A stretch of 64,000 nt of DNA from Rozella allomycis CSF55 (taxonomy: Eukaryota > Rozellomycota): assembly GCA_000442015.1 (NCBI GenBank), contig KE561209.1:493607-557606 (forward strand). The letters run 5' to 3'. Below, piece after piece: positions 1 to 64,000 of this stretch. The number at the start of each line of letters is the position of its first letter. Position 1 is the first letter of the stretch. Below the pieces are notes generated by a model. It had not been told where the DNA came from, did not search any database, and worked only from the letters and a program-made list of their open reading frames with translations. A program made the translations under genes and the position numbers.

Positions 1-1502
1 CCAAGGGTAGTGTACTTGACATTAACCTTCTTTATCACTGGGAAAGATTTCAATGCTTCCATGACCTCTTTTCTTTCTTCGCTCTTTAAATCTTTCAATA
101 GAGTTTGCTTTGTTTCTTTTGGCAGAGAAACAAACTTTGGAATATCTAAGCCTCCTTTGGCGCCACTAATCGTCAATGACAAATCATGAGTAAGAAATGG
201 AAGTTGCCAAAAGCTAATCGTTGGATTAGGAAGAGCTTGAATTATCATTTGCGAAACCGATATCATTGACAATAAACTCTCATGATGTCCTTTAGCCATT
301 GCAATCTTTATCATAGTTGGAAGAAACTTTATGGATTGTTCCAGAACTTTTTGCTGCTCTTCATGAAATTTCTCTGGGACCTCAACCCTGAAAATATGCG
401 CGTAAATTAAAGTATGAACTTTAACAGCTATAGCATTCGTGAATTTACGAGATAATTCGTAATAATATCCGTTTTTATCAGCAAATCTTTGTAAATCACT
501 CATAAGCTTTTATATTTTAACATTATCTCTTACCTCCTTTAGTTCTTCATGATCAGGAGTAATCAACGTTTCAAATTCAGATGCGCCACTGATTGCTTCA
601 ATAATATCACCAGGAATCATAACATCCTCAATTAAATGATAAAATGTTTTCGCGGATTTCCTGTAAACCTTCATTTTGGTGTATTTTTTCGATTTTGACC
701 ACCATTGACCCTGGTTAACAAAACAAGTGGCTTTGTACAATTTTATAAGGCATAAAAACTGCCATCAAGATTCCATACAGAAATAAAACTTTAAATCCAT
801 TTTCCTGAGAAACAACCCATGCTGGAAGCGCGATGCCTAAAGAAAATGCTACATCAAGAGACTGACTATCGCTTACTTTGTTGTCCATCAGGATTTCCAT
901 ATTCTTCCCAGTTTTTACGAATATCTTCATCAGTCAATGCTTGGTAAGCCTTTGAAATTTGAATAAACTTTTCATTTGCTTCATCCTTCAAGTCATCAGA
1001 AACTTTGTCAGGATGCCTTGTCAATCAACATAACATTACGTACCATTGTTGCGACAATTTGTAAAACTTTTTCTTAATTTCAGCAGGGCTGGCAGTCTAT
1101 CTTTGAGGGACGAAAAACATTACCCTGTCAATTTCTAAAATTTTAAAGGGATCATAAAATTGATCAACTACTTCCGTTGTGTGGATCACATAATAAGAAT
1201 AGCCAGCTACTAAAATTGCAATCAAAAGTAACAAGTTCCTTTTGTTGTCGACAGGGGAGATGCTTACCAAACCCAAGTGTTCTCTTTGTTTTTACGACTT
1301 TCCAGATATCTAACTTTTCTTTGCATAGGTGGAAATTTTGAAGCCTTGCTTTTAGTGTCAACTACATTTTCTATGGTCTAAAAGTGATGGGCATACTTTT
1401 TTTAGTGCACAAGGCATAAAGGCGTTGCAAAATAAAAATCACTGATACTGTTAGAGTGAAAAACGCAAACGTTAAACCAGTTTCATCAAACGTGTACTTC
1501 AT
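1..1502 (-). CDS. SEC63: SEC63 ER translocon J-protein (C-terminus off the left edge)
   Basis: Membrane J-domain partner of the Sec61 channel that recruits BiP/Kar2 for post-translational import into the ER. Reading leftward from the ATG at 1500-1502, after splicing, there is an N-terminal TM segment, a short loop and a second TM. A J domain follows with an HPD motif, then the family signature NWEEYG..DG, then GIALPAWVV and a third TM. The Sec63 (Brl) domain begins near QWWSKSKKY and includes ASEF, and runs off position 1. At least seven introns of about 26-29 nt are needed, one between W and H of the QWHPD stretch. The ATG lies 57 bp from the divergent MOD5-like start. Domain order and motifs make the family call secure; only the acidic C-terminal tail is missing. 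Confidence 0.93.
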
Positions 1503-1559
1503 CGAACTGTAAATTTCAGAATGATTGTCAACTTTTGAGGGATATTTCCGTTTTCAGTT

Positions 1560-2638
1560 ATGAGCTGCTTGAATCCATTGGCTATTATTGGTGCTACAGC
1601 AGTCGGAAAATCCAGCATGGCAATAAACGTAGCGAAAATAATAGGGGCTGAAATCATATCGTGTGACAGTGTCCAAGTATCATTCATAGTTTTATAAAAG
1701 ATGGTGTATAGAGATTTAACTATTGGATCTAACAGGGTTGTAAATTACGAAAATGTGCCCCATCACCTAGTAGGGTTTCTAGATCTCGATCAACAATTTT
1801 CTGCTGGTGACTTTTATCGCAGTTGTACACACTTAATAAAAGTAAAAGTTGCCCTAAAACATCACAGGAAATACAATCCAGGAACAAGGTACCTTTGATT
1901 GTTGGCGGCGCCATGTTCTACTTGAAATGGCTTTTTGAAGGCCCTCCCCCAACTCCCTTACCTACCCCGATTAAAATAAGAAAAGAAACAGAAAAATTAA
2001 TAGAAGAAGAAGATAACTGGGATTCAACGTAATGAATTAATGTCGTCGTAAAAGATTTGCTAGGGTTGCAATGATAGATCCTATTTATGCACACACCATT
2101 GGATTCAACAACACTAAAAGGCTATACAGGCCTTTAGAAATATTTAAGATGACTGGAAAAGCAATTTCAGACTATTCTTTGCCAGCCACAAATTCAATTC
2201 GCGAATTGAAAGTACACTGTGTACAACTTCAATTATCTGGGAACACCCTCGTGGACATAATTAACAGGAGGTGTCAAAAGATGATAGAACTGGGTCTTTT
2301 GTCAGTAATAGTTCTTTGATGATTACAAAGTACAGGAAGTGGAAAGATTGATTTCAAAAGGGTACAACCCAAGTAATGCAGAATGGTTCAATTCTATTGG
2401 GTATAAACAGTGTTACAATTATTTCATTCTTGAGGAATCTAAACGAAATTTTGATAAATTGCTTGTTGAATTTCAGAATGCAACAAAGAAATATGCAAAG
2501 CAACAAGAGAGATATTTTAAAAAGAAAATAGATGCATGGTTAATTAAACAGGTGAAATATGATCCTGAAAATAAAAATGAAAACATCTCACAAGAAATCG
2601 TTAACATTTTTCAATCAAATCAAATGAGAAAAATATAA
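1560..2638 (+). CDS. MOD5: tRNA dimethylallyltransferase (i6A37; MiaA/MOD5/TRIT1 family)
   Basis: Transfers the dimethylallyl group of DMAPP to A37 of tRNAs that read UNN codons. The protein opens with a P-loop (GATAVGKSS). It continues with SCDSVQ-MVYRDL, VPHHLVGFLD, the VPLIVGG strand, the RPLEIFKMTGK stretch and GYKQ near the C-terminus, all in family order. Four introns restore one frame: 24 nt after VQ, 26 nt after HLIK, 26 nt inside DST, and 31 nt before EVERL. The C-terminal YAKQQERYFKKK helix is present, but I see no C2H2 zinc finger of the kind many eukaryotic members carry. About 320 residues. A mitochondrial presequence is not obvious. Confidence 0.93.
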
Positions 2639-2717
2639 AATAAAATATGATTAACAGACGTTTATTCTTCTATCTATTTTAAAATTTATCAAAATTTATA
2701 ATTATCGAACTTGATAA

Positions 2718-3965
2718 CTAATTGGAAGTGTCTAGAAACCCCATCACATCATCAACATCTTTTAGCCCTTCTAGAACTTTCAATAGCTGCAAAAGTTCTA
2801 CTTAAAATTTAAATTTAAAAGTACCTGTATCGTTAGGATCGCTAAACCATGAGGTTACAGGCAAAGCGTTTTTTGGATGAAACATGTACGAAGCAGGTGA
2901 ATTGTCAACAATAATTATGTTTTTCAACTCTCTGCCGAGTTTTCCCATGTCTTTCACGAAGATACCTTTGTGATTATGACATGCTTCTCGAAACAATCGA
3001 TGTCGAACAACTTTTTGCTTGTCCAATAAATCTATGACAGGGTCGGCATACTAACAAAGAAATTGTGGAAAATTTACTTTTGCTAAACTTGCAGTGAAGA
3101 CAACAATTTCGTACCACTCGCCAACTCTCTTTAAAAAGTGATCAACGTTGGGTCGTTTCAAAACGTACACGCTATGTATTGTGGAGTCTATCATAACTGG
3201 AATTACAAAATCTGGATTCGGAACAGGTTTAAATGATGAATGAACTAAAGTTTCGTCCAGGTCTAAAACCAAACACTTTTTTCCGGCATCTTGAGGAAGT
3301 ATGGGCTTCAAAAATCCCTATCTTTCTTTATCAGATTATTTACGCTGTTTCTCGTTATAGTCATATCATCGGTCTCGTTCGACGGCAAAGGTAAACTACG
3401 AATAATAGTCTTGTTTTTCTTAATCTCTATGTTTGACGCCAATTTAGCCTTCTTGTCATTTTCAAAGTTCAAGCAACAGGTGAAAAGATTCTTTATCGAA
3501 AAGCTATTTCGCTTAATTTTATCGTCCAATATAGTTGTATTTTCTTTACTGGGATTGATTTGCGTAATAGGATTGTCGTCATCTTTTAACATTGGCAAAT
3601 TTTCAGGAATTGTTGCTACTCTACTATTTGGTGGTTCTACAATAACTGGAATATCCTTGGCCAAAACCGTTCCTTCTAATCATTTTTCTTAAAACATATT
3701 ATTACTAGAACTTCCAACGGGCGAACTAGATTCTGAAGAGCGTCTACTACTTCGAGATGATTCTCTTTTTATTGCTATTTTTTCATGTGAATTAAAATTA
3801 CTGTGGCGTATGGAAACTCTTGATGGCGCTGGTGGAATGGCTACGCGGATTCCTATTCATGTATTTTAAAAATGATATACTTGCACTACTAGCTCGGCTT
3901 CTATCAGATATCGACCTCCGATCCGATATGTCGGGGCTTTGTGAGTCCGTCGAAACCGAGTTCAT
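2718..3965 (-). CDS. PSR1/SCP-type CTD-like phosphatase (HAD family, NIF domain)
   Basis: HAD-superfamily protein phosphatase of the FCP1/SCP group, closest by eye to yeast PSR1/PSR2. The catalytic domain contains the DxDxT motif (LDLDETLVH), [33 protein letters not shown] and [11 protein letters not shown], and ends in LKDVDDV. It is preceded by about 190 residues of Ser/Arg-rich low-complexity sequence, as in PSR1. Five introns of 26-30 nt join the parts; one 27-nt intron falls between SLAK and YADP. The ATG at 3963-3965 has an in-frame TGA just upstream, so this start is well supported. N-terminal CC residues that could be lipidated are not evident. Lies 62 bp downstream of the prefoldin gene on the same strand. 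Confidence 0.9.
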
Positions 3966-4027
3966 CAGTGGCGTAGTTACTCAAACACTCGCTCAAAATA
4001 TAGATTTTACACAGTTGATCAAATATA

Positions 4028-4644
4028 TTATTTATTTTTCGCACTCTTTGCATTTTTTACAATATGATTGTATATTCTAGCCAATGCTAATATAAGAAAA
4101 TGAAGTTGCATTTACTGACTTCTAAAGTTGTTATTTGCTCACGAAGATAGTACGCATCTGCATCTAACTGTTTGATACTCTTTTCAGCAATAGCTTGCTT
4201 CCCCAATAAGAGATCTTTTGCCTCATTAATTTCGTATTCAACCATGACGTTTGCCTATTTGAGAAAGAATACATAATAGTTACCCCGAGCCACAAACAAA
4301 CTTTATCAGTAACTGGTAAAGTAGCATTAGCATAAAGAGTATCGCTTAGCTCAAACCTAGTTTCTAAGGCCTGGTCTTTGTCCTCGTCTCTCTTTTCAAG
4401 AATGTAATCGATAGCACTAATAGATTTCTTAATTTCAGGAAGTTTGCCGCCTATTTTCATCTTTCTTTGAAGAATGTTAATTTCTGCGTGCTTGATTCTG
4501 TTTAACATTTCATCATAAGACTTCATTGCTTCCTCAGGTGTTTTTCCCTCTTGAAAATATTGCTCAACATTTTCCTGAATATTTAACATAAATATAACTT
4601 ACAAAGAAAGGCGCTTTTGGTATGGTCTCCTGGATGGTAGTCAT
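4028..4644 (-). CDS. PAC10: Prefoldin subunit 3 (VBP1/PAC10)
   Basis: Alpha-type subunit of the hexameric prefoldin chaperone that hands nascent actin and tubulin to CCT. The N-terminal IPKAPFF precedes a long coiled coil, then ETRFELSDTLYANA, the hallmark TDKVCLWLGANVM, and a second coiled coil ending LEVTLARIYN. Three introns (28, 29, 29 nt) are needed: after APFF, inside LG|AN, and before the last exon. About 175 residues, close to the usual family size. It starts 28 bp from the divergent YAF9/GAS41 gene, so the two probably share a promoter. Confidence 0.93.
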
Positions 4645-4672
4645 TTTTCTTTGCAAATTTCTAAAAACGCTC

Positions 4673-5418
4673 ATGGAATTTCAACCAGAGAGAAAAAAGG
4701 TAAATGAATATATATATTTGAAAATGGGGCACTATACTTTACAGACCTATTCTCTATGGGTCAAAAGCGACACCCATAGAAAATCCGGCGGTGGACGGTC
4801 ACACGCATAGGTGGACTATTTTTGTAAGAACAGTGGTTCCAAATGAGGAAGCCGGATCTTTTATCAGAAAAGTAGTTTTTCGACTACATGAGTCATTTAA
4901 TAATCCTGTTAGAAGTACGTCATGAATCCATGCATTACCAAGGCATAGAAAAGGAGCCATTTGAAATCCAAGAAACAGGTAACTTCATCAAAGAAAAAAT
5001 AGAGGATGGGGTGAATTCGACATAAATATCAAAATATATCCTCTTGACCCTACAGAGAAACCAGTTAGTCTTACTTTACCATTAAAACTATTTCCAGGCG
5101 ACGATACAATAACTTTACCAGACTCCACTATATTAAATGAAAGGTAATTCAAAGTCATGTAATTAAAAATGGTACGAAGAGCTAGTTTTTCATGAGCCTA
5201 CGACATTTATGTATCAGATTCTTACAGAAGATTCAACTGAAGATTACTCATCACATTTGCCGAATGAATGTAATTTCTTTTCCATTTAATAATAAGGGAA
5301 GAAAAGGGAAGAGGACGAAATCCAAAACATACGATTAGTGATGAGCGAAGTAGAAAAAGAAATTAAAATTCTTGAACGTAAAAAGGAAGAATTACAAAGT
5401 GAGCTACGTATGCTATAA
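4673..5418 (+). CDS. YAF9: YEATS-domain protein YAF9/GAS41
   Basis: Histone acyl-lysine reader and subunit of SWR1/NuA4-type complexes. The YEATS fold is clear: PILYGS near the N-terminus, DGHTHRWTIFVR, FIRKVVFRLHESF, PFEIQETGWGEFDI, then strands up to the FHEPT segment. The C-terminal helix (SEVEKEIKILERKKEELQ) is the coiled coil typical of Yaf9/GAS41. The DGHTH spelling resembles animal GAS41. The first exon (MEFQPERKK) fits the GAS41 N-terminus, but the junction between about 4,700 and 4,750 does not resolve cleanly into canonical short introns. Start and first intron are therefore tentative; the rest is secure. Confidence 0.85.
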
Positions 5419-5556
5419 TATTAGAACAATAAAATCTATATCATGGTTGCTATTTATAACGATTGGTTTAAAATTTATTTTCACTTTGTACCAATCATAC
5501 TTTTGCATGATACTTCTAGCTATATATAATACGAAAGTGTAATTTTTTATTTCAAG

Positions 5557-6094
5557 ATTCACCAAAATTACTTCTATCAAATCACTTCGTGAAAAAGCTA
5601 GACATTTTCTCCATTGTCGCTCTTATCATATATGCCTTTTAATATTGATTCTACTGGATTTGATATTGCTATTTTCTGAACACATAATGTTGATTCTGGA
5701 AAAGCAAATGTCGACAAACGTGACTAAGAATTCTCAATCACATCAAAAAAAGTATGAGAACATAGAGAAGTGTTTGTCAAGCGCTAGTATAATCATAGTC
5801 TCTATATTTTTGTTTGAAATAATCCTGGCGATATTCGCGAGAGGGATTAAGTACTTTAAAAGCGTTGCCAATATTTTGGAAACCATCATTATACTAGGCG
5901 CCTTTATCATCGAGGTAGTTTTGCCGAAAAACTTTAAGGAAATAGGTTCAATGTTGATCTGCACCCGTATTATAAAACTTTTCCGATTGATGATGGTTGT
6001 CGCTGATACCACAAAGGAAGTAAGCGAAAAACAGATTCAAGCGTTACAAATCAAAATAAAAGATCTTGAAAAACAAATTCAAGTAACTAAATAA
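5557..6094 (+). CDS. Voltage-gated proton channel (Hv1-like), 5' end unresolved
   Basis: Stand-alone voltage-sensor protein. Four hydrophobic helices are visible. S1 has an acidic residue in LILLDLILLFSE, the place of the Hv1 selectivity Asp. S2 is SIFLFEIILAIF. S3 is LETIIILGAFIIEVVL, with Glu where Hv1 has Asp. S4 is CTRIIKLFRLMM, three basic residues spaced by three. A charged coiled coil (KQIQALQIKIKDLEKQIQ) follows S4, as in dimeric Hv1. A pre-S1 SLREKARHFLH stretch also fits. No pore domain follows, which argues against a Kv or Nav channel. The first exon(s), somewhere in 5,440-5,556, could not be joined in frame. Its stop lies 7 bp from the convergent MFSD1-like stop. Confidence 0.75.
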
Positions 6095-6101
6095 AATATA
6101 T

Positions 6102-7379
6102 TTATCGTATAAAGACAAAAATAAAACTAAATATCGTCCCGGTTAAACTAATGACAATAAACAAAATTTCAACAGCGATAAAGCTACCAAATTGAACTCT
6201 TACGTAAGCAACTAGCAACGGAAACAAACTGAGTGCCATGTTCAAAAATACTGACACTAGACCGTAAGCCTTTCCGACGGTATTTACATCTACAATTACT
6301 GACACTAGTGGCCATGAAACAGCTGCTAGTAAAGAATATGATAATCCAAATATTAAAAGGCATACAATAACATGAGCATTTGTAAAAGCAAACATAAAGT
6401 GAGAAATTGCAATAAATATGGAGGCAATGGGCAAAATATATTTGCTGTTGAAACTCGATTTGTCTAAAATATATCCCAAGAATGGATTCAATACTGCTGA
6501 CAACAAATCAGGAAGTGCCATATACTTGCCAGCTTCAGTGTTTGAAAAATTATATTTGAATTGATAAAAGTCAGATGAAATATGCACAAATGGATTTATA
6601 GCCCCGTAAGAAAACATAACAACTAAGATGAGTATATAAAACTTGATTGGAAAGCCAAGTAACAAGCGCTCTCGAATTCCATCATGTTTAGTGGTGTTAA
6701 ATTCTTCATTTTCCTCGTCTAAATCCCGATTTTCCAATTTCTCATAACTTTGCATTTGATATTTAAATCGCTTGTGTAATTTTACAAGTATTAAAGCACA
6801 TGCGAATCCAAAAACACACATTCCAAACCCAACCCAATTAGCGGCAAGTATTCCTTTCGCATTTGCAATTATAGGTGACAAATTGTCAGTAGAGACGGAG
6901 GCTAAACGTACTATCGTTAAATTTATTCCGAGTGCGAGCGATAAATATTTTTCTCTAAAAGTATTCAGATACAATACTGGTTTGCGATACTTCAAGCGTC
7001 TCACCGCCCAATCCAAATACAAATCTTCCTAGAAGCATGGTTGGAAAAGATTTTAAAGTCAAGCCAATTGAAAAGATAAAATGGCCGAACACAACTAGAA
7101 TGCCAAAAACAATTAATGTTGTTGTTGTTCCATATTTGTCAACTAAAATCCCGCCTATTAATGGCAAAATCGTATTTGGAAACGAATATACGCTATATAA
7201 CAAATTCAATTGGTATTGATGCTCATCATAAGTTGTATTCATGTATTTATGAATAGGCTTGTTTAATGAAGCAGGTATGTCATAGCACTATTTCACTTAC
7301 AAATAAACCTTACGTAGTAAGACCCAAAAACAATGAAACACGAGAAAAATAGAATTATCCATTGATCATATTTAGACAT
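6102..7379 (-). CDS. MFSD1-like major facilitator transporter
   Basis: Twelve-helix transporter of the MFSD1 branch of the MFS; animal members are lysosomal dipeptide uniporters. Diagnostic stretches are CFIVFGSYYCYDIPA near TM1, LLYSVYSFPN, PLIGGILVDKYG, GRFVFGLGGE, NPFLGYILDK and FGLSYSLLAAVSWP. A 26-nt intron lies after GSYY. A one-base frameshift at the A4 run 6957-6960 breaks the conserved VSEYF-REKYLSL segment. Removing it as an intron would delete conserved residues, so an assembly or sequencing indel is more likely. About 410 residues, normal for the family. A hydrophilic loop of about 45 residues separates TM6 and TM7. Confidence 0.85.
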
Positions 7380-7503
7380 TGATAATACGCCACAAACATA
7401 GATTTAGTAAAAGTATGAAGGAAATCATATCTATCGCGGCGAAATCAGCATCAAGACATGTCAAATCAATATTTTGATGCGAAAACATAAACAAAAGGAC
7501 ATT

Positions 7504-9923
7504 ATGACAACGTATGAGGATTCCGTTTATCAACGCCAATTATCTGGCAATGAAAGTGTGCCCAGTAAAGGGCCAATTTTTGGAAGCGGAGGATTTGAAA
7601 ATAAGAAGTCATCAGAGTAACATATTGAACGCTGAATCACAGAAAAGAAGAATTTAATATTGAGAATGCTAAAAGAGCAATTCATTATGATAAAAGAAAA
7701 ATTGTGTTCATATGCGTAATTAAGTGCTTCTTTCGTTTCTTAGGTGTGTTTCATGTTTTTTGTGTTCTCTCTTGGGATCATTATAGCATCCAAGATGAAC
7801 TGGATTAGCAATGTCTACTCTGGCAGCATCTCTTTATGTAATTACTATGGGGTGAATTGATTAAAGTTATTTCAGTTTGTTGGATAACGGTCCAATTGTG
7901 TAGACTTTCATTTACCAGCTATTCAATTTTGTATGCAACTTTGATCCCTTTCTCTGTCCTCCAGTTTGTGGCTCGAGAATCTCGGGGCTCCTTAACCTTA
8001 ATTTGGCTTTGTTGCCTTATACAAATAGTATTTCATGTTGTACGCTTTACCGACAATAGGCATAAGTTTCTTATTTTTCTTTATAATGGTAAAAATAGAG
8101 GGATACCAAAACAGTTGTACACATGGTCATTGAATTGGCTTACACTGATATAATGAAGTCGGATAATGCGTCAACAATACATCCTCTCTTTAAGCCTCTT
8201 AAAATTGATTCTGCATTGAACACGGGATGGATTAAAATATATTTCTTTTTTATTACTTCGCTAATGATATATCCATTATACAGATTTCAAAAGTACTTCA
8301 ATGATACGTTGATTAGTCGTGAAACACGATTCTACAAATTGCAAAATACAAACAACGAACTATTGAAACAGATTTACCGGTAATTCTTAGATTTGACAGG
8401 GAAAGAAAAAAGTCAAAGGTGGATGACTTGAATTCACCCTTGAACTACGTAATTGATAAGATCAAGTTGTTGAATACTATGTGTAAATGGAGATGTGATT
8501 TAATAAAGTAAACGACCCTAAAGATCAGGAAGAAATGGAACAAGTTCTATTCACCTTGGCTAGCAATGAATTTTACGTTCCGAATTTTAAAGAATTGCAA
8601 TCTGGTAGCGCTTGTTAAAATTCGATTTATCAGATGAAGAAGTGTTTTCGTATTTAAACAATTTTGTACCCGACGTTCTATCAAAGTCTTCAACATGGCA
8701 AACTGCGTCAAGCGCTTCACCTAGCACAGTATCTCAGCCTTTAGTATTATTTCGTAGTTTCTACAAAGCGATTCAATGATTTTTTCAAATACATTACTTC
8801 CTGTTGAATCAGAAGAGAGGGTTCTTGAATCTTCAATCCACTGTCCACAATTGGCATTGTCATTTATTAATGACAGTGTAGACCAATGGGAATTCGATGT
8901 TTTTGTTTTTAATGAGTTGAGTGAAGGTAAAAAAAGTAGATATTTGTTAAAAGGAAAACCTCTAAAAACTTTATCTTACGTTCTGTTTGAAAAATACAAA
9001 TTCTTTTCCACTTTTAAAGTCGACATATCGATGTTTTTTCGTTACATTGATATGATTGAGTCTAAATATGAAGTAACACCAAGGATCCTTAATTATGTAG
9101 AATAATCCCTATCACAATCACATACATGCGACTGATGTCCTTCAAACTGTACACTCATTAGTTACAAACCATAACTTAATTGAGCTTTTGACCATAGAGG
9201 TAACATCATCTAACTATCTGATATTTTCTTAGGATTGTTTCATCCTGCTACTGTCTGCTGTTGTTCACGATGTTCAACACCCAGGTGTTAACAATTCATT
9301 CATGATAAACTCAAGTTCTCCATTAGCATTAAAATACAATGACATGTCCGTTTTAGAGAATATGCATTGTTACGTTGCATTTTCTACAATGCTAGAAAAG
9401 GACTTGAATATTTTAAATGGATTTTCGCGAGATCAGTACAGACGAGTACGGTCAGGTATTATATCTACGGTGCTCGCAACCGATATGGCCAAGCATTACG
9501 AATACATTACTAAATTCAAAAATAAAATTTCTGGAAACGGTAAGCTCAAAATAGGAGATTTTAAGAGGATTCTCTATTAATGATGTTAAAGATAGACAAT
9601 TAATCATGGATATGACTATTAAATGTGCGGATATAAGCAATCCTTCAAAGCCGCATTATATCGCTTACAAATGGTCCAATTTGATTCTGGATGAGTTTTT
9701 TCAGCAAGGAGATAAAGAAAAGAAATTGGGCATACCAGTTTCCATGTTTATGGATAGGCAATCTACAAATATGGCAAAATGCCAATTAGGCTTTATAGAT
9801 TACATCGTTTTACCTTTATATGAGGCATGGGATCTGTACATGGTTGAGAATGGTGATCATCGATATTTAGACAACATTCACTCTAATAGAGACTATTGGG
9901 AAGAAGAAATAAAGCGGCATTAA
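7504..9923 (+). CDS. Six-TM membrane cyclic-nucleotide phosphodiesterase (class I)
   Basis: Hydrolyses cAMP and/or cGMP. The C-terminal half is a class I PDE domain. It carries NPYHNHIHATDV (metal/proton-donor His), HDVQHPGVNN (the HDx2Hx4N signature), SVLENMHC, CADISNPSKP and LPLYEAW. The N-terminal third, once introns of 20-29 nt are removed, shows about six hydrophobic segments between roughly residues 60 and 260. A linker containing SPLNYVIDKIKLL precedes the catalytic domain. The TM region lacks the TM7 lysine signature of microbial rhodopsins, so it is not a rhodopsin-PDE. A one-base frameshift near 9101-9106 interrupts the sequence just before NPYHNH. About 715 residues. The stop is 4 bp from the convergent downstream gene. 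Confidence 0.85.
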
Positions 9924-9927
9924 ACAT

Positions 9928-10746
9928 TTATAATGGTTTATTAATTTTTTGCAATTCAATAAGAGGATTTCCTTGAAAGTCTTCATCTTTCAAACCCAAA
10001 ATTAGTTTCGAGCCGTACCTAAATAGTTTAGAGACTTAATTTTACAAGCCTATAATTCCCGTGTTATTTATCAAATCATTAATTAAAGCGCCTTCTTTTG
10101 ACATGTTAAATTTCTTTGATGACATATTGAAGATTAACATGACAAGGGCAATAATTTTTTCTGATTGGTGCCGTAAGGAATCAAGTCTATAATAGAGACT
10201 GAACAAAATAGAAAAATCTAGCCTTGAAATGGAATCTTTGCAAACATAGAAATTCGTTTCATAAAATGGTGCATTGGGTCCAGGGTCTTTCATGGGGATT
10301 AAGAATAATTTGTAAAGCAAATAAGCTGCTTTAACGATTAATAATTCATCTGATAAAGTAATTAAACGGCCAATATATGAGCTTAAAATTTGGTAAAACT
10401 TTTTTGTAACCAAAGGATTAGTATTTGGCGTTAATCTGTACAGGAGCCCAAATTGTTCAACGACGGAAGCATAAAATACTTTTTCTTCTTTCGTAGATCC
10501 TGCTGTAACGCAAAGAAAATCTCTTTCCAGTTGCATCCTTTGTTTTGAAGAATCATTTGCAAGGGAATTGTATAATTCAAGACCAATCCATCTCTCTTAA
10601 CATTAGAATAATTTAATACAATTGCAAATTGTTTATCTTCCAGAACTTCGCTCTTTATCATCAACTTTATTCTTTCAACTAGTTTTTCTCTTTCAAGATT
10701 TTCTAGTCCTTGATTTTTTTTCTTAACATTAATTAATATTTATAAT
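9928..10746 (-). CDS. Unrecognised large helical protein, C-terminal part
   Basis: I do not recognise the family. The translation is Leu/Ile-rich and helical, with no TM segments or catalytic motifs, suggesting an armadillo/HEAT-like scaffold. A 27-nt intron near 10,045 gives a C-terminus ending INKPL. A probable one-base indel near 10,535-10,555 separates two good frames. The 5' edge is cut at the N at 10,747. The last 73 bases (10,674-10,746) recur almost exactly at 18,191-18,263, where the rest of the gene appears to continue. This segment and 18,191-20,224 are therefore read as one split gene. Confidence 0.55.
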
Positions 10747-10747
10747 N

Positions 10748-10908
10748 CTACTAACTCCGAATCAGGAGAAACTTTACCTGGAATTGAAGTTTGAAAATGA
10801 AGACGCTCGAGAAAACTTTCATTGTGTCAGGAACTTTCTATCTCAAGTTGCACAACGTGAAGAAGCACAAGCAAGAACAACTGAGTTGAGAAAGGCATGG
10901 AAAGCAGG
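10748..10908 (+). repeat. 161-bp duplicate of the copia gag segment between two Ns
   Basis: This island lies between the Ns at 10,747 and 10,909. By eye it matches 11,127-11,287 base for base. It encodes part of the gag-like region of the copia remnant immediately downstream. It is probably a small leftover contig or read cluster placed by scaffolding rather than a genomic repeat. Confidence 0.85.
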
Positions 10909-10909
10909 N

Positions 10910-13017
10910 GCATCCAAGTGAGATCATTACCTTCTTAAAGAACAAATATGGAAGACGAGACCTACAACTACAAAACTCGCTGCGAATGAAGATAAACAAC
11001 CTCTATCAAGAAGAGAATGAACCATTAACGGATTCCCTGAGAAGATATGATGAAGTATACAATGAATTCAAGAATGTGGGAGGTAAGGCGATGGATTATG
11101 AACTTGTGAATATGCTGAATCAAACGCTACTAACTCCGAATCAGGAGAAACTTTACCTGGAATTGAAGTTTGAAAATGAAGACGCTCGAGAAAACTTTCA
11201 TTGTGTCAGGAACTTTCTATCTCAAGTTGCACAACGTGAAGAAGCACAAGCAAGAACAACTGAGTTGAGAAAGGCATGGAAAGCAGGTCAAACAACAATG
11301 CATCAACTAGAAACCAAGGAGGAAGACGATGTAGCAATGATTACGAAACAAGTGAAGTCAATGAACTTTAGGCGACAAAGCCAAAGGACGAAGAAACGAG
11401 ATGGTACACTGGAAGATGCTACGTATGCGATGAAACAGGACATCGTAAGTTTGATTGCCCACTTTGGAAGAAACTGACTGCCAAAGAAAATGGGAAGGCG
11501 AGGCGAGAAGCCAAACCAAAGGAACAAGCCAATATGGCCGATGAAGATTCATCAAGTGATGAAAGTGAGATTGCATTAATTATGCGAGACGATGAAGAAG
11601 AAAGAACCATGATGATTATTGAAAGTGAGAATGAATATGTTGAATGGATAGTGGATTCGGGTGCGACGTCACACATGTCATCACACCGTGAATTGTTCGA
11701 GAATAACGTTGAGAAGAAAAACGCAAGAAGCGTATCAACGGCGGGAACAGAAACTATGAAAATTGAAGGATCTGGAGAAATACCACTTCGAGTTAAGAAT
11801 AGCAAGGGAGAAATAAAAGAGGTTAGGTTATACAATGTTTTACATGTTCCTTCAATGAATTCAAATTTAATGTCTATACCAAAGTTGTTGAAAAACCCTG
11901 AAATCACCGTTATAATGGAACAGGAAATGTGTAGTGTGAGAAGACGTGAGTGTGAGATCATGAGAGGTAAGCTGGAGAGACAGCTATTCACGATAAAAAC
12001 AATGAAGCGTGAGACGCGAGCGCTAAATGTAAGCGAAAAGACGAATGAAATGGACATATGGCACCGACGATTGGGACATGTGTGCGAATCATATCTGAGA
12101 CAAATGAGTAAGATTGATGTGGTGGAAGGCATACCATTGTTCAAGGAAAATAAATCACTATCGTTTTGTCACACATGTGCGAAACATAAGGCTAGAAGGG
12201 CACCATTTAAGGGAGCCCTAGTAAGAGAAATGACAATTGGCGCCAAACTACATACAGACATAATGGGACCTATGGAGAAGGAGACAATATTAACAATGAT
12301 TGATGACCACTCGAGAAAATGTTTTATTCATTTGATACCCAAGAAGTCGGACGCTAAAGACAAAGTAACGTCATTGAAACAATCAACGAGATCGAAACTC
12401 AAACTGGAGAGAAAGTAAAAGAGATAAGAAGTGATACTGGTGGAGAATATCTTGACAAGGAATTTAAGAGGGAATTAAAAAAACGGGGCATCATTCACAC
12501 CACTACAGATGCTCACACCCCAGAAATGAACCCTGTCGCCGAGAGGATGAATAGAACAATAATTGAAAAAGTGAGATGTCTATTGGAGGATGGGAACCTA
12601 CCTAAAGAATTTTGGGGTGAGATGGCGAATACTGCATGTTACATTCAAAATAGAACACCCGCTAAAATTTTGGGCGGGAAAACCCCAGAGGAAATCTACA
12701 GCGGTACAAAACCGGACGTGAGTCATATGAGAGAGATTGGAAGCGCTTGTTATGTACACATCGACACGAGCAAGAGATCCAAGTTAGACGGGAAGGCGGA
12801 GATACATTACTTGGTAGGATACGGTCATGGTCACAGAATGTTCAGAGTACGTGTCGGGAAAACGAATAAAGTGAAAAGAACAAAACATGTTAGATTTATT
12901 GATGAGAACGAGGATGAAAATGAGGATGAGACGGAAGAAGTTGAATTCGAAAGGGTTATCTTGAAATCATCATTCTCCCGTACCAATAACAAAATTTCCC
13001 GCACCGTCACAAAATAA
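10910..13017 (+). mobile_element. Broken Ty1/copia retrotransposon (gag-PR-IN; RT/RNase H absent)
   Basis: Long-terminal-repeat element of the Ty1/copia type. In order: a UBN2-like gag region (SLRRYDEVYNEF), a CX2CX4HX4C zinc knuckle near 11,420-11,460, and an aspartic protease with WIVDSGATSHMS. Then come a GAG-pre-integrase box (WHRRLGH), an HTCAKHKA zinc segment, and integrase pieces with TDIMGP, SDTGGEY and the NPVAERMNRT acidic residue. The frame changes at least twice, at about 11,365-11,395 and about 12,364-12,372. The reading frame ends at 13,017 after an acidic tail, with no reverse transcriptase or RNase H and no LTRs seen. Base composition is less AT-rich than the flanks. A dead or partly assembled copy. 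Confidence 0.85.
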
Positions 13018-15228
13018 ATTTCAACGCACCACCGCGGAAACAAGTAATTTGCCGCATTTCTCCGTTCCATCGTCTATTTCTCCGCACCATCGTCATATTT
13101 CTCTGCAAAACCTAGAAAACGCATAAGCAATCTTGGCCACGACTCTTACCTTTATATTTTTTGGAATATGTTTCGTTGTATGTGTGCCTTATTGTGAAGT
13201 TCTAGATATTCGATTTTTTCTCATATAATATCCCTAAATGCACCATAATTTCCATTTGTTGTGCCTCCCGTCGGATTATGCAAAGAGAGAAATGCTGAAT
13301 ATTTCGTTGGTGCAAGAGACCAACTAATATATGAGCTTAAGCTGCGCAGGATGAAGCGCGAAAATGATTTAAATCTTTAGAGTGCGGTGAAAACTCGGCA
13401 GAAAGAAAGTAAAGATATAACTTAATTATAACAACTTTTTGATTGTCGATGTGGTAACACTTGTTCTGTGGGGTACATGTTGGTCATTTGCAATTGCAAA
13501 AAGTTCCATTTTTACCGTAATGTAGAACAACATGACCGTCCGATAAAATGCACCTGAAGCGTTCGCAAGATTAAAGAAGACATTGTATTGTTCGTTCAAA
13601 ACGACCCCGTTGAGTCCAACCAAAAAATATGAAAACTATGGAAATTGAAAAACAACATGGAAGAATAGGACTTTATTTAAATCACAACAAATTAGTTCCT
13701 TGAAAAAAAGAGTAAAACGCAAGGTAGGCCACATCAATCTTGTTGTGTTTTTAAAAACGAAAACAATATCAAAAATCTTACCGACGACATTATAATTTTA
13801 GCATCAGAAAATGAAGTAGGTGCACTTTATTTTGGAGTGGGTACAAGATGTCGATCCATGTTTGGTTGGTTTTACCAAAATGACCGCTCTACGTAGGAAA
13901 GCTGAAGCAACTACCGCATTAAATAAGGAACTAATGCTGCATTTTGATGAAACCTTTAGAGTCTCCGAAATAAGGTACAATGTATTTTAAGCTTAGTTAG
14001 ATATCCAGTCATAGTCCCCGAATTGTCAGACAAAAAATGACAGTTCCATCTTGCTGGTTTGGCCGTGTCATCTTGTCGACGGGCGGGCAACGGAATACAA
14101 GACATTAATGTCACAATTCGCGATTGTTTTCATGATGCATAAATATATAACATTCCAACCTTCATTTTTAATGTAAGATTGATCACGCGCTTGTTTTAAC
14201 AGGGTTTGTCAGCAATTACCGAAGATTCCGAAACCCCGCTGCTAGTTCTTTTCTACTCGTTTCATGTCCACAAGGCTATTAACGCCACATGTGACGAATA
14301 TCCAATGCTGTGTTCACATACCACTAGGGAACTTACTTTTAAAGAATGGAAACCAGAAGTGCGGAAAGTTAAGACCTCGCAAACAAGAAACATGAGCTAT
14401 GCCTACGGTGAAAAAGACGCAAATGCTCCAAGACATCGTAAGAAGATTGTGCGAAGCCAGATTAAATAAAGTCTTTTACAGATTATGTTTTTTCTTTTGT
14501 TTCTAACGTTTCAACCTTATGGTTAACATATCATGTAAGCGGCCTTTCCTGAGTAGCTTAACACACCCCAAATCATAAGCCTGTATTTTCGTAAACCTTA
14601 AAAACGTCCCCAAGTGCAGTTATTGGCATGAAGACTGCCGTTAAACGTTGTGCCAACAACGGACTCATTTCCGATGTTTTCGATCCCATATATATTATTT
14701 GAACGATTGATTTAAGTTTTATGAACCTAAAAAAATAATGGGCACAATTACAGGAACACCTATTATGGTTTTCAATGACCACGTGATGGCTTGAATAATG
14801 CCAACTTTATGGCGTAATAATTAATATACCCGCGATTTTAACATGTGAAAGGTAATAAGTTGTCAATGTTCGTCTAGCGTTGAATCAAAACTCGGTATTT
14901 CAATTAAAAACATTTATTGACCTTTAACCAATATGTAGAGATTGGAAAAGCAATATGTTTACAAGTTGCTTTAATACAACGTCACTTGGCCCAAAGTCAT
15001 CCCACATAGATACTAAATATGTTTTGACATATTGTTTTATTAAGGTATTCTTGACCGGTTTTTGCAACGCTCGATTTCAAGATACAGCCGCATTAATAAA
15101 GGCTATTACCAGCAGACATAGCGAATAGGCCTCTTCCACGATACTAAAAAAACAGACGAGACAACAAAGGTCGTCAGCTTGTACAAGCCTCGACCAGTAA
15201 GATTTAGGTTGGAAATGCTAAGAGATTA
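13018..15228. other. Low-coding region, no gene supported
   Basis: No open frame in this stretch shows a recognisable domain. The longest ones (for example 14,206-14,469) have no conserved motif, and joining with canonical short introns gives nothing coherent. Composition is more GC-rich than neighbouring genes. It could hold decayed transposon DNA or unrelated sequence joined by scaffolding. I see no tRNA or rRNA. It ends at the N at 15,229. Confidence 0.5.
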
Positions 15229-15229
15229 N

Positions 15230-16336
15230 GCGTAGCTTTAATCAAGATATGATTATCTGATTGACCCTTGCAAAAGACTTAAAGATATTTTCCTCATAAT
15301 TCCCTTCAATTAAGACATGATCTTCTTCATCATTAATATTACATTTAACGAGCATATCTGTGAGCCCTGCAACGAAAGGGTTACAACAACAATGGGAAAC
15401 TAGAATAAAAGAAGAGGCGTATATTGTTAAAATAAAACACAACAGAGTTTAAATAAGTAAATGAAATGAGAGGGGAATCAAAGTTGGATGAAAGTAGGAA
15501 GCTCGTTAGATTATCTTTGAAAAGGTACTCTATCTGAAAAGGGTTGCATTAAAAAATTTCACGAAGGTCGATACAGGATACTACGGCCTAATTCCTAGAT
15601 CGAAATCCAGTCGTTGACCGAATGCCTTTATTTCAATAGCTGGTGTACGGCCCGATTGATGTTTGCTGGGTAGAAACAAGGCATGTTACAATGGAAGTAT
15701 TGTATGCAGAAAAAGAAGGTGGCTCTTCATGCCTTCACGCGGCAAATCCATGCTGCGCCACGCTTGTCTGAAAAATGCTCTCTATCGCCTCAACAATTAA
15801 ATCCTGTCATCCCCGTACGTTAATAGCTTCTACAAGCTGTATGTCAAAGTTCCGATGGATTTATTTCTTCCCAGCCCCGTCGAAGGCCGTTTGGTGTCTC
15901 CACTTCCCTCGCTCTACTGGGACATCAATGTATGCGAAATTCTTACATCCGGGCTACGTGGCCTAAATCAACGTTGTTGCTGGATTCGATCCCGTCGCTC
16001 ATGTCTTTCTAGCCGCCTGCAGCCCCCCTGAAGCTGTAAAGCAACACTATATGCGTGTATTTTCTGATTGTGAGGCGGACGTAGAAGGACCAGACGCGCT
16101 AAGGCAAAGTTCGACAAGAATTCCAACAAGTCGCTCTGGCTTAACTTCACTCATCCCGTGACTGTAAGAGTCATGTCTTCTCCGCCTGAATCCCTTTATG
16201 ACTCCTCGCAGTCCGCAAGACTGCTGATGGACCAATCCATGGGAATCTGTCTCACAAGAGCTTCTCACGAGCGCTTTCTTTCATGCGTGTCGCTCCATGC
16301 GCTCATAGAACCTTAATCCTCGTAAATCGGATAGTA
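15230..16336. other. GC-richer segment between Ns, no gene supported
   Basis: Bounded by Ns at 15,229 and 16,337. From about 15,700 to 16,330 it is clearly richer in G and C than the rest of the window. Short open frames on both strands have no recognisable family. Its last 50 bases form one copy of a repeat seen again near 17,445. Foreign, host-derived or decayed repeat DNA are all possible. Confidence 0.45.
16287..16336 (+). repeat. Short dispersed repeat, copy 1
   Basis: Begins GTCGCTCCATGCGCT. It matches a second copy at about 17,445-17,494 with roughly 85% identity by eye. It abuts the N at 16,337. The two copies flank the membrane-protein fragment at 16,795-17,326. Confidence 0.6.
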
Positions 16337-16508
16337 NCTTTTACCGTTCACTGCCGGACCTCAAATAGAAAAATTTAAAAAAATTGATCGTTGCAAAGTA
16401 TGAGATCGTTCAAAGTCACGATGAAAGTTGATCAGTTTTCAAAAAGATCTAAATAATAAAATCTAAATTTAAATAATATTAAATAATTTTTTATTCTTAC
16501 TTAAAAAT

Positions 16509-16747
16509 AATCATTGTAAGTTTCTATGGTCATCATCAAAAATATTTTTGAAATTTCCAAATTAGGATTTTCTTCATGAAACAGTATTTAAATAAAAAAT
16601 CAACTTATAATTAAACGTATTATTTTAATTAAATTTATCTAAATTGTTTTTTTAATCATTGTAATTTTCTATTCTCATCATCAAAAATATTTTTGAAATT
16701 TCAAAGTTAAGATTTTCTTCATTAAAAAGTATTTAATTAAAAAACCG
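16509..16747 (+). repeat. Two direct repeats of about 94 bp in AT-rich DNA
   Basis: Units at about 16,509-16,602 and 16,654-16,747 share AATCATTGTAA and CATCATCAAAAATATTTTTG and stay aligned to their ends, about 85% identical by eye and offset by 145 bp. The surrounding 16,338-16,793 is extremely AT-rich and has no coding potential that I can see. It is bounded by Ns on both sides. Confidence 0.7.
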
Positions 16748-16794
16748 TTTGTATTAAACAAATAATAATACTTATTATTTTAAAGTTTATTTTN

Positions 16795-17326
16795 CGACTT
16801 TGAATTTTCATACGGCGGAAATAAAGTAAAGCTGTCTATCAAAGGTATCGACACTGGTGAGTTTAAGGGCCTTCTTCGGGCGAATGCCAGATTGCAGTAT
16901 ATCTACAAGGGGCTCGAAAAGGGTCAAGTTGCGTTGTCACATACTGTTTATAGTATATCATCCAATTTTAAGCACTTTCCATTTGAGCAGATTATGGATA
17001 GCACCTACAGAGTGTGGTATTACAAATTTAGTGCTGATTGCGAAAACAGACAAGAGATATTCGGAAATTGGTTTATTGGAAATGATGTGATTTTGAAAAA
17101 TGTCAATTTCTGTCAGGGAATCGTGGGAAAGTACCCTTATAGAAAAGATGCGACATTGCCATTGGCTTTATGTTTTCGACATGGAGATCATGTTGAAGAG
17201 ATTGCTGTTTCATCAAATTGGGCTCACCCATTTTTGTTTATTGGTTTTGCGATAGTAGCTGGATTGTTCGTGTCAGGCGGTCTGGCCTATATAATCAATA
17301 GACTATGCAGTCGCAGAAAACATTAA
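16795..17326 (+). CDS. Type I membrane protein fragment, 5' end lost at an N
   Basis: A single open frame runs from the N at 16,794 to TAA. It encodes a luminal/extracellular domain of about 145 residues with three cysteines (ADCEN, NFCQG, ALCFRH), then a TM helix (LFIGFAIVAGLFVSGGLAY), then a short basic tail (NRLCSRRKH). I do not recognise the ectodomain. The signal peptide would lie upstream of the gap. Topology is inferred from the single C-terminal TM and positive tail. Codon usage fits the host genes, unlike the DNA to the left. Confidence 0.6.
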
Positions 17327-17444
17327 TAAATTATCAAAATTAAACATATTTAAGTTTTTAACTTCATAGATTTGCATTTGTAAGCCTAAAAAGATTGTAT
17401 TGGTTTATGTATTCCTCCGTGTGTCCTCTCAAGATCTTTTACCG

Positions 17445-17494
17445 GTGTCGCTCCATGCGCTTATAGTATCTTAATCCTCATGAATTGGATATTA
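17445..17494 (+). repeat. Short dispersed repeat, copy 2
   Basis: Second copy of the element at 16,287-16,336, with the same GTCGCTCCATGCGCT opening and several scattered differences. It continues into the non-coding patch 17,500-18,190. Confidence 0.6.
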
Positions 17495-17556
17495 AATCGT
17501 AAGATAAAATGAGTAAAAACTGATGTCGATTGAGAATGGATTATCCTCCGTTCTAN

Positions 17557-18190
17557 TATGATGAGAAACCCTGGTACGACGGAGAGCGTAGGAACTCCTT
17601 TTTAATTAATCAAAAATAATAAGAATTATTTCTGATTAAGTTTTTCTTCAATGTTTTTAACTAAATTTCTTTTATTAGCATAATCATCACGAATTTATTC
17701 GATAGATTAAACTACTCTTAATAAATTACTGCATTTTCTTTGAGAAAAAGTTTTCTATTGTTAATTTGTTATGTTGTGCTTTTTAATTGTTTCTGACCTC
17801 CTCTTCTTTTTAGCTTCATAATCNCAGTCTAAAAAGGAAATATCGAAACTGATAGGGATTGTTCAGGATCGGGTTTCTATAAATAGTATCAGAATAAAGA
17901 TTTCAGGATTAAGATATCCTTGATAATGATTCCTTTGAGAATTATGACTCCTCTCTTTGATAATTAATCTAAGAAGGGTGGGATGAGAATCCCTCTATGA
18001 ATTGTGAGATGAGAATCCCTGGTACGACCTTCCAGTAGCTGGAGGCGTTTGAGATAATGAAACTTCCTATCTGTTACGATAGTTCCATTCCTGAAAATGT
18101 TGATTATCCCGGAGGTAAATGTTGCANTTCTAAGGAAGGTGGGATGAGAACCCCTCTATGAGATGAGATGAGAATCCCTGGTACGACAAG
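17557..18190. repeat. Repeated GGGATGAGAATCCC-type hairpin motifs in non-coding DNA
   Basis: No gene is seen here. The motif GATGAGAA(T/A/C)CCC recurs at about 17,560, 17,978, 18,007, 18,142 and 18,168, often followed by TGGTACGAC or by CTCTATGA. In its full form GGGAT-GAGA-ATCCC it is a perfect 5-bp stem closed by a GNRA-type tetraloop if transcribed. Ns at 17,556, 17,824 and 18,127 break the stretch. Possibly a small interspersed element; origin unknown. Confidence 0.5.
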
Positions 18191-20224
18191 TTCAACTAGT
18201 TTTTCTCTTTCAGGATTTTCTAGTCCTTGATTTTTTTTCTTAACATTAATTAAAATTTATAATGTTACAGTAAAGGAGGTTGACATTATTTTATCCAGCT
18301 CAATGAACATTGACAAATAATCGTCAATAGGAATTCCTTCTTTAGAAAACTCTGGCTCCGAATTTTCGATAGATTTTCAACATAGTTTCTCTTCGCACAG
18401 GCCCATAGAGATAATAAATAAGGAAGAGAAAATTTGTCAAGGTATTTTGAAAAAACAAAAAGGCATTCTTTAAAAGTCATTATATAATATTACTATCGGA
18501 TAATNAAACATTGACAAATATTCGTCAATAGGAATTCCTTCTTTAGAAAACTCTGGCTCCAGTATTTTAGATAGAGCTTCAATATAGTTTCTCTTCTCAA
18601 AGGCCCATAGAGATAATAAATAATGAAGAGAAAATTTATCAAGGTATTGTAAAAATACAAAAAGGCATTCTTTAAAAGTCATTATATAATATTACTATCA
18701 GATAATTCCAGTCCTCTTATAAATTTAGCTGTTGCATAAGCGTATCGCAAAATGATTTCAGAAACAATTTTCAAGGTTGCATGACCAACCCTGGTCCTTA
18801 AAATAGTTACCCAAAATTCAATTCCATCGTGGTCCTCAATGAGTTGGACAAATTCGTTTGATGGTAAATCGTGAAAACTTTTTTAAATATAAAATACACT
18901 TACAGTAAATGCTTGATTGTCAAAGCAATGCATTCAGCCTCTGGTGATTCTATAACGTTTATTAGCAAGCCTTTTAGTGAACACAATGACAAATTAAGAC
19001 TTATCTTATTCTTTTTACGAATTTACTATTCTGGTATTTGAATGCCATCGTTGTGCCAAAACAATAAATGGAACATTTTAGCGGCTTGCTTCCAAAGGCA
19101 AGGGGTATTTATTTTCGAGCAAACCATAAAATCAATCATTTCAACAAATGTCCTTTGAAAGAATTTAGAACAAAATTCGTCTGCATTTAAGTCCTTTTCA
19201 AGAGATGTATATTTCAGTTCCTTACTGTTTATTAAATAACAATGCACAAATGAATTCAGTAACAGGTCGAAAGCGTAGTTGTTTTTACCAGGGTGGTTTA
19301 GTAATTCGAAAAATATTAGCTTTAAAGCGTTAATGTCGTCCATCGAATGAGAAATTAAAGTGTCTATCATAATCAGTTATGAAAAAATGATATTCATTAC
19401 TTTAATCAAAATAGAGATTGATTCTTTGATGGAAACATCTTCTTTCAAGGTATCTAACACCTTTTCTAATATTCTTCAACGTCGTACCTTGTTAACATCA
19501 ACTTCAATCTTTTTCTGCTCAGAATAATAAATAATGAATTTCAATGGTCTGTAATTTTTTGGATGCAAGTATTCTGATCCCTTGTCCAATTTCTTGGTCA
19601 TAAAAGTTTCCAACAAATAAGAGAGGTCCTGAGAATTCAATTGCAATGAAATTTCATCTATGAATGGTTTATATGATTATCCAGTACCTTTTCCCGAAAT
19701 TATTTCTTGATTGTTAAATTGTGGAAGAGAAAGAAAGTTAGTGGTATTCATTTCAAGCCTTCCTTCTTTCCTCTCGTTATTAAAAGAATTGATGAATGTT
19801 TCATTACAACAATCACCAGTGTTAATTTTTTCCAGGGCCTTCTCACAAATGCTCTCTAATTGATCCATTAGCTATTAAATAAACAACAATTTAAATACCG
19901 ATAATACATGAACACTTTTTGATATCATCTTCATGGACCCGGCAAAGGTCTTATATTCATGTATAACTCTTTCTGATGGTAAAAACGCATTCAAAGTATT
20001 GGTAATGACTCTAACCGATCGCTCAACAACAAATTCTTGGGTCACATCTTTTATAAGATGCTTGAACATTAAATTGTACACTGAAATCAGCATTCCTTAT
20101 GCTTACCTTGGTCTCTAGTCTCAACCGGATGCAGCAAATTTATCAGCTTATTTCCTAGATCTAATTGACTTCCACGCATATTTAAATAATTTTCAATAAC
20201 GTTGTTGGTATAATCAAGATCCAT
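18191..20224 (-). CDS. Unrecognised large helical protein, N-terminal part
   Basis: Starts at an ATG at 20,222-20,224 ([12 protein letters not shown]), only 15 bp from the divergent HBS1 start. It runs leftward through several short introns, for example 27 nt near 19,480. The protein is helical and Leu-rich with no TM and no motif I can assign; one segment reads [19 protein letters not shown]. Two diverged copies of one exon region sit either side of the N at 18,505. The left end overlaps the 3' half of the same gene at 9,928-10,746. A HEAT-like scaffold of about 850-1,000 residues in total is a guess from composition only. Confidence 0.55.
18306..18706 (-). repeat. Two diverged copies of one exon either side of an N
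   Basis: 18,306-18,504 and 18,507-18,706 encode the same segment ([23 protein letters not shown]) and are about 90% identical by eye. The right copy keeps a longer open frame; the left copy shifts frame after LSKI. They look like two haplotypes, or a diverged or erroneous contig end, placed in series at the scaffold join. Confidence 0.75.
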
Positions 20225-20239
20225 TTACGATATTTCCAA

Positions 20240-22263
20240 ATGAGTAGGCATCGTTACGTTAAAAATATGTTGGATGGTAAAACTATTAAATATTTTAAAA
20301 AAGAATATTATGATGACGACGACGATTATGAAGAATTTAGTGACGAGTATGAATTTGAAAAAGTCAAGGAATCAAATCAAAATCATTATTCTCTCGCAGA
20401 TGATTTTGATTTGGATGAATACGAGGAAGATTTAAATTTTGAGATTGAAGAGCTTCAAATAGAAAATGCAATTCAAAAACCACAATCGAAACTGCAAGTG
20501 ATTTCCGAGAAAATTGAAAGAAAGGAAAAGAACAAAACAAGTGATTTCGCTTCTGTATTTTGTAATCAAACAAAAACGAATACTAACAAAAACGAATCTT
20601 ACATTGTTTATGAGGCAGATTTTAAAGAAACAAATTTAAAGAAGCCTGCAATATCAAAGTCCAGAGAATACATATCTTCTTTGCCCTCAAAAAAGGTTCT
20701 ACCTGAAAAATCTTCTCATAAAATTTCTAGAAAACAAATTAATCAATCATCAACAAAAAATAACAATACATTGAATCTCGTTGTAATTGGCCATGTTGAT
20801 CATGGAAAAAGCACGTTAATGGGCCATTTACTTTACCTTCTTGGGCAAGTTAATTCTAAGACTCTAGAAAAGTAGATTATTCAAGCCGTTTAAATAGGTA
20901 CAAGCGTGAATCTCAGAAACTTGGAAAGAATTCATTTGCATTTGCTTGGATTTTAGATGAAACTGAAGAAGAAAGAAATCGGTAATTAAATTTCATGCAG
21001 TTAAAATAATAGAGGTATCACTGTAGATTTCGCAAGAAATGTTCTTAAATTGCCAAATAAGACAATAAATTTGATGGATGCACCAGGCCACAAAGATTAC
21101 GTTCCGAGTATGATACAAGGTGCATCTCAAGTATTATTACTTTACTTTATTGTTCAAGGCTGACTGTGCATTGCTAGTTATCGATTCTTCTCCTGGCGAA
21201 TTCGAGACTGGTTTTGAGGGGAAGGGGCAGATTAAGGAACATTCTATTCTTGTACGAAGTTTAGGAATTCAAAGCATTATTGTCGCGGTAAACAAAATGG
21301 ATAATGTAAAGTGATTAATTGACATTAAAAGATCGGTTGGTCTGAAGACAGGTATTCTTTTGTGGTCTCCAAAATGATCCAGTTTTTAACTGCGTTAGGG
21401 TTTAAAAACGAATGCATTCATTTTGTGCCATGTAGTGGTCTTACAGGAAATAATTTGACAGCTCTAGAGAAAAACCATGTGAACGAATGGTACAAGGGTC
21501 AAACTTTAGCCGATACAATTGGTAAACGCGAGCTATATATTTCATTAGATTCAATAAATCCACCTGATAGGCCAATAAATAAACCTTTAAGAATGTTTGT
21601 CGCGGACATATTCAAGCAATCAGGAAATACTGCCGGCTTGTCTGGCCAAGTTGAATCCGGGTACTTTAGCGTTGGAGATGTAGTAACAATCATGCCTCTT
21701 AAAGAGAACGCAACTATTAAAAGTACAGATTATGATTCGCGCTTTATAGATATTAAAAAACTTGGAACAGACTCGTCAAATGCTCTGGCAGGTGATTACG
21801 TAGATATTCTTGTCAGCGGAATTGATTCGACAAAATTTTCGTAATTGATGTAATATATTACTGACTGTTAGTGTCGGAAACGTTATCTGCTTCAAGGACA
21901 ACTTGATAAAGGCCACAAAAAGATTTAATGCTCAAATCATCACCTTTGATTTGGATGAGCCTTTGTATGTTGGTCATTCAGTAAAGATGAACTCATAATG
22001 ATATGTAGATCGTATTTTATTTCAAAGGAATATCAGAGTCGGGCTATATATCCCAATTAATTAGTTTGACCGATAAAGATGGAAAAAACATCAAGAAAAA
22101 CCCTAAAATGATTCCAAAAAATTCTAATGCAGTTGTTCAAATTACACTGGAAAGGACAGTTCTAATTGATACTTTAATGGATCTGAAAGAAATGAGTCGT
22201 TTCACTTTAAGGTCACAAGGATTTTCCATAGCTGCCGGAATGGTCAATGAAATATTTCAATAA
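20240..22263 (+). CDS. HBS1: HBS1 translational GTPase (ribosome rescue, Dom34/Pelota partner)
   Basis: eRF3-like GTPase that acts with Dom34 on stalled ribosomes. The N-terminus MSRHRYVK followed by a Asp/Glu-rich stretch matches the HBS1 N-terminal domain. The G domain has GHVDHGKST (G1), a switch region with [21 protein letters not shown] (G3), NKMD (G4) and the PCSGLTGNN segment (G5 region). Domains II and III follow, with GYFSVGDVV and the C-terminal [14 protein letters not shown]. Introns of 26, 31 and 27 nt are verified around residues 210-290, with more downstream. About 590 residues, normal for HBS1. Opposite-strand start codons here lie only 15 bp apart. Confidence 0.93.
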
Positions 22264-22334
22264 AGTCGCTATATTAATTGTCATTTTCAAGTTTACAGTT
22301 TACTTCTAGCGTTATAGCTTTACGAAATTTACTG

Positions 22335-23155
22335 ATGGTAATTTACCACATTGTTGTTATTTTTAGAGCAATCCACAATCGACCAAAAAATCATACTCTA
22401 AAGAAGAATGGGAGAAAAAACTATCCGAAGTTAATATTCACAAAGGGTAAACTTTAAATTCTAGTTAAACTAAGGGAGTTAAACAAATTAATCATGAACT
22501 ATTTGATTATCGAAGGATACAAAGAAGCGGCAGAAAAATTTTGCAGCGAAGCGAGTATGGACCCCACAGTCAATTTGGATTCTATTCAGGATAGAATGAA
22601 CGTTAGGCAGTGTATCCAAAAGGGAGAAGTAGATCATGCAATTGAATTGACAAATGATTTGGATCCACAAGTATGGTTTCCTAGTAAATTCCAGTAGATA
22701 CTTGATACAAATCCTAAACTGTTTTTCCGACTTCAACAGCAAAAGTTGATAGAAATGATTCGAGCAGGAAGATTAGATGATGCAATAGAATTTGCTCAAG
22801 AAGAACTAGCCCCAAGAGGAGAAGAACATGTAATTGTGATATTGGACCCTTAATAAAGCCTGAATTCCTGGAAGAACTAGAAAGAACAATGGCCTTGATG
22901 ATTTTCGATGGTGATGAAAATTCTCCAGTGAAAGATTTATTGGATACCAATCAAAGGCAAAAAACAGCGAGCGAATTAAATTCAGCCATTCTCACAACGC
23001 AATGCCAAGAAAAAGGTATATAATTTTTGGTGATATAAAAAGAACCCAAACTCCCTCTAATGTTAAAGATGCTAGTTTGGTCTCAGAAGTTGTTGGAAGA
23101 GAAAGAAAATTTCCCAAAGATTACAAACTTTGTCACAGCTGAATTTAATAATTAA
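22335..23155 (+). CDS. GID8: GID8/TWA1 subunit of the GID/CTLH E3 ubiquitin ligase
   Basis: Scaffold subunit of the GID/CTLH complex that degrades gluconeogenic enzymes in yeast. The order is a LisH segment (LNKLIMNYLIIEGYKEAAEKF), a CTLH segment (RMNVRQCIQKGEVDHAIEL) and a CRA region (LFFRLQQQKLIEMIRAGRLDDAIEFAQEELAPRGEE is split here by introns only). The start ATG is followed directly by a 29-nt intron, and the next exon reads SNPQSTKKSYSKEEW, which fits the family N-terminus. A 28-nt intron falls inside HKG|E. About 240 residues. It ends 10 bp from the convergent LPMO-like gene. Confidence 0.92.
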
Positions 23156-23165
23156 ATTTATTTCT

Positions 23166-23826
23166 TCATTTTTTACTCAATTTTTTCTTGGTTTTGATGT
23201 TAATATTTTCACACTTTGGGTTGATTGCTACATTATCTACATCTGAACTTGGATTTGAATTAATAGTTGCAATAGAAATATCAGCACAGTTTTCATAAAG
23301 TTCAGGAAATATCACACTATTTTGCTCCCCTCTCCATTCAAATCGCAACACGCATCTATCTTGGCACCCAAGATCTCTCCCATGAGGCAAATCAATGTGC
23401 CAGTGATATTTATAAGATTGTATAATCGGATCTTTATGTGAATAATCAACATCTGGATCATTTGGGGCCGCACAATTTTCTTTTTTTGCTATTAGTTTAT
23501 GAACTGTTAGGTCTTGGTTACATAGGAACATAAAGCAAGGCCCCTACATTAAACACCTGGCATTAATTTACTATATGTGGTGCACTTATGTCAAGGGCTA
23601 CATTTAGTGGTCCTTCATGAAGTATGGTCGTGCGTGGAGAGGGCTTCCCAAATCTACAGCGACCAAACCTATTTGATGGTATAGGATTTCTTAAGGAGTC
23701 AATGTCAATATACGTTTTATGTGCACCTCTTATTACAGGAAAGCTCATATGTCCATGGCAATTACCCACATTTGAAATTGTTACAACGACTAGAAAGGAA
23801 AACAGGAGGTCGAACATATTCTTCAT
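23166..23826 (-). CDS. Secreted LPMO-like / chitin-binding type-4 domain protein
   Basis: A hydrophobic signal peptide (LLFSFLVVVTISNVGNC) is followed by HGHMSFP. Cleavage there would expose an N-terminal histidine, the first ligand of an LPMO copper brace. Cysteines, a HWHIDLPHG segment, RCVLRFEW and the YENCADISI motif near the C-terminus match the LPMO_10/chitin-binding type-4 fold (AA10/AA15/AA16-like). One 28-nt intron lies after APHI. A short Lys-rich tail ends the protein, about 205 residues. Likely substrate chitin or cellulose; which AA family it belongs to cannot be settled by eye. Role in wall penetration or remodelling is inference. Confidence 0.72.
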
Positions 23827-24030
23827 GCAGGGTTTGTGTATGTATCACGCAACAATAATAAAAACAAAATCCATATTAGGAAACAGTCTCAATAGACATC
23901 GTAACATTTACAAAAATGCGTATGAGTGAATTTCAATCGTTTCCGTAACTTTCGTGATGGAAAAGCAAAATATTACAAAAATGTTTTGATCTTACGTTTG
24001 TTTTTGTTTCCACTATTCTTTGGTAAACAA

Positions 24031-26026
24031 ATGGAATGCGAGACCAAATTGACAGAGAATCTACAGATGATGAAATTTGAAGATCATTTTTGGGTATTAT
24101 TGTTATAATTTATAGATTAGGGTGAAAATCTTGAAGGATACCAGATATTACATAACAAAGGCGAAGCAAGTTTGAAATCCATGAAAGAACTTATTAATTT
24201 TTTGTCTCAAAGGTACTATATACAGTTTAATTATATTTGAATTTTGGCTGAAGAAGAATCGTGCAAGGCATTTACGAGAATCGCGACTAGCTTTAATCAC
24301 CTTGGTGCAGAGGAGGACGAGTAAGCGCGTTACAGTTGGAATACAAGAACTTTAAAAGTAGTTTTGGAAAAAGTTATTAATGCACATGAAACACTTGCAA
24401 GAACACATTACCAAATGGTTGCAAAAATGCGAGATGAAGTTGTGGGCCCGCTGGTGTCATATCGCAAGTCTCAGAAATCTATGATTAAAATGGTAATCGA
24501 TAATAATCTTGGAAATAAGTATGATGTAGAAATGGAAAAGCTTTCCAAAAATGTCCGGTATGAACTTGGTAACGTCGAAAGAGTAAAAGTATGATATATC
24601 TTTACATAGTGCCAAAGATGTTATCAAGACAAGTTTAGGCAGTATAAAGAAGCGGTTGAAAAAACTAAGGGGGGAGACTTGACCAAAAGAGAAAAAGTAA
24701 GTATTTCCTTCACGTTAGAAAGTTATTGGAAAAAGAAAACAAAGCTAAAATAGATTTGGAAAAAGCAGGTTCGTTTATAGAAAAGTTTTAATACAGAAAC
24801 AGAATACAAGACGGCGATTGACATTCATAATGTTGTTATTGATAAAAGAGACGGTCTAATGCACCAATTTCAAAAAGTAAGCAGCCAAAATAATAAAGAT
24901 AGACATTACAGGAAATGGAATTTGAGAGAATCAAATGTATAAAGACTACACTTACCAATTTTGCCGATTGTCAGGAAAGTTTGCTTGGAAGCTTTTCAGG
25001 AAAAGTAAAAAATGCCTTAAGATTTGAGAGATGTATATAAAAATGAAGGATACAATAGAAATGATTAATCCATTATCTGATATAAATAGTTTTATCACAA
25101 AATACAAAACATCGTCATCGAGACCACCTAGACTGAAAATGGATCTACTAGGACCATCAACAATCATCGACTCTCCTTTGGAACTTCAATCAAGAGAAAG
25201 AACAAAGAGCTTCTATGGTACATTAAAACTGCCTAGTAAAAATAACAAAATGAAGAGTTCACTGTGGTTCAACAAAAAACATGAGGATCCATTTCATACA
25301 TCGAATCAAAAAATTCAAGGAATTTTCCCAGAAAATGTAGTGCCAGAGAAAGACAGACCTCCCTCTGTGGTCACAATGTCTGCTGAAGAAACAATTGACA
25401 TCGCAGTTGATGAAAGGATTCATAATGGAATACCTATTATTGAAAAATCAAAGACACCATTGGCGCGCAGCGATTCCCCTTCACGCAACGATGATATTAA
25501 AGTCTCTGATGACAAAATGAAAAATGAATGTGCCGTTGAAACCACAAATCAGATTATCGAAAAGAAAGAAAATAGAATCATCGAAGATTTTTCCAACATT
25601 AATGTTTCTAGTTTAGTTGATAAAATTGAGAGAGACAAAACTGTGGCTTCTTACGATAAAACCAAGGTAAGAATGATAAAGTTTAAATAATTTTGAAAAC
25701 ATTTTCTAGAAAGTCAATAAAAATGGAGGGATGGTTGACAACTAGTGAAGAACCTTTCAGCGAGTCTTTCAGGAGGTGGTGCACCCTAGAAGGAGGGTAT
25801 ATTTGGTTCTTTGAAGAAAAGGAAACAGATAACACGAATCTAAAACCAAAGTCAATGGTTTCTATCAACCGGGCAACTTTGACAGAAGGAATCAGCCCGC
25901 TCTTTCTTAATGTTAAATTGGACACGTTACATACATTTAGTTTAATATCCACAAGGCGAAAGCTTGTTTTACGTGCTGATACTGAAGGATGCATGGATAC
26001 AAACTATTAATTCTTCTATAAAATAA
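24031..26026 (+). CDS. F-BAR plus PH domain protein
   Basis: Membrane-curvature adaptor. The N-terminal FCH signature (FEDHFWGENLEGYQILHNK) is followed by F-BAR helices (EEESCKAFTRIATSF, HETLARTHYQM) up to about residue 260. A Ser/Pro-rich linker of about 190 residues follows. The C-terminal PH domain opens MEGWLTTSEEP, continues RRWCTLEGGYIWFFEE and ends in LVLRAD. A one-base shift near 25,985 separates the main frame (stop at 26,010) from a frame ending in DAWIQTINSSIK at 26,026. The latter fits the final PH helix with its conserved Trp, so an indel is likely. A 27-nt intron interrupts HFW|GEN. One acceptor near 24,240 does not resolve. Likely cortical actin or endocytic role. Confidence 0.75.
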
Positions 26027-26041
26027 ACAAAATAATCATAT

Positions 26042-27660
26042 TCACAGGTTTATTATTCTTGGTAATCTTTCATCCTCATGCTTATTCTTTTGAGATGGAT
26101 GGTTGTGCGCGTCGAAATCCCATACTAATAAATTCTGATCCAAGGAACTAGAAATAAGTCTTGAATTTGTAAACTTTAACTGCCAAATAGCGCTACGATG
26201 TTCATTTAAGATGTAAAGACAATTCGACTTTGAAATGTCCCATATCTTATATTTTACCTATAATGAAGTTACCCTTATAGTATGATCTAGCGAACCTGAC
26301 GCCATCTTTTTATCATCAAATTGCAAACATAATATTGCTCCCTTGTGCCCAGTGAGCGTCTTCTTGCACATTCCACTATTCTTATCCCAAACTTTGATGG
26401 AGGAATCCGCTGATCCTGTTATTATTTTGTGTGAATCGACTTGGACACAATACACATAATCAGTGTGACCTTGAAGTACTTTAATACAATTCATTTTTGA
26501 TATTGACCATATTCTAACGGTTTTATCACATGAACTAGATATTATGTTGTCGATGTCGATCTGCAAGGAGCAAACTGCCTTTTCANGCCTCCTAAAATTA
26601 ATTAAGAAATATGTTTAACCGTTTTAATCATCTAAAGTTTCTCCGTTAGCTTAAATATTTGTGGCCTTTCTGAAAACTATTGTGTCACCCACTTTTAGAT
26701 TCTCCCCACAGCCCTTTTTGGTTTTCGTGCACAAGAGTCACAAATACATGTATGGTCTTTTCCAAATGGGGAATTACTTGGATATTATGTTGTCAATGTC
26801 GATCTGCAAGGAGCAAACTGCCTTTTCATGCCCTTGTAGGATTCCAAGTAATTCCCCATTTGGAAAAGACCATACATGTATTAATCCCTCTTCATCTCCC
26901 GACAAAAGAATTTTATCATTAAATTCCAACGATATAACCTCACTATTATGTCCTATTAACGTAATAATACATTCCCCTGTATTCCGCAATAATCGAAGAC
27001 ATTACCAGTTGATTTTGACCATATTTTTATAGTCCTATCTACAGATCCAGTCACAACGTATTTATTGTTGAATTTTACTGCTGAAATAATTCCTAAATGA
27101 CCTTCTAACGTTGTTTCTGGTAGGCCCTTTTCAATGTTCCATAATCTTGCAGGAAAATTTCCTTGTATCGAGACTGCTCTTTCTGAGTCAAAGGTCATCC
27201 ATAACGCTGCATCGTTCCTATTAAACTGATTTGGCCTCATATTGCGGACAGAGTAATGTCCTGATCTCCAATTACGCTCAATCAAATAACATTTTGCAAA
27301 CACATCTCGCCAATGAATCTTATTCTTATCTCCTCTACTTGGCTTATAGTTATGAAACTTGCAAATCAATCGCCAAATTCGATCGTCATGAAACAAGGTG
27401 TACCAATTTCTACATACCGACATGGCATTGACCAAGGAATCTCCATCTAAAAATCCAAAAATTTTAGAAGATATTTCTGGTGGCAAAGAAGAAATAAAAT
27501 CTACTTTCACGTGACCATCACTTAAGTAGGATGAAATCCAAGACTTTTCTTCTTGAGTACAAGTGCTAAGGATTTTCATTAACACTTCTTTTCTTTCCTC
27601 TTCAGATGAGTTTTCAAAAAGCATTTGTACATCATAAAAGCTTAATTGAGGGTAGAACAT
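26042..27660 (-). CDS. F-box/WD40 protein (Cdc4/Fbw7-like SCF receptor)
   Basis: Substrate receptor for an SCF ubiquitin ligase. An N-terminal helical region leads to an F-box (ISSLPPEISSKIFGFLDGDSLVNAMSVCRNWY), stated here as its first and last residues ISSLPPEI and CRNWY. Then come WD40 repeats with GHLGIISAVKF, GHNSEVISLEF, GHEKAVCSLQI, GHTDYVYCVQV and GHKGAILCLQF. Introns of 29 nt near 26,975 and 27 nt near 26,255 are clear. The stretch 26,567-26,773 does not belong to the coding sequence: the frame ending QIDIDNII at 26,774 resumes with the same residues at 26,566. It contains an N and an inverted repeat. The substrate is unknown. Confidence 0.85.
26745..26880. repeat. 38-bp perfect inverted repeat beside an assembly N
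   Basis: Arms 26,745-26,782 and 26,843-26,880 are exact reverse complements separated by 60 bp. The right arm is part of the F-box/WD40 coding frame. The left arm and the DNA down to the N at 26,586 are not. The spacer carries the sequence that reappears at about 26,540-26,585. This fits a fold-back contig end. Confidence 0.85.
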
Positions 27661-27800
27661 CGGAAATTTTTAGGAACAAAAACAAACTGTGATACACAAA
27701 ACCTTTACTGGAAAGTGGAAACATAAACAAAACTTAAATCCTATTCTCTGTATTGTCAGTTTAATTGGTGGCGGGTACGTCTAATCTCTAAATTTCGCAA

Positions 27801-28367
27801 ATGCAAATTAGCAAGTTGGTTATATTGTTTTTCTTTGTTTTCTCGTGCAAAGCAGATTTAGGAAAAGATGTCTTAAACTTTTTGGCCAAATTGGGGAATA
27901 GCCTTGGTTTCGAAGTTGCCCGTACAATTGCTTTGGCTAATATTGATCACTCTAATGACCAAGAAGACTTGAAACAAATTGAACGTGATTTTGTCAATGC
28001 GTATTATGATTATTTGGTGGCCATGAATTCTCTAATTGGTAAAGACCAGCAGATGTCGGACTTTCAAAATGCAGTTGCCAGTTCAAAGTCTTATTCAGAA
28101 TTGTTAAATATTTTTAGAACTCATTTGAGTTTTGTTGAAAACGCCAAAATGATTCCGGCCTGAAGCCCAAAGCAGCTTGACATGTTAAACACTGCCGAAA
28201 TTTCAATGAAAAAGGTGACAAAAGTAGATATTTTAAATCCTCAAACGTGGGATGCAGGTACATACGCACTTGTGATTTCTGGATGTGTTGCATTCTTGTT
28301 AATGTGTAGTTCTCTCATTTGGTGTGGAAAGAGAATGGCTCGTAGACGTAATTACACTCCAATTTAG
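27801..28367 (+). CDS. Signal peptide protein with in-frame TGA before a TM anchor
   Basis: Unrecognised family. The N-terminal signal peptide (KLVILFFFVFSCKAD) leads into a helical ectodomain of about 100 residues that ends at TGA, 28,161-28,163. The same frame continues without another stop through SPKQLD and an ILNPQTWDAG stretch to a strong TM helix (LVISGCVAFLLMCSSLIW), then a basic tail (CGKRMARRRNYTPI), ending at TAG, 28,367. Either the TGA is read through, giving soluble and anchored forms; or a 39-nt intron with an atypical GTTGAA donor removes it; or it is an error. Divergent from the F-box gene, 140 bp between starts. Confidence 0.6.
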
Positions 28368-28493
28368 TTAAATTAGCAGCCAATAAAATGGTTAACGTGT
28401 AAATGAATTAAATATTATAAATTAAAATTAATAAATTGAATTTATTTAAAACCGTTCAGTTTTTCCAGACACCAGCCACAGTTATTTCTTTGG

Positions 28494-30557
28494 ATGAAAA
28501 GAAAATCAGAAAAACGCCAGTTTACCAAATCTGAGCTCAAATTTATTTCAGAATATGGAAAACTTCATCCTGGAGAAGAGAACACGTTGGAAGATGATTT
28601 GGAAACCAAAGTGATTGAGAAGTCAAAGAAAATCAATATTGACGAGAACGAAAGGTTCCAAACAGTAGAACAGGAAATTAAGATTGAAGATTATGAGGAG
28701 AAGGAGGACTCATATGAAAAGTTGTTAAAATTATCAAATGAAAAACTGGAGTGGGATGAAATTTTGGGTTCAAGTGATGTAAACCATGAAAGCAAAGAAT
28801 TAGAAGGTGGTATTAATGAAGTTTCTGTTGAAGAAGAGAGTGATGAAGGTGAGGAATCTGAAGGAGAGGTTGATGATTCTACTGACTTTTTCAGCAGACA
28901 TTTAAATCCAGAAAGCTTTGATGTAAAGGTTGAGAAACCTGTGACAAAGCCTTTGTCTGCCTTGACGAATTCAACGGTGTCATATACTGGTACTGTGGAC
29001 AAAATCCACCCATCGATGATCAAAGCGGGCTCGGTTAGAGAAAACTTTGAAAAATCATTTGAACGTTCGGATATCCATAAAGAGTTGGATGACTTTGTTT
29101 ATGGATATAAAGATGTCTTGCTTCCCTATACGTCGCACGAACAACATCCAGACCTTGAAAGTATGTACGCCTTACATGTTTTAAACCACTGCCTAAAGTA
29201 ACAATAGAATTTATTTTTGACGTTAGAACTAGAAATAGAATTTTGAAGAATAACGAGAGGCTAAAGAAGAACCCAGACCTTGAATTGCGCGACCAGGGTT
29301 ACACTAGACCAAAATGTTTAATTGTTCTACCTTTTAAATGCAATGCCTTTCAATTTATAAACAAACTAATTTCCTTAAGTGGGATTAAACAAGTTTCAAA
29401 CTTGAAGAGATTTAAAGATGAATTCGGACCATCGGACGATGATGCAGATGTTTCTAGAAAGCCAGAAGATTACAAGTATATGTTAAAAGGGAATCCTGAT
29501 GATTCTTTCAAAATTGGAATTAAACTTACTAGAAAAACTATTAAGCTTTATTCTGAATTTTATGGGTCTGATTTGATTGTTGCCAGCCCACTTGGTCTTC
29601 GATTGATTTTGGCATCCAAAGAGTAATTTACTTTATAAAATTTAAAAGTAAAAAGAAAAAAGACAATGACTTTCTCTCTTCAATCGAAATACTGGTTTTA
29701 GACCGTGCACACGTTTTTGGCATGCAGAATTGGGATCATATTGATCTTATAATGGAAAATATTAACAAATTACCGACCAAAAGCCACGATGCAGATATTT
29801 CCAGAATCAGATCATTTTATCTTGATGGCTTGGGTTCCAAGGTTAGACAAACATTAGTCTTTACGGAACATTTGACTCCTGAAATTAATCATCTATTCTC
29901 AAAAAGCTGTTCAAGTAATATTAACTTCATTTAAATAAGTTAGATTACAGCGGATACGCTAAAGTGAAGGTTGAATACCCTGGTACAATGACTAATATCT
30001 TGCGCTCTTGCAATCATCTTTTTTATAAAGTTCCTGTAGAATCTATTGCATCATCTGCTGATGATAGATTTAATTATTTCATTTTTAAGATTCTGCCTGT
30101 CGTTAAAGATGCACTGCAAAATGGTCACGTGTGTTTATTCGTTCCTTCTTATTTTGATTTTGTTAGAATTAGAAACCATTTAACGTCTGAATTATATTCT
30201 TTTAATTCTTTGAGCGAATATACAAGCGACAAGGATATCTCGAGAACGAGGACCTCTTTCTTCAAAGGGGAAGTCCCTTTGCTTTTGGTTACTGAACGCT
30301 TTGTGTTTTTCAAAAGGTAAGAAATAGTTATTTGTTTAAACAGATATCGAATTAGAGGAATTGAACAAATTTTCTTTTATCAATTACCTGATAACGGAAC
30401 GTTTTATAGCGAAATTATAAACTTTTTAGAAGAAAAGAGCCAAATATGTGCCTTGTTTAGCAAATACGATGTACTCAAACTTAATCAAGTCGTCGGCAAC
30501 AAAAAGGCTAGTAAAATGATACGATCTGAAAAAGATGTATTCTTATTTTCGACTTAA
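28494..30557 (+). CDS. UTP25: UTP25 SSU processome protein
   Basis: Nucleolar factor of 18S rRNA maturation, a DEAD-box-like protein that has lost helicase motifs. An acidic N-terminal third is followed by the conserved core: HVLNHCLKTRNRILKNN, RDQGYTRPKCLIVLPFK, SDLIVASPLGLRL, VLDRAHVFGMQNWDH, the YPGTMTNILR region, GHVCLFVPSYFDFVRIRN and RIRGIEQIFFYQLP. Introns of 29, 26 and 29 nt were checked at about 29,200, 29,625 and 29,920. The Walker A motif is absent, as expected for UTP25. About 630 residues. Confidence 0.9.
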
Positions 30558-30632
30558 TAAATTCTTTTATGCATTTTATATTTTTCTCTGTGAATTTTCA
30601 AATTTTAAAGGCTAGGTTAAGAGAAAGAAGGG

Positions 30633-32844
30633 ATGTCGTCAGATGAGTTAAAAATTCTATTCGGTACATAAATTTGATTACTATTTTATAGCAACTGATA
30701 ATCATATAGGATACTTGGAAAAAGATCCCATCAGAAAAAACGACTCGTTTGAAACTTTTGAGGAAATCCTTCAACTTGCTCATCACCACAAGGTAATGAC
30801 TGAAAATTATTGAAAGAAAGGTTGACCTTTTACTTCTCGGAGGCGATCTCTTTCATGACAATAAGCCATCAAGAAATACTCTATTCCGAGTTTTAGAATT
30901 ATTTAGAAAGTACTGTTGGTATTCTATTATGTCATTACATTATAGGGGTGAAAAAGAATGTAGTTTTCAACTTTTATCAGATCAGCAAATGAATTTCGCG
31001 GCGAAATGCGCAAATCATTTGGATCCTAACCTTAATATATCCATGCCTGCATTTATTATTCATGGCAATCACGATGATCCAACTGGTGATTCAAATTTAT
31101 CTGCACTTCATTTGCTATCAGCTGCTGGATCTTTGAATCTGTTTGGGGGCAACGATCAAATCGATGATATTCAGTCAAATCCAATACTAATACAAAAAGG
31201 ATCAACAAAGCTAGCTCTTTATGGCATTGGAAATATACGAGATGAAAGACTGCATAGAACATTTCAACAAGGAAAAGTGAAATTTGCTAGACCCGTTGAA
31301 TCAACAGATGAATGGTTCAATTTACTAGTTTTCCATCAAAACAGGTGAAAGAAAATATTATATTACAACAGAGTGCAACATGGACCTACAAATTACATTC
31401 CAGAGACTTTCCTTCCAGATTTCTTAGATTTGGTGTTGTGGGGTCACGAACATGATTCCAATCCTTTGCCAGAAAAGAATGAATTGAAAGAATTTTTTGT
31501 TATTCAGCCAGGATCCTCGACTATAACTTCGCTTAGTGAAGGAGAGGCACTTCCAAAGTAAAAGAATCAAGTTTTAAGAATTAAAGACATGTGGGATTAC
31601 TATCGATCAAACAGAGAAGTTTTAGTTGGCATCCTATTCCACTCAAGACTGTAAGGCCTTTTATCATGGACACAGTTTCTCTAAGTTCCGTTGATGGTTT
31701 ACGACCCTCAGATCTGAAAGGAATCGAAACTTTCCTAAAGATTAAAGTAATTTATTTTTTCACAAACATGAATAGATTGATGAAATGATTCAAGAAAGCT
31801 ACACAGTAAGAAGGGAGCGTTTATCAGACCCCAAAAATCCCTTGTTGATTCCTCAGAACGGCAATGTATTACCATTGATTCGTTTGAAAGTTGATTATTC
31901 TGGTGATTATACAACTTTTAATCCTCTTCGTTTCGGTCAAAATTTTGTTGACAAGGCAGCTAATCCACGAGACTTGCTTGTATTTTTTAGAAAGAGACAA
32001 AAGGGCCAATCAAAAAAGATTGTTCAAGACATTCAAGTAGAAATTCCAGAACAAAATGAAGAACTAAAAATTGAAGATTTAATATCAGATTTCCTAGCCG
32101 TAGAGTCATTAGAAATGCTACCCCAGAATGAACTAGGTGATGCGGTTAGAACATTCGTTGACAAGGAAGAAAAAGATTCAATTCACAAGTAATTCCTTTC
32201 TTTGTTTATAATAAAGTTATGTTGAGAAAATTGTAAAGGATATGATTACAAAGTTCAACTTGAAAGACACCATAACCTTGGATTTCATAAAAGAAACTGT
32301 ACATCAATTAAACTATTGTCATCAAGGTTTCTAGAGAAAAGGCTATAAAGGAATCAATTAGAGTCACAAGCAATGATTCTCTTGTAAGTCCATCAATTAA
32401 TACAAAGGAACCACAGAAACAACCAGCATTTTCTGACGAGAGTTCCAATGATGCCGATATTCCCGTTTCAAATGCAAACGTAAAAAGAAAAGGCATCTCA
32501 TATTCAGGTTGAATCAGATGACGTTATATTAGTCAGTGAAAGTGAGTCTGTGAAAGAGTCGATTTCAAAGATAAATGCAAAGAAAACAACAGCAAAGTCA
32601 AAGCCTAAACCTTCACAGCCAAAATCTACAGCGTATTAATTCTTTTCTTTTGTTTTTTAGGCCTAAGAGAGTATCTTCGAAACCCACAGTCAAAACATCA
32701 AAGAAATTGAAGCAAAATACTTTATCTTTTGTTCCTATGACTTCAAGATCACAGTCAGTAAAACAATTACTATTAAATCAAAAGGATTCAGAGAGCGATG
32801 ATGATAATATTACTTATGCTAAATTCACATCTAGAAATAAATAA
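30633..32844 (+). CDS. MRE11: MRE11 double-strand-break repair nuclease
   Basis: Nuclease of the MRN complex. All phosphoesterase motifs are visible: ATDNHIGYLEKD (with Asn where most relatives have an extra acidic/Ile spelling, DxH kept), LLLGGDLFHDNKPS, IHGNHDDPTGD, LVFHQNR, and LWGHEHD. The capping domain follows with QPGSSTITSLSEGEA, VDYSGDYTTFNPLRFGQ and FVDKANPRD-like residues. The tail is Lys/Ser-rich with a short acidic end (DSESDDD). Many 25-30-nt introns interrupt the frame, the first directly after residue 10 (ILF). About 640 residues, normal length. Its stop overlaps no other gene; the orphan starts 62 bp downstream. Confidence 0.93.
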
Positions 32845-32905
32845 TACTTTCATATCCAATTCACATTTTGCTTCACAAACCCGTTCTAAAAATAGTCATT
32901 GTCCG

Positions 32906-34596
32906 ATGAGAAGCCATTCAGATACTGACCCTAAAATTATTGAAGAAATTAAACTTTTCATTAAAAATCAGACAAACAATGAAATGAATTGCCAAATATG
33001 TGATCATCAGAACACTCCAAGGTACTCCACATCCAAAAATGCATTTCCGCACTTATTTGATATACTAGCGCTATCTAATTCTCCTCCTCCTATGTCTTCA
33101 TCTGAAAGGATAATCACTACAATTGCAGATCTGCTACATCGATCATTAAGCAACGCCCGTGACGATATCCCAACCCAAGAGGTTATAAGAAGATCCAACA
33201 GCGCAATTATGTTAATGTCTAATGAGGCATCAGCGTCAACTGTGGTAAGCAGATCAAACAGTAACCAAATTCAATCAAATGAGACCACTGAACAAAACCA
33301 AGCACAAAATTCATTTGCGCCATTTAATATGCATTTTCCCAATTATGTCATTGAATCATGGCAAAATAATTCATATTCAAAAAATCATTCAATTTGTGAA
33401 TGTGAAAATAACATGCACATGATGGATGCACTATATTCTTCGACATTTATTAATTACGTTAAAGATGAAACAAATCTATTTTCAGTTCAAAGGTATATTA
33501 CGCCGATTATACCAGAGTATGACATTTGGAAGTTGGCAAGTGGTCTAGCATGGATGACCTCTGAGTTTACCATAGACTCAATGGGACAATTACTTGCATT
33601 GGTCTTAAAAGATATCAACCCTGACATTGCAGGAATAATCGTGAGACTGGTATTGTGGATGCCGAAAATGACAGTCAACGATATCCTTGAAAGAAGGCGC
33701 CTTACAAACGAAAACATTGGCAAAAATCTCCCAAACTTTTTAAAGTAAACACATCAGCAACGCTATTATAGAGAGAGAAGTGTACCAGAAGTTTTCGAAC
33801 TTTTGGCAATTTTATTGATGAATGAAGGCGCCAATGATTCAGCAGTATTTTTGCATTACTTCACAACCAGTCTAGTTCCGAGTCAAAACCAGCTTTTTTC
33901 AAAATCCTTTTCTAAAGCTTCCAGTCTTTCAACAAATACCTCAAAGGAATACAAACTGCAATATTCAGGAAGCAGAAGCAAATTCAAGTTTGGGAGTTTG
34001 TCCAAAAAGAGTTCTTTATCAGAAAAGTCTTTGTGCTCTATAATGCAAGGTAGCCATGTATTTATGTCATTGTTATAGAAAAGGATAGGATTAAAGATAT
34101 AGAGAAGACTGCTGACAGTGAGGAAGCGTTACAAAACTTGGATATGTCATTCGACATAGAGAGCACCACTGAACTAATTGCTTACTTGGACAATATGCTT
34201 GATTGGGGTGAAGATTTTTTCTCCATTTTTACCCATCGCTTTATAGAGCTTATTCGTGATTCACAACTACGAAACATACCAAACATGTTAAGCAACGAAA
34301 TTAATAGTCTGACAAATTTGGCAAAACAGATGATTGAAAAGGCGCAATTAGATGAATCTGAATTCAAAAGTTTAAAGTCTAATCAATCAATAAAAATAGG
34401 TGATGAAGATTTGGGACCTTTACCACAACAAATGATTTCATTTCGTGTTTTAGACAAATTGAGGAATGACAATGCCGGGGAAGAGAGCCAAAGTACAGTT
34501 TTGTCTAGTTGCTCCTCGCTGAAAATAACTCTTACTTTAGATGAAGAACAGCTCTTAAATGATTATGAGAAAATGTATTTAGAGAAAAGGAACTAA
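32906..34596 (+). CDS. Orphan cytosolic helical protein
   Basis: No family recognised. Two introns (27 nt at about 33,745; 29 nt at about 34,050) join three frames into about 540 residues. The N-terminal 180 residues are Ser/Asn-rich and probably disordered, with a CxxC pair (MNCQICDHQ). The middle is helical (YDIWKLASGLAWMTSEF, LLALVLKDINPD, TVNDILERRR, VFELLAILLMNEG). The C-terminus holds more helices (LIAYLDNMLDWGEDFF) and ends LNDYEKMYLEKRN. No signal peptide or TM. The ATG at 32,906 is chosen because the upstream in-frame ATG lies inside MRE11. A lineage-specific protein is likely. Confidence 0.6.
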
Positions 34597-34864
34597 TAAA
34601 CTCTTTCACTTAAGACGTTCTGTTACTAAAAGATGTTTTTCTAGAAGATAATTTGTGCAACTATGAACATATCCGGGATGCATTCAAATCGAGATCCATG
34701 GTGCTATGAATTGAAATTTTCTTTTAATATCATAATCACCTAGACCCTGAGGGCCTGAAGGGTTTTAGATGCAAAAAAGTAGAGCACATCGAATTTCTTG
34801 TATCTCGGGAGGATACGTAAATGAATTAACATCGCCAACCGATTCAGTTTAAAGAAATAATTTA
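34597..34864. other. Convergent intergenic stretch, nothing recognised
   Basis: 268 bp between the orphan stop and the U2A' stop. No open frame of note. I looked for snRNA, snoRNA and tRNA signatures on both strands and found none convincing. A short GC-rich CCCTGAGGGCCTGAAGGG element sits near 34,745. Confidence 0.5.
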
Positions 34865-35608
34865 TTATTTAGCTTGAAAATTTCCAGACCTCATGGCTTT
34901 CTCCAATTGTTGTACCTCTTCCAATGACTTGGCGTTTGTTATAGCATTCTATAAAGGACAAGAAAACCAACTTACCTTAAAGCTTTCTTCCTCCAATTTG
35001 CGTTTCTTTGTGTATTTATCTAATCCGTCGCCAGGAATAAATGTTGCACTTTTGACTTCCTTACCACCAAAAACCTTTGCAGCCTCTTCTCTCTCCTTTG
35101 TATTGATTTTTCTAAAATCCAAAAGCTTAATATTTGGCATGTTATGTGCAATAAATAATCTGTAGTTTGGTCTTTTTGTAACCGGATTTCCTATTAAACT
35201 GAGACAGCGAAGGGTTTTAACTGAGAAAAGTGGCTCCAAGTCATTTAATTCTTGAATAAAGTTATTATTCATAATCAAGTTTTGTATATTGACCAAAGTT
35301 TTACCAAGGTTTGGTTCAATAGACATAACCCGATTGTTATTCAAATATATAGACTTAAGACGGTGCATAAGAGGAAAATTTTCGAGGCGTTTAATATCGT
35401 TATCTGAAAAGTCTATCGTATCGTGTTGATCCTAGAGTTAACCTTGACAAACATCTGTACTCTGGTGACAGCTAAATTTTCGATACTTGGTATTTTATTT
35501 CCTATTGTTGACAAAAGATAATATTTTACCTCGCAAGTCAAGTTCCATGTCATTAACAGCATTTAGAAAGGAAGCAGAGTACTCTATAACATCAACTGTT
35601 AAACGCAT
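34865..35608 (-). CDS. LEA1: U2 snRNP A' protein (LEA1/SNRPA1)
   Basis: Leucine-rich-repeat protein that binds U2 snRNA stem-loop IV together with B''. The N-terminus ends LRGNKIPSIENL, then DTIDFSDNDIKRLENFP, LKSIYLNNNRV, IQNLIMNNNFIQEL and LSLIGNPVTKRPNYRLF. The LRR cap NIKLLDFRKINTKEREEA follows, then the C-terminal NAITNAKSLEEVQQLEKAM helix. Introns of 29 and 27 nt, plus a final 27-nt intron after EESFK, are needed. About 220 residues. It shows that a U2-type branch-site machinery exists despite introns of about 27 nt. Confidence 0.92.
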
Positions 35609-35643
35609 CGAACTTTGAAATTTCCAATATTGGACAAGAAAAT

Positions 35644-36285
35644 TTATTTATCACATTGAGTTTCTGAATCTTTAACATTTAGTGATTTCCCATCTTGGCT
35701 AGTTCGTTTGTTCTTCATGTCTTTCAATCTTTGAATGAATTTCAAAATCTCAATTGAGCCTTTTGTATTTGGATGAAAACACCAAATTAAGAAAATTGCT
35801 TTTATGAGGGAATAAAATGGCAATGATTTAACTACTGATCCAAAAATTTGCTCTATCATGTTAATGCCGCCATGTACCAGCCAGTATGCCAGAAGTACTC
35901 TATATTTCATTGGGATAGCGTGATCATTTAATAACAACAGGTAAGTCTGCCGCGCTGCGTACCCATATCCCAACATTTGCGAAGAAGAGTAAGCGATGTT
36001 TTGAATTAATGAACTTATGACTATTGTCATAGATGCTGCGATTAAGGCCACCCAAATTTTTGTAGATATACCCGTGTTCTTTTCTAACAAACTGAGAATG
36101 TTTCCGATTCGATACTTTACTTCCAAATGAGAAATTAAAGGTTCGATGGATTTTTTCAGTGCGTTAAATGTGGGCAAAAGGCGTTCTGGGCATGCGTTTT
36201 CGATTTTGGAAAAGACGTTCTTAATCATTTCCGTTTCATTTGTTTCATTTTGATGGTTTTGGCCATCTTGAATTTCATGGTCCAT
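35644..36285 (-). CDS. REEP/Yop1 (TB2/DP1/HVA22) ER-shaping protein
   Basis: Hairpin membrane protein that stabilises tubular ER. A single uninterrupted exon encodes 213 residues. An N-terminal cytosolic stretch leads to hydrophobic hairpins. The TB2/DP1 signature is present: GYGYAARQTYLLL, LLAYWLVHGGINMIEQIF, LPFYSLIKAIFLIWCFHP. A basic tail follows. One of the few intronless genes of the window. Closest class (REEP5/Yop1 versus REEP1-4) not decided. It starts 63 bp from the divergent SMARCAL1-like gene. Confidence 0.88.
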   Translation of the reverse strand: MDHEIQDGQNHQNETNETEMIKNVFSKIENACPERLLPTFNALKKSIEPLISHLEVKYRIGNILSLLEKNTGISTKIWVALIAASMTIVISSLIQNIAYSSSQMLGYGYAARQTYLLLLNDHAIPMKYRVLLAYWLVHGGINMIEQIFGSVVKSLPFYSLIKAIFLIWCFHPNTKGSIEILKFIQRLKDMKNKRTSQDGKSLNVKDSETQCDK

Positions 36286-36348
36286 TTTGCGGGGATTTTA
36301 TTTCATAGTTACAAGATATTCATGAAATTTCTCTTTCAAAAATTATAA

Positions 36349-38440
36349 ATGACTACAGTCCTTTGTGAATTAATTTCGTTGAATGAATTTACCATAAAGG
36401 ACGATAGGTCGCTTTTCAAAATCTTTACTGGAGTTCAAGGACATAAATACAGTAGTCATATATGTTTGTCTTTATATCATTAGATGGCAAAGAAAAGGAG
36501 TGGATCTTTCCTTTAAAAGAATATCATAGTGTTCTAGAACAGGTTAAAAAAGAAAAACCAAACTTACTGTACAGAGAAATACCAAAGTTGCTTTTGGACA
36601 CTTTTCTATCACTCAAACCACTTCCACATGTTGATATAAATAAAACAAATATCCCAAAGACTTTGTTGCAAAAGCTTATGCCATTTCAGATAGAGGGAGT
36701 TCGATACTCAATTCAGAAGCAGGGCAAAATTGCAATATGTGACCAAATGGGGCTTGGTAAATCGGTTCAGGGTAAAAAGATCTTTATTTTGTTAAACTAG
36801 CGCTTGCTGTTGCGCTTCATTATAAACGTGAGTGGCCATTATTAATCATATCTCCATCTTCTCTGCTTAGCACATGGGAACAAGTATAATTTGTCGTAAT
36901 TAAGCATAGATGATTAAAGATTGGGTTTCAATGCCGGTTGAAGTTGGGGTAATTTATGAAAGCAAAAATGCGTCCTTTGATTCTGAACAAATTTATGTTA
37001 TAAGTTATGATTTGGCAGTTAAATTATCTGATAAAGTTGCTAAAAAGAAATTCGAAGTGATTATCGTAGTAATCTATGAATCATGATCCATAATTTCAAG
37101 GATGAGTGTCATTATCTAAAAAATGCCAATACAAAGAGGACAAAGACTCTATTACCAATAATACAGAAAGCAGAGAGGAGAATTTTACTGTCTGGAACTC
37201 CCGCGTTATCTAGACCGATGGAATTATTTACTCAACTTCAAATAATCCAGCCAGCGTTATTTAAGAATTTTTTTGATTATGGGGCGCGATATTGTGCAGC
37301 CTTTAAAGTAATTAGCATAGTATTTAAAGAGAGTCACATTTTGGATGGAATTTTAAAGGTGCTTCTAATGTTAGAGAGCTACAAGTTATTTTAGAAAACT
37401 TGTTCATGATCAGACGATTGAAAGACCAGGTTTTGTCGCAGCTTCCACCTAAAAGACGCCAACAAGTAAATTGATTAAATATTTTTGATATGATTTTTCT
37501 GCATCTGGAAAGAAAAGATTTGAATAAAATATCAAAGAGGAAAGATTACCCAAAATCACAAACGCTAGAGAGTTTACTAAATTCCAAAAATGGCCTAGAG
37601 TCTGAAATTAATGATAATTCATTATTGACATCATGGAAAGAAACAGCAGCAGCAAAGTTGCCATCAATGATTAATTATGTGGAAGGTTTAGTTGAATCTG
37701 GACACAAATTACTCCTTTTTGCTCATCATCGTGACATAATGGATGAATTTGAGAAACGGATTATAGAAAAGGTAAAAACAGTGCTTTTGCTTTAATAGAA
37801 AATAAATTACATTAGGATTGATGGATCAACCGCGACAAATTCTAGGTTTGCTAAATGTGATGAATTTCAAAAGAAGGAAGACATTAAAGTTGCTCTTCTC
37901 AGCATAACTGCTGCTAGCGTCGGTTTAACTTTGACAAGTGCCACAACTGTAGTGTTTGCTGAATTGTATTGGAACCCCGGTGTAAATTTGCAACATCATA
38001 ATGAAATAGGTTTTGGTTCAAGCTGAAGACAGAGCTCGTAGAATAGGCCAAAAAGATTCCGTTAATGTTCACTTTTTACTCGCAAAAGGCACCCTGGATG
38101 ACATATTTTGGTAATTTCATGAAAATATCTTTAAAGGCCTCTGATTCTTAAAAAATTAGACATCCTGGAAAGCGTTGGTCTATCCAAAAATGAGTTTGCA
38201 TTAACCACTCAAGTAGAAATAGATGAAAAAGGTCAGCAGCATTCCAATAAACGAAAAGCGAGTTTCGACAAGTCGATTAAAGACTACTTTGTCAAGAAAC
38301 CTCTCGAAACAATCGAATTATCTAGCGACTCTCCAAAGTGCAATGAAATAGAATTAATAACAGATGACAGCGACTTTGAAATTGACCAAGAGACTTTAAG
38401 AATACTTGACGAAATGGATAAGAAAGTTGTAAATCAATAA
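36349..38440 (+). CDS. SMARCAL1/HARP-type SNF2 annealing helicase
   Basis: Fork-remodelling ATPase that re-anneals RPA-coated DNA. The first about 60 residues resemble one HARP domain ([18 protein letters not shown]). SNF2 motifs follow: [12 protein letters not shown] (Q), [10 protein letters not shown] (I), [10 protein letters not shown] (Ia), VDECHYLKN (II, DECH), [11 protein letters not shown] (III), [24 protein letters not shown] (IV region), [20 protein letters not shown] (V) and [10 protein letters not shown] (VI). Short introns, for example 32 nt inside the DECH region, interrupt it. The tail has SIKDYF, resembling a PCNA-interacting box without its Gln. About 620 residues. No RPA-binding motif seen. 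Confidence 0.88.
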
Positions 38441-38474
38441 AATTTGTATTTAACTACTACAGACTATCGTCAAT

Positions 38475-38785
38475 CTATTTCTTCGGAAGTTCAAACTTTT
38501 GTATTGTTTCCCAGACCATCAGGATATTCTCATACACTGCGTTGGAAGCTATTCTCAACATTCTAACAGTGTTGGATTTAAATTTTCTATCGGTGTATAT
38601 AGTTGTTTAAAATTACATATGGAGTACATTGTTGTTAGTTGACATTCCTCGTTGAATCTCATTGGTCTTCAACTCTTTATCTACATTTACCACTTTACAA
38701 ACTATATCGGCATGTTCACTTTTTTCAAAAGGTATCTCGATATTTCTATCTTGGCAAAATTAAAGAAAAGTTACAATTCAAACAT
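38475..38785 (-). CDS. PCC1: PCC1/LAGE3 subunit of the KEOPS (t6A37) complex
   Basis: Dimerisation subunit of KEOPS, which installs threonylcarbamoyl on A37 of ANN-decoding tRNAs. It appears only after splicing two introns: 29 nt after MFEL, and 30 nt after VLHI. The joined protein of about 83 residues reads NIEIPFEKSEHADIVCK, VNVDKELKTNEI, then FKSNTVRMLRIASNAVYENI and MVWETIQKF, following the Pcc1 pattern of Glu-Ile-Pro-Phe start and RMLR core. It ends 34 bp from the convergent SMARCAL1-like stop. Confidence 0.85.
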
Positions 38786-38841
38786 AGACCACAAACGACA
38801 AAAGTTTTGGCGATTCAGCCACTCAAAAGTCAAAATTTAAG

Positions 38842-40011
38842 TTACAATTTATTATTACAGATATATACACCAATATCCAATCTTTTGCTAAATGTTGGTA
38901 GTTTTCTTTCGAGGTTATCGTATTGACAAGAGATCTCTTCGCTTGTCTCATCAATCACAATGCGTTCAACCTTACACTTTAGTTTTCTCTCCAACGTTTC
39001 CACCAAATCTTTTATTCGAATGCTACTTACAAATATATTTAAGACCATCTTGTCCAATCCATTTAATACACGCGCCCTTACTCTAATGGATTGAATACCA
39101 TTTGATAAACTCTTCCTTAGGCTGTTCTCTTTATAGCTGCTACAATGATTCGGCACCAAAATGTGATCGGCACTTGGACGTCTTCCTGCATTTAAATAGG
39201 TTTGGGATCCTGTTGAAGGAAGGTCAAAAGAATCTATTTCGTTCGCGATTCTTATATCTTCCTCACGAAGATCAAAGAAGGTACCAAATTCAAAACTTAA
39301 ATTATTTTTTTCGGCCAAAACAGCAAGATTTTGAAGAATCATTTGCAAGGACTTAAGGTGCTGGTCTTCTAACCCACTAAAGCATGCGTTAATAGAACTA
39401 TTTGATACATTGCATTTTTCCAAAAAGGATTTAATCTCAAATCTGTCTCTGTATATATAATAAGACTTCAATGCATTATCGATTCTGCAACGATAAAACG
39501 AGCTTGAATTTAGAGTCAATGACGTTTCAACTGTTACTTTTTCGATATTTTGAGATTTGTTGGGCTCAATGAATGTCAAATCAAAGTTCGGAGGCAAGCA
39601 TTGGATTTCAACAACATAATGATCTACCCACTTAATATAACGGTCCCGAAGACGAAGAATTTGGTAACCTCTTTCCGATTGATCGGTTATTTTCACGATT
39701 TCACCTTCATTTAAATTGGATACTGTCCCTTTAACGTTATAGAGAACCATTCCGTACACAGGAAAGGGTTTTTCAGAATACTTTTCAACTCCACATTTGT
39801 ATGACTTGGGATAGTTGTAACCAATCTCTTGTTCAATTTCAAAATAATTCTGTAAGGGCTCGATGAAATCCTTCGAAATAGTTCCGCAAATTTTCGATAT
39901 AGGGTTTACAAATACAAGATTCTCTTCTTCTTTCAAAAATACATCGATAATCTGGCCTTTATGAGCGTCAGATACATCCTTTTTAACCACACAACGGTGG
40001 ACTTTTTGCAT
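38842..40011 (-). CDS. Bem1-like scaffold (SH3-like and PB1-like regions)
   Basis: About 390 residues in one open exon. An SH3-like stretch (VNPISKICGTISKDFIEP) lies near the N-terminus, and a second beta-rich module (GMVLYNVKGTVSNLNEGEIV) follows. A middle segment around FYRCRIDNALKSYYIYRDRF could be a PX domain. The C-terminus (IRVRARVLNGLDKMVLNIF, then KDLVETLERKL) has the shape of a PB1 domain. The order SH3-PX-PB1 recalls the polarity scaffold Bem1 and p40phox, but every match is weak by eye. The frame stays open about 100 bp upstream with no ATG; the start at 40,009-40,011 is the first ATG. Confidence 0.4.
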   Translation of the reverse strand: MQKVHRCVVKKDVSDAHKGQIIDVFLKEEENLVFVNPISKICGTISKDFIEPLQNYFEIEQEIGYNYPKSYKCGVEKYSEKPFPVYGMVLYNVKGTVSNLNEGEIVKITDQSERGYQILRLRDRYIKWVDHYVVEIQCLPPNFDLTFIEPNKSQNIEKVTVETSLTLNSSSFYRCRIDNALKSYYIYRDRFEIKSFLEKCNVSNSSINACFSGLEDQHLKSLQMILQNLAVLAEKNNLSFEFGTFFDLREEDIRIANEIDSFDLPSTGSQTYLNAGRRPSADHILVPNHCSSYKENSLRKSLSNGIQSIRVRARVLNGLDKMVLNIFVSSIRIKDLVETLERKLKCKVERIVIDETSEEISCQYDNLERKLPTFSKRLDIGVYICNNKL

Positions 40012-40146
40012 CTCTCCTGTGGTTTGAGAAGGACCCCCTGGAAACCTATCTTGTCTAAAAATAGGCCCCGCGCCTAAAAAAATAAACAAAACATGAATAG
40101 GGAAGTAAAACAAAAATCAAGAACTTTGAAGAAGATTTTTTAGATT

Positions 40147-41038
<892 letters not shown>

Positions 41039-41204
41039 GTATTTGAAGCAAGCACTCTTTATGAGAAGGAATTAATTTGGTTAAGGCATTGATGTGGAAT
41101 TTGATAGTGGTCCTTTTAAATAGGCATGAATTCATAGTTTGGGAAATTTCAATTATCGAATGGATGGCGCAAGGAACTATAGTAAATCAAATTAGATTTA
41201 TTTT

Positions 41205-42218
41205 CTACTTACAAAACGGATATTTATATTTCCTCGACGATACAGTGTCGCAAAATAACTTTCTCATTAATTCTCTTTCTTTGACGTAATGTGCCGTTAT
41301 TAAGGATCTAATTTCGGAAGATAAGATTCGTCTTGACGTTTCTAAACGATTAAAAGGAAGATAATAATTAAAATAAGGGCTATGAACCTTGGTGATACCA
41401 AATTTGTACATGCAATAAGAAATGGTCAAATCATTGGCCCCCTTATAAGGGCACTTCCACGAATAGAAACTTGGAACCATTTTTATAAGAGCTGGTCCAG
41501 AAATTATAATTCCAGCACCCCCGCTATAAAACGCTATATCTTTTTGATATTCTTTGTCCCAAACATGACCTGAAAATGTATAAATATATCAATGGTTACC
41601 GAATGATATAAGCAATCTATGATCGTATCTATTCAGATGTAGGATTAGATTCTCTACGTTTACAAATGTGTCATCATCCACCAACATGATCCATTTGAAT
41701 TTCTCTAAGAATCCTTTTTTACTTTGAAATAACCATTGAAGCCCTTTAATTTGACGGTGTTGAGCGTCTTCGAATGATGACTTGCCTTTTAACTCCTCTA
41801 AACTGATCATTCCCAGATCCTCAATTTGTTCATCTGCAAATATATAGACTTGCGATACTAGGCTAAGCCAAGTTTCCCTTAATGCTCTCGTCCTGTCTTC
41901 AAACTTCTTCGATCCCATCACCACGAATAAGATGTCATTTTCAAATAATGGCTCTTTCGGCTGTCCAAACTCGGAAATCATGCTTTCCAGACTCAATTGA
42001 GTAATATATGATAGGCATGAACTTCTGGCAACTTTGTACAATACTTCATTCACTTCATTAACAGATTTCGGGGCTCTATTCTCTTGTAATTCAGTGGGTA
42101 TCATTGATATTTGAATCACTGTAGGATTTTCAAAGTAGAAATAGTAACCAAAAATTACAACTGCAAATATACACGACGATAAAATTAAATTCCTTGACAA
42201 TGATTTTGCCTTCAACAT
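41205..42218 (-). CDS. GT31/Fringe-like Golgi glycosyltransferase
   Basis: Type II Golgi protein: a short cytosolic tail, a TM (LILSSCIFAVVIFGYYFYF), a stem and a catalytic domain. ILFVVMGSKKFEDRTRALRETW and WIMLVDDDTFVNVENL show the GT-A fold with the DDD metal motif of Fringe/C1GALT1-type beta-1,3 transferases. A 30-nt intron after SFG leads to FYSGGAGIIISG and the C-terminal part with NDLTISYCMYKFGI. About 325 residues. The donor sugar cannot be read from sequence. Confidence 0.82.
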
Positions 42219-42323
42219 TTACAAAAATTCATTTCCTAGTTAGAATTCCTTCCTTTATTCCCTCAAACAAATGAACATCATAAATCATGTTTTGAAATCT
42301 ATTTCTCCATAGCCACAGCGTAC

Positions 42324-44330
42324 ATGTCAACAAATCCATTATTTTATTATTCCATACCGTTTATTGAACCACAGTCAGATTTCAATGAATGGACACAGCA
42401 TAAAATACAGGAAGGCGGAAGGTCTTTCTTTGGAAAGGTGTATTTCCAGGAAACTAGGCAGAGGCATGTGTTACCATTGACATGCATTTGGAACAAATCT
42501 CTTGAAAATCACGGATTTGTGCTTATTCCAGCTGACCGATTAAAGAAATTAGAGGAATGGGAACCGATTGCGCAATCATTAAAAAGAGTGAAGCATAGCG
42601 TAAATGGATTATGGATTGGTAGTTCTTGGTTGGATGCTCATCGCTACAAATTATTTATAGGTACGATTAAAATATACATAAATCAGGCGCAGAATCACAC
42701 AAAGGCAATGACTTATCATTTGAAGGTAAAACCATGCTGGAGAGAATGAAAAAAATGTTGGCAAAACAAAGATTATCAAACGTAACAAATGAAATTCCAT
42801 GGATTATGATGCGCTCCTCCCAATTGGTTGTCAGCAAGTAAGGCCCTATATTTTCTCAATATTGATCAATTCAACGAGCGTTTACTTCAGGTTTGACACT
42901 CAAGACATTAATGCTGAATGGTATACCTTTTAACAATCAGTCACTTGAAAATATAGCAATAGTAAAATATGGTCTGTAACATTAGAGGCTNTAATGGGAT
43001 ACCTTTCAACAATCAATCACTTGAAAATATAGCAATAGTAAAATATGGTCTGTAACATTAGAGGCTATAACTGATGCAAAACATTTGGAAGTACTTTCCT
43101 TTAGTAGAGCTGAAATCGGTGATCAGGGACTTAAAGGTAAATCTACAATTATCTTCTAAACAAGTTATCGCTTCATCAATAAAGAATTCCAACACATTGA
43201 AGTGGGTTGATTTATCTCAGTGCCAATTGACTGACTCTTCTGTGATTTATATTCATGACATACTTACAGTAATGATACGTGATCTAAATTACAGCATCAA
43301 AGTGCCATACTCCATTCCGACATGTGGAAAACCTCATTGAGGGCTGTCTATAGGGTGAACCAAAAAGAGACCAATTTAAAGCCATTGCGTAATGAAAAAG
43401 GTATTAAAAGACTGAATCTTTCTTGTAATCACTTTACTGATGAACTTTTGTCAATGCTTTTGAGTATTTTGGAGGATTCATTGGTTGTTGAAGGTATCAG
43501 GTGCAGTTTCACCCTAATAAAGCTCTTGAAGTTCAATTTAATGAATTCTCTGCAGATAAAATTCAAGAGATTCAAACTTTTCTTCTAAACAATAAGCATG
43601 ACTTGATTATGTTCGACATACGAAACAACACCGGCTACACTTTGGAAGACTACAATACTTTAAAGAAACATATTAATCCTTCCTTACCAGCAATTTTGGT
43701 AACTCTATTACCCTAATTTTATAGAGGTGGAAAGAGCTTGACCCAGAAGATCCTTTGGCTATAACTTACTGGAATGACAAGCCCATATTAAACGGAATTA
43801 AATCTGCATCAAACCCTAAACTTAAGAAGATCCCCAAAGTGAAACCTGTAGTAAAAGCAAAAGATATCGCAGGGAAGAACAAAATTATTCAATTAGCGAG
43901 GTCGCAAACTCCAAAAAAAGATACGTCACATAAAAGCAAATCAAATAGAACAAATACCTTTGAAAACAAATTAGTGGTCCGCAGTAGATTTACCAAAATA
44001 AGGGAAGATTCTCAAAGCGACGATAATTTGCCTCCTCTTCAAGATCGAATTTCAGAAATTAATGATATAAAAGTTAATTCTGCAAGCGGTTTCACAAAAG
44101 ATACGAATTTGCAAAATGTGGAGATTTTCAACGAGTTATTTGATGATTGTGTTCTGAAAAATTGTTTCAAAAAGCTTACAATTGATCGTCCAATTATAAA
44201 TGATCCTGACATTATAGATACTTTAAATCGAGGAGATGAGGGCAGTTATAAAAAGAGTTCATCATCCACTGATTACAACTTTATCACAGCTGCGATAGAG
44301 AAGTATACACTAAATAAATGCTTTACTTAG
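42324..44330 (+). CDS. CEP78: CEP78-like centriolar leucine-rich-repeat protein
   Basis: CEP78 is a centriole/basal-body LRR protein of ciliated eukaryotes. The N-terminal PADRLKKLEEWEPIAQSLK matches the family ADRLRGVDWAPLL stretch. LRRs follow: LKTLMLNGIPFNNQSLENIA, LEVLSFSRAEIGDQGL, LKWVDLSQCQLTDSSVIYI, IKRLNLSCNHFTDELL and LIMFDIRNN, with the RAVYRV insertion between LRRs. A basic, Ser-rich tail ends the protein. A 26-nt intron sits where contig ends overlap at the N at 42,991. A 28-nt intron splits GLK|V. About 560 residues. Start 105 bp from the divergent GT31 gene. Confidence 0.82.
42916..43066 (+). repeat. 75-bp direct repeat around an N (allelic contig ends)
   Basis: 42,916-42,990 and 42,992-43,066 are the same CEP78 sequence with about three single-base differences, separated by a single N. 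Only one copy is needed for the reading frame. Confidence 0.85.
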
Positions 44331-44406
44331 TTTACTTTAGTTAAAAATTTGTACTCTGAGCGGAGATTAATGTAAGTCAAAGCCACAAACATAACAATTA
44401 ATTGGC

Positions 44407-45785
<1,379 letters not shown>

Positions 45786-45817
45786 ATGATGGAATTTAAT
45801 TGGGTTTAAAACTTTTA

Positions 45818-47696
45818 TTAATAGCGTCTTTGACCATAAGATCCATTATAATTGTAGTGTTCTCCAGGGCCACCAGAGCCACCATAGTCATAATCGTTTC
45901 TATTATCGTTTGTATGTTGATGCATCCTATGATCATTCCTTTGATTTCCGCTTCTTTGGCTTCTATCATAAGGTTGGCGATTATACTGCTGTTGACCGTA
46001 CTGCTGCTGTTGAGAGTTACGGTTATATCCAGAGCCTGGATTGCGTTGCTGCATCCCTTGTCTGCCCCTACCTTTGTCCATTCTGCCTTTTCGTCCTCGA
46101 TGTTCAAAACCTTTCATATCAATATCTGTTTGGTGCTCTTGACCCATACCGGGTATAACATCTGATTGGTAATATTCTTTGTGTTAATTGAAATTTACGA
46201 GGCTTACCTTGAGGCATTTTTTGCTGAGGTGGTGGTGGCTGTTGTTGAATGAGTTGATCATCTTCGATTGAAAGACCCATGGCGGCGGCAGTCTCTTTAC
46301 CTAAAATATATCGATCTTGCATCGTATCTTGTGGTCTATGTCTCGCCCAAAATCGAGCGCAATGATCGTTACTTCCAGACACGAGTAAATGACCCACAGG
46401 GTGCCTATTATTCAAACAGCTAAATATATACCAATCTAATGTCCATATAGCTTGGTCATGTGCTTCCTCTAATACCCCAACAGGCTTATCAAGACTAATT
46501 AAGATGACAATGTATAAATTACCCAACCAACCATGTCAAAATAGAACCGTCAGAGCCACTGGTACAAAATAGAGATTCATGAACTGGGTGCCATCTCAAG
46601 GCTTATTAAATATATCACTTATCATTTACCATTAACTTCTTTCTTATGCCCTTTAAAGGATTGCATCTCTTTCATCATTCTTATGTCATACAGTTTGACT
46701 GCCTGATCACGTCCGACAGTCAACAGCCAGTTTCCGTTCTTATTCCACTTCAAATCAAATATTGTATTTTTATGACCATGTCTATATCAAAAACCGAACT
46801 TTGCTTTTACAGCGTAGTCAAATTACATCCAGACTTTGGATCCCAAAGCTTTAATAAATTATCTTTACTTCCTGATGCCAGGAGTGATTTAGTTGGATGC
46901 CAATCTAAACATTTCACATCCCATCCGTGACCAGTTAGTGTTCTTTCTTCCAAAGCATCGTTAAAGGACCAAATTTTAATTGTTCCATCATCTGAACAAG
47001 AAGCAAATTTGGAATCTGAAGGGGAAAAGGTTAAAGCGCGAACAGGATCTTTATGTGCGTTTATTTGCTTGATGTTATTTAAATTTGGCTGCCAGTATTT
47101 AATGATACCAGTATGATCGGCTGATATTAGTATGTTGCCGCTATGTGACCATTCCATACATCTGACAGCAGAATCATGAGCCTAAGTTATTACTCTTCAA
47201 TATAAAGTACTTGTAAAATTGTCTCAAAGTTGAATGTGAATCCATTCCATAATGTAAATTCACCAGAAGCACAACCTGTTATCAGTCTCCTGCCTTCTGG
47301 GTTCCACTTTGTAATATATTTAAATCCGTGTTACTCTCACAACGTTGACGGGACATCTAACTTTATTGACAGAAGTATGGATGTATCTTGTGCATACTGC
47401 GTTTATAGGCTCATCCTCATATACTGATGGTGGAAGCATCTATATCTTGATGGTATTAGCGATTTTACATTCATTAGGTAGGTAGAGTCATTTAGAACCG
47501 GTGGATAATCTACAGCGGATTTGCAAACTAGACGATTCTCGTAAAAAACTATTTATTATTTTACTTCAATCCAATTAGCTAAATCGGACATATAATCTAT
47601 GGTTCGCCTTTGAATGGCTTCTCTTATTCTTTTCCCGTCAAAAACCAATTTTGGGACGATGTACCTAGCGTTCCCCTCTCCAGTTGTTTTTATCAT
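45818..47696 (-). CDS. PFS2: PFS2/WDR33 cleavage and polyadenylation factor
   Basis: WD40 subunit of CPF/CPSF that helps read the polyadenylation signal. [18 protein letters not shown] at the N-terminus is the family hallmark. WD repeats follow: [73 protein letters not shown], and [26 protein letters not shown]. The C-terminal 110 residues are Arg/Gly/Gln/Tyr-rich, low-complexity, as in WDR33 tails. Several short introns are present. About 580 residues. Ends 32 bp from the convergent AAT stop. Confidence 0.92.
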
Positions 47697-47829
47697 GGAA
47701 AATTGTTTCCAGAAATTTCAGATCCATAAAAAGAAAATCCACGATTCGAATAAACAAAAAACATTTATTAAATTTTACAGTTAATTATTATTGTTAACAT
47801 TGCAACTATAATGTCATTTCAATTTCACG

Positions 47830-49661
47830 ATGGAGTGGCTTGACAAATTCACACTTTTAAAATCATATGACTCGCTCTTCCCCTGGTCAAAACTTATGTC
47901 AAGTAATTTTTGTAGGTTTTATTCAAAAGGAATATACATTGATCTTGTTAAAGGCAGTGATGATACTGGAAAAGGGACTGAAGCCTCACCCTATCTTTCT
48001 CTTTTGAAGGCATTGGAATTGAACACTTCCGCTTCCGATGATTCTTTTGCTGTTAAAAAGGATGAAAGTGGGGAATATGAACCTGCTTCAAAGTCTGCAC
48101 TGAAAAAAGCAAAAAGTGCTTTAGAAGCAAAAGAAAAGAAGGCCAAGAAATTGGCAGAAAAGGCCGAGGAGCAAAAAGTAAGCGAATAAGGTCTATAACA
48201 TAAAGGCTGCTGATGCGCAAAAAATGGAAGAAGAAATGGCTAGATTGGAACTAGCAAAGTCAATTAAGATTGAAGAAGATGCATCTTTGCCACAAGCGAA
48301 ATTAATTAAGCTTAGAGACACTGTTGCTAACCGTAGTCATAGAGTGAGAGTGAAAGGATGGGTTCATCGTTTAAGAACTCAAGGAAAGTCTTTAATGTTT
48401 GTTGTTTTGAGAGATGGGACTGGATTTTTGCAATGTGTGTTGAATGATAAATTATGTCAAACATATGATGCGATTACTTTGACTAGAGAATCAACAATAG
48501 AAGTGTTTGGAACTCTAAAGCTTGTTCCAGAAGGCAAAACTGCACCTGATGGACATGAATTGATAGTTGATTATTGGAAAGTGATTCATAAAGCCCCTGG
48601 TGGTTTGGATGCATTTGAAAACAAATTTAATACCGAGTCAGATCCTAGTGTGCTATTGGATCAACGCCATTTGGTTCTTCGTGAGGACAAAACGACGAAA
48701 ATTCTTAAACTTCGCTCAGCCATTCTCTTTGCGTTTCGTCAACATTTTTTTGAAAATGGATATTTTGAAGTTACCCCACCATGCCTTGTTCAAACACAAG
48801 TTGAAGGAGGATCAACACTCTTTCATTTGCAATACTACGGTCAACCAGCCTATTTAACTCAATCATCTCAACTTTATTTGGAAGCTGCATGCCCTGCCCT
48901 TGGAGATGTTTTTTGTATTCAAGAATCATTTAGAGCTGAAAAGTCAAGCACTCGCCGCCATCTTTCTGAATACACCCACTTGGAAGCTGAATGCCCATTC
49001 ATTTCTTTTGATCAACTTTTAGATCGCTTAGAATTCTTAATCACTGACGTTGTTGACAGAATAACAACTGGACCTTTCAAGGAAATGTTTTATGAAATGA
49101 ACCCTGGATTTGTGGCTCCAAAGAAACCTTTCCGTAGAATGCGCTACGTTGAAGCCATCCAATGGTTAAATGAACATGGAGTTCTCAAGAAAGACGATGA
49201 TGGAAATGAAGTTGGTCCTTTTGAATTTGGAGATGTAATTTATTTATTTCTTGTTTAATTAGGACATTCCTGAAGCCCCTGAAAGATTGATGACTGACAC
49301 TATCAACGAGCCAATCATGTTGTGTGAATTCCCCGCTGAAATTAAATCATTCTACATGCCACGTTGTTCCCACGATAACCGTGTTACTGAATCTGTTGAT
49401 ATCCTCATGCCTGGAGTTGGTGAAATTGTTGGTGGCTCTATGCGTATCTGGGATCTTCAAGAACTCATGGCTGGCTACAAGCGTGAAGAAATTGATCCAT
49501 CTCCTTACTACTGGTTCACCGATCAGCGCAAATACGGCTCTTACCCACATGGTGGATATGGTCTCGGTGTTGAACGTTTTCTTGCTTGGCTCTTGAACTT
49601 GGATCACGTTAGAGAAACTTGTCTCTTCCCTCGTCATTATGGTCGTCCATGCCAACCTTAA
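47830..49661 (+). CDS. DED81: Asparaginyl-tRNA synthetase, cytosolic
   Basis: Class II synthetase charging tRNA-Asn. The N-terminal extension ([17 protein letters not shown], then a Lys/Ala-rich helix) is typical of eukaryotic AsnRS. The OB-fold anticodon domain has [18 protein letters not shown]. Motif 2 is [19 protein letters not shown] and motif 3 is [14 protein letters not shown], ending RHYGRPCQP. Introns of 28 nt fall after EEQK and inside GD|DIPE. About 590 residues. The start could lie downstream at 47,896 (MSSNF). AspRS is excluded by the N-terminal extension and HLEAE spelling. Confidence 0.93.
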
Positions 49662-49744
49662 ATAAATCTCATCTTTACCTTAAAGCTTTCTTGATTTATT
49701 TCATTTCTCAGTACTTTTTTCTTGATATTTCCTTTTTCAGACTC

Positions 49745-50298
49745 ATGATCTTTTCAACCCTAAGGAAATATTCTACACCCTTTATAACATTTCTGCTGGT
49801 TACATATCTGCTGTATTTTTGGAAGAAAAGAAAGTCCCTTCCGAAAGATAATACTCGAAAACTCAAACCAAGAAAGAAAATTACCATAGTTGCAAATAAT
49901 GTACTTGATTTAATATCATTTAATTGTAGGTATTATTAGATTCTAATCTTAATTCTATTCATGACAACTTGCGCCATATCGAGACTTTATTAGACAACAA
50001 TTTTGACGTGTATATTATATGCTTAATCGATAACATATCAAAAGAAATAATTGTGAGAAATGAACTATGTGCACTTTCTATAGAGCCACACAAGTTACTC
50101 TTTTGTTCTACACGCGAAGGAATAGTTGACATCGCCCGCCACATTAACCCGTTATGCCACATAGACACATTTATTGAAAATAGTAGATACATTTGTAGAT
50201 TTATTCCCGAAAATATACTCATTTCAGATCAAGACAATAAAGAATCTGGTTTCATCACATATCCATCAATTGAACATATCCACTTGGTAAAAAAGTAA
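49745..50298 (+). CDS. PEX22-like peroxisomal membrane protein
   Basis: Pex22 anchors the ubiquitin-conjugating enzyme Pex4 at peroxisomes for recycling of Pex5. Here a short N-termin TM (FITFLLVTYLLYFW) is followed by a basic linker and an alpha/beta domain. A 29-nt intron gives ITIVANNVLLDSN. Then FDVYIICLIDN, HKLLFCSTREGIVDIARHINP and a final strand-helix segment follow, the pattern of PEX22 (N-terminal TM plus Rossmann-like domain). About 175 residues. Sequence conservation in this family is low, so the call is moderate. Confidence 0.55.
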
Positions 50299-50338
50299 CT
50301 AATAAATAATGATCAATATCCTAAATCATTTATTTTGG

Positions 50339-50940
50339 TTATATGGCCGCTCTGAATGCTGCTGTTCCAGCCCCTCCCAGTGTTTTGCTGTTTAATTTAG
50401 ACATTGCTGATTACCTGGATGTGGGATCTTCTTTTTTCAACAAAGCAATCAAATAAAATATTCCTGTAATGGACAAAAACACAGCGGAAACTACAAATTC
50501 TGAAAGTTGTACGACCCAATACAATACTGCACAAGCAATGTAGAAAATGGTTCTATATAAGGGTTTGGACGCAGTCTGCAAAAAGTTTCGTCTATTAAAC
50601 AATAATCAATTAGATTACAGTGGACCACCTTCACGAAAACATTTCATAAACAATGGAATTTCTAAACTAAGAACAATGACTCCTAGAACACTATTAATCA
50701 GCCAACAAATACATTACACAGAGACCACAGCAAATACTATAGCACCTGCTTTACTGAAATTGAATAAATTGGCTATCCCAGTGGCAAATATAACTATCAT
50801 GCATAAATCCAATGTATTTTACTGATTCCGGTTATGATAGCAGCCCTAATTAATTAAATAAATAATTCTTATTACCACTGACCGTAAACTGCAAACTTTC
50901 CTGACCTAACTTCCTCCTTGAACGAATCCCAAACACTCAT
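50339..50940 (-). CDS. TVP18: TVP18 Golgi membrane protein
   Basis: Small four-TM protein of Tlg2-containing late-Golgi vesicles. After splicing four introns (27-30 nt), the start MSVWDSFKEEVRSGKFAVYGQW and the segments FATGIANLFNFS, IVLSLEIPLFMKCF, FLQTASKPLYRTIFYIACAV, and the end SSKTLGGAGTAAF match TVP18 in order; the SKTLGG motif is diagnostic. About 155 residues. It lies 41 bp from the convergent PEX22-like stop. It is largely fungal in distribution, which supports a fungal affinity. Confidence 0.85.
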
Positions 50941-51205
50941 TTTGTGGCGCAGATTCCTGTACCAATCTTATCATTGTTCCACTACAATTAAACATGGCAA
51001 ACATTAAATATCCCATCGTCTAATTGTACATTTATTCAACAAAACTATTCAATGACAATAAAGCTACACAACTAAGCGTTAGCATTTCCCGCCGTTTCGT
51101 TTCACTGAGTTGGTATATTCATAATCTAAAAATTAGAATTTGATTATATGAATAATATATGAATTTTGTTGTGTGAATTTTATTTTAGATCGGCAATTTT
51201 ACGAA
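50941..51205. promoter_or_regulatory. Divergent promoter region TVP18 / syntaxin-6
   Basis: 265 bp between two divergent start codons. AT-rich with no gene that I can support. No clear TATA box can be singled out. It must carry the promoters of both genes. Confidence 0.45.
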
Positions 51206-52159
51206 ATGAATGAGGACCCATTTTATCTAGTTTTCGAGTAATTTCGAATCGCCAAAATCATAGGGATATATCTCTTTCACTAAACCGAATAGAAAAATTA
51301 CTACAACAGGATCGATCTCTTTGGAAGTTGGATGAAATTAAGAACCAGTTGAAGACAGTAGAATTAGATATTAATGAGCTATCAGATACAATTAATATCC
51401 TTTTTGTCTGGAAAATATCTTTGATTTGAGGTTTTTCTTAACTTATCAACGGGTAGTAGAATCGAACCCCTCAAAGTTTAACATCTTGAAAACAGAAATA
51501 GAGAAAAGAAAAAAGTTGGTCCAACAAACTCTAGAGAAAATTGCAGTAAGCTCCAATATTAGTATTCATTTGAAACATAGGCAGCTGATTATGATCATAC
51601 CACCTAGCAATGCCCCATCATTGATGAGTCCGAGTGTCAGGCAGTCGCCTACTACTTTTACAAAAGATTATAGATCGGTATAATTTACACTATATCTTCT
51701 TTAGGCATTATTAAACACTAATGTACCCAAGGATCCTCTACTTAACTCTCCAACAATAAATTCGGCAGACTTCATTCAAACTCAACAACAGCAACAGCAG
51801 GTAATATGAATTACATAGACATAACAGGAAATATTAGCAAGACAAGATGACCAACTTGATGTAGTTCTCGGAGCTATTTCAACAATAAAGGATCAAGGCT
51901 ACACGATTCATACTGAATTGTCTGATCAGCAAGGGTATGCAAACACGAAATAATCAACAGGCTATTAAACAAATTAGATATTCAAGTAGACTCAACTCAA
52001 GGTAGATTGAACACGGCTATGAATCGATTGGGAAAAATATACAATGACACAACTGGTAAGTATATGTGGAACCTTTAATGAGAAAAACATTCCACTTTTT
52101 GTATTATAATTTTAATATTTATCCTGATAGCTTTGCTCTTAGCTATTATATATATTTAG
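51206..52159 (+). CDS. Syntaxin-6/TLG1-type SNARE
   Basis: Endosome-trans-Golgi Qc-SNARE. MNEDPF at the start, an N-terminal three-helix domain (KLDEIKNQLKTVELDINEL, ESNPSKFNI), a Gln-rich linker, a Qc SNARE helix (ARQDDQLDVVLGAISTIKDQ) and a C-terminal TM (FCIIILIFILIALLLAIIYI) follow in order. Introns of 26 and 27 nt are clear at 51,230-51,256 and just before the TM exon. One junction near 51,410 is unresolved. Its stop is one base from the convergent TPR gene stop. Exon 1 lies left of the duplicated block, so only this copy is whole. Confidence 0.85.
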
Positions 52160-52160
52160 T

Positions 52161-53300
52161 TTATTTATTGTTTAATAAATTCAATCGATAATGAGACAAA
52201 CGGAGGAAGTCTTGATCTCTTATTGGGTCTGCTATCTCTGACACTTTTTCATATATATCTTTTGCAGTTTTAAGCATACCAGCATGCTAAAATAGACTTT
52301 GTAACCACATTACCTCTTCAATCATAGCCAAGTTGCACAGCACTAGCGGTTTCATTCGATCATTAGCTGCTGAGTACGCCCTTTGGCCTAAAATGCGGGC
52401 CTCTCTGAACTTTCCTAGATATGAATATGTGGCAGCCGCATTATTGTATAGTATGGGGAGTCGTGGATGATGAGGGTCTTCTTGAAGTAAAAATTCTACA
52501 GCCTTTCTATAAACACCCTAATTTTAACAAAAATCAAATTGTACCAAAGCTAAAGCATAATCGCCTTTATCTAACCAAAGTTCGCCTGCACATTCCATGA
52601 TGGCAGCCAATTGGAGCTTTTTACTGTCTGGGATCTTTAGAATGGAATATTTTTCATCCCTTCGCTTGATCTTTCTCTTGAATCTTTCCAATGTCTTTTT
52701 AGGCCACGGAAAGCTTTCTTCGTCTGGTAGTTCTAGGAGTGTCAACATTGCGTTGTTGAAACTTTCTTCGGCCTTTCCAATTTGGCGAGACGATTTATAT
52801 ACTTGACCCATCCGTTGATGAATAGCGGCTTTTTCACGCACCAGATTTTCATAATTATCATTTCTTTGATCTATCATTTTTAGGACATTTTGATAACACG
52901 ATAAAGCCTTTTCTTCATCTTTCAGTAAATATTGATAGACTTGGGCTAAATTGAGATCTATTTTTTCAGTTAGCATCTAGAAACAACATGGCTCACTTTT
53001 TACATGATTGTCGCCTTTAATTCTACTACAGAGATCTCTGGCGTGTAATAGATATTTTTCTATTTCAGAGGCATCCTTTTCATCACTATATAATGCTTTA
53101 AGCAAAGGTATCCGGACGCTAGGGGGATATTCCCAAACCAATTGGTATTGTCTATAATACATGAATGCACCCAGAGCAGATGATAAAAGCAATATATGAA
53201 AAAGTTTTCTGTAAGCGGGCTTAGAATAATTCAAAAGATTTACAGTCGTATTGTATTTACGATGGTGGTTTAATTTGTAGTATAATGGCGACAATTTCAT
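52161..53300 (-). CDS. TPR-repeat membrane protein, likely mitochondrial
   Basis: The N-terminus is basic and hydroxylated (MKLSPLYYKLNHHRKYNTT), like a mitochondrial presequence. A TM (KLFHILLLSSALGAFMYY) follows. TPR-like helical repeats occupy the rest: NLAQVYQYLLKDEEKALSCY, IHQRMGQVYKSSRQIGKAEESF, ECAGELWLDKGDYALALVQF and LYNNAAATYSYLGKFREARIL. A 27-nt intron lies after GDNH. About 350 residues. TTC19-like complex III factors share this plan, but I cannot assign it firmly. It is duplicated at 57,861-59,000. Confidence 0.6.
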
Positions 53301-53390
53301 TACCCGGAATTGAGGGCCTGGCATTATTGAAATTTCCAAAAGGTAAATAATTCCCTTTTTAGATCCCAAAAAAGGATTAAACAAGTCAAT

Positions 53391-55375
53391 TTATTCTTTC
53401 GTGTTTCCTTGTTGCATGTTTTGAATATATTCCATAAATTCCTGCTCTGCCTGCTGAATAGCTTCAAGAATAGAATTTCCTTTCAGAAAATCATTGGGAT
53501 TCGCTGATTGCGGCTTTTTCTGAGCAGCCTTAAGCCTTTTGTCTCGAGCTGCTGTCTCTAAAGTTTTTTCTCTTTTCGTTTCACGTTCAAGCATCTAATA
53601 TTGAAGATGTTTATTCAATTACCTGTGAAAATATATTCTTCTCATCTCTTTGGATTTTTGAAAGTCCGGATGATATTTCTAATAAAGAAGTGGTACCATC
53701 TCGTGAACCAACAGCAATCATGCTCCCTCGATCTTGAATCCTTATACATTGAATGGGCGAATCACAAACCTATAAAGTCGGTATTTTCAAAGTACTTGAA
53801 TGGAAAGGGTAGGTTCAGTTTGTTTGAAAAGATAATCCCACACGTCTACTGTACCATCGTCTTTTGATGTGAAGAATACAGCAGGCCTTGTAGGAGACCA
53901 GCATCCATCTGTTAAATTATATGAGTGATAATTGGTAGACATTATTGGAGATCGAATATCTTCAGTCCAGATCTAAACTTTTTGGGGCATATTTCGCTTA
54001 CCTTAGCAGACCAATCGCCAACAGTTAAAAAGTTTCTAACAAAAAAGGGATTTCTCTTCAATTCAAAAGTCCCTTAAAAATTACCTGTAGCGCTGTAATA
54101 GGACTGTGATGACCCGGGAATGTATGCATAATCCTTTCATTCGGGTTTTTGGCCTTTCTATTGCACATGTACACAGAGCCATTCTCTGCACCAACCATAA
54201 ATTTAGTTGGCTTTTATCAATATTTTAAATTGCTTACCATTGTAGTTTCAAAATCTAGAATAGTTCCACCGACGGCAATCCCGTTCTTTTCAGGATCAAC
54301 AATCATTGCTTCAGTTGGTTCGGATAGCTTTCGAATATCCCACCAAAGAACTTGTCCATCTGTAGAAGAAGAAAAAAATTCCGCCCCTTTATTGATAAAT
54401 TTATCAGCCTTCTACCCGTTTTTGATTGGATCCACGTCACACAATATACTGGATCGCGATGACTTTTTTCTATCAGTGAAGAATCCACGGGGTATGAGCC
54501 TTTCCTTGTATCCCAAAAGGCTATTTATGAAATAAGCATAAGGTTACCTACAACTCCAGAATGTAGACCTCCAACAAGAATGTGCGGATCTTTAGGATTA
54601 TATTTGAGCGACACTACTGCAGATTCAGATAATAAAGTTTGATCAGGTGAATTTGGATTCTCGATATCCCATATATATGACTCTGTAGGCATGTCATTTG
54701 GTTGTCCTTGAAAGTCCACACATGAATAAGCGGTGGCTAGTTTGTTGCCATCTTCAGGATACCAAGACAAACACGTAGTAGACCTCTTAACTTTACTTGG
54801 ATCCCTATTTAAACCATTTTTAGTTGATACCGAAATACATTAAGTATTTTCGCTTGAGGCTTCTCCAGCGTCCAATCTTCTTCTTTCTCGACAAAATATT
54901 CTTCATAAATATCAATAGCATTGTTTTGTTTTATACACTCTTCAACAATCTATTGCTTAAATAGTAACAAATATTACCTAGTTTTGATTGAAGAATAGAA
55001 TTACATCACCTAAACTAACCACTGATCTCAAAAATTCTTCATCTTTTTCCACCTTTTTACGATATCTAATGGTATGCTCTGCATCGCTGGAATCCACATC
55101 TTTTGGCCATCCACCTTCTCGGTGCAATATACCGCGATTCGCTACTGCGTAAGACTCTGTATTGACCTTTGACATTAAAGGCATATTATTACATCATGTT
55201 CTGACATTTCCTGTGCACATTGAACTTCATGGTGGAGCGGATTTTTTATAGAATAGTTTGATAAATATGAATGATCAGGTGGGTAATCGTATAGTAAATT
55301 TGGTTCTGTCAAAGAAAAGTTAATTTGTCTCCCGAATTGACGCCTCTGTTTTTGATAAACGTACACAACTTCCAT
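53391..55375 (-). CDS. DNAI2: Axonemal outer-arm dynein intermediate chain (DNAI2/IC2)
   Basis: WD40 intermediate chain of outer-arm dynein. [99 protein letters not shown] and the C-terminal [10 protein letters not shown] match DNAI2 throughout. Several short introns interrupt it. About 560 residues. Requires a motile flagellum, so the organism has a flagellated stage. Same-strand neighbour of the LENG8-like gene, which ends 117 bp upstream of its start. Duplicated at 59,091-61,075. Confidence 0.93.
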
Positions 55376-55492
55376 GATTGCGTGAAATTCTAATAAACAA
55401 ACCCCGGTGTATTAAAATTACAAAATTGTTTACAGCATTGTAAATATTAGAGATTAATCATATTTAAATATAATTTATTAATGGGTTATGCA

Positions 55493-56953
55493 TTATATTT
55501 GGCCCTTAATGTCTACAATTGAAAACTCGCTAAATTTGCTCATCAGTGAAGGTAATGAACTTTTCGTATCCAATAGCTTGTAATTTTCTACTAAAATAAG
55601 ATCTAACTCTTGCAAAAACTTTAGACATTCTGAAGTGGACTCGAATGCCAATACTTTACATATGTAGCTCACGTCTATATTCGGTCGATATCTGGATGTA
55701 AAAATAACTATATAATTACGCTTTGCAGATACTAACCATTGCCTTGAACCTTTCTCTAGGCATAAAGTGATCCATTAGGTAAACACCCATATTTGGCGCC
55801 TCGTTGTACAATTGTGATAGAGAGTAATAATCGCTAATAGATATAGCTGATTTTACTTTGAGAGCGTGACTAACAGCTAAATTTTCTTTTTGAACTGGTT
55901 TTAGTTCTGCCACCAATGCGTTTATCTCTAACTTTCAAAATTGGCGCCAAATTTACCTCGCCTATTTTTTGTGTGCAGAAGATAAAGCAATCGATACGCG
56001 AGGAATTCCATGTCGTTTCCTTTGATTGAATGGATATTGTAAAGCTGTTTTAGCTGCGTTTGGCATTGGTTGTATTCACCAAGGTCTCCTTTCTCCAAAG
56101 CTATTCTCGCATGAATTTCGTAAACTTGGACAGTAAATTCGTTTTTGATTCGCTGCACCGTTAAATCTTGCCGTAGAGATTTAAACTGATCACAAATGTA
56201 CCCATAGTCACATTCTTCCCGCCATTTCTTTTTCAGAAACGCCAACGATTTCTTTAGAACGGCTAAAGGCCTGACTGTAGACGGATCGGGTGCCTTTCTA
56301 TTGTGTATTTGAGATTTACTGACGTTAACCGAAGGTATTTCTTTTCCAAATCTTGACTTGTGCCGACGATCGTGTAAATATCCCAATCAATGACTTCGTT
56401 CATCTTTTTTAATTTGACTAGAGTATTCTACTTGTTCTTTAACAGGAGCTATTCTCGAATTCCGTATTCTCATTTCATCCAATCTTTCTTGTTCGTCTTT
56501 CTGAAATCGTTTTGCCCTTTCCGCCTTTCTTTGTTCCTCTTCGTTTTGTTTTACACTAAAAGTTAAATTAAATGAATTATCTGAAAAACTCTATTAAAAG
56601 GATTTTAGATTTACTTTTTCCTTTTCTTTAGCATGTCTTGCATGGAATTAGTTTTGTTTTCCACATTTTCTATTTGATTCTTTGCTTTATTTTTATTCTT
56701 CTTTTTCTTTTTGCTTTCGTTTCGCTCTGGATATTGTCCAACATTTGGTATAGGAAAAATAGTCCAGTCCTTTAAATGTAATTCGCCGGATTTCGTTGCG
56801 TCTCCAATAATTTTCTTTAATACTTTTTCCATTTCGTCTTTTTGTTGATTAACTTTGCAGGATTCGAAGCATCTTTCCACAAATAGTCTAAAATAAAATT
56901 TGAAAGACCTCCTACTTTAAAGTGGGCGGAAATTTGGACCCAGCATTTGACTC
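55493..56953 (-). CDS. LENG8/THP3-like SAC3-domain protein (copy A, 5' end cut by N)
   Basis: SAC3/GANP-domain protein of mRNA processing and export. [61 protein letters not shown] and [20 protein letters not shown] match LENG8/THP3. A 26-nt intron falls inside TS|AP. The N-terminal part ([19 protein letters not shown] and a Lys-rich stretch) is present, but the first exon is missing because the copy stops at the N at 56,954. The complete version is at 61,193-62,879. Confidence 0.85.
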
Positions 56954-56954
56954 N

Positions 56955-57859
56955 AAATCATAGGGATATATCTCTTTCACTAAACCGAATAGAAAAATTA
57001 CTACAACAGGATCGATCTCTTTGGAAGTTGGATGAAATTAAGAACCAGTTGAAGACAGTAGAATTAGATATTAATGAGCTATCAGATACAATTAATATCC
57101 TTTTTGTCTGGAAAATATCTTTGATTTGAGGTTTTTCTTAACTTATCAACGGGTAGTAGAATCGAACCCCTCAAAGTTTAACATCTTGAAAACAGAAATA
57201 GAGAAAAGAAAAAAGTTGGTCCAACAAACTCTAGAGAAAATTGCAGTAAGCTCCAATATTAGTATTCATTTGAAACATAGGCAGCTGATTATGATCATAC
57301 CACCTAGCAATGCCCCATCATTGATGAGTCCGAGTGTCAGGCAGTCGCCTACTACTTTTACAAAAGATTATAGATCGGTATAATTTACACTATATCTTCT
57401 TTAGGCATTATTAAACACTAATGTACCCAAGGATCCTCTACTTAACTCTCCAACAATAAATTCGGCAGACTTCATTCAAACTCAACAACAGCAACAGCAG
57501 GTAATATGAATTACATAGACATAACAGGAAATATTAGCAAGACAAGATGACCAACTTGATGTAGTTCTCGGAGCTATTTCAACAATAAAGGATCAAGGCT
57601 ACACGATTCATACTGAATTGTCTGATCAGCAAGGGTATGCAAACACGAAATAATCAACAGGCTATTAAACAAATTAGATATTCAAGTAGACTCAACTCAA
57701 GGTAGATTGAACACGGCTATGAATCGATTGGGAAAAATATACAATGACACAACTGGTAAGTATATGTGGAACCTTTAATGAGAAAAACATTCCACTTTTT
57801 GTATTATAATTTTAATATTTATCCTGATAGCTTTGCTCTTAGCTATTATATATATTTAG
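56955..57859 (+). pseudogene. Syntaxin-6 copy B, lacks exon 1 (assembly duplicate)
   Basis: Identical to 51,255-52,159 but begins inside intron 1, immediately after the N. The EDPF start exon is absent. Best read as the second representation of one locus, not as a true pseudogene. Confidence 0.8.
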
Positions 57860-57860
57860 T

Positions 57861-59000
57861 TTATTTATTGTTTAATAAATTCAATCGATAATGAGACAAA
57901 CGGAGGAAGTCTTGATCTCTTATTGGGTCTGCTATCTCTGACACTTTTTCATATATATCTTTTGCAGTTTTAAGCATACCAGCATGCTAAAATAGACTTT
58001 GTAACCACATTACCTCTTCAATCATAGCCAAGTTGCACAGCACTAGCGGTTTCATTCGATCATTAGCTGCTGAGTACGCCCTTTGGCCTAAAATGCGGGC
58101 CTCTCTGAACTTTCCTAGATATGAATATGTGGCAGCCGCATTATTGTATAGTATGGGGAGTCGTGGATGATGAGGGTCTTCTTGAAGTAAAAATTCTACA
58201 GCCTTTCTATAAACACCCTAATTTTAACAAAAATCAAATTGTACCAAAGCTAAAGCATAATCGCCTTTATCTAACCAAAGTTCGCCTGCACATTCCATGA
58301 TGGCAGCCAATTGGAGCTTTTTACTGTCTGGGATCTTTAGAATGGAATATTTTTCATCCCTTCGCTTGATCTTTCTCTTGAATCTTTCCAATGTCTTTTT
58401 AGGCCACGGAAAGCTTTCTTCGTCTGGTAGTTCTAGGAGTGTCAACATTGCGTTGTTGAAACTTTCTTCGGCCTTTCCAATTTGGCGAGACGATTTATAT
58501 ACTTGACCCATCCGTTGATGAATAGCGGCTTTTTCACGCACCAGATTTTCATAATTATCATTTCTTTGATCTATCATTTTTAGGACATTTTGATAACACG
58601 ATAAAGCCTTTTCTTCATCTTTCAGTAAATATTGATAGACTTGGGCTAAATTGAGATCTATTTTTTCAGTTAGCATCTAGAAACAACATGGCTCACTTTT
58701 TACATGATTGTCGCCTTTAATTCTACTACAGAGATCTCTGGCGTGTAATAGATATTTTTCTATTTCAGAGGCATCCTTTTCATCACTATATAATGCTTTA
58801 AGCAAAGGTATCCGGACGCTAGGGGGATATTCCCAAACCAATTGGTATTGTCTATAATACATGAATGCACCCAGAGCAGATGATAAAAGCAATATATGAA
58901 AAAGTTTTCTGTAAGCGGGCTTAGAATAATTCAAAAGATTTACAGTCGTATTGTATTTACGATGGTGGTTTAATTTGTAGTATAATGGCGACAATTTCAT
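57861..59000 (-). CDS. TPR-repeat membrane protein, duplicate copy
   Basis: Identical to 52,161-53,300 (offset 5,700). Probably the same locus placed twice by the assembler. Confidence 0.6.
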
Positions 59001-59090
59001 TACCCGGAATTGAGGGCCTGGCATTATTGAAATTTCCAAAAGGTAAATAATTCCCTTTTTAGATCCCAAAAAAGGATTAAACAAGTCAAT

Positions 59091-61075
59091 TTATTCTTTC
59101 GTGTTTCCTTGTTGCATGTTTTGAATATATTCCATAAATTCCTGCTCTGCCTGCTGAATAGCTTCAAGAATAGAATTTCCTTTCAGAAAATCATTGGGAT
59201 TCGCTGATTGCGGCTTTTTCTGAGCAGCCTTAAGCCTTTTGTCTCGAGCTGCTGTCTCTAAAGTTTTTTCTCTTTTCGTTTCACGTTCAAGCATCTAATA
59301 TTGAAGATGTTTATTCAATTACCTGTGAAAATATATTCTTCTCATCTCTTTGGATTTTTGAAAGTCCGGATGATATTTCTAATAAAGAAGTGGTACCATC
59401 TCGTGAACCAACAGCAATCATGCTCCCTCGATCTTGAATCCTTATACATTGAATGGGCGAATCACAAACCTATAAAGTCGGTATTTTCAAAGTACTTGAA
59501 TGGAAAGGGTAGGTTCAGTTTGTTTGAAAAGATAATCCCACACGTCTACTGTACCATCGTCTTTTGATGTGAAGAATACAGCAGGCCTTGTAGGAGACCA
59601 GCATCCATCTGTTAAATTATATGAGTGATAATTGGTAGACATTATTGGAGATCGAATATCTTCAGTCCAGATCTAAACTTTTTGGGGCATATTTCGCTTA
59701 CCTTAGCAGACCAATCGCCAACAGTTAAAAAGTTTCTAACAAAAAAGGGATTTCTCTTCAATTCAAAAGTCCCTTAAAAATTACCTGTAGCGCTGTAATA
59801 GGACTGTGATGACCCGGGAATGTATGCATAATCCTTTCATTCGGGTTTTTGGCCTTTCTATTGCACATGTACACAGAGCCATTCTCTGCACCAACCATAA
59901 ATTTAGTTGGCTTTTATCAATATTTTAAATTGCTTACCATTGTAGTTTCAAAATCTAGAATAGTTCCACCGACGGCAATCCCGTTCTTTTCAGGATCAAC
60001 AATCATTGCTTCAGTTGGTTCGGATAGCTTTCGAATATCCCACCAAAGAACTTGTCCATCTGTAGAAGAAGAAAAAAATTCCGCCCCTTTATTGATAAAT
60101 TTATCAGCCTTCTACCCGTTTTTGATTGGATCCACGTCACACAATATACTGGATCGCGATGACTTTTTTCTATCAGTGAAGAATCCACGGGGTATGAGCC
60201 TTTCCTTGTATCCCAAAAGGCTATTTATGAAATAAGCATAAGGTTACCTACAACTCCAGAATGTAGACCTCCAACAAGAATGTGCGGATCTTTAGGATTA
60301 TATTTGAGCGACACTACTGCAGATTCAGATAATAAAGTTTGATCAGGTGAATTTGGATTCTCGATATCCCATATATATGACTCTGTAGGCATGTCATTTG
60401 GTTGTCCTTGAAAGTCCACACATGAATAAGCGGTGGCTAGTTTGTTGCCATCTTCAGGATACCAAGACAAACACGTAGTAGACCTCTTAACTTTACTTGG
60501 ATCCCTATTTAAACCATTTTTAGTTGATACCGAAATACATTAAGTATTTTCGCTTGAGGCTTCTCCAGCGTCCAATCTTCTTCTTTCTCGACAAAATATT
60601 CTTCATAAATATCAATAGCATTGTTTTGTTTTATACACTCTTCAACAATCTATTGCTTAAATAGTAACAAATATTACCTAGTTTTGATTGAAGAATAGAA
60701 TTACATCACCTAAACTAACCACTGATCTCAAAAATTCTTCATCTTTTTCCACCTTTTTACGATATCTAATGGTATGCTCTGCATCGCTGGAATCCACATC
60801 TTTTGGCCATCCACCTTCTCGGTGCAATATACCGCGATTCGCTACTGCGTAAGACTCTGTATTGACCTTTGACATTAAAGGCATATTATTACATCATGTT
60901 CTGACATTTCCTGTGCACATTGAACTTCATGGTGGAGCGGATTTTTTATAGAATAGTTTGATAAATATGAATGATCAGGTGGGTAATCGTATAGTAAATT
61001 TGGTTCTGTCAAAGAAAAGTTAATTTGTCTCCCGAATTGACGCCTCTGTTTTTGATAAACGTACACAACTTCCAT
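59091..61075 (-). CDS. DNAI2: DNAI2, duplicate copy
   Basis: Identical to 53,391-55,375 (offset 5,700). Probably the same locus placed twice. Confidence 0.85.
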
Positions 61076-61192
61076 GATTGCGTGAAATTCTAATAAACAA
61101 ACCCCGGTGTATTAAAATTACAAAATTGTTTACAGCATTGTAAATATTAGAGATTAATCATATTTAAATATAATTTATTAATGGGTTATGCA

Positions 61193-62879
61193 TTATATTT
61201 GGCCCTTAATGTCTACAATTGAAAACTCGCTAAATTTGCTCATCAGTGAAGGTAATGAACTTTTCGTATCCAATAGCTTGTAATTTTCTACTAAAATAAG
61301 ATCTAACTCTTGCAAAAACTTTAGACATTCTGAAGTGGACTCGAATGCCAATACTTTACATATGTAGCTCACGTCTATATTCGGTCGATATCTGGATGTA
61401 AAAATAACTATATAATTACGCTTTGCAGATACTAACCATTGCCTTGAACCTTTCTCTAGGCATAAAGTGATCCATTAGGTAAACACCCATATTTGGCGCC
61501 TCGTTGTACAATTGTGATAGAGAGTAATAATCGCTAATAGATATAGCTGATTTTACTTTGAGAGCGTGACTAACAGCTAAATTTTCTTTTTGAACTGGTT
61601 TTAGTTCTGCCACCAATGCGTTTATCTCTAACTTTCAAAATTGGCGCCAAATTTACCTCGCCTATTTTTTGTGTGCAGAAGATAAAGCAATCGATACGCG
61701 AGGAATTCCATGTCGTTTCCTTTGATTGAATGGATATTGTAAAGCTGTTTTAGCTGCGTTTGGCATTGGTTGTATTCACCAAGGTCTCCTTTCTCCAAAG
61801 CTATTCTCGCATGAATTTCGTAAACTTGGACAGTAAATTCGTTTTTGATTCGCTGCACCGTTAAATCTTGCCGTAGAGATTTAAACTGATCACAAATGTA
61901 CCCATAGTCACATTCTTCCCGCCATTTCTTTTTCAGAAACGCCAACGATTTCTTTAGAACGGCTAAAGGCCTGACTGTAGACGGATCGGGTGCCTTTCTA
62001 TTGTGTATTTGAGATTTACTGACGTTAACCGAAGGTATTTCTTTTCCAAATCTTGACTTGTGCCGACGATCGTGTAAATATCCCAATCAATGACTTCGTT
62101 CATCTTTTTTAATTTGACTAGAGTATTCTACTTGTTCTTTAACAGGAGCTATTCTCGAATTCCGTATTCTCATTTCATCCAATCTTTCTTGTTCGTCTTT
62201 CTGAAATCGTTTTGCCCTTTCCGCCTTTCTTTGTTCCTCTTCGTTTTGTTTTACACTAAAAGTTAAATTAAATGAATTATCTGAAAAACTCTATTAAAAG
62301 GATTTTAGATTTACTTTTTCCTTTTCTTTAGCATGTCTTGCATGGAATTAGTTTTGTTTTCCACATTTTCTATTTGATTCTTTGCTTTATTTTTATTCTT
62401 CTTTTTCTTTTTGCTTTCGTTTCGCTCTGGATATTGTCCAACATTTGGTATAGGAAAAATAGTCCAGTCCTTTAAATGTAATTCGCCGGATTTCGTTGCG
62501 TCTCCAATAATTTTCTTTAATACTTTTTCCATTTCGTCTTTTTGTTGATTAACTTTGCAGGATTCGAAGCATCTTTCCACAAATAGTCTAAAATAAAATT
62601 TGAAAGACCTCCTACTTTAAAGTGGGCGGAAATTTGGACCCAGCATTTGACTCTTTCGAAGCGCTTTTTCCACTATTTTTTTAAATATACACCGCATTAC
62701 GGTTTTGTAGCTTCTGAGTATGATTTACCAGCGGGTGCAGATTTTGATGAAATCAGGCCATTATTATGCCCTGGAGTTGGTATCGGCGCAGGAATATTGT
62801 AATTTGATGTTATTGTATTAGGCCTGACAGCTTTTGGAAGCGGTGGTGGTGCATAACTATACTGAAACGGTTTCATCAC
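61193..62879 (-). CDS. LENG8/THP3-like SAC3-domain protein (complete copy)
   Basis: Same protein as at 55,493-56,953 but with its first exon: [15 protein letters not shown] and a Pro-rich stretch to YSEATKP. A 28-nt intron, a short linker exon (PPTLK), and another 28-nt intron lead into [10 protein letters not shown]. About 500 residues. The N-terminal Pro-rich region and the RCF..C segment match LENG8 better than nuclear-pore Sac3. It probably works in mRNA processing or export. Starts 280 bp from the divergent coiled-coil gene. Confidence 0.85.
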
Positions 62880-63159
62880 TTTCAGTCGGAAATTTCAAGC
62901 TATTTTACATAAATCTTTAAAAAAAGATGTCGCTTTTTTATTATATTTGAAACAATCTTATTTTATTTATAAATAGAACTTCATATTAATTTATACATTA
63001 ATATATGACCTATGATTGCACTGACTAAAGGTAACAAAGAAAATGCCGGCAAAATCTGACATAAAGATTAAAAACATTCATTAAAAGTCATATTTATTTA
63101 ATTATAGTGAAATCGCATCTTGCTTTAAACCGCAACCAATTTTTTGTGAAATTCTAAAA
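62880..63159. promoter_or_regulatory. Divergent intergenic region
   Basis: 280 bp of AT-rich DNA between the LENG8-like start and the coiled-coil gene start. No gene supported. Homopolymeric A/T tracts are frequent. Confidence 0.4.
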
Positions 63160-64000
63160 ATGCTTAGGGGTCAGGATGCGTTCTCTTTACTGAATTCCCT
63201 CAAAAAGCTCGAATATTTTTCACAGGACACTGATATATATAAAAATAATGTTCCGAATCTCCTTGAAGACGCCATCGTGAACAAAAAACCAGAGAGTCCT
63301 AGACTTGACAAAGATAGACATCTCTTTAATTTAGAACTAAAATATGAGTCTCTTTTAAATAGGAACGCGGAGCTAGAAAAATTGATTCAAATAATGAATG
63401 AATCTCAACAGCAAAAACAACAGGAATATGTTAAATTGCAAAGTGAATGCAAAATACTGAAATCAGAAAAGGAGAAATTAATTTCAAAGGAGGGACAAAC
63501 TGAAAATACCTTAAACCAACTAAAAGTAAGCAACATTCGATATTTCAAGCTAGGACGATTTAAAAAAAGCAAAACTTGAAATAGAACGCCATAAAGAAGA
63601 AAATTCAGATCTAAAGAAACTACTAATGTACTTTTAATTATTAATTATTTGTAGAAATGAAGAACTAGCACATGAAAAACTCAGAATACACTTGGAGGAG
63701 TTAGATTTATACAAAAAGAGATGTGAAGAACTCTTTAGAGAAAATTATGAATTAAAAATAAAGTTTGACAAACTTAATCGTTCCAGGTCTTCCAATGAAT
63801 ACGGAAAACACTTAAAGCTTCAACCTGAACCGACAACATTGGACCAGAGAGTAAAAAGCCAAACTGTTTCTACAAATGAAAATAAAGAAAATAATAATAT
63901 GGAAACAGAAAGTGATTCAAGCAAAAAGCAAGTAAAGGCAAAAACCTATGACTTGTCGGACATTCCATTGACTGAAATTAAGGAACAGCTAAAGGAGACA
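63160..64000 (+). CDS. Coiled-coil protein, runs off the right edge
   Basis: Starts MLRGQDAFSLLNSLKKLEYF. From about residue 50 a long heptad-rich coiled coil extends (LNRNAELEKLIQIMNES, KSEKEKLISKEG), continued through 28-nt and 27-nt introns into KKAKLEIERHKEENSDL and EELAHEKLRIHLEELDLYK. An Asn/Glu/Ser-rich linker follows, then the edge. No domain outside the coiled coil is seen. Could be a cytoskeletal, centrosomal or trafficking tether; unassigned. Confidence 0.65.

What the first reader, a model, noticed from the sequence alone, without database searches (positions are those of the whole stretch)
1..64000. Genes across the window use uniformly ultrashort introns of about 24-31 nt
More than 40 introns were placed by matching both sides to conserved protein sequence; nearly all are 24-31 nt. 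Examples: MOD5-like 24, 26, 26, 31; SEC63 26-29; prefoldin 28, 29, 29; HBS1 26, 31, 27; PCC1 29, 30; TVP18 27-30. Donors are nearly always GTA, mostly GTAA; acceptors TAG, AAG or CAG. Such lengths are near the lower limit known outside ciliates and nucleomorphs, and leave almost no room for a branch site and polypyrimidine tract. U2A' is encoded in the same window, so U2 recognition must work on them.
Basis: partly seen in the sequence, partly recalled or inferred. Interest (0 to 1): 0.8.

Follow-up and report, generated by a model that had tools for sequence, protein, structure and literature searches.

The report
Tiny fungal introns with measured branchpoint
The tiny 26-30 letter introns in this fungal parasite look real, and although they lack the usual branch-site word, most carry an adenine exactly 23 letters after their start, which suggests that the splicing machinery finds its reaction point by distance rather than by sequence.

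Summary
The window lies in the genome of Rozella allomycis CSF55, phylum Rozellomycota. My final models give 189 introns in the window; without the second copy of an exact 5.7-kb tandem duplication there are 164, of which 153 are 26-31 nt. A model knowing only GT..AG and coding statistics, with a flat length prior, puts 126 of 257 introns at 26-29 nt; four decoy dinucleotide pairs give 7/182, 4/148, 14/206 and 10/191. Homology-guided splicing gives 23 of 25 introns at 26-31 nt.

CTRAY occurs in 17 of 367 introns, 23.6 expected. But an A sits at +23 from the 5' splice site (184/268 against 97.0, sd 7.8, shuffled), locked to the 5' end rather than the 3' end (59.0 against at most 8.0 nats), also on other contigs (50/76). 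The first AG ending at +26 or later is the 3' splice site in 394 of 407 models. Gaps of 55, 60 and 80 nt in three conserved genes split into abutting unit-length introns.

I read +23 as the branch adenosine. No RNA data were available.

The parts
1..64000 (.). Whole window: 189 modelled introns, 178 of 26-31 nt, on both strands
   Evidence: Final gene models; coordinates and sequences of all 189; 164 without the second tandem copy
34865..35608 (-). U2A' gene (U2 snRNP protein) with introns of 28, 29 and 27 nt at 35502-35529, 35432-35460, 34949-34975
   Evidence: PDB match E 6.3e-58; 3 of 3 junctions (aa 26, 40, 192) lie without a gap within 5 residues in that alignment, by my reading
20240..22263 (+). 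HBS1 gene; homology-guided introns at 20872-20897 (26), 20982-21012 (31), 21131-21158 (28), 21306-21331 (26), 21522-21548 (27), 21723-21749 (27, doubtful), 21841-21871 (31), 21981-22008 (28)
   Evidence: Spliced alignment to five homologues, flat length 12-600; P0001 of Rozella allomycis 97% identical
53391..55375 (-). Axonemal dynein intermediate chain (DNAI2-like) gene; homology-guided introns of 26, 55, 26, 27, 29, 27, 29, 29, 26, 28 nt
   Evidence: homologues at 52-62% identity. Exact copy at 59091-61075
54950..55004 (-). Tandem intron: 55-nt gap = 27-nt unit (54978-55004) directly abutting a 28-nt unit (54950-54977), no exon between
   Evidence: Gap length set by homology; split in gene models; chance of such a split 0.0023 for a random intron-like 55-mer
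1..1657 (-). SEC63 gene (3' part lies beyond the window start); introns inside the window at 1507-1532 (26), 1371-1396 (26), 1239-1267 (29), 1097-1123 (27), 1017-1043 (27), 849-876 (28), 711-738 (28), 507-533 (27)
   Evidence: homology-guided splicing gives the same at four of the five sites it covers inside the window, and 507-521 (15 nt) instead of 507-533 at the fifth
30633..32844 (+). MRE11 gene with 11 introns of 27-29 nt
   Evidence: PDB match E 3.9e-142; the six junctions inside the well-aligned part (aa 10, 44, 76, 209, 271, 325) have no gap within 5 residues by my reading
44407..45785 (+). Aspartate aminotransferase gene with introns of 30, 29, 27, 27, 28, 26 nt
   Evidence: PDB match E 3.6e-138; 6 of 6 junctions (aa 51, 95, 130, 168, 253, 308) without a gap within 5 residues; Pfam Aminotran_1_2
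4028..4674 (-). Prefoldin subunit gene, introns 28, 29, 29
   Evidence: Pfam Prefoldin
38475..38785 (-). PCC1 gene, introns 29 (38746-38774) and 30 (38587-38616)
   Evidence: Pfam Pcc1 E 4.2e-21
50339..50940 (-). TVP18 gene, introns 30, 29, 27, 27, 27
   Evidence: Pfam Cg6151-P E 8.6e-14 on the first-round model
1701..2638 (+). MOD5-like tRNA isopentenyltransferase gene, introns 26, 26, 26 and a doubtful 56
   Evidence: Pfam IPPT E 1.9e-46

Best explanation
These are genuine major-class (U2-type) spliceosomal introns of Rozella allomycis, reduced to about 26-30 nt. Shown from sequence: a GTA(A) donor, no branch-site word, no pyrimidine tract, A+T-rich filling, an adenine at +23 counted from the 5' splice site, and the 3' splice site at the first AG that ends at +26 or later. 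Inferred: the adenine at +23 is the branch adenosine. The 5' splice site held by U1 and then U6 and the U2-bound branch region are joined by so short a linker that geometry, not base-pairing strength, decides which adenosine enters the active site. The 3' end is then the next AG a few bases on, so intron length equals 23 plus the short distance to that AG, which explains the sharp lower edge at 26 nt. Longer intervening stretches in at least three conserved genes are rows of abutting unit-length introns, which would be removed one after another (a form of recursive splicing with zero-length exons).
For: Reality of introns: 126 of 257 at 26-29 nt with a flat length prior, against 7/182, 4/148, 14/206, 10/191 for decoy dinucleotides; homology only, flat 12-600 nt: 23 of 25 at 26-31 nt; gapless alignment across junctions of U2A', aminotransferase, MRE11. 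Position-locked A: A at +23 .89.67.71.72 for lengths 26-29, about .35 elsewhere; the gene finder had no such term; 184/268 against 97.0 sd 7.8, maximum 120 in 500 shuffles; 65/93 against 33.7 sd 4.4, maximum 49 in 2000 shuffles, in the minimal-model set; 18 of 23 homology-only introns; other contigs: 50/76 at 27-31 nt, 17-28 at eleven other positions; 27/29 at 26 nt; 59.0 nats for the 5'-anchored column, 8.2 for the next, 8.0 for the best 3'-anchored. T is raised at +21 (.50), where the general branch word has its T (recalled). 3' rule: (394 of 407; skipped AG at +26 or later 5/350 against 13.1 expected). No branch word. Tandem units. Machinery: U1, U2, U6, SF1 with KH and zinc knuckles, U2AF65-like, Cwc25 and Isy1.
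Against: No RNA evidence; no branch was mapped. 94 of 361 introns lack A at +23 (45 of these have A at +24, 27 at +22). In the minimal-model set the 27-nt class has A at +24 (.69) more often than at +23 (.55; n = 29). The U2 GUAGUA stretch and SF1 are intact, as if sequence recognition were still in use. Exonic pseudo-introns with A at +23 are not clearly avoided: 54 against a mean of 78.0 (sd 13.8) at other spacings on the sense strand, but also 54 against 69.7 on the antisense strand; one search gave the same picture. A scan for paired units with A+23 in both found 1, shuffles 0-2. The minimal model on loci of other contigs gave only 11 of 29 introns at 26-33 nt, A+23 in 8. The coding tables of the minimal model came from my own trained models.
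Confidence: 0.78

Rival explanations
1. Soft window: any adenosine within about +20 to +25 can branch, and +23 is only the commonest because it is the best placed. There is no strict ruler; A+T-rich filling supplies an adenosine nearly always.
For: 94 of 361 introns lack A+23, and 45 of those have A at +24; A is .53 at +24 in 27-nt introns.
Against: A is not raised at +22 (.39) and little at +24 (.43) compared with .74 at +23; column likelihoods 59.0 against 1.7 and 3.9 nats at +22 and +24.
Confidence: 0.15
2. The A at +23 is a fixed contact with some 5'-anchored spliceosome part and not the branch; the branch is chosen elsewhere.
For: No branch was mapped; fixed distance alone does not name the role.
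Against: A at +23 always leaves a short run to the AG (in 298 models with A+23 the G of the 3' splice site is 3-7 nt later in 285); no other interior column stands out; T at -2 fits the general branch word.
Confidence: 0.07
3. Artefact: gene-model or assembly effects create short pseudo-introns and the +23 column.
For: All introns are predicted; the trained acceptor model could favour A near the 3' end; some of my models are wrong, e.g. a 30-nt stretch of HBS1 at 21432-21461 that P0001 and homologues keep, and a 161-nt intron in DNAI2 that hides an exon.
Against: Peak and column persist with GT..AG alone and with homology alone, on other contigs, and decoys show neither peak. The column is counted from the end that the acceptor model does not see.
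Confidence: 0.04
4. Shared descent: the introns stem from one inserted element (introner-like) and A+23 is a relic of its sequence.
For: Uniform length and several abutting introns would fit an insertion mechanism.
Against: No interior column other than +23 (and weakly +21) is shared; units of one array are not alike by eye.
Confidence: 0.03

Closest known systems
Miniature introns of Paramecium (median 24-25 nt)
   Same: Similar length, donor reduced to GT(A), A+T-rich, no branch word (3.55% ctrayw in P. tetraurelia), fairly high intron density, U2-type machinery (passages of PMC2483917 and PMC12862383).
   Different: A fungus; a position-locked A at +23. I did not test Paramecium introns for a 5'-locked A. 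The avoidance of stopless 3n introns known from Paramecium (recalled) is not seen here: 59/155 stopless among 27-, 30- and 33-nt introns against 40/100, 38/88 and 27/68 at 26, 28, 29 nt.
Stentor coeruleus 15-16 nt introns
   Same: No strong branch consensus, putative branch A at a near-fixed place, canonical U1, U2, U6 (passages of PMC9505925).
   Different: In Stentor the A is 10th of 15 and 11th of 16, i.e. at a constant distance from the 3' end; in Rozella it is constant from the 5' end over lengths 26-30. Stentor Cwc25 lacks the GGG plug and its Isy1 N-terminus is not conserved; Rozella Cwc25 begins MGGGDLNLKKSWHP and Isy1 begins MARNREKA, which I judge canonical from memory of the human proteins.
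Encephalitozoon cuniculi introns (22-76 nt), microsporidia
   Same: Short introns in a lineage said to be related to Rozella (PMC8476143 calls Rozella a sister lineage to Microsporidia).
   Different: E. [quoted passage not shown] Rozella has many and no motif.
Trichomonas vaginalis type B introns (23-25 nt)
   Same: Uniformly short (passages of PMC12316389).
   Different: Only 24 such introns, with a conserved CTAA-type branch motif near the 3' end.
Recursive splicing at zero-length exons (Drosophila; recalled, no call)
   Same: A 3' splice site directly followed by a 5' splice site, AG|GTAA, as in the tandem introns of DNAI2, CCT3 and PDHB here.
   Different: There it subdivides very long introns; here units of 26-30 nt make gaps of 55-80 nt.

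Membership tests
Major (U2-type) spliceosomal introns | GT donor and AG acceptor, in numbers above chance | tested here: met
   against decoy dinucleotides; by homology (the alignment itself asked for GT-AG, but not for length)
Major (U2-type) spliceosomal introns | U1, U2 and U6 snRNA genes with canonical recognition stretches | tested here: met
   U1 at 69.0 bits, gathering score 69.5. U4 and U5 were not searched
Major (U2-type) spliceosomal introns | Branch-site word pairing with U2 GUAGUA | tested here: not met
   CTRAY 17/367 against 23.6 expected; TACTAAC 0/367. Many accepted U2-type introns of other short-intron lineages also lack it (PMC2483917), so this does not exclude membership
Major (U2-type) spliceosomal introns | Removal through a lariat with a branched adenosine | not testable with these tools
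   Needs RNA; only a candidate position (+23) is given
Short-intron lineages with degenerate signals (as grouped in PMC2483917) | Short introns, donor little more than GT(A), no branch signature, relatively high intron density | tested here: met
   2.87 introns per kb of modelled CDS; 2.53 per kb in PMC8476143 Table 1. The position-locked A is an addition not tested in the other members
Stentor-type introns with a fixed branch A | Putative branch A at constant distance from the 3' splice site | tested here: not met
   5'-anchored column 59.0 nats, best 3'-anchored 8.0
U12-type (minor) introns | RTATCCTT donor and TTCCTTRAY branch word | tested here: not met
   Donors are GTAA, GTAT, GTAC, GTAG with no conserved interior word. 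A U12 snRNA candidate exists elsewhere on the contig, so a few such introns may exist; a pattern scan of 264 kb was not conclusive
Recursive splicing / zero-length exons | Abutting 3' and 5' splice sites inside one gap, removed stepwise | tested here: inconclusive
   Abutting units in PDHB (26+27+27), CCT3 (30+30), DNAI2 (27+28) with gap lengths fixed by homology; stepwise removal cannot be seen without RNA

The most novel reading that the evidence does not exclude
In Rozella the spliceosome has given up reading the branch-site sequence and measures it: the branch adenosine is whatever A lies 22 nt downstream of the first intron base, the 3' splice site is the next AG from +26 on, and longer intervening stretches can be removed only as serial unit-length introns. 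Base-pairing with U2 and SF1 binding would have become secondary to a fixed 5'-splice-site-to-branch distance. This would be a fungal, 5'-anchored counterpart of the 3'-anchored arrangement in Stentor, and may explain how other lineages that lack branch words define their branch.
Probability: 0.5. Interest if true: 0.82.

Novelty: new variant of a known kind. Interest (0 to 1): 0.68.

Why it matters
Short-intron lineages have been described as showing no branch signature (PMC2483917, passages). Here a hidden one appears once introns are aligned from their 5' end, and it separates two things that are usually mixed: branch choice by sequence and branch choice by geometry. It gives a concrete, testable rule (A at +23, first AG from +26) in a fungus with apparently ordinary SF1, U2AF65-like, Cwc25 and Isy1 proteins, a one-line test for Paramecium, Bigelowiella and dicyemid introns, and a reason for the sharp 26-nt floor. 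It also has a practical side: public gene models of this species miss or keep such introns (P0001 keeps a 27-nt intron of HBS1 and joins HBS1 to its neighbour; P0121 drops an exon between two short introns), so annotation of early fungi could be improved with the rule.

Tried and rejected
A long-intron class: most introns over 34 nt in the first models do not stand up; the 161-nt case in DNAI2 is two short introns around an exon. Others of 36-61 nt were not each settled; several contain N or coding-like sequence.

Selection against pseudo-introns in exons: tested twice, inconclusive because the antisense strand shows a similar dip.

Translational control by stopless 3n introns as in Paramecium: no depletion seen, with the caveat that my gene finder may itself miss stopless 3n introns.

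Non-AG acceptors: GT..TG candidates at 26-30 nt were 4 of 10 with A+23 in all 4, but TT, TC and GT acceptors gave 5, 5 and 4, so no claim is made.

U12-type introns as an explanation: donors do not fit.

A whole-window count of GTA..AG spacings without gene models shows a peak at 27-29 nt for TAG (46, 36, 35 against 14-20 expected) but little for other acceptors; too blunt for the argument.

18S rRNA placement: not obtained (searches gave no answer); the organism was named through proteins instead.

Literature: ten searches of an open-licence library returned nothing, in the listings I saw, that states intron lengths or a fixed 5'-splice-site-to-branch distance for Rozella; the genome papers of this species (recalled) are not among what I saw. 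PMC8476143 was seen as passages plus one section; PMC3629993, PMC12862383, PMC10946202, PMC9505925, PMC2483917 and PMC12316389 as passages only; supplements were not available.
Full report
Where the window comes from. The window is bases 493607-557606 of a 719,121-base contig (C191) in an assembly of 9.97 Mb and 213 contigs. Its HBS1 protein is 97% identical to a public protein of Rozella allomycis CSF55 that lies on a contig of the same length, and its dynein intermediate chain matches another Rozella allomycis protein at 90% over a contig of 24,140 bases. Rozella belongs to the fungal phylum Rozellomycota. The window carries ordinary eukaryotic genes, among them SEC63, prefoldin, a phosphodiesterase, HBS1, MRE11, U2A', aspartate aminotransferase and an axonemal dynein intermediate chain.

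Are the introns real? I wrote a simple gene finder and trained it on 264 kb of C191 (200 kb upstream plus the window). With a flat length prior its first round already peaked at 26-29 nt (148 of 408), and it settled at 415 of 624. To remove any built-in preference I then used a model that knows only GT, AG, coding statistics and a flat length of 12-120 nt: 126 of 257 introns fell at 26-29 nt. The same model with GA/TG, CT/AC, AG/GT or TG/GA in place of GT/AG gave 7 of 182, 4 of 148, 14 of 206 and 10 of 191. The coding tables in this test came from the trained models. As an independent check I aligned profiles of homologous proteins to the DNA, allowing any GT..AG gap of 12-600 nt at equal cost. 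HBS1, dynein intermediate chain and SEC63 gave 25 introns, 23 of 26-31 nt, one of 15 and one of 55. The spliced U2A', aminotransferase and MRE11 proteins align to solved structures without a gap within five residues of the 3, 6 and 6 junctions that fall in aligned parts, by my reading (with junctions).

Final count. With a refined model the window has 189 introns, 178 of 26-31 nt. An exact 5,699-base duplication (51255-56953 repeated 5,700 bases on, with a single N between) inflates this; without the second copy there are 164 introns, 153 of 26-31 nt, donor GTA in 157. The models are not perfect. One 30-nt stretch of HBS1 in the first round was coding; a 27-nt one at 21723-21749 is doubtful because the public protein keeps it; a few models of 37-61 nt in the window are unlikely to be right.

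What is missing. In 367 introns that would break the frame if kept, the branch word CTRAY occurs 17 times (23.6 expected from shuffles), TACTAAC never, and runs of five or six pyrimidines are at chance. At +5 only 23% have G. This resembles Paramecium, for which 3.55% ctrayw and a donor of GT(A) are reported (PMC2483917, passages).

What is there. When introns are sorted by length and read from the 5' end, A jumps at position +23 in each class.89.67.71 and .72 for 26, 27, 28 and 29 nt.71 for 30 nt (n = 24). Among 268 introns of 27 nt or more it is 184, against 97.0 (sd 7.8, maximum 120 of 500) when interiors are shuffled. It is 65 of 93 in the GT..AG-only set (33.7 expected, maximum 49 of 2000) and 18 of 23 in the homology-only set. 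On 17 loci from other contigs, never used for training, it is 50 of 76 at 27-31 nt, with 17-28 at eleven other positions, and 27 of 29 at 26 nt. With the GT..AG-only model those loci were less clear: 11 of 29 introns at 26-33 nt, 8 with A+23. A single special column explains far more when counted from the 5' end (+23: 59.0 nats; +21: 8.2) than from the 3' end (at most 8.0). The gene finder had no term for this column at that stage. Not everything fits: 94 of 361 lack A at +23, and in the 27-nt class of the GT..AG-only set +24 is the commoner A (.69 against .55, n = 29).

The 3' end. The first AG whose G lies at +26 or later is the modelled 3' splice site in 394 of 407 introns of 24-33 nt; starting the search at +22 gives 344, at +28 187. 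AGs skipped at +26 or later number 5 in 350 chances, 13.1 expected from the upstream density. AGs before +23 are ignored freely: 159 of 361 introns have one in +7 to +22.

Longer gaps. In three conserved genes the gap fixed by homology is longer, and each time it splits into abutting GTA..AG units: dynein intermediate chain 55 = 27 + 28 (54950-55004; its duplicate at 60650-60704), CCT3 60 = 30 + 30 (C191:490927-490986), PDHB 80 = 26 + 27 + 27 (C191:492518-492597). PDHB and CCT3 align to solved structures without a gap at these points. The CCT3 model is faulty elsewhere, where two short exons near aa 95-105 do not align well. Random intron-like strings split this way with frequency 0.0023, 0.0017 and 0 of 200,000. 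Five of the seven units have A at +23. A fourth case, 27 + 36 nt in an unidentified long gene, is less regular. A blind pattern scan for paired units with A+23 in both found one, no more than shuffles, so the evidence rests on the homology-fixed gaps.

Machinery. One gene each was found for U1, U2 and U6, with ACUUACCU, GUAGUA and ACAGAGA intact; U1 scores 69.0 bits against a gathering score of 69.5. SF1 (SF1-HH, KH, zinc knuckle), a U2AF65-like protein, Cwc25 and Isy1 are present. Their start sequences look canonical to me from memory, unlike what is reported for Stentor Cwc25 and Isy1 (PMC9505925, passages). U4 and U5 were not searched.

How it most likely works. I read A+23 as the branch adenosine. 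U1/U6 hold the 5' splice site; the linker to the branch is so short that the adenosine 22 nt on is the one that reaches the active site, whatever its neighbours; the next AG from +26 on becomes the 3' end. Length is then 23 plus 3 to 7, in line with 285 of the 298 models with A+23. In Stentor the putative branch A is the 10th of 15 and the 11th of 16 bases, a constant distance from the 3' end; here the constant is at the other side. The branch role, the ruler and the stepwise removal of tandem units are inferences; the positions and counts are shown.

Judgement. Short introns without branch words are a known kind; the 5'-locked adenosine, and the fungal setting, make this a new variant. In the searches listed under Tried and rejected I saw no report of it, but the library is partial.

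Noticed in passing
51255-56953 and 56955-62653: Exact tandem duplication of 5,699 bases (shift 5,700) with a single N at 56954 between the copies; may be an assembly artefact of the single-contig build. It doubles four gene models.
   Followed up: partly
10986-13017 (+): Copia-type retrotransposon piece: Pol_BBD, GAG-pre-integrase, integrase core and retroviral SH3-like domains in one model. The model contains two 26-nt 'introns' (11445-11470, 12365-12390) that may be spurious.
   Followed up: partly
L040 1501-1633 (C191:364863-364995, +): U12 snRNA candidate, 36.4 bits (gathering 53), with GUAAGGA and GCCUACUUUGC stretches matching the model: a minor spliceosome may exist in Rozella alongside ultrashort introns. 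RTATCCTT matches in 264 kb showed no clear U12-type intron.
   Followed up: partly
40349-40374 (-) and about 1677-1703 (+): Crotonase and MOD5 genes: reading by eye, a 26- and a 27-nt gap that would restore conserved protein end in TG rather than AG, each with A at +23. Could be non-AG acceptors or assembly errors; the systematic test was not conclusive.
   Followed up: partly
C191:492518-492597 (-), C191:490927-490986 (+), window 54950-55004 (-): Abutting introns with zero-length exons, one of them a triple.
   Followed up: yes
20240-23155: Public protein P0001 joins HBS1 and the neighbouring LisH/CTLH (GID8-like) gene in one model and keeps a 27-nt intron; gene models of this compact genome need care.
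   Followed up: no
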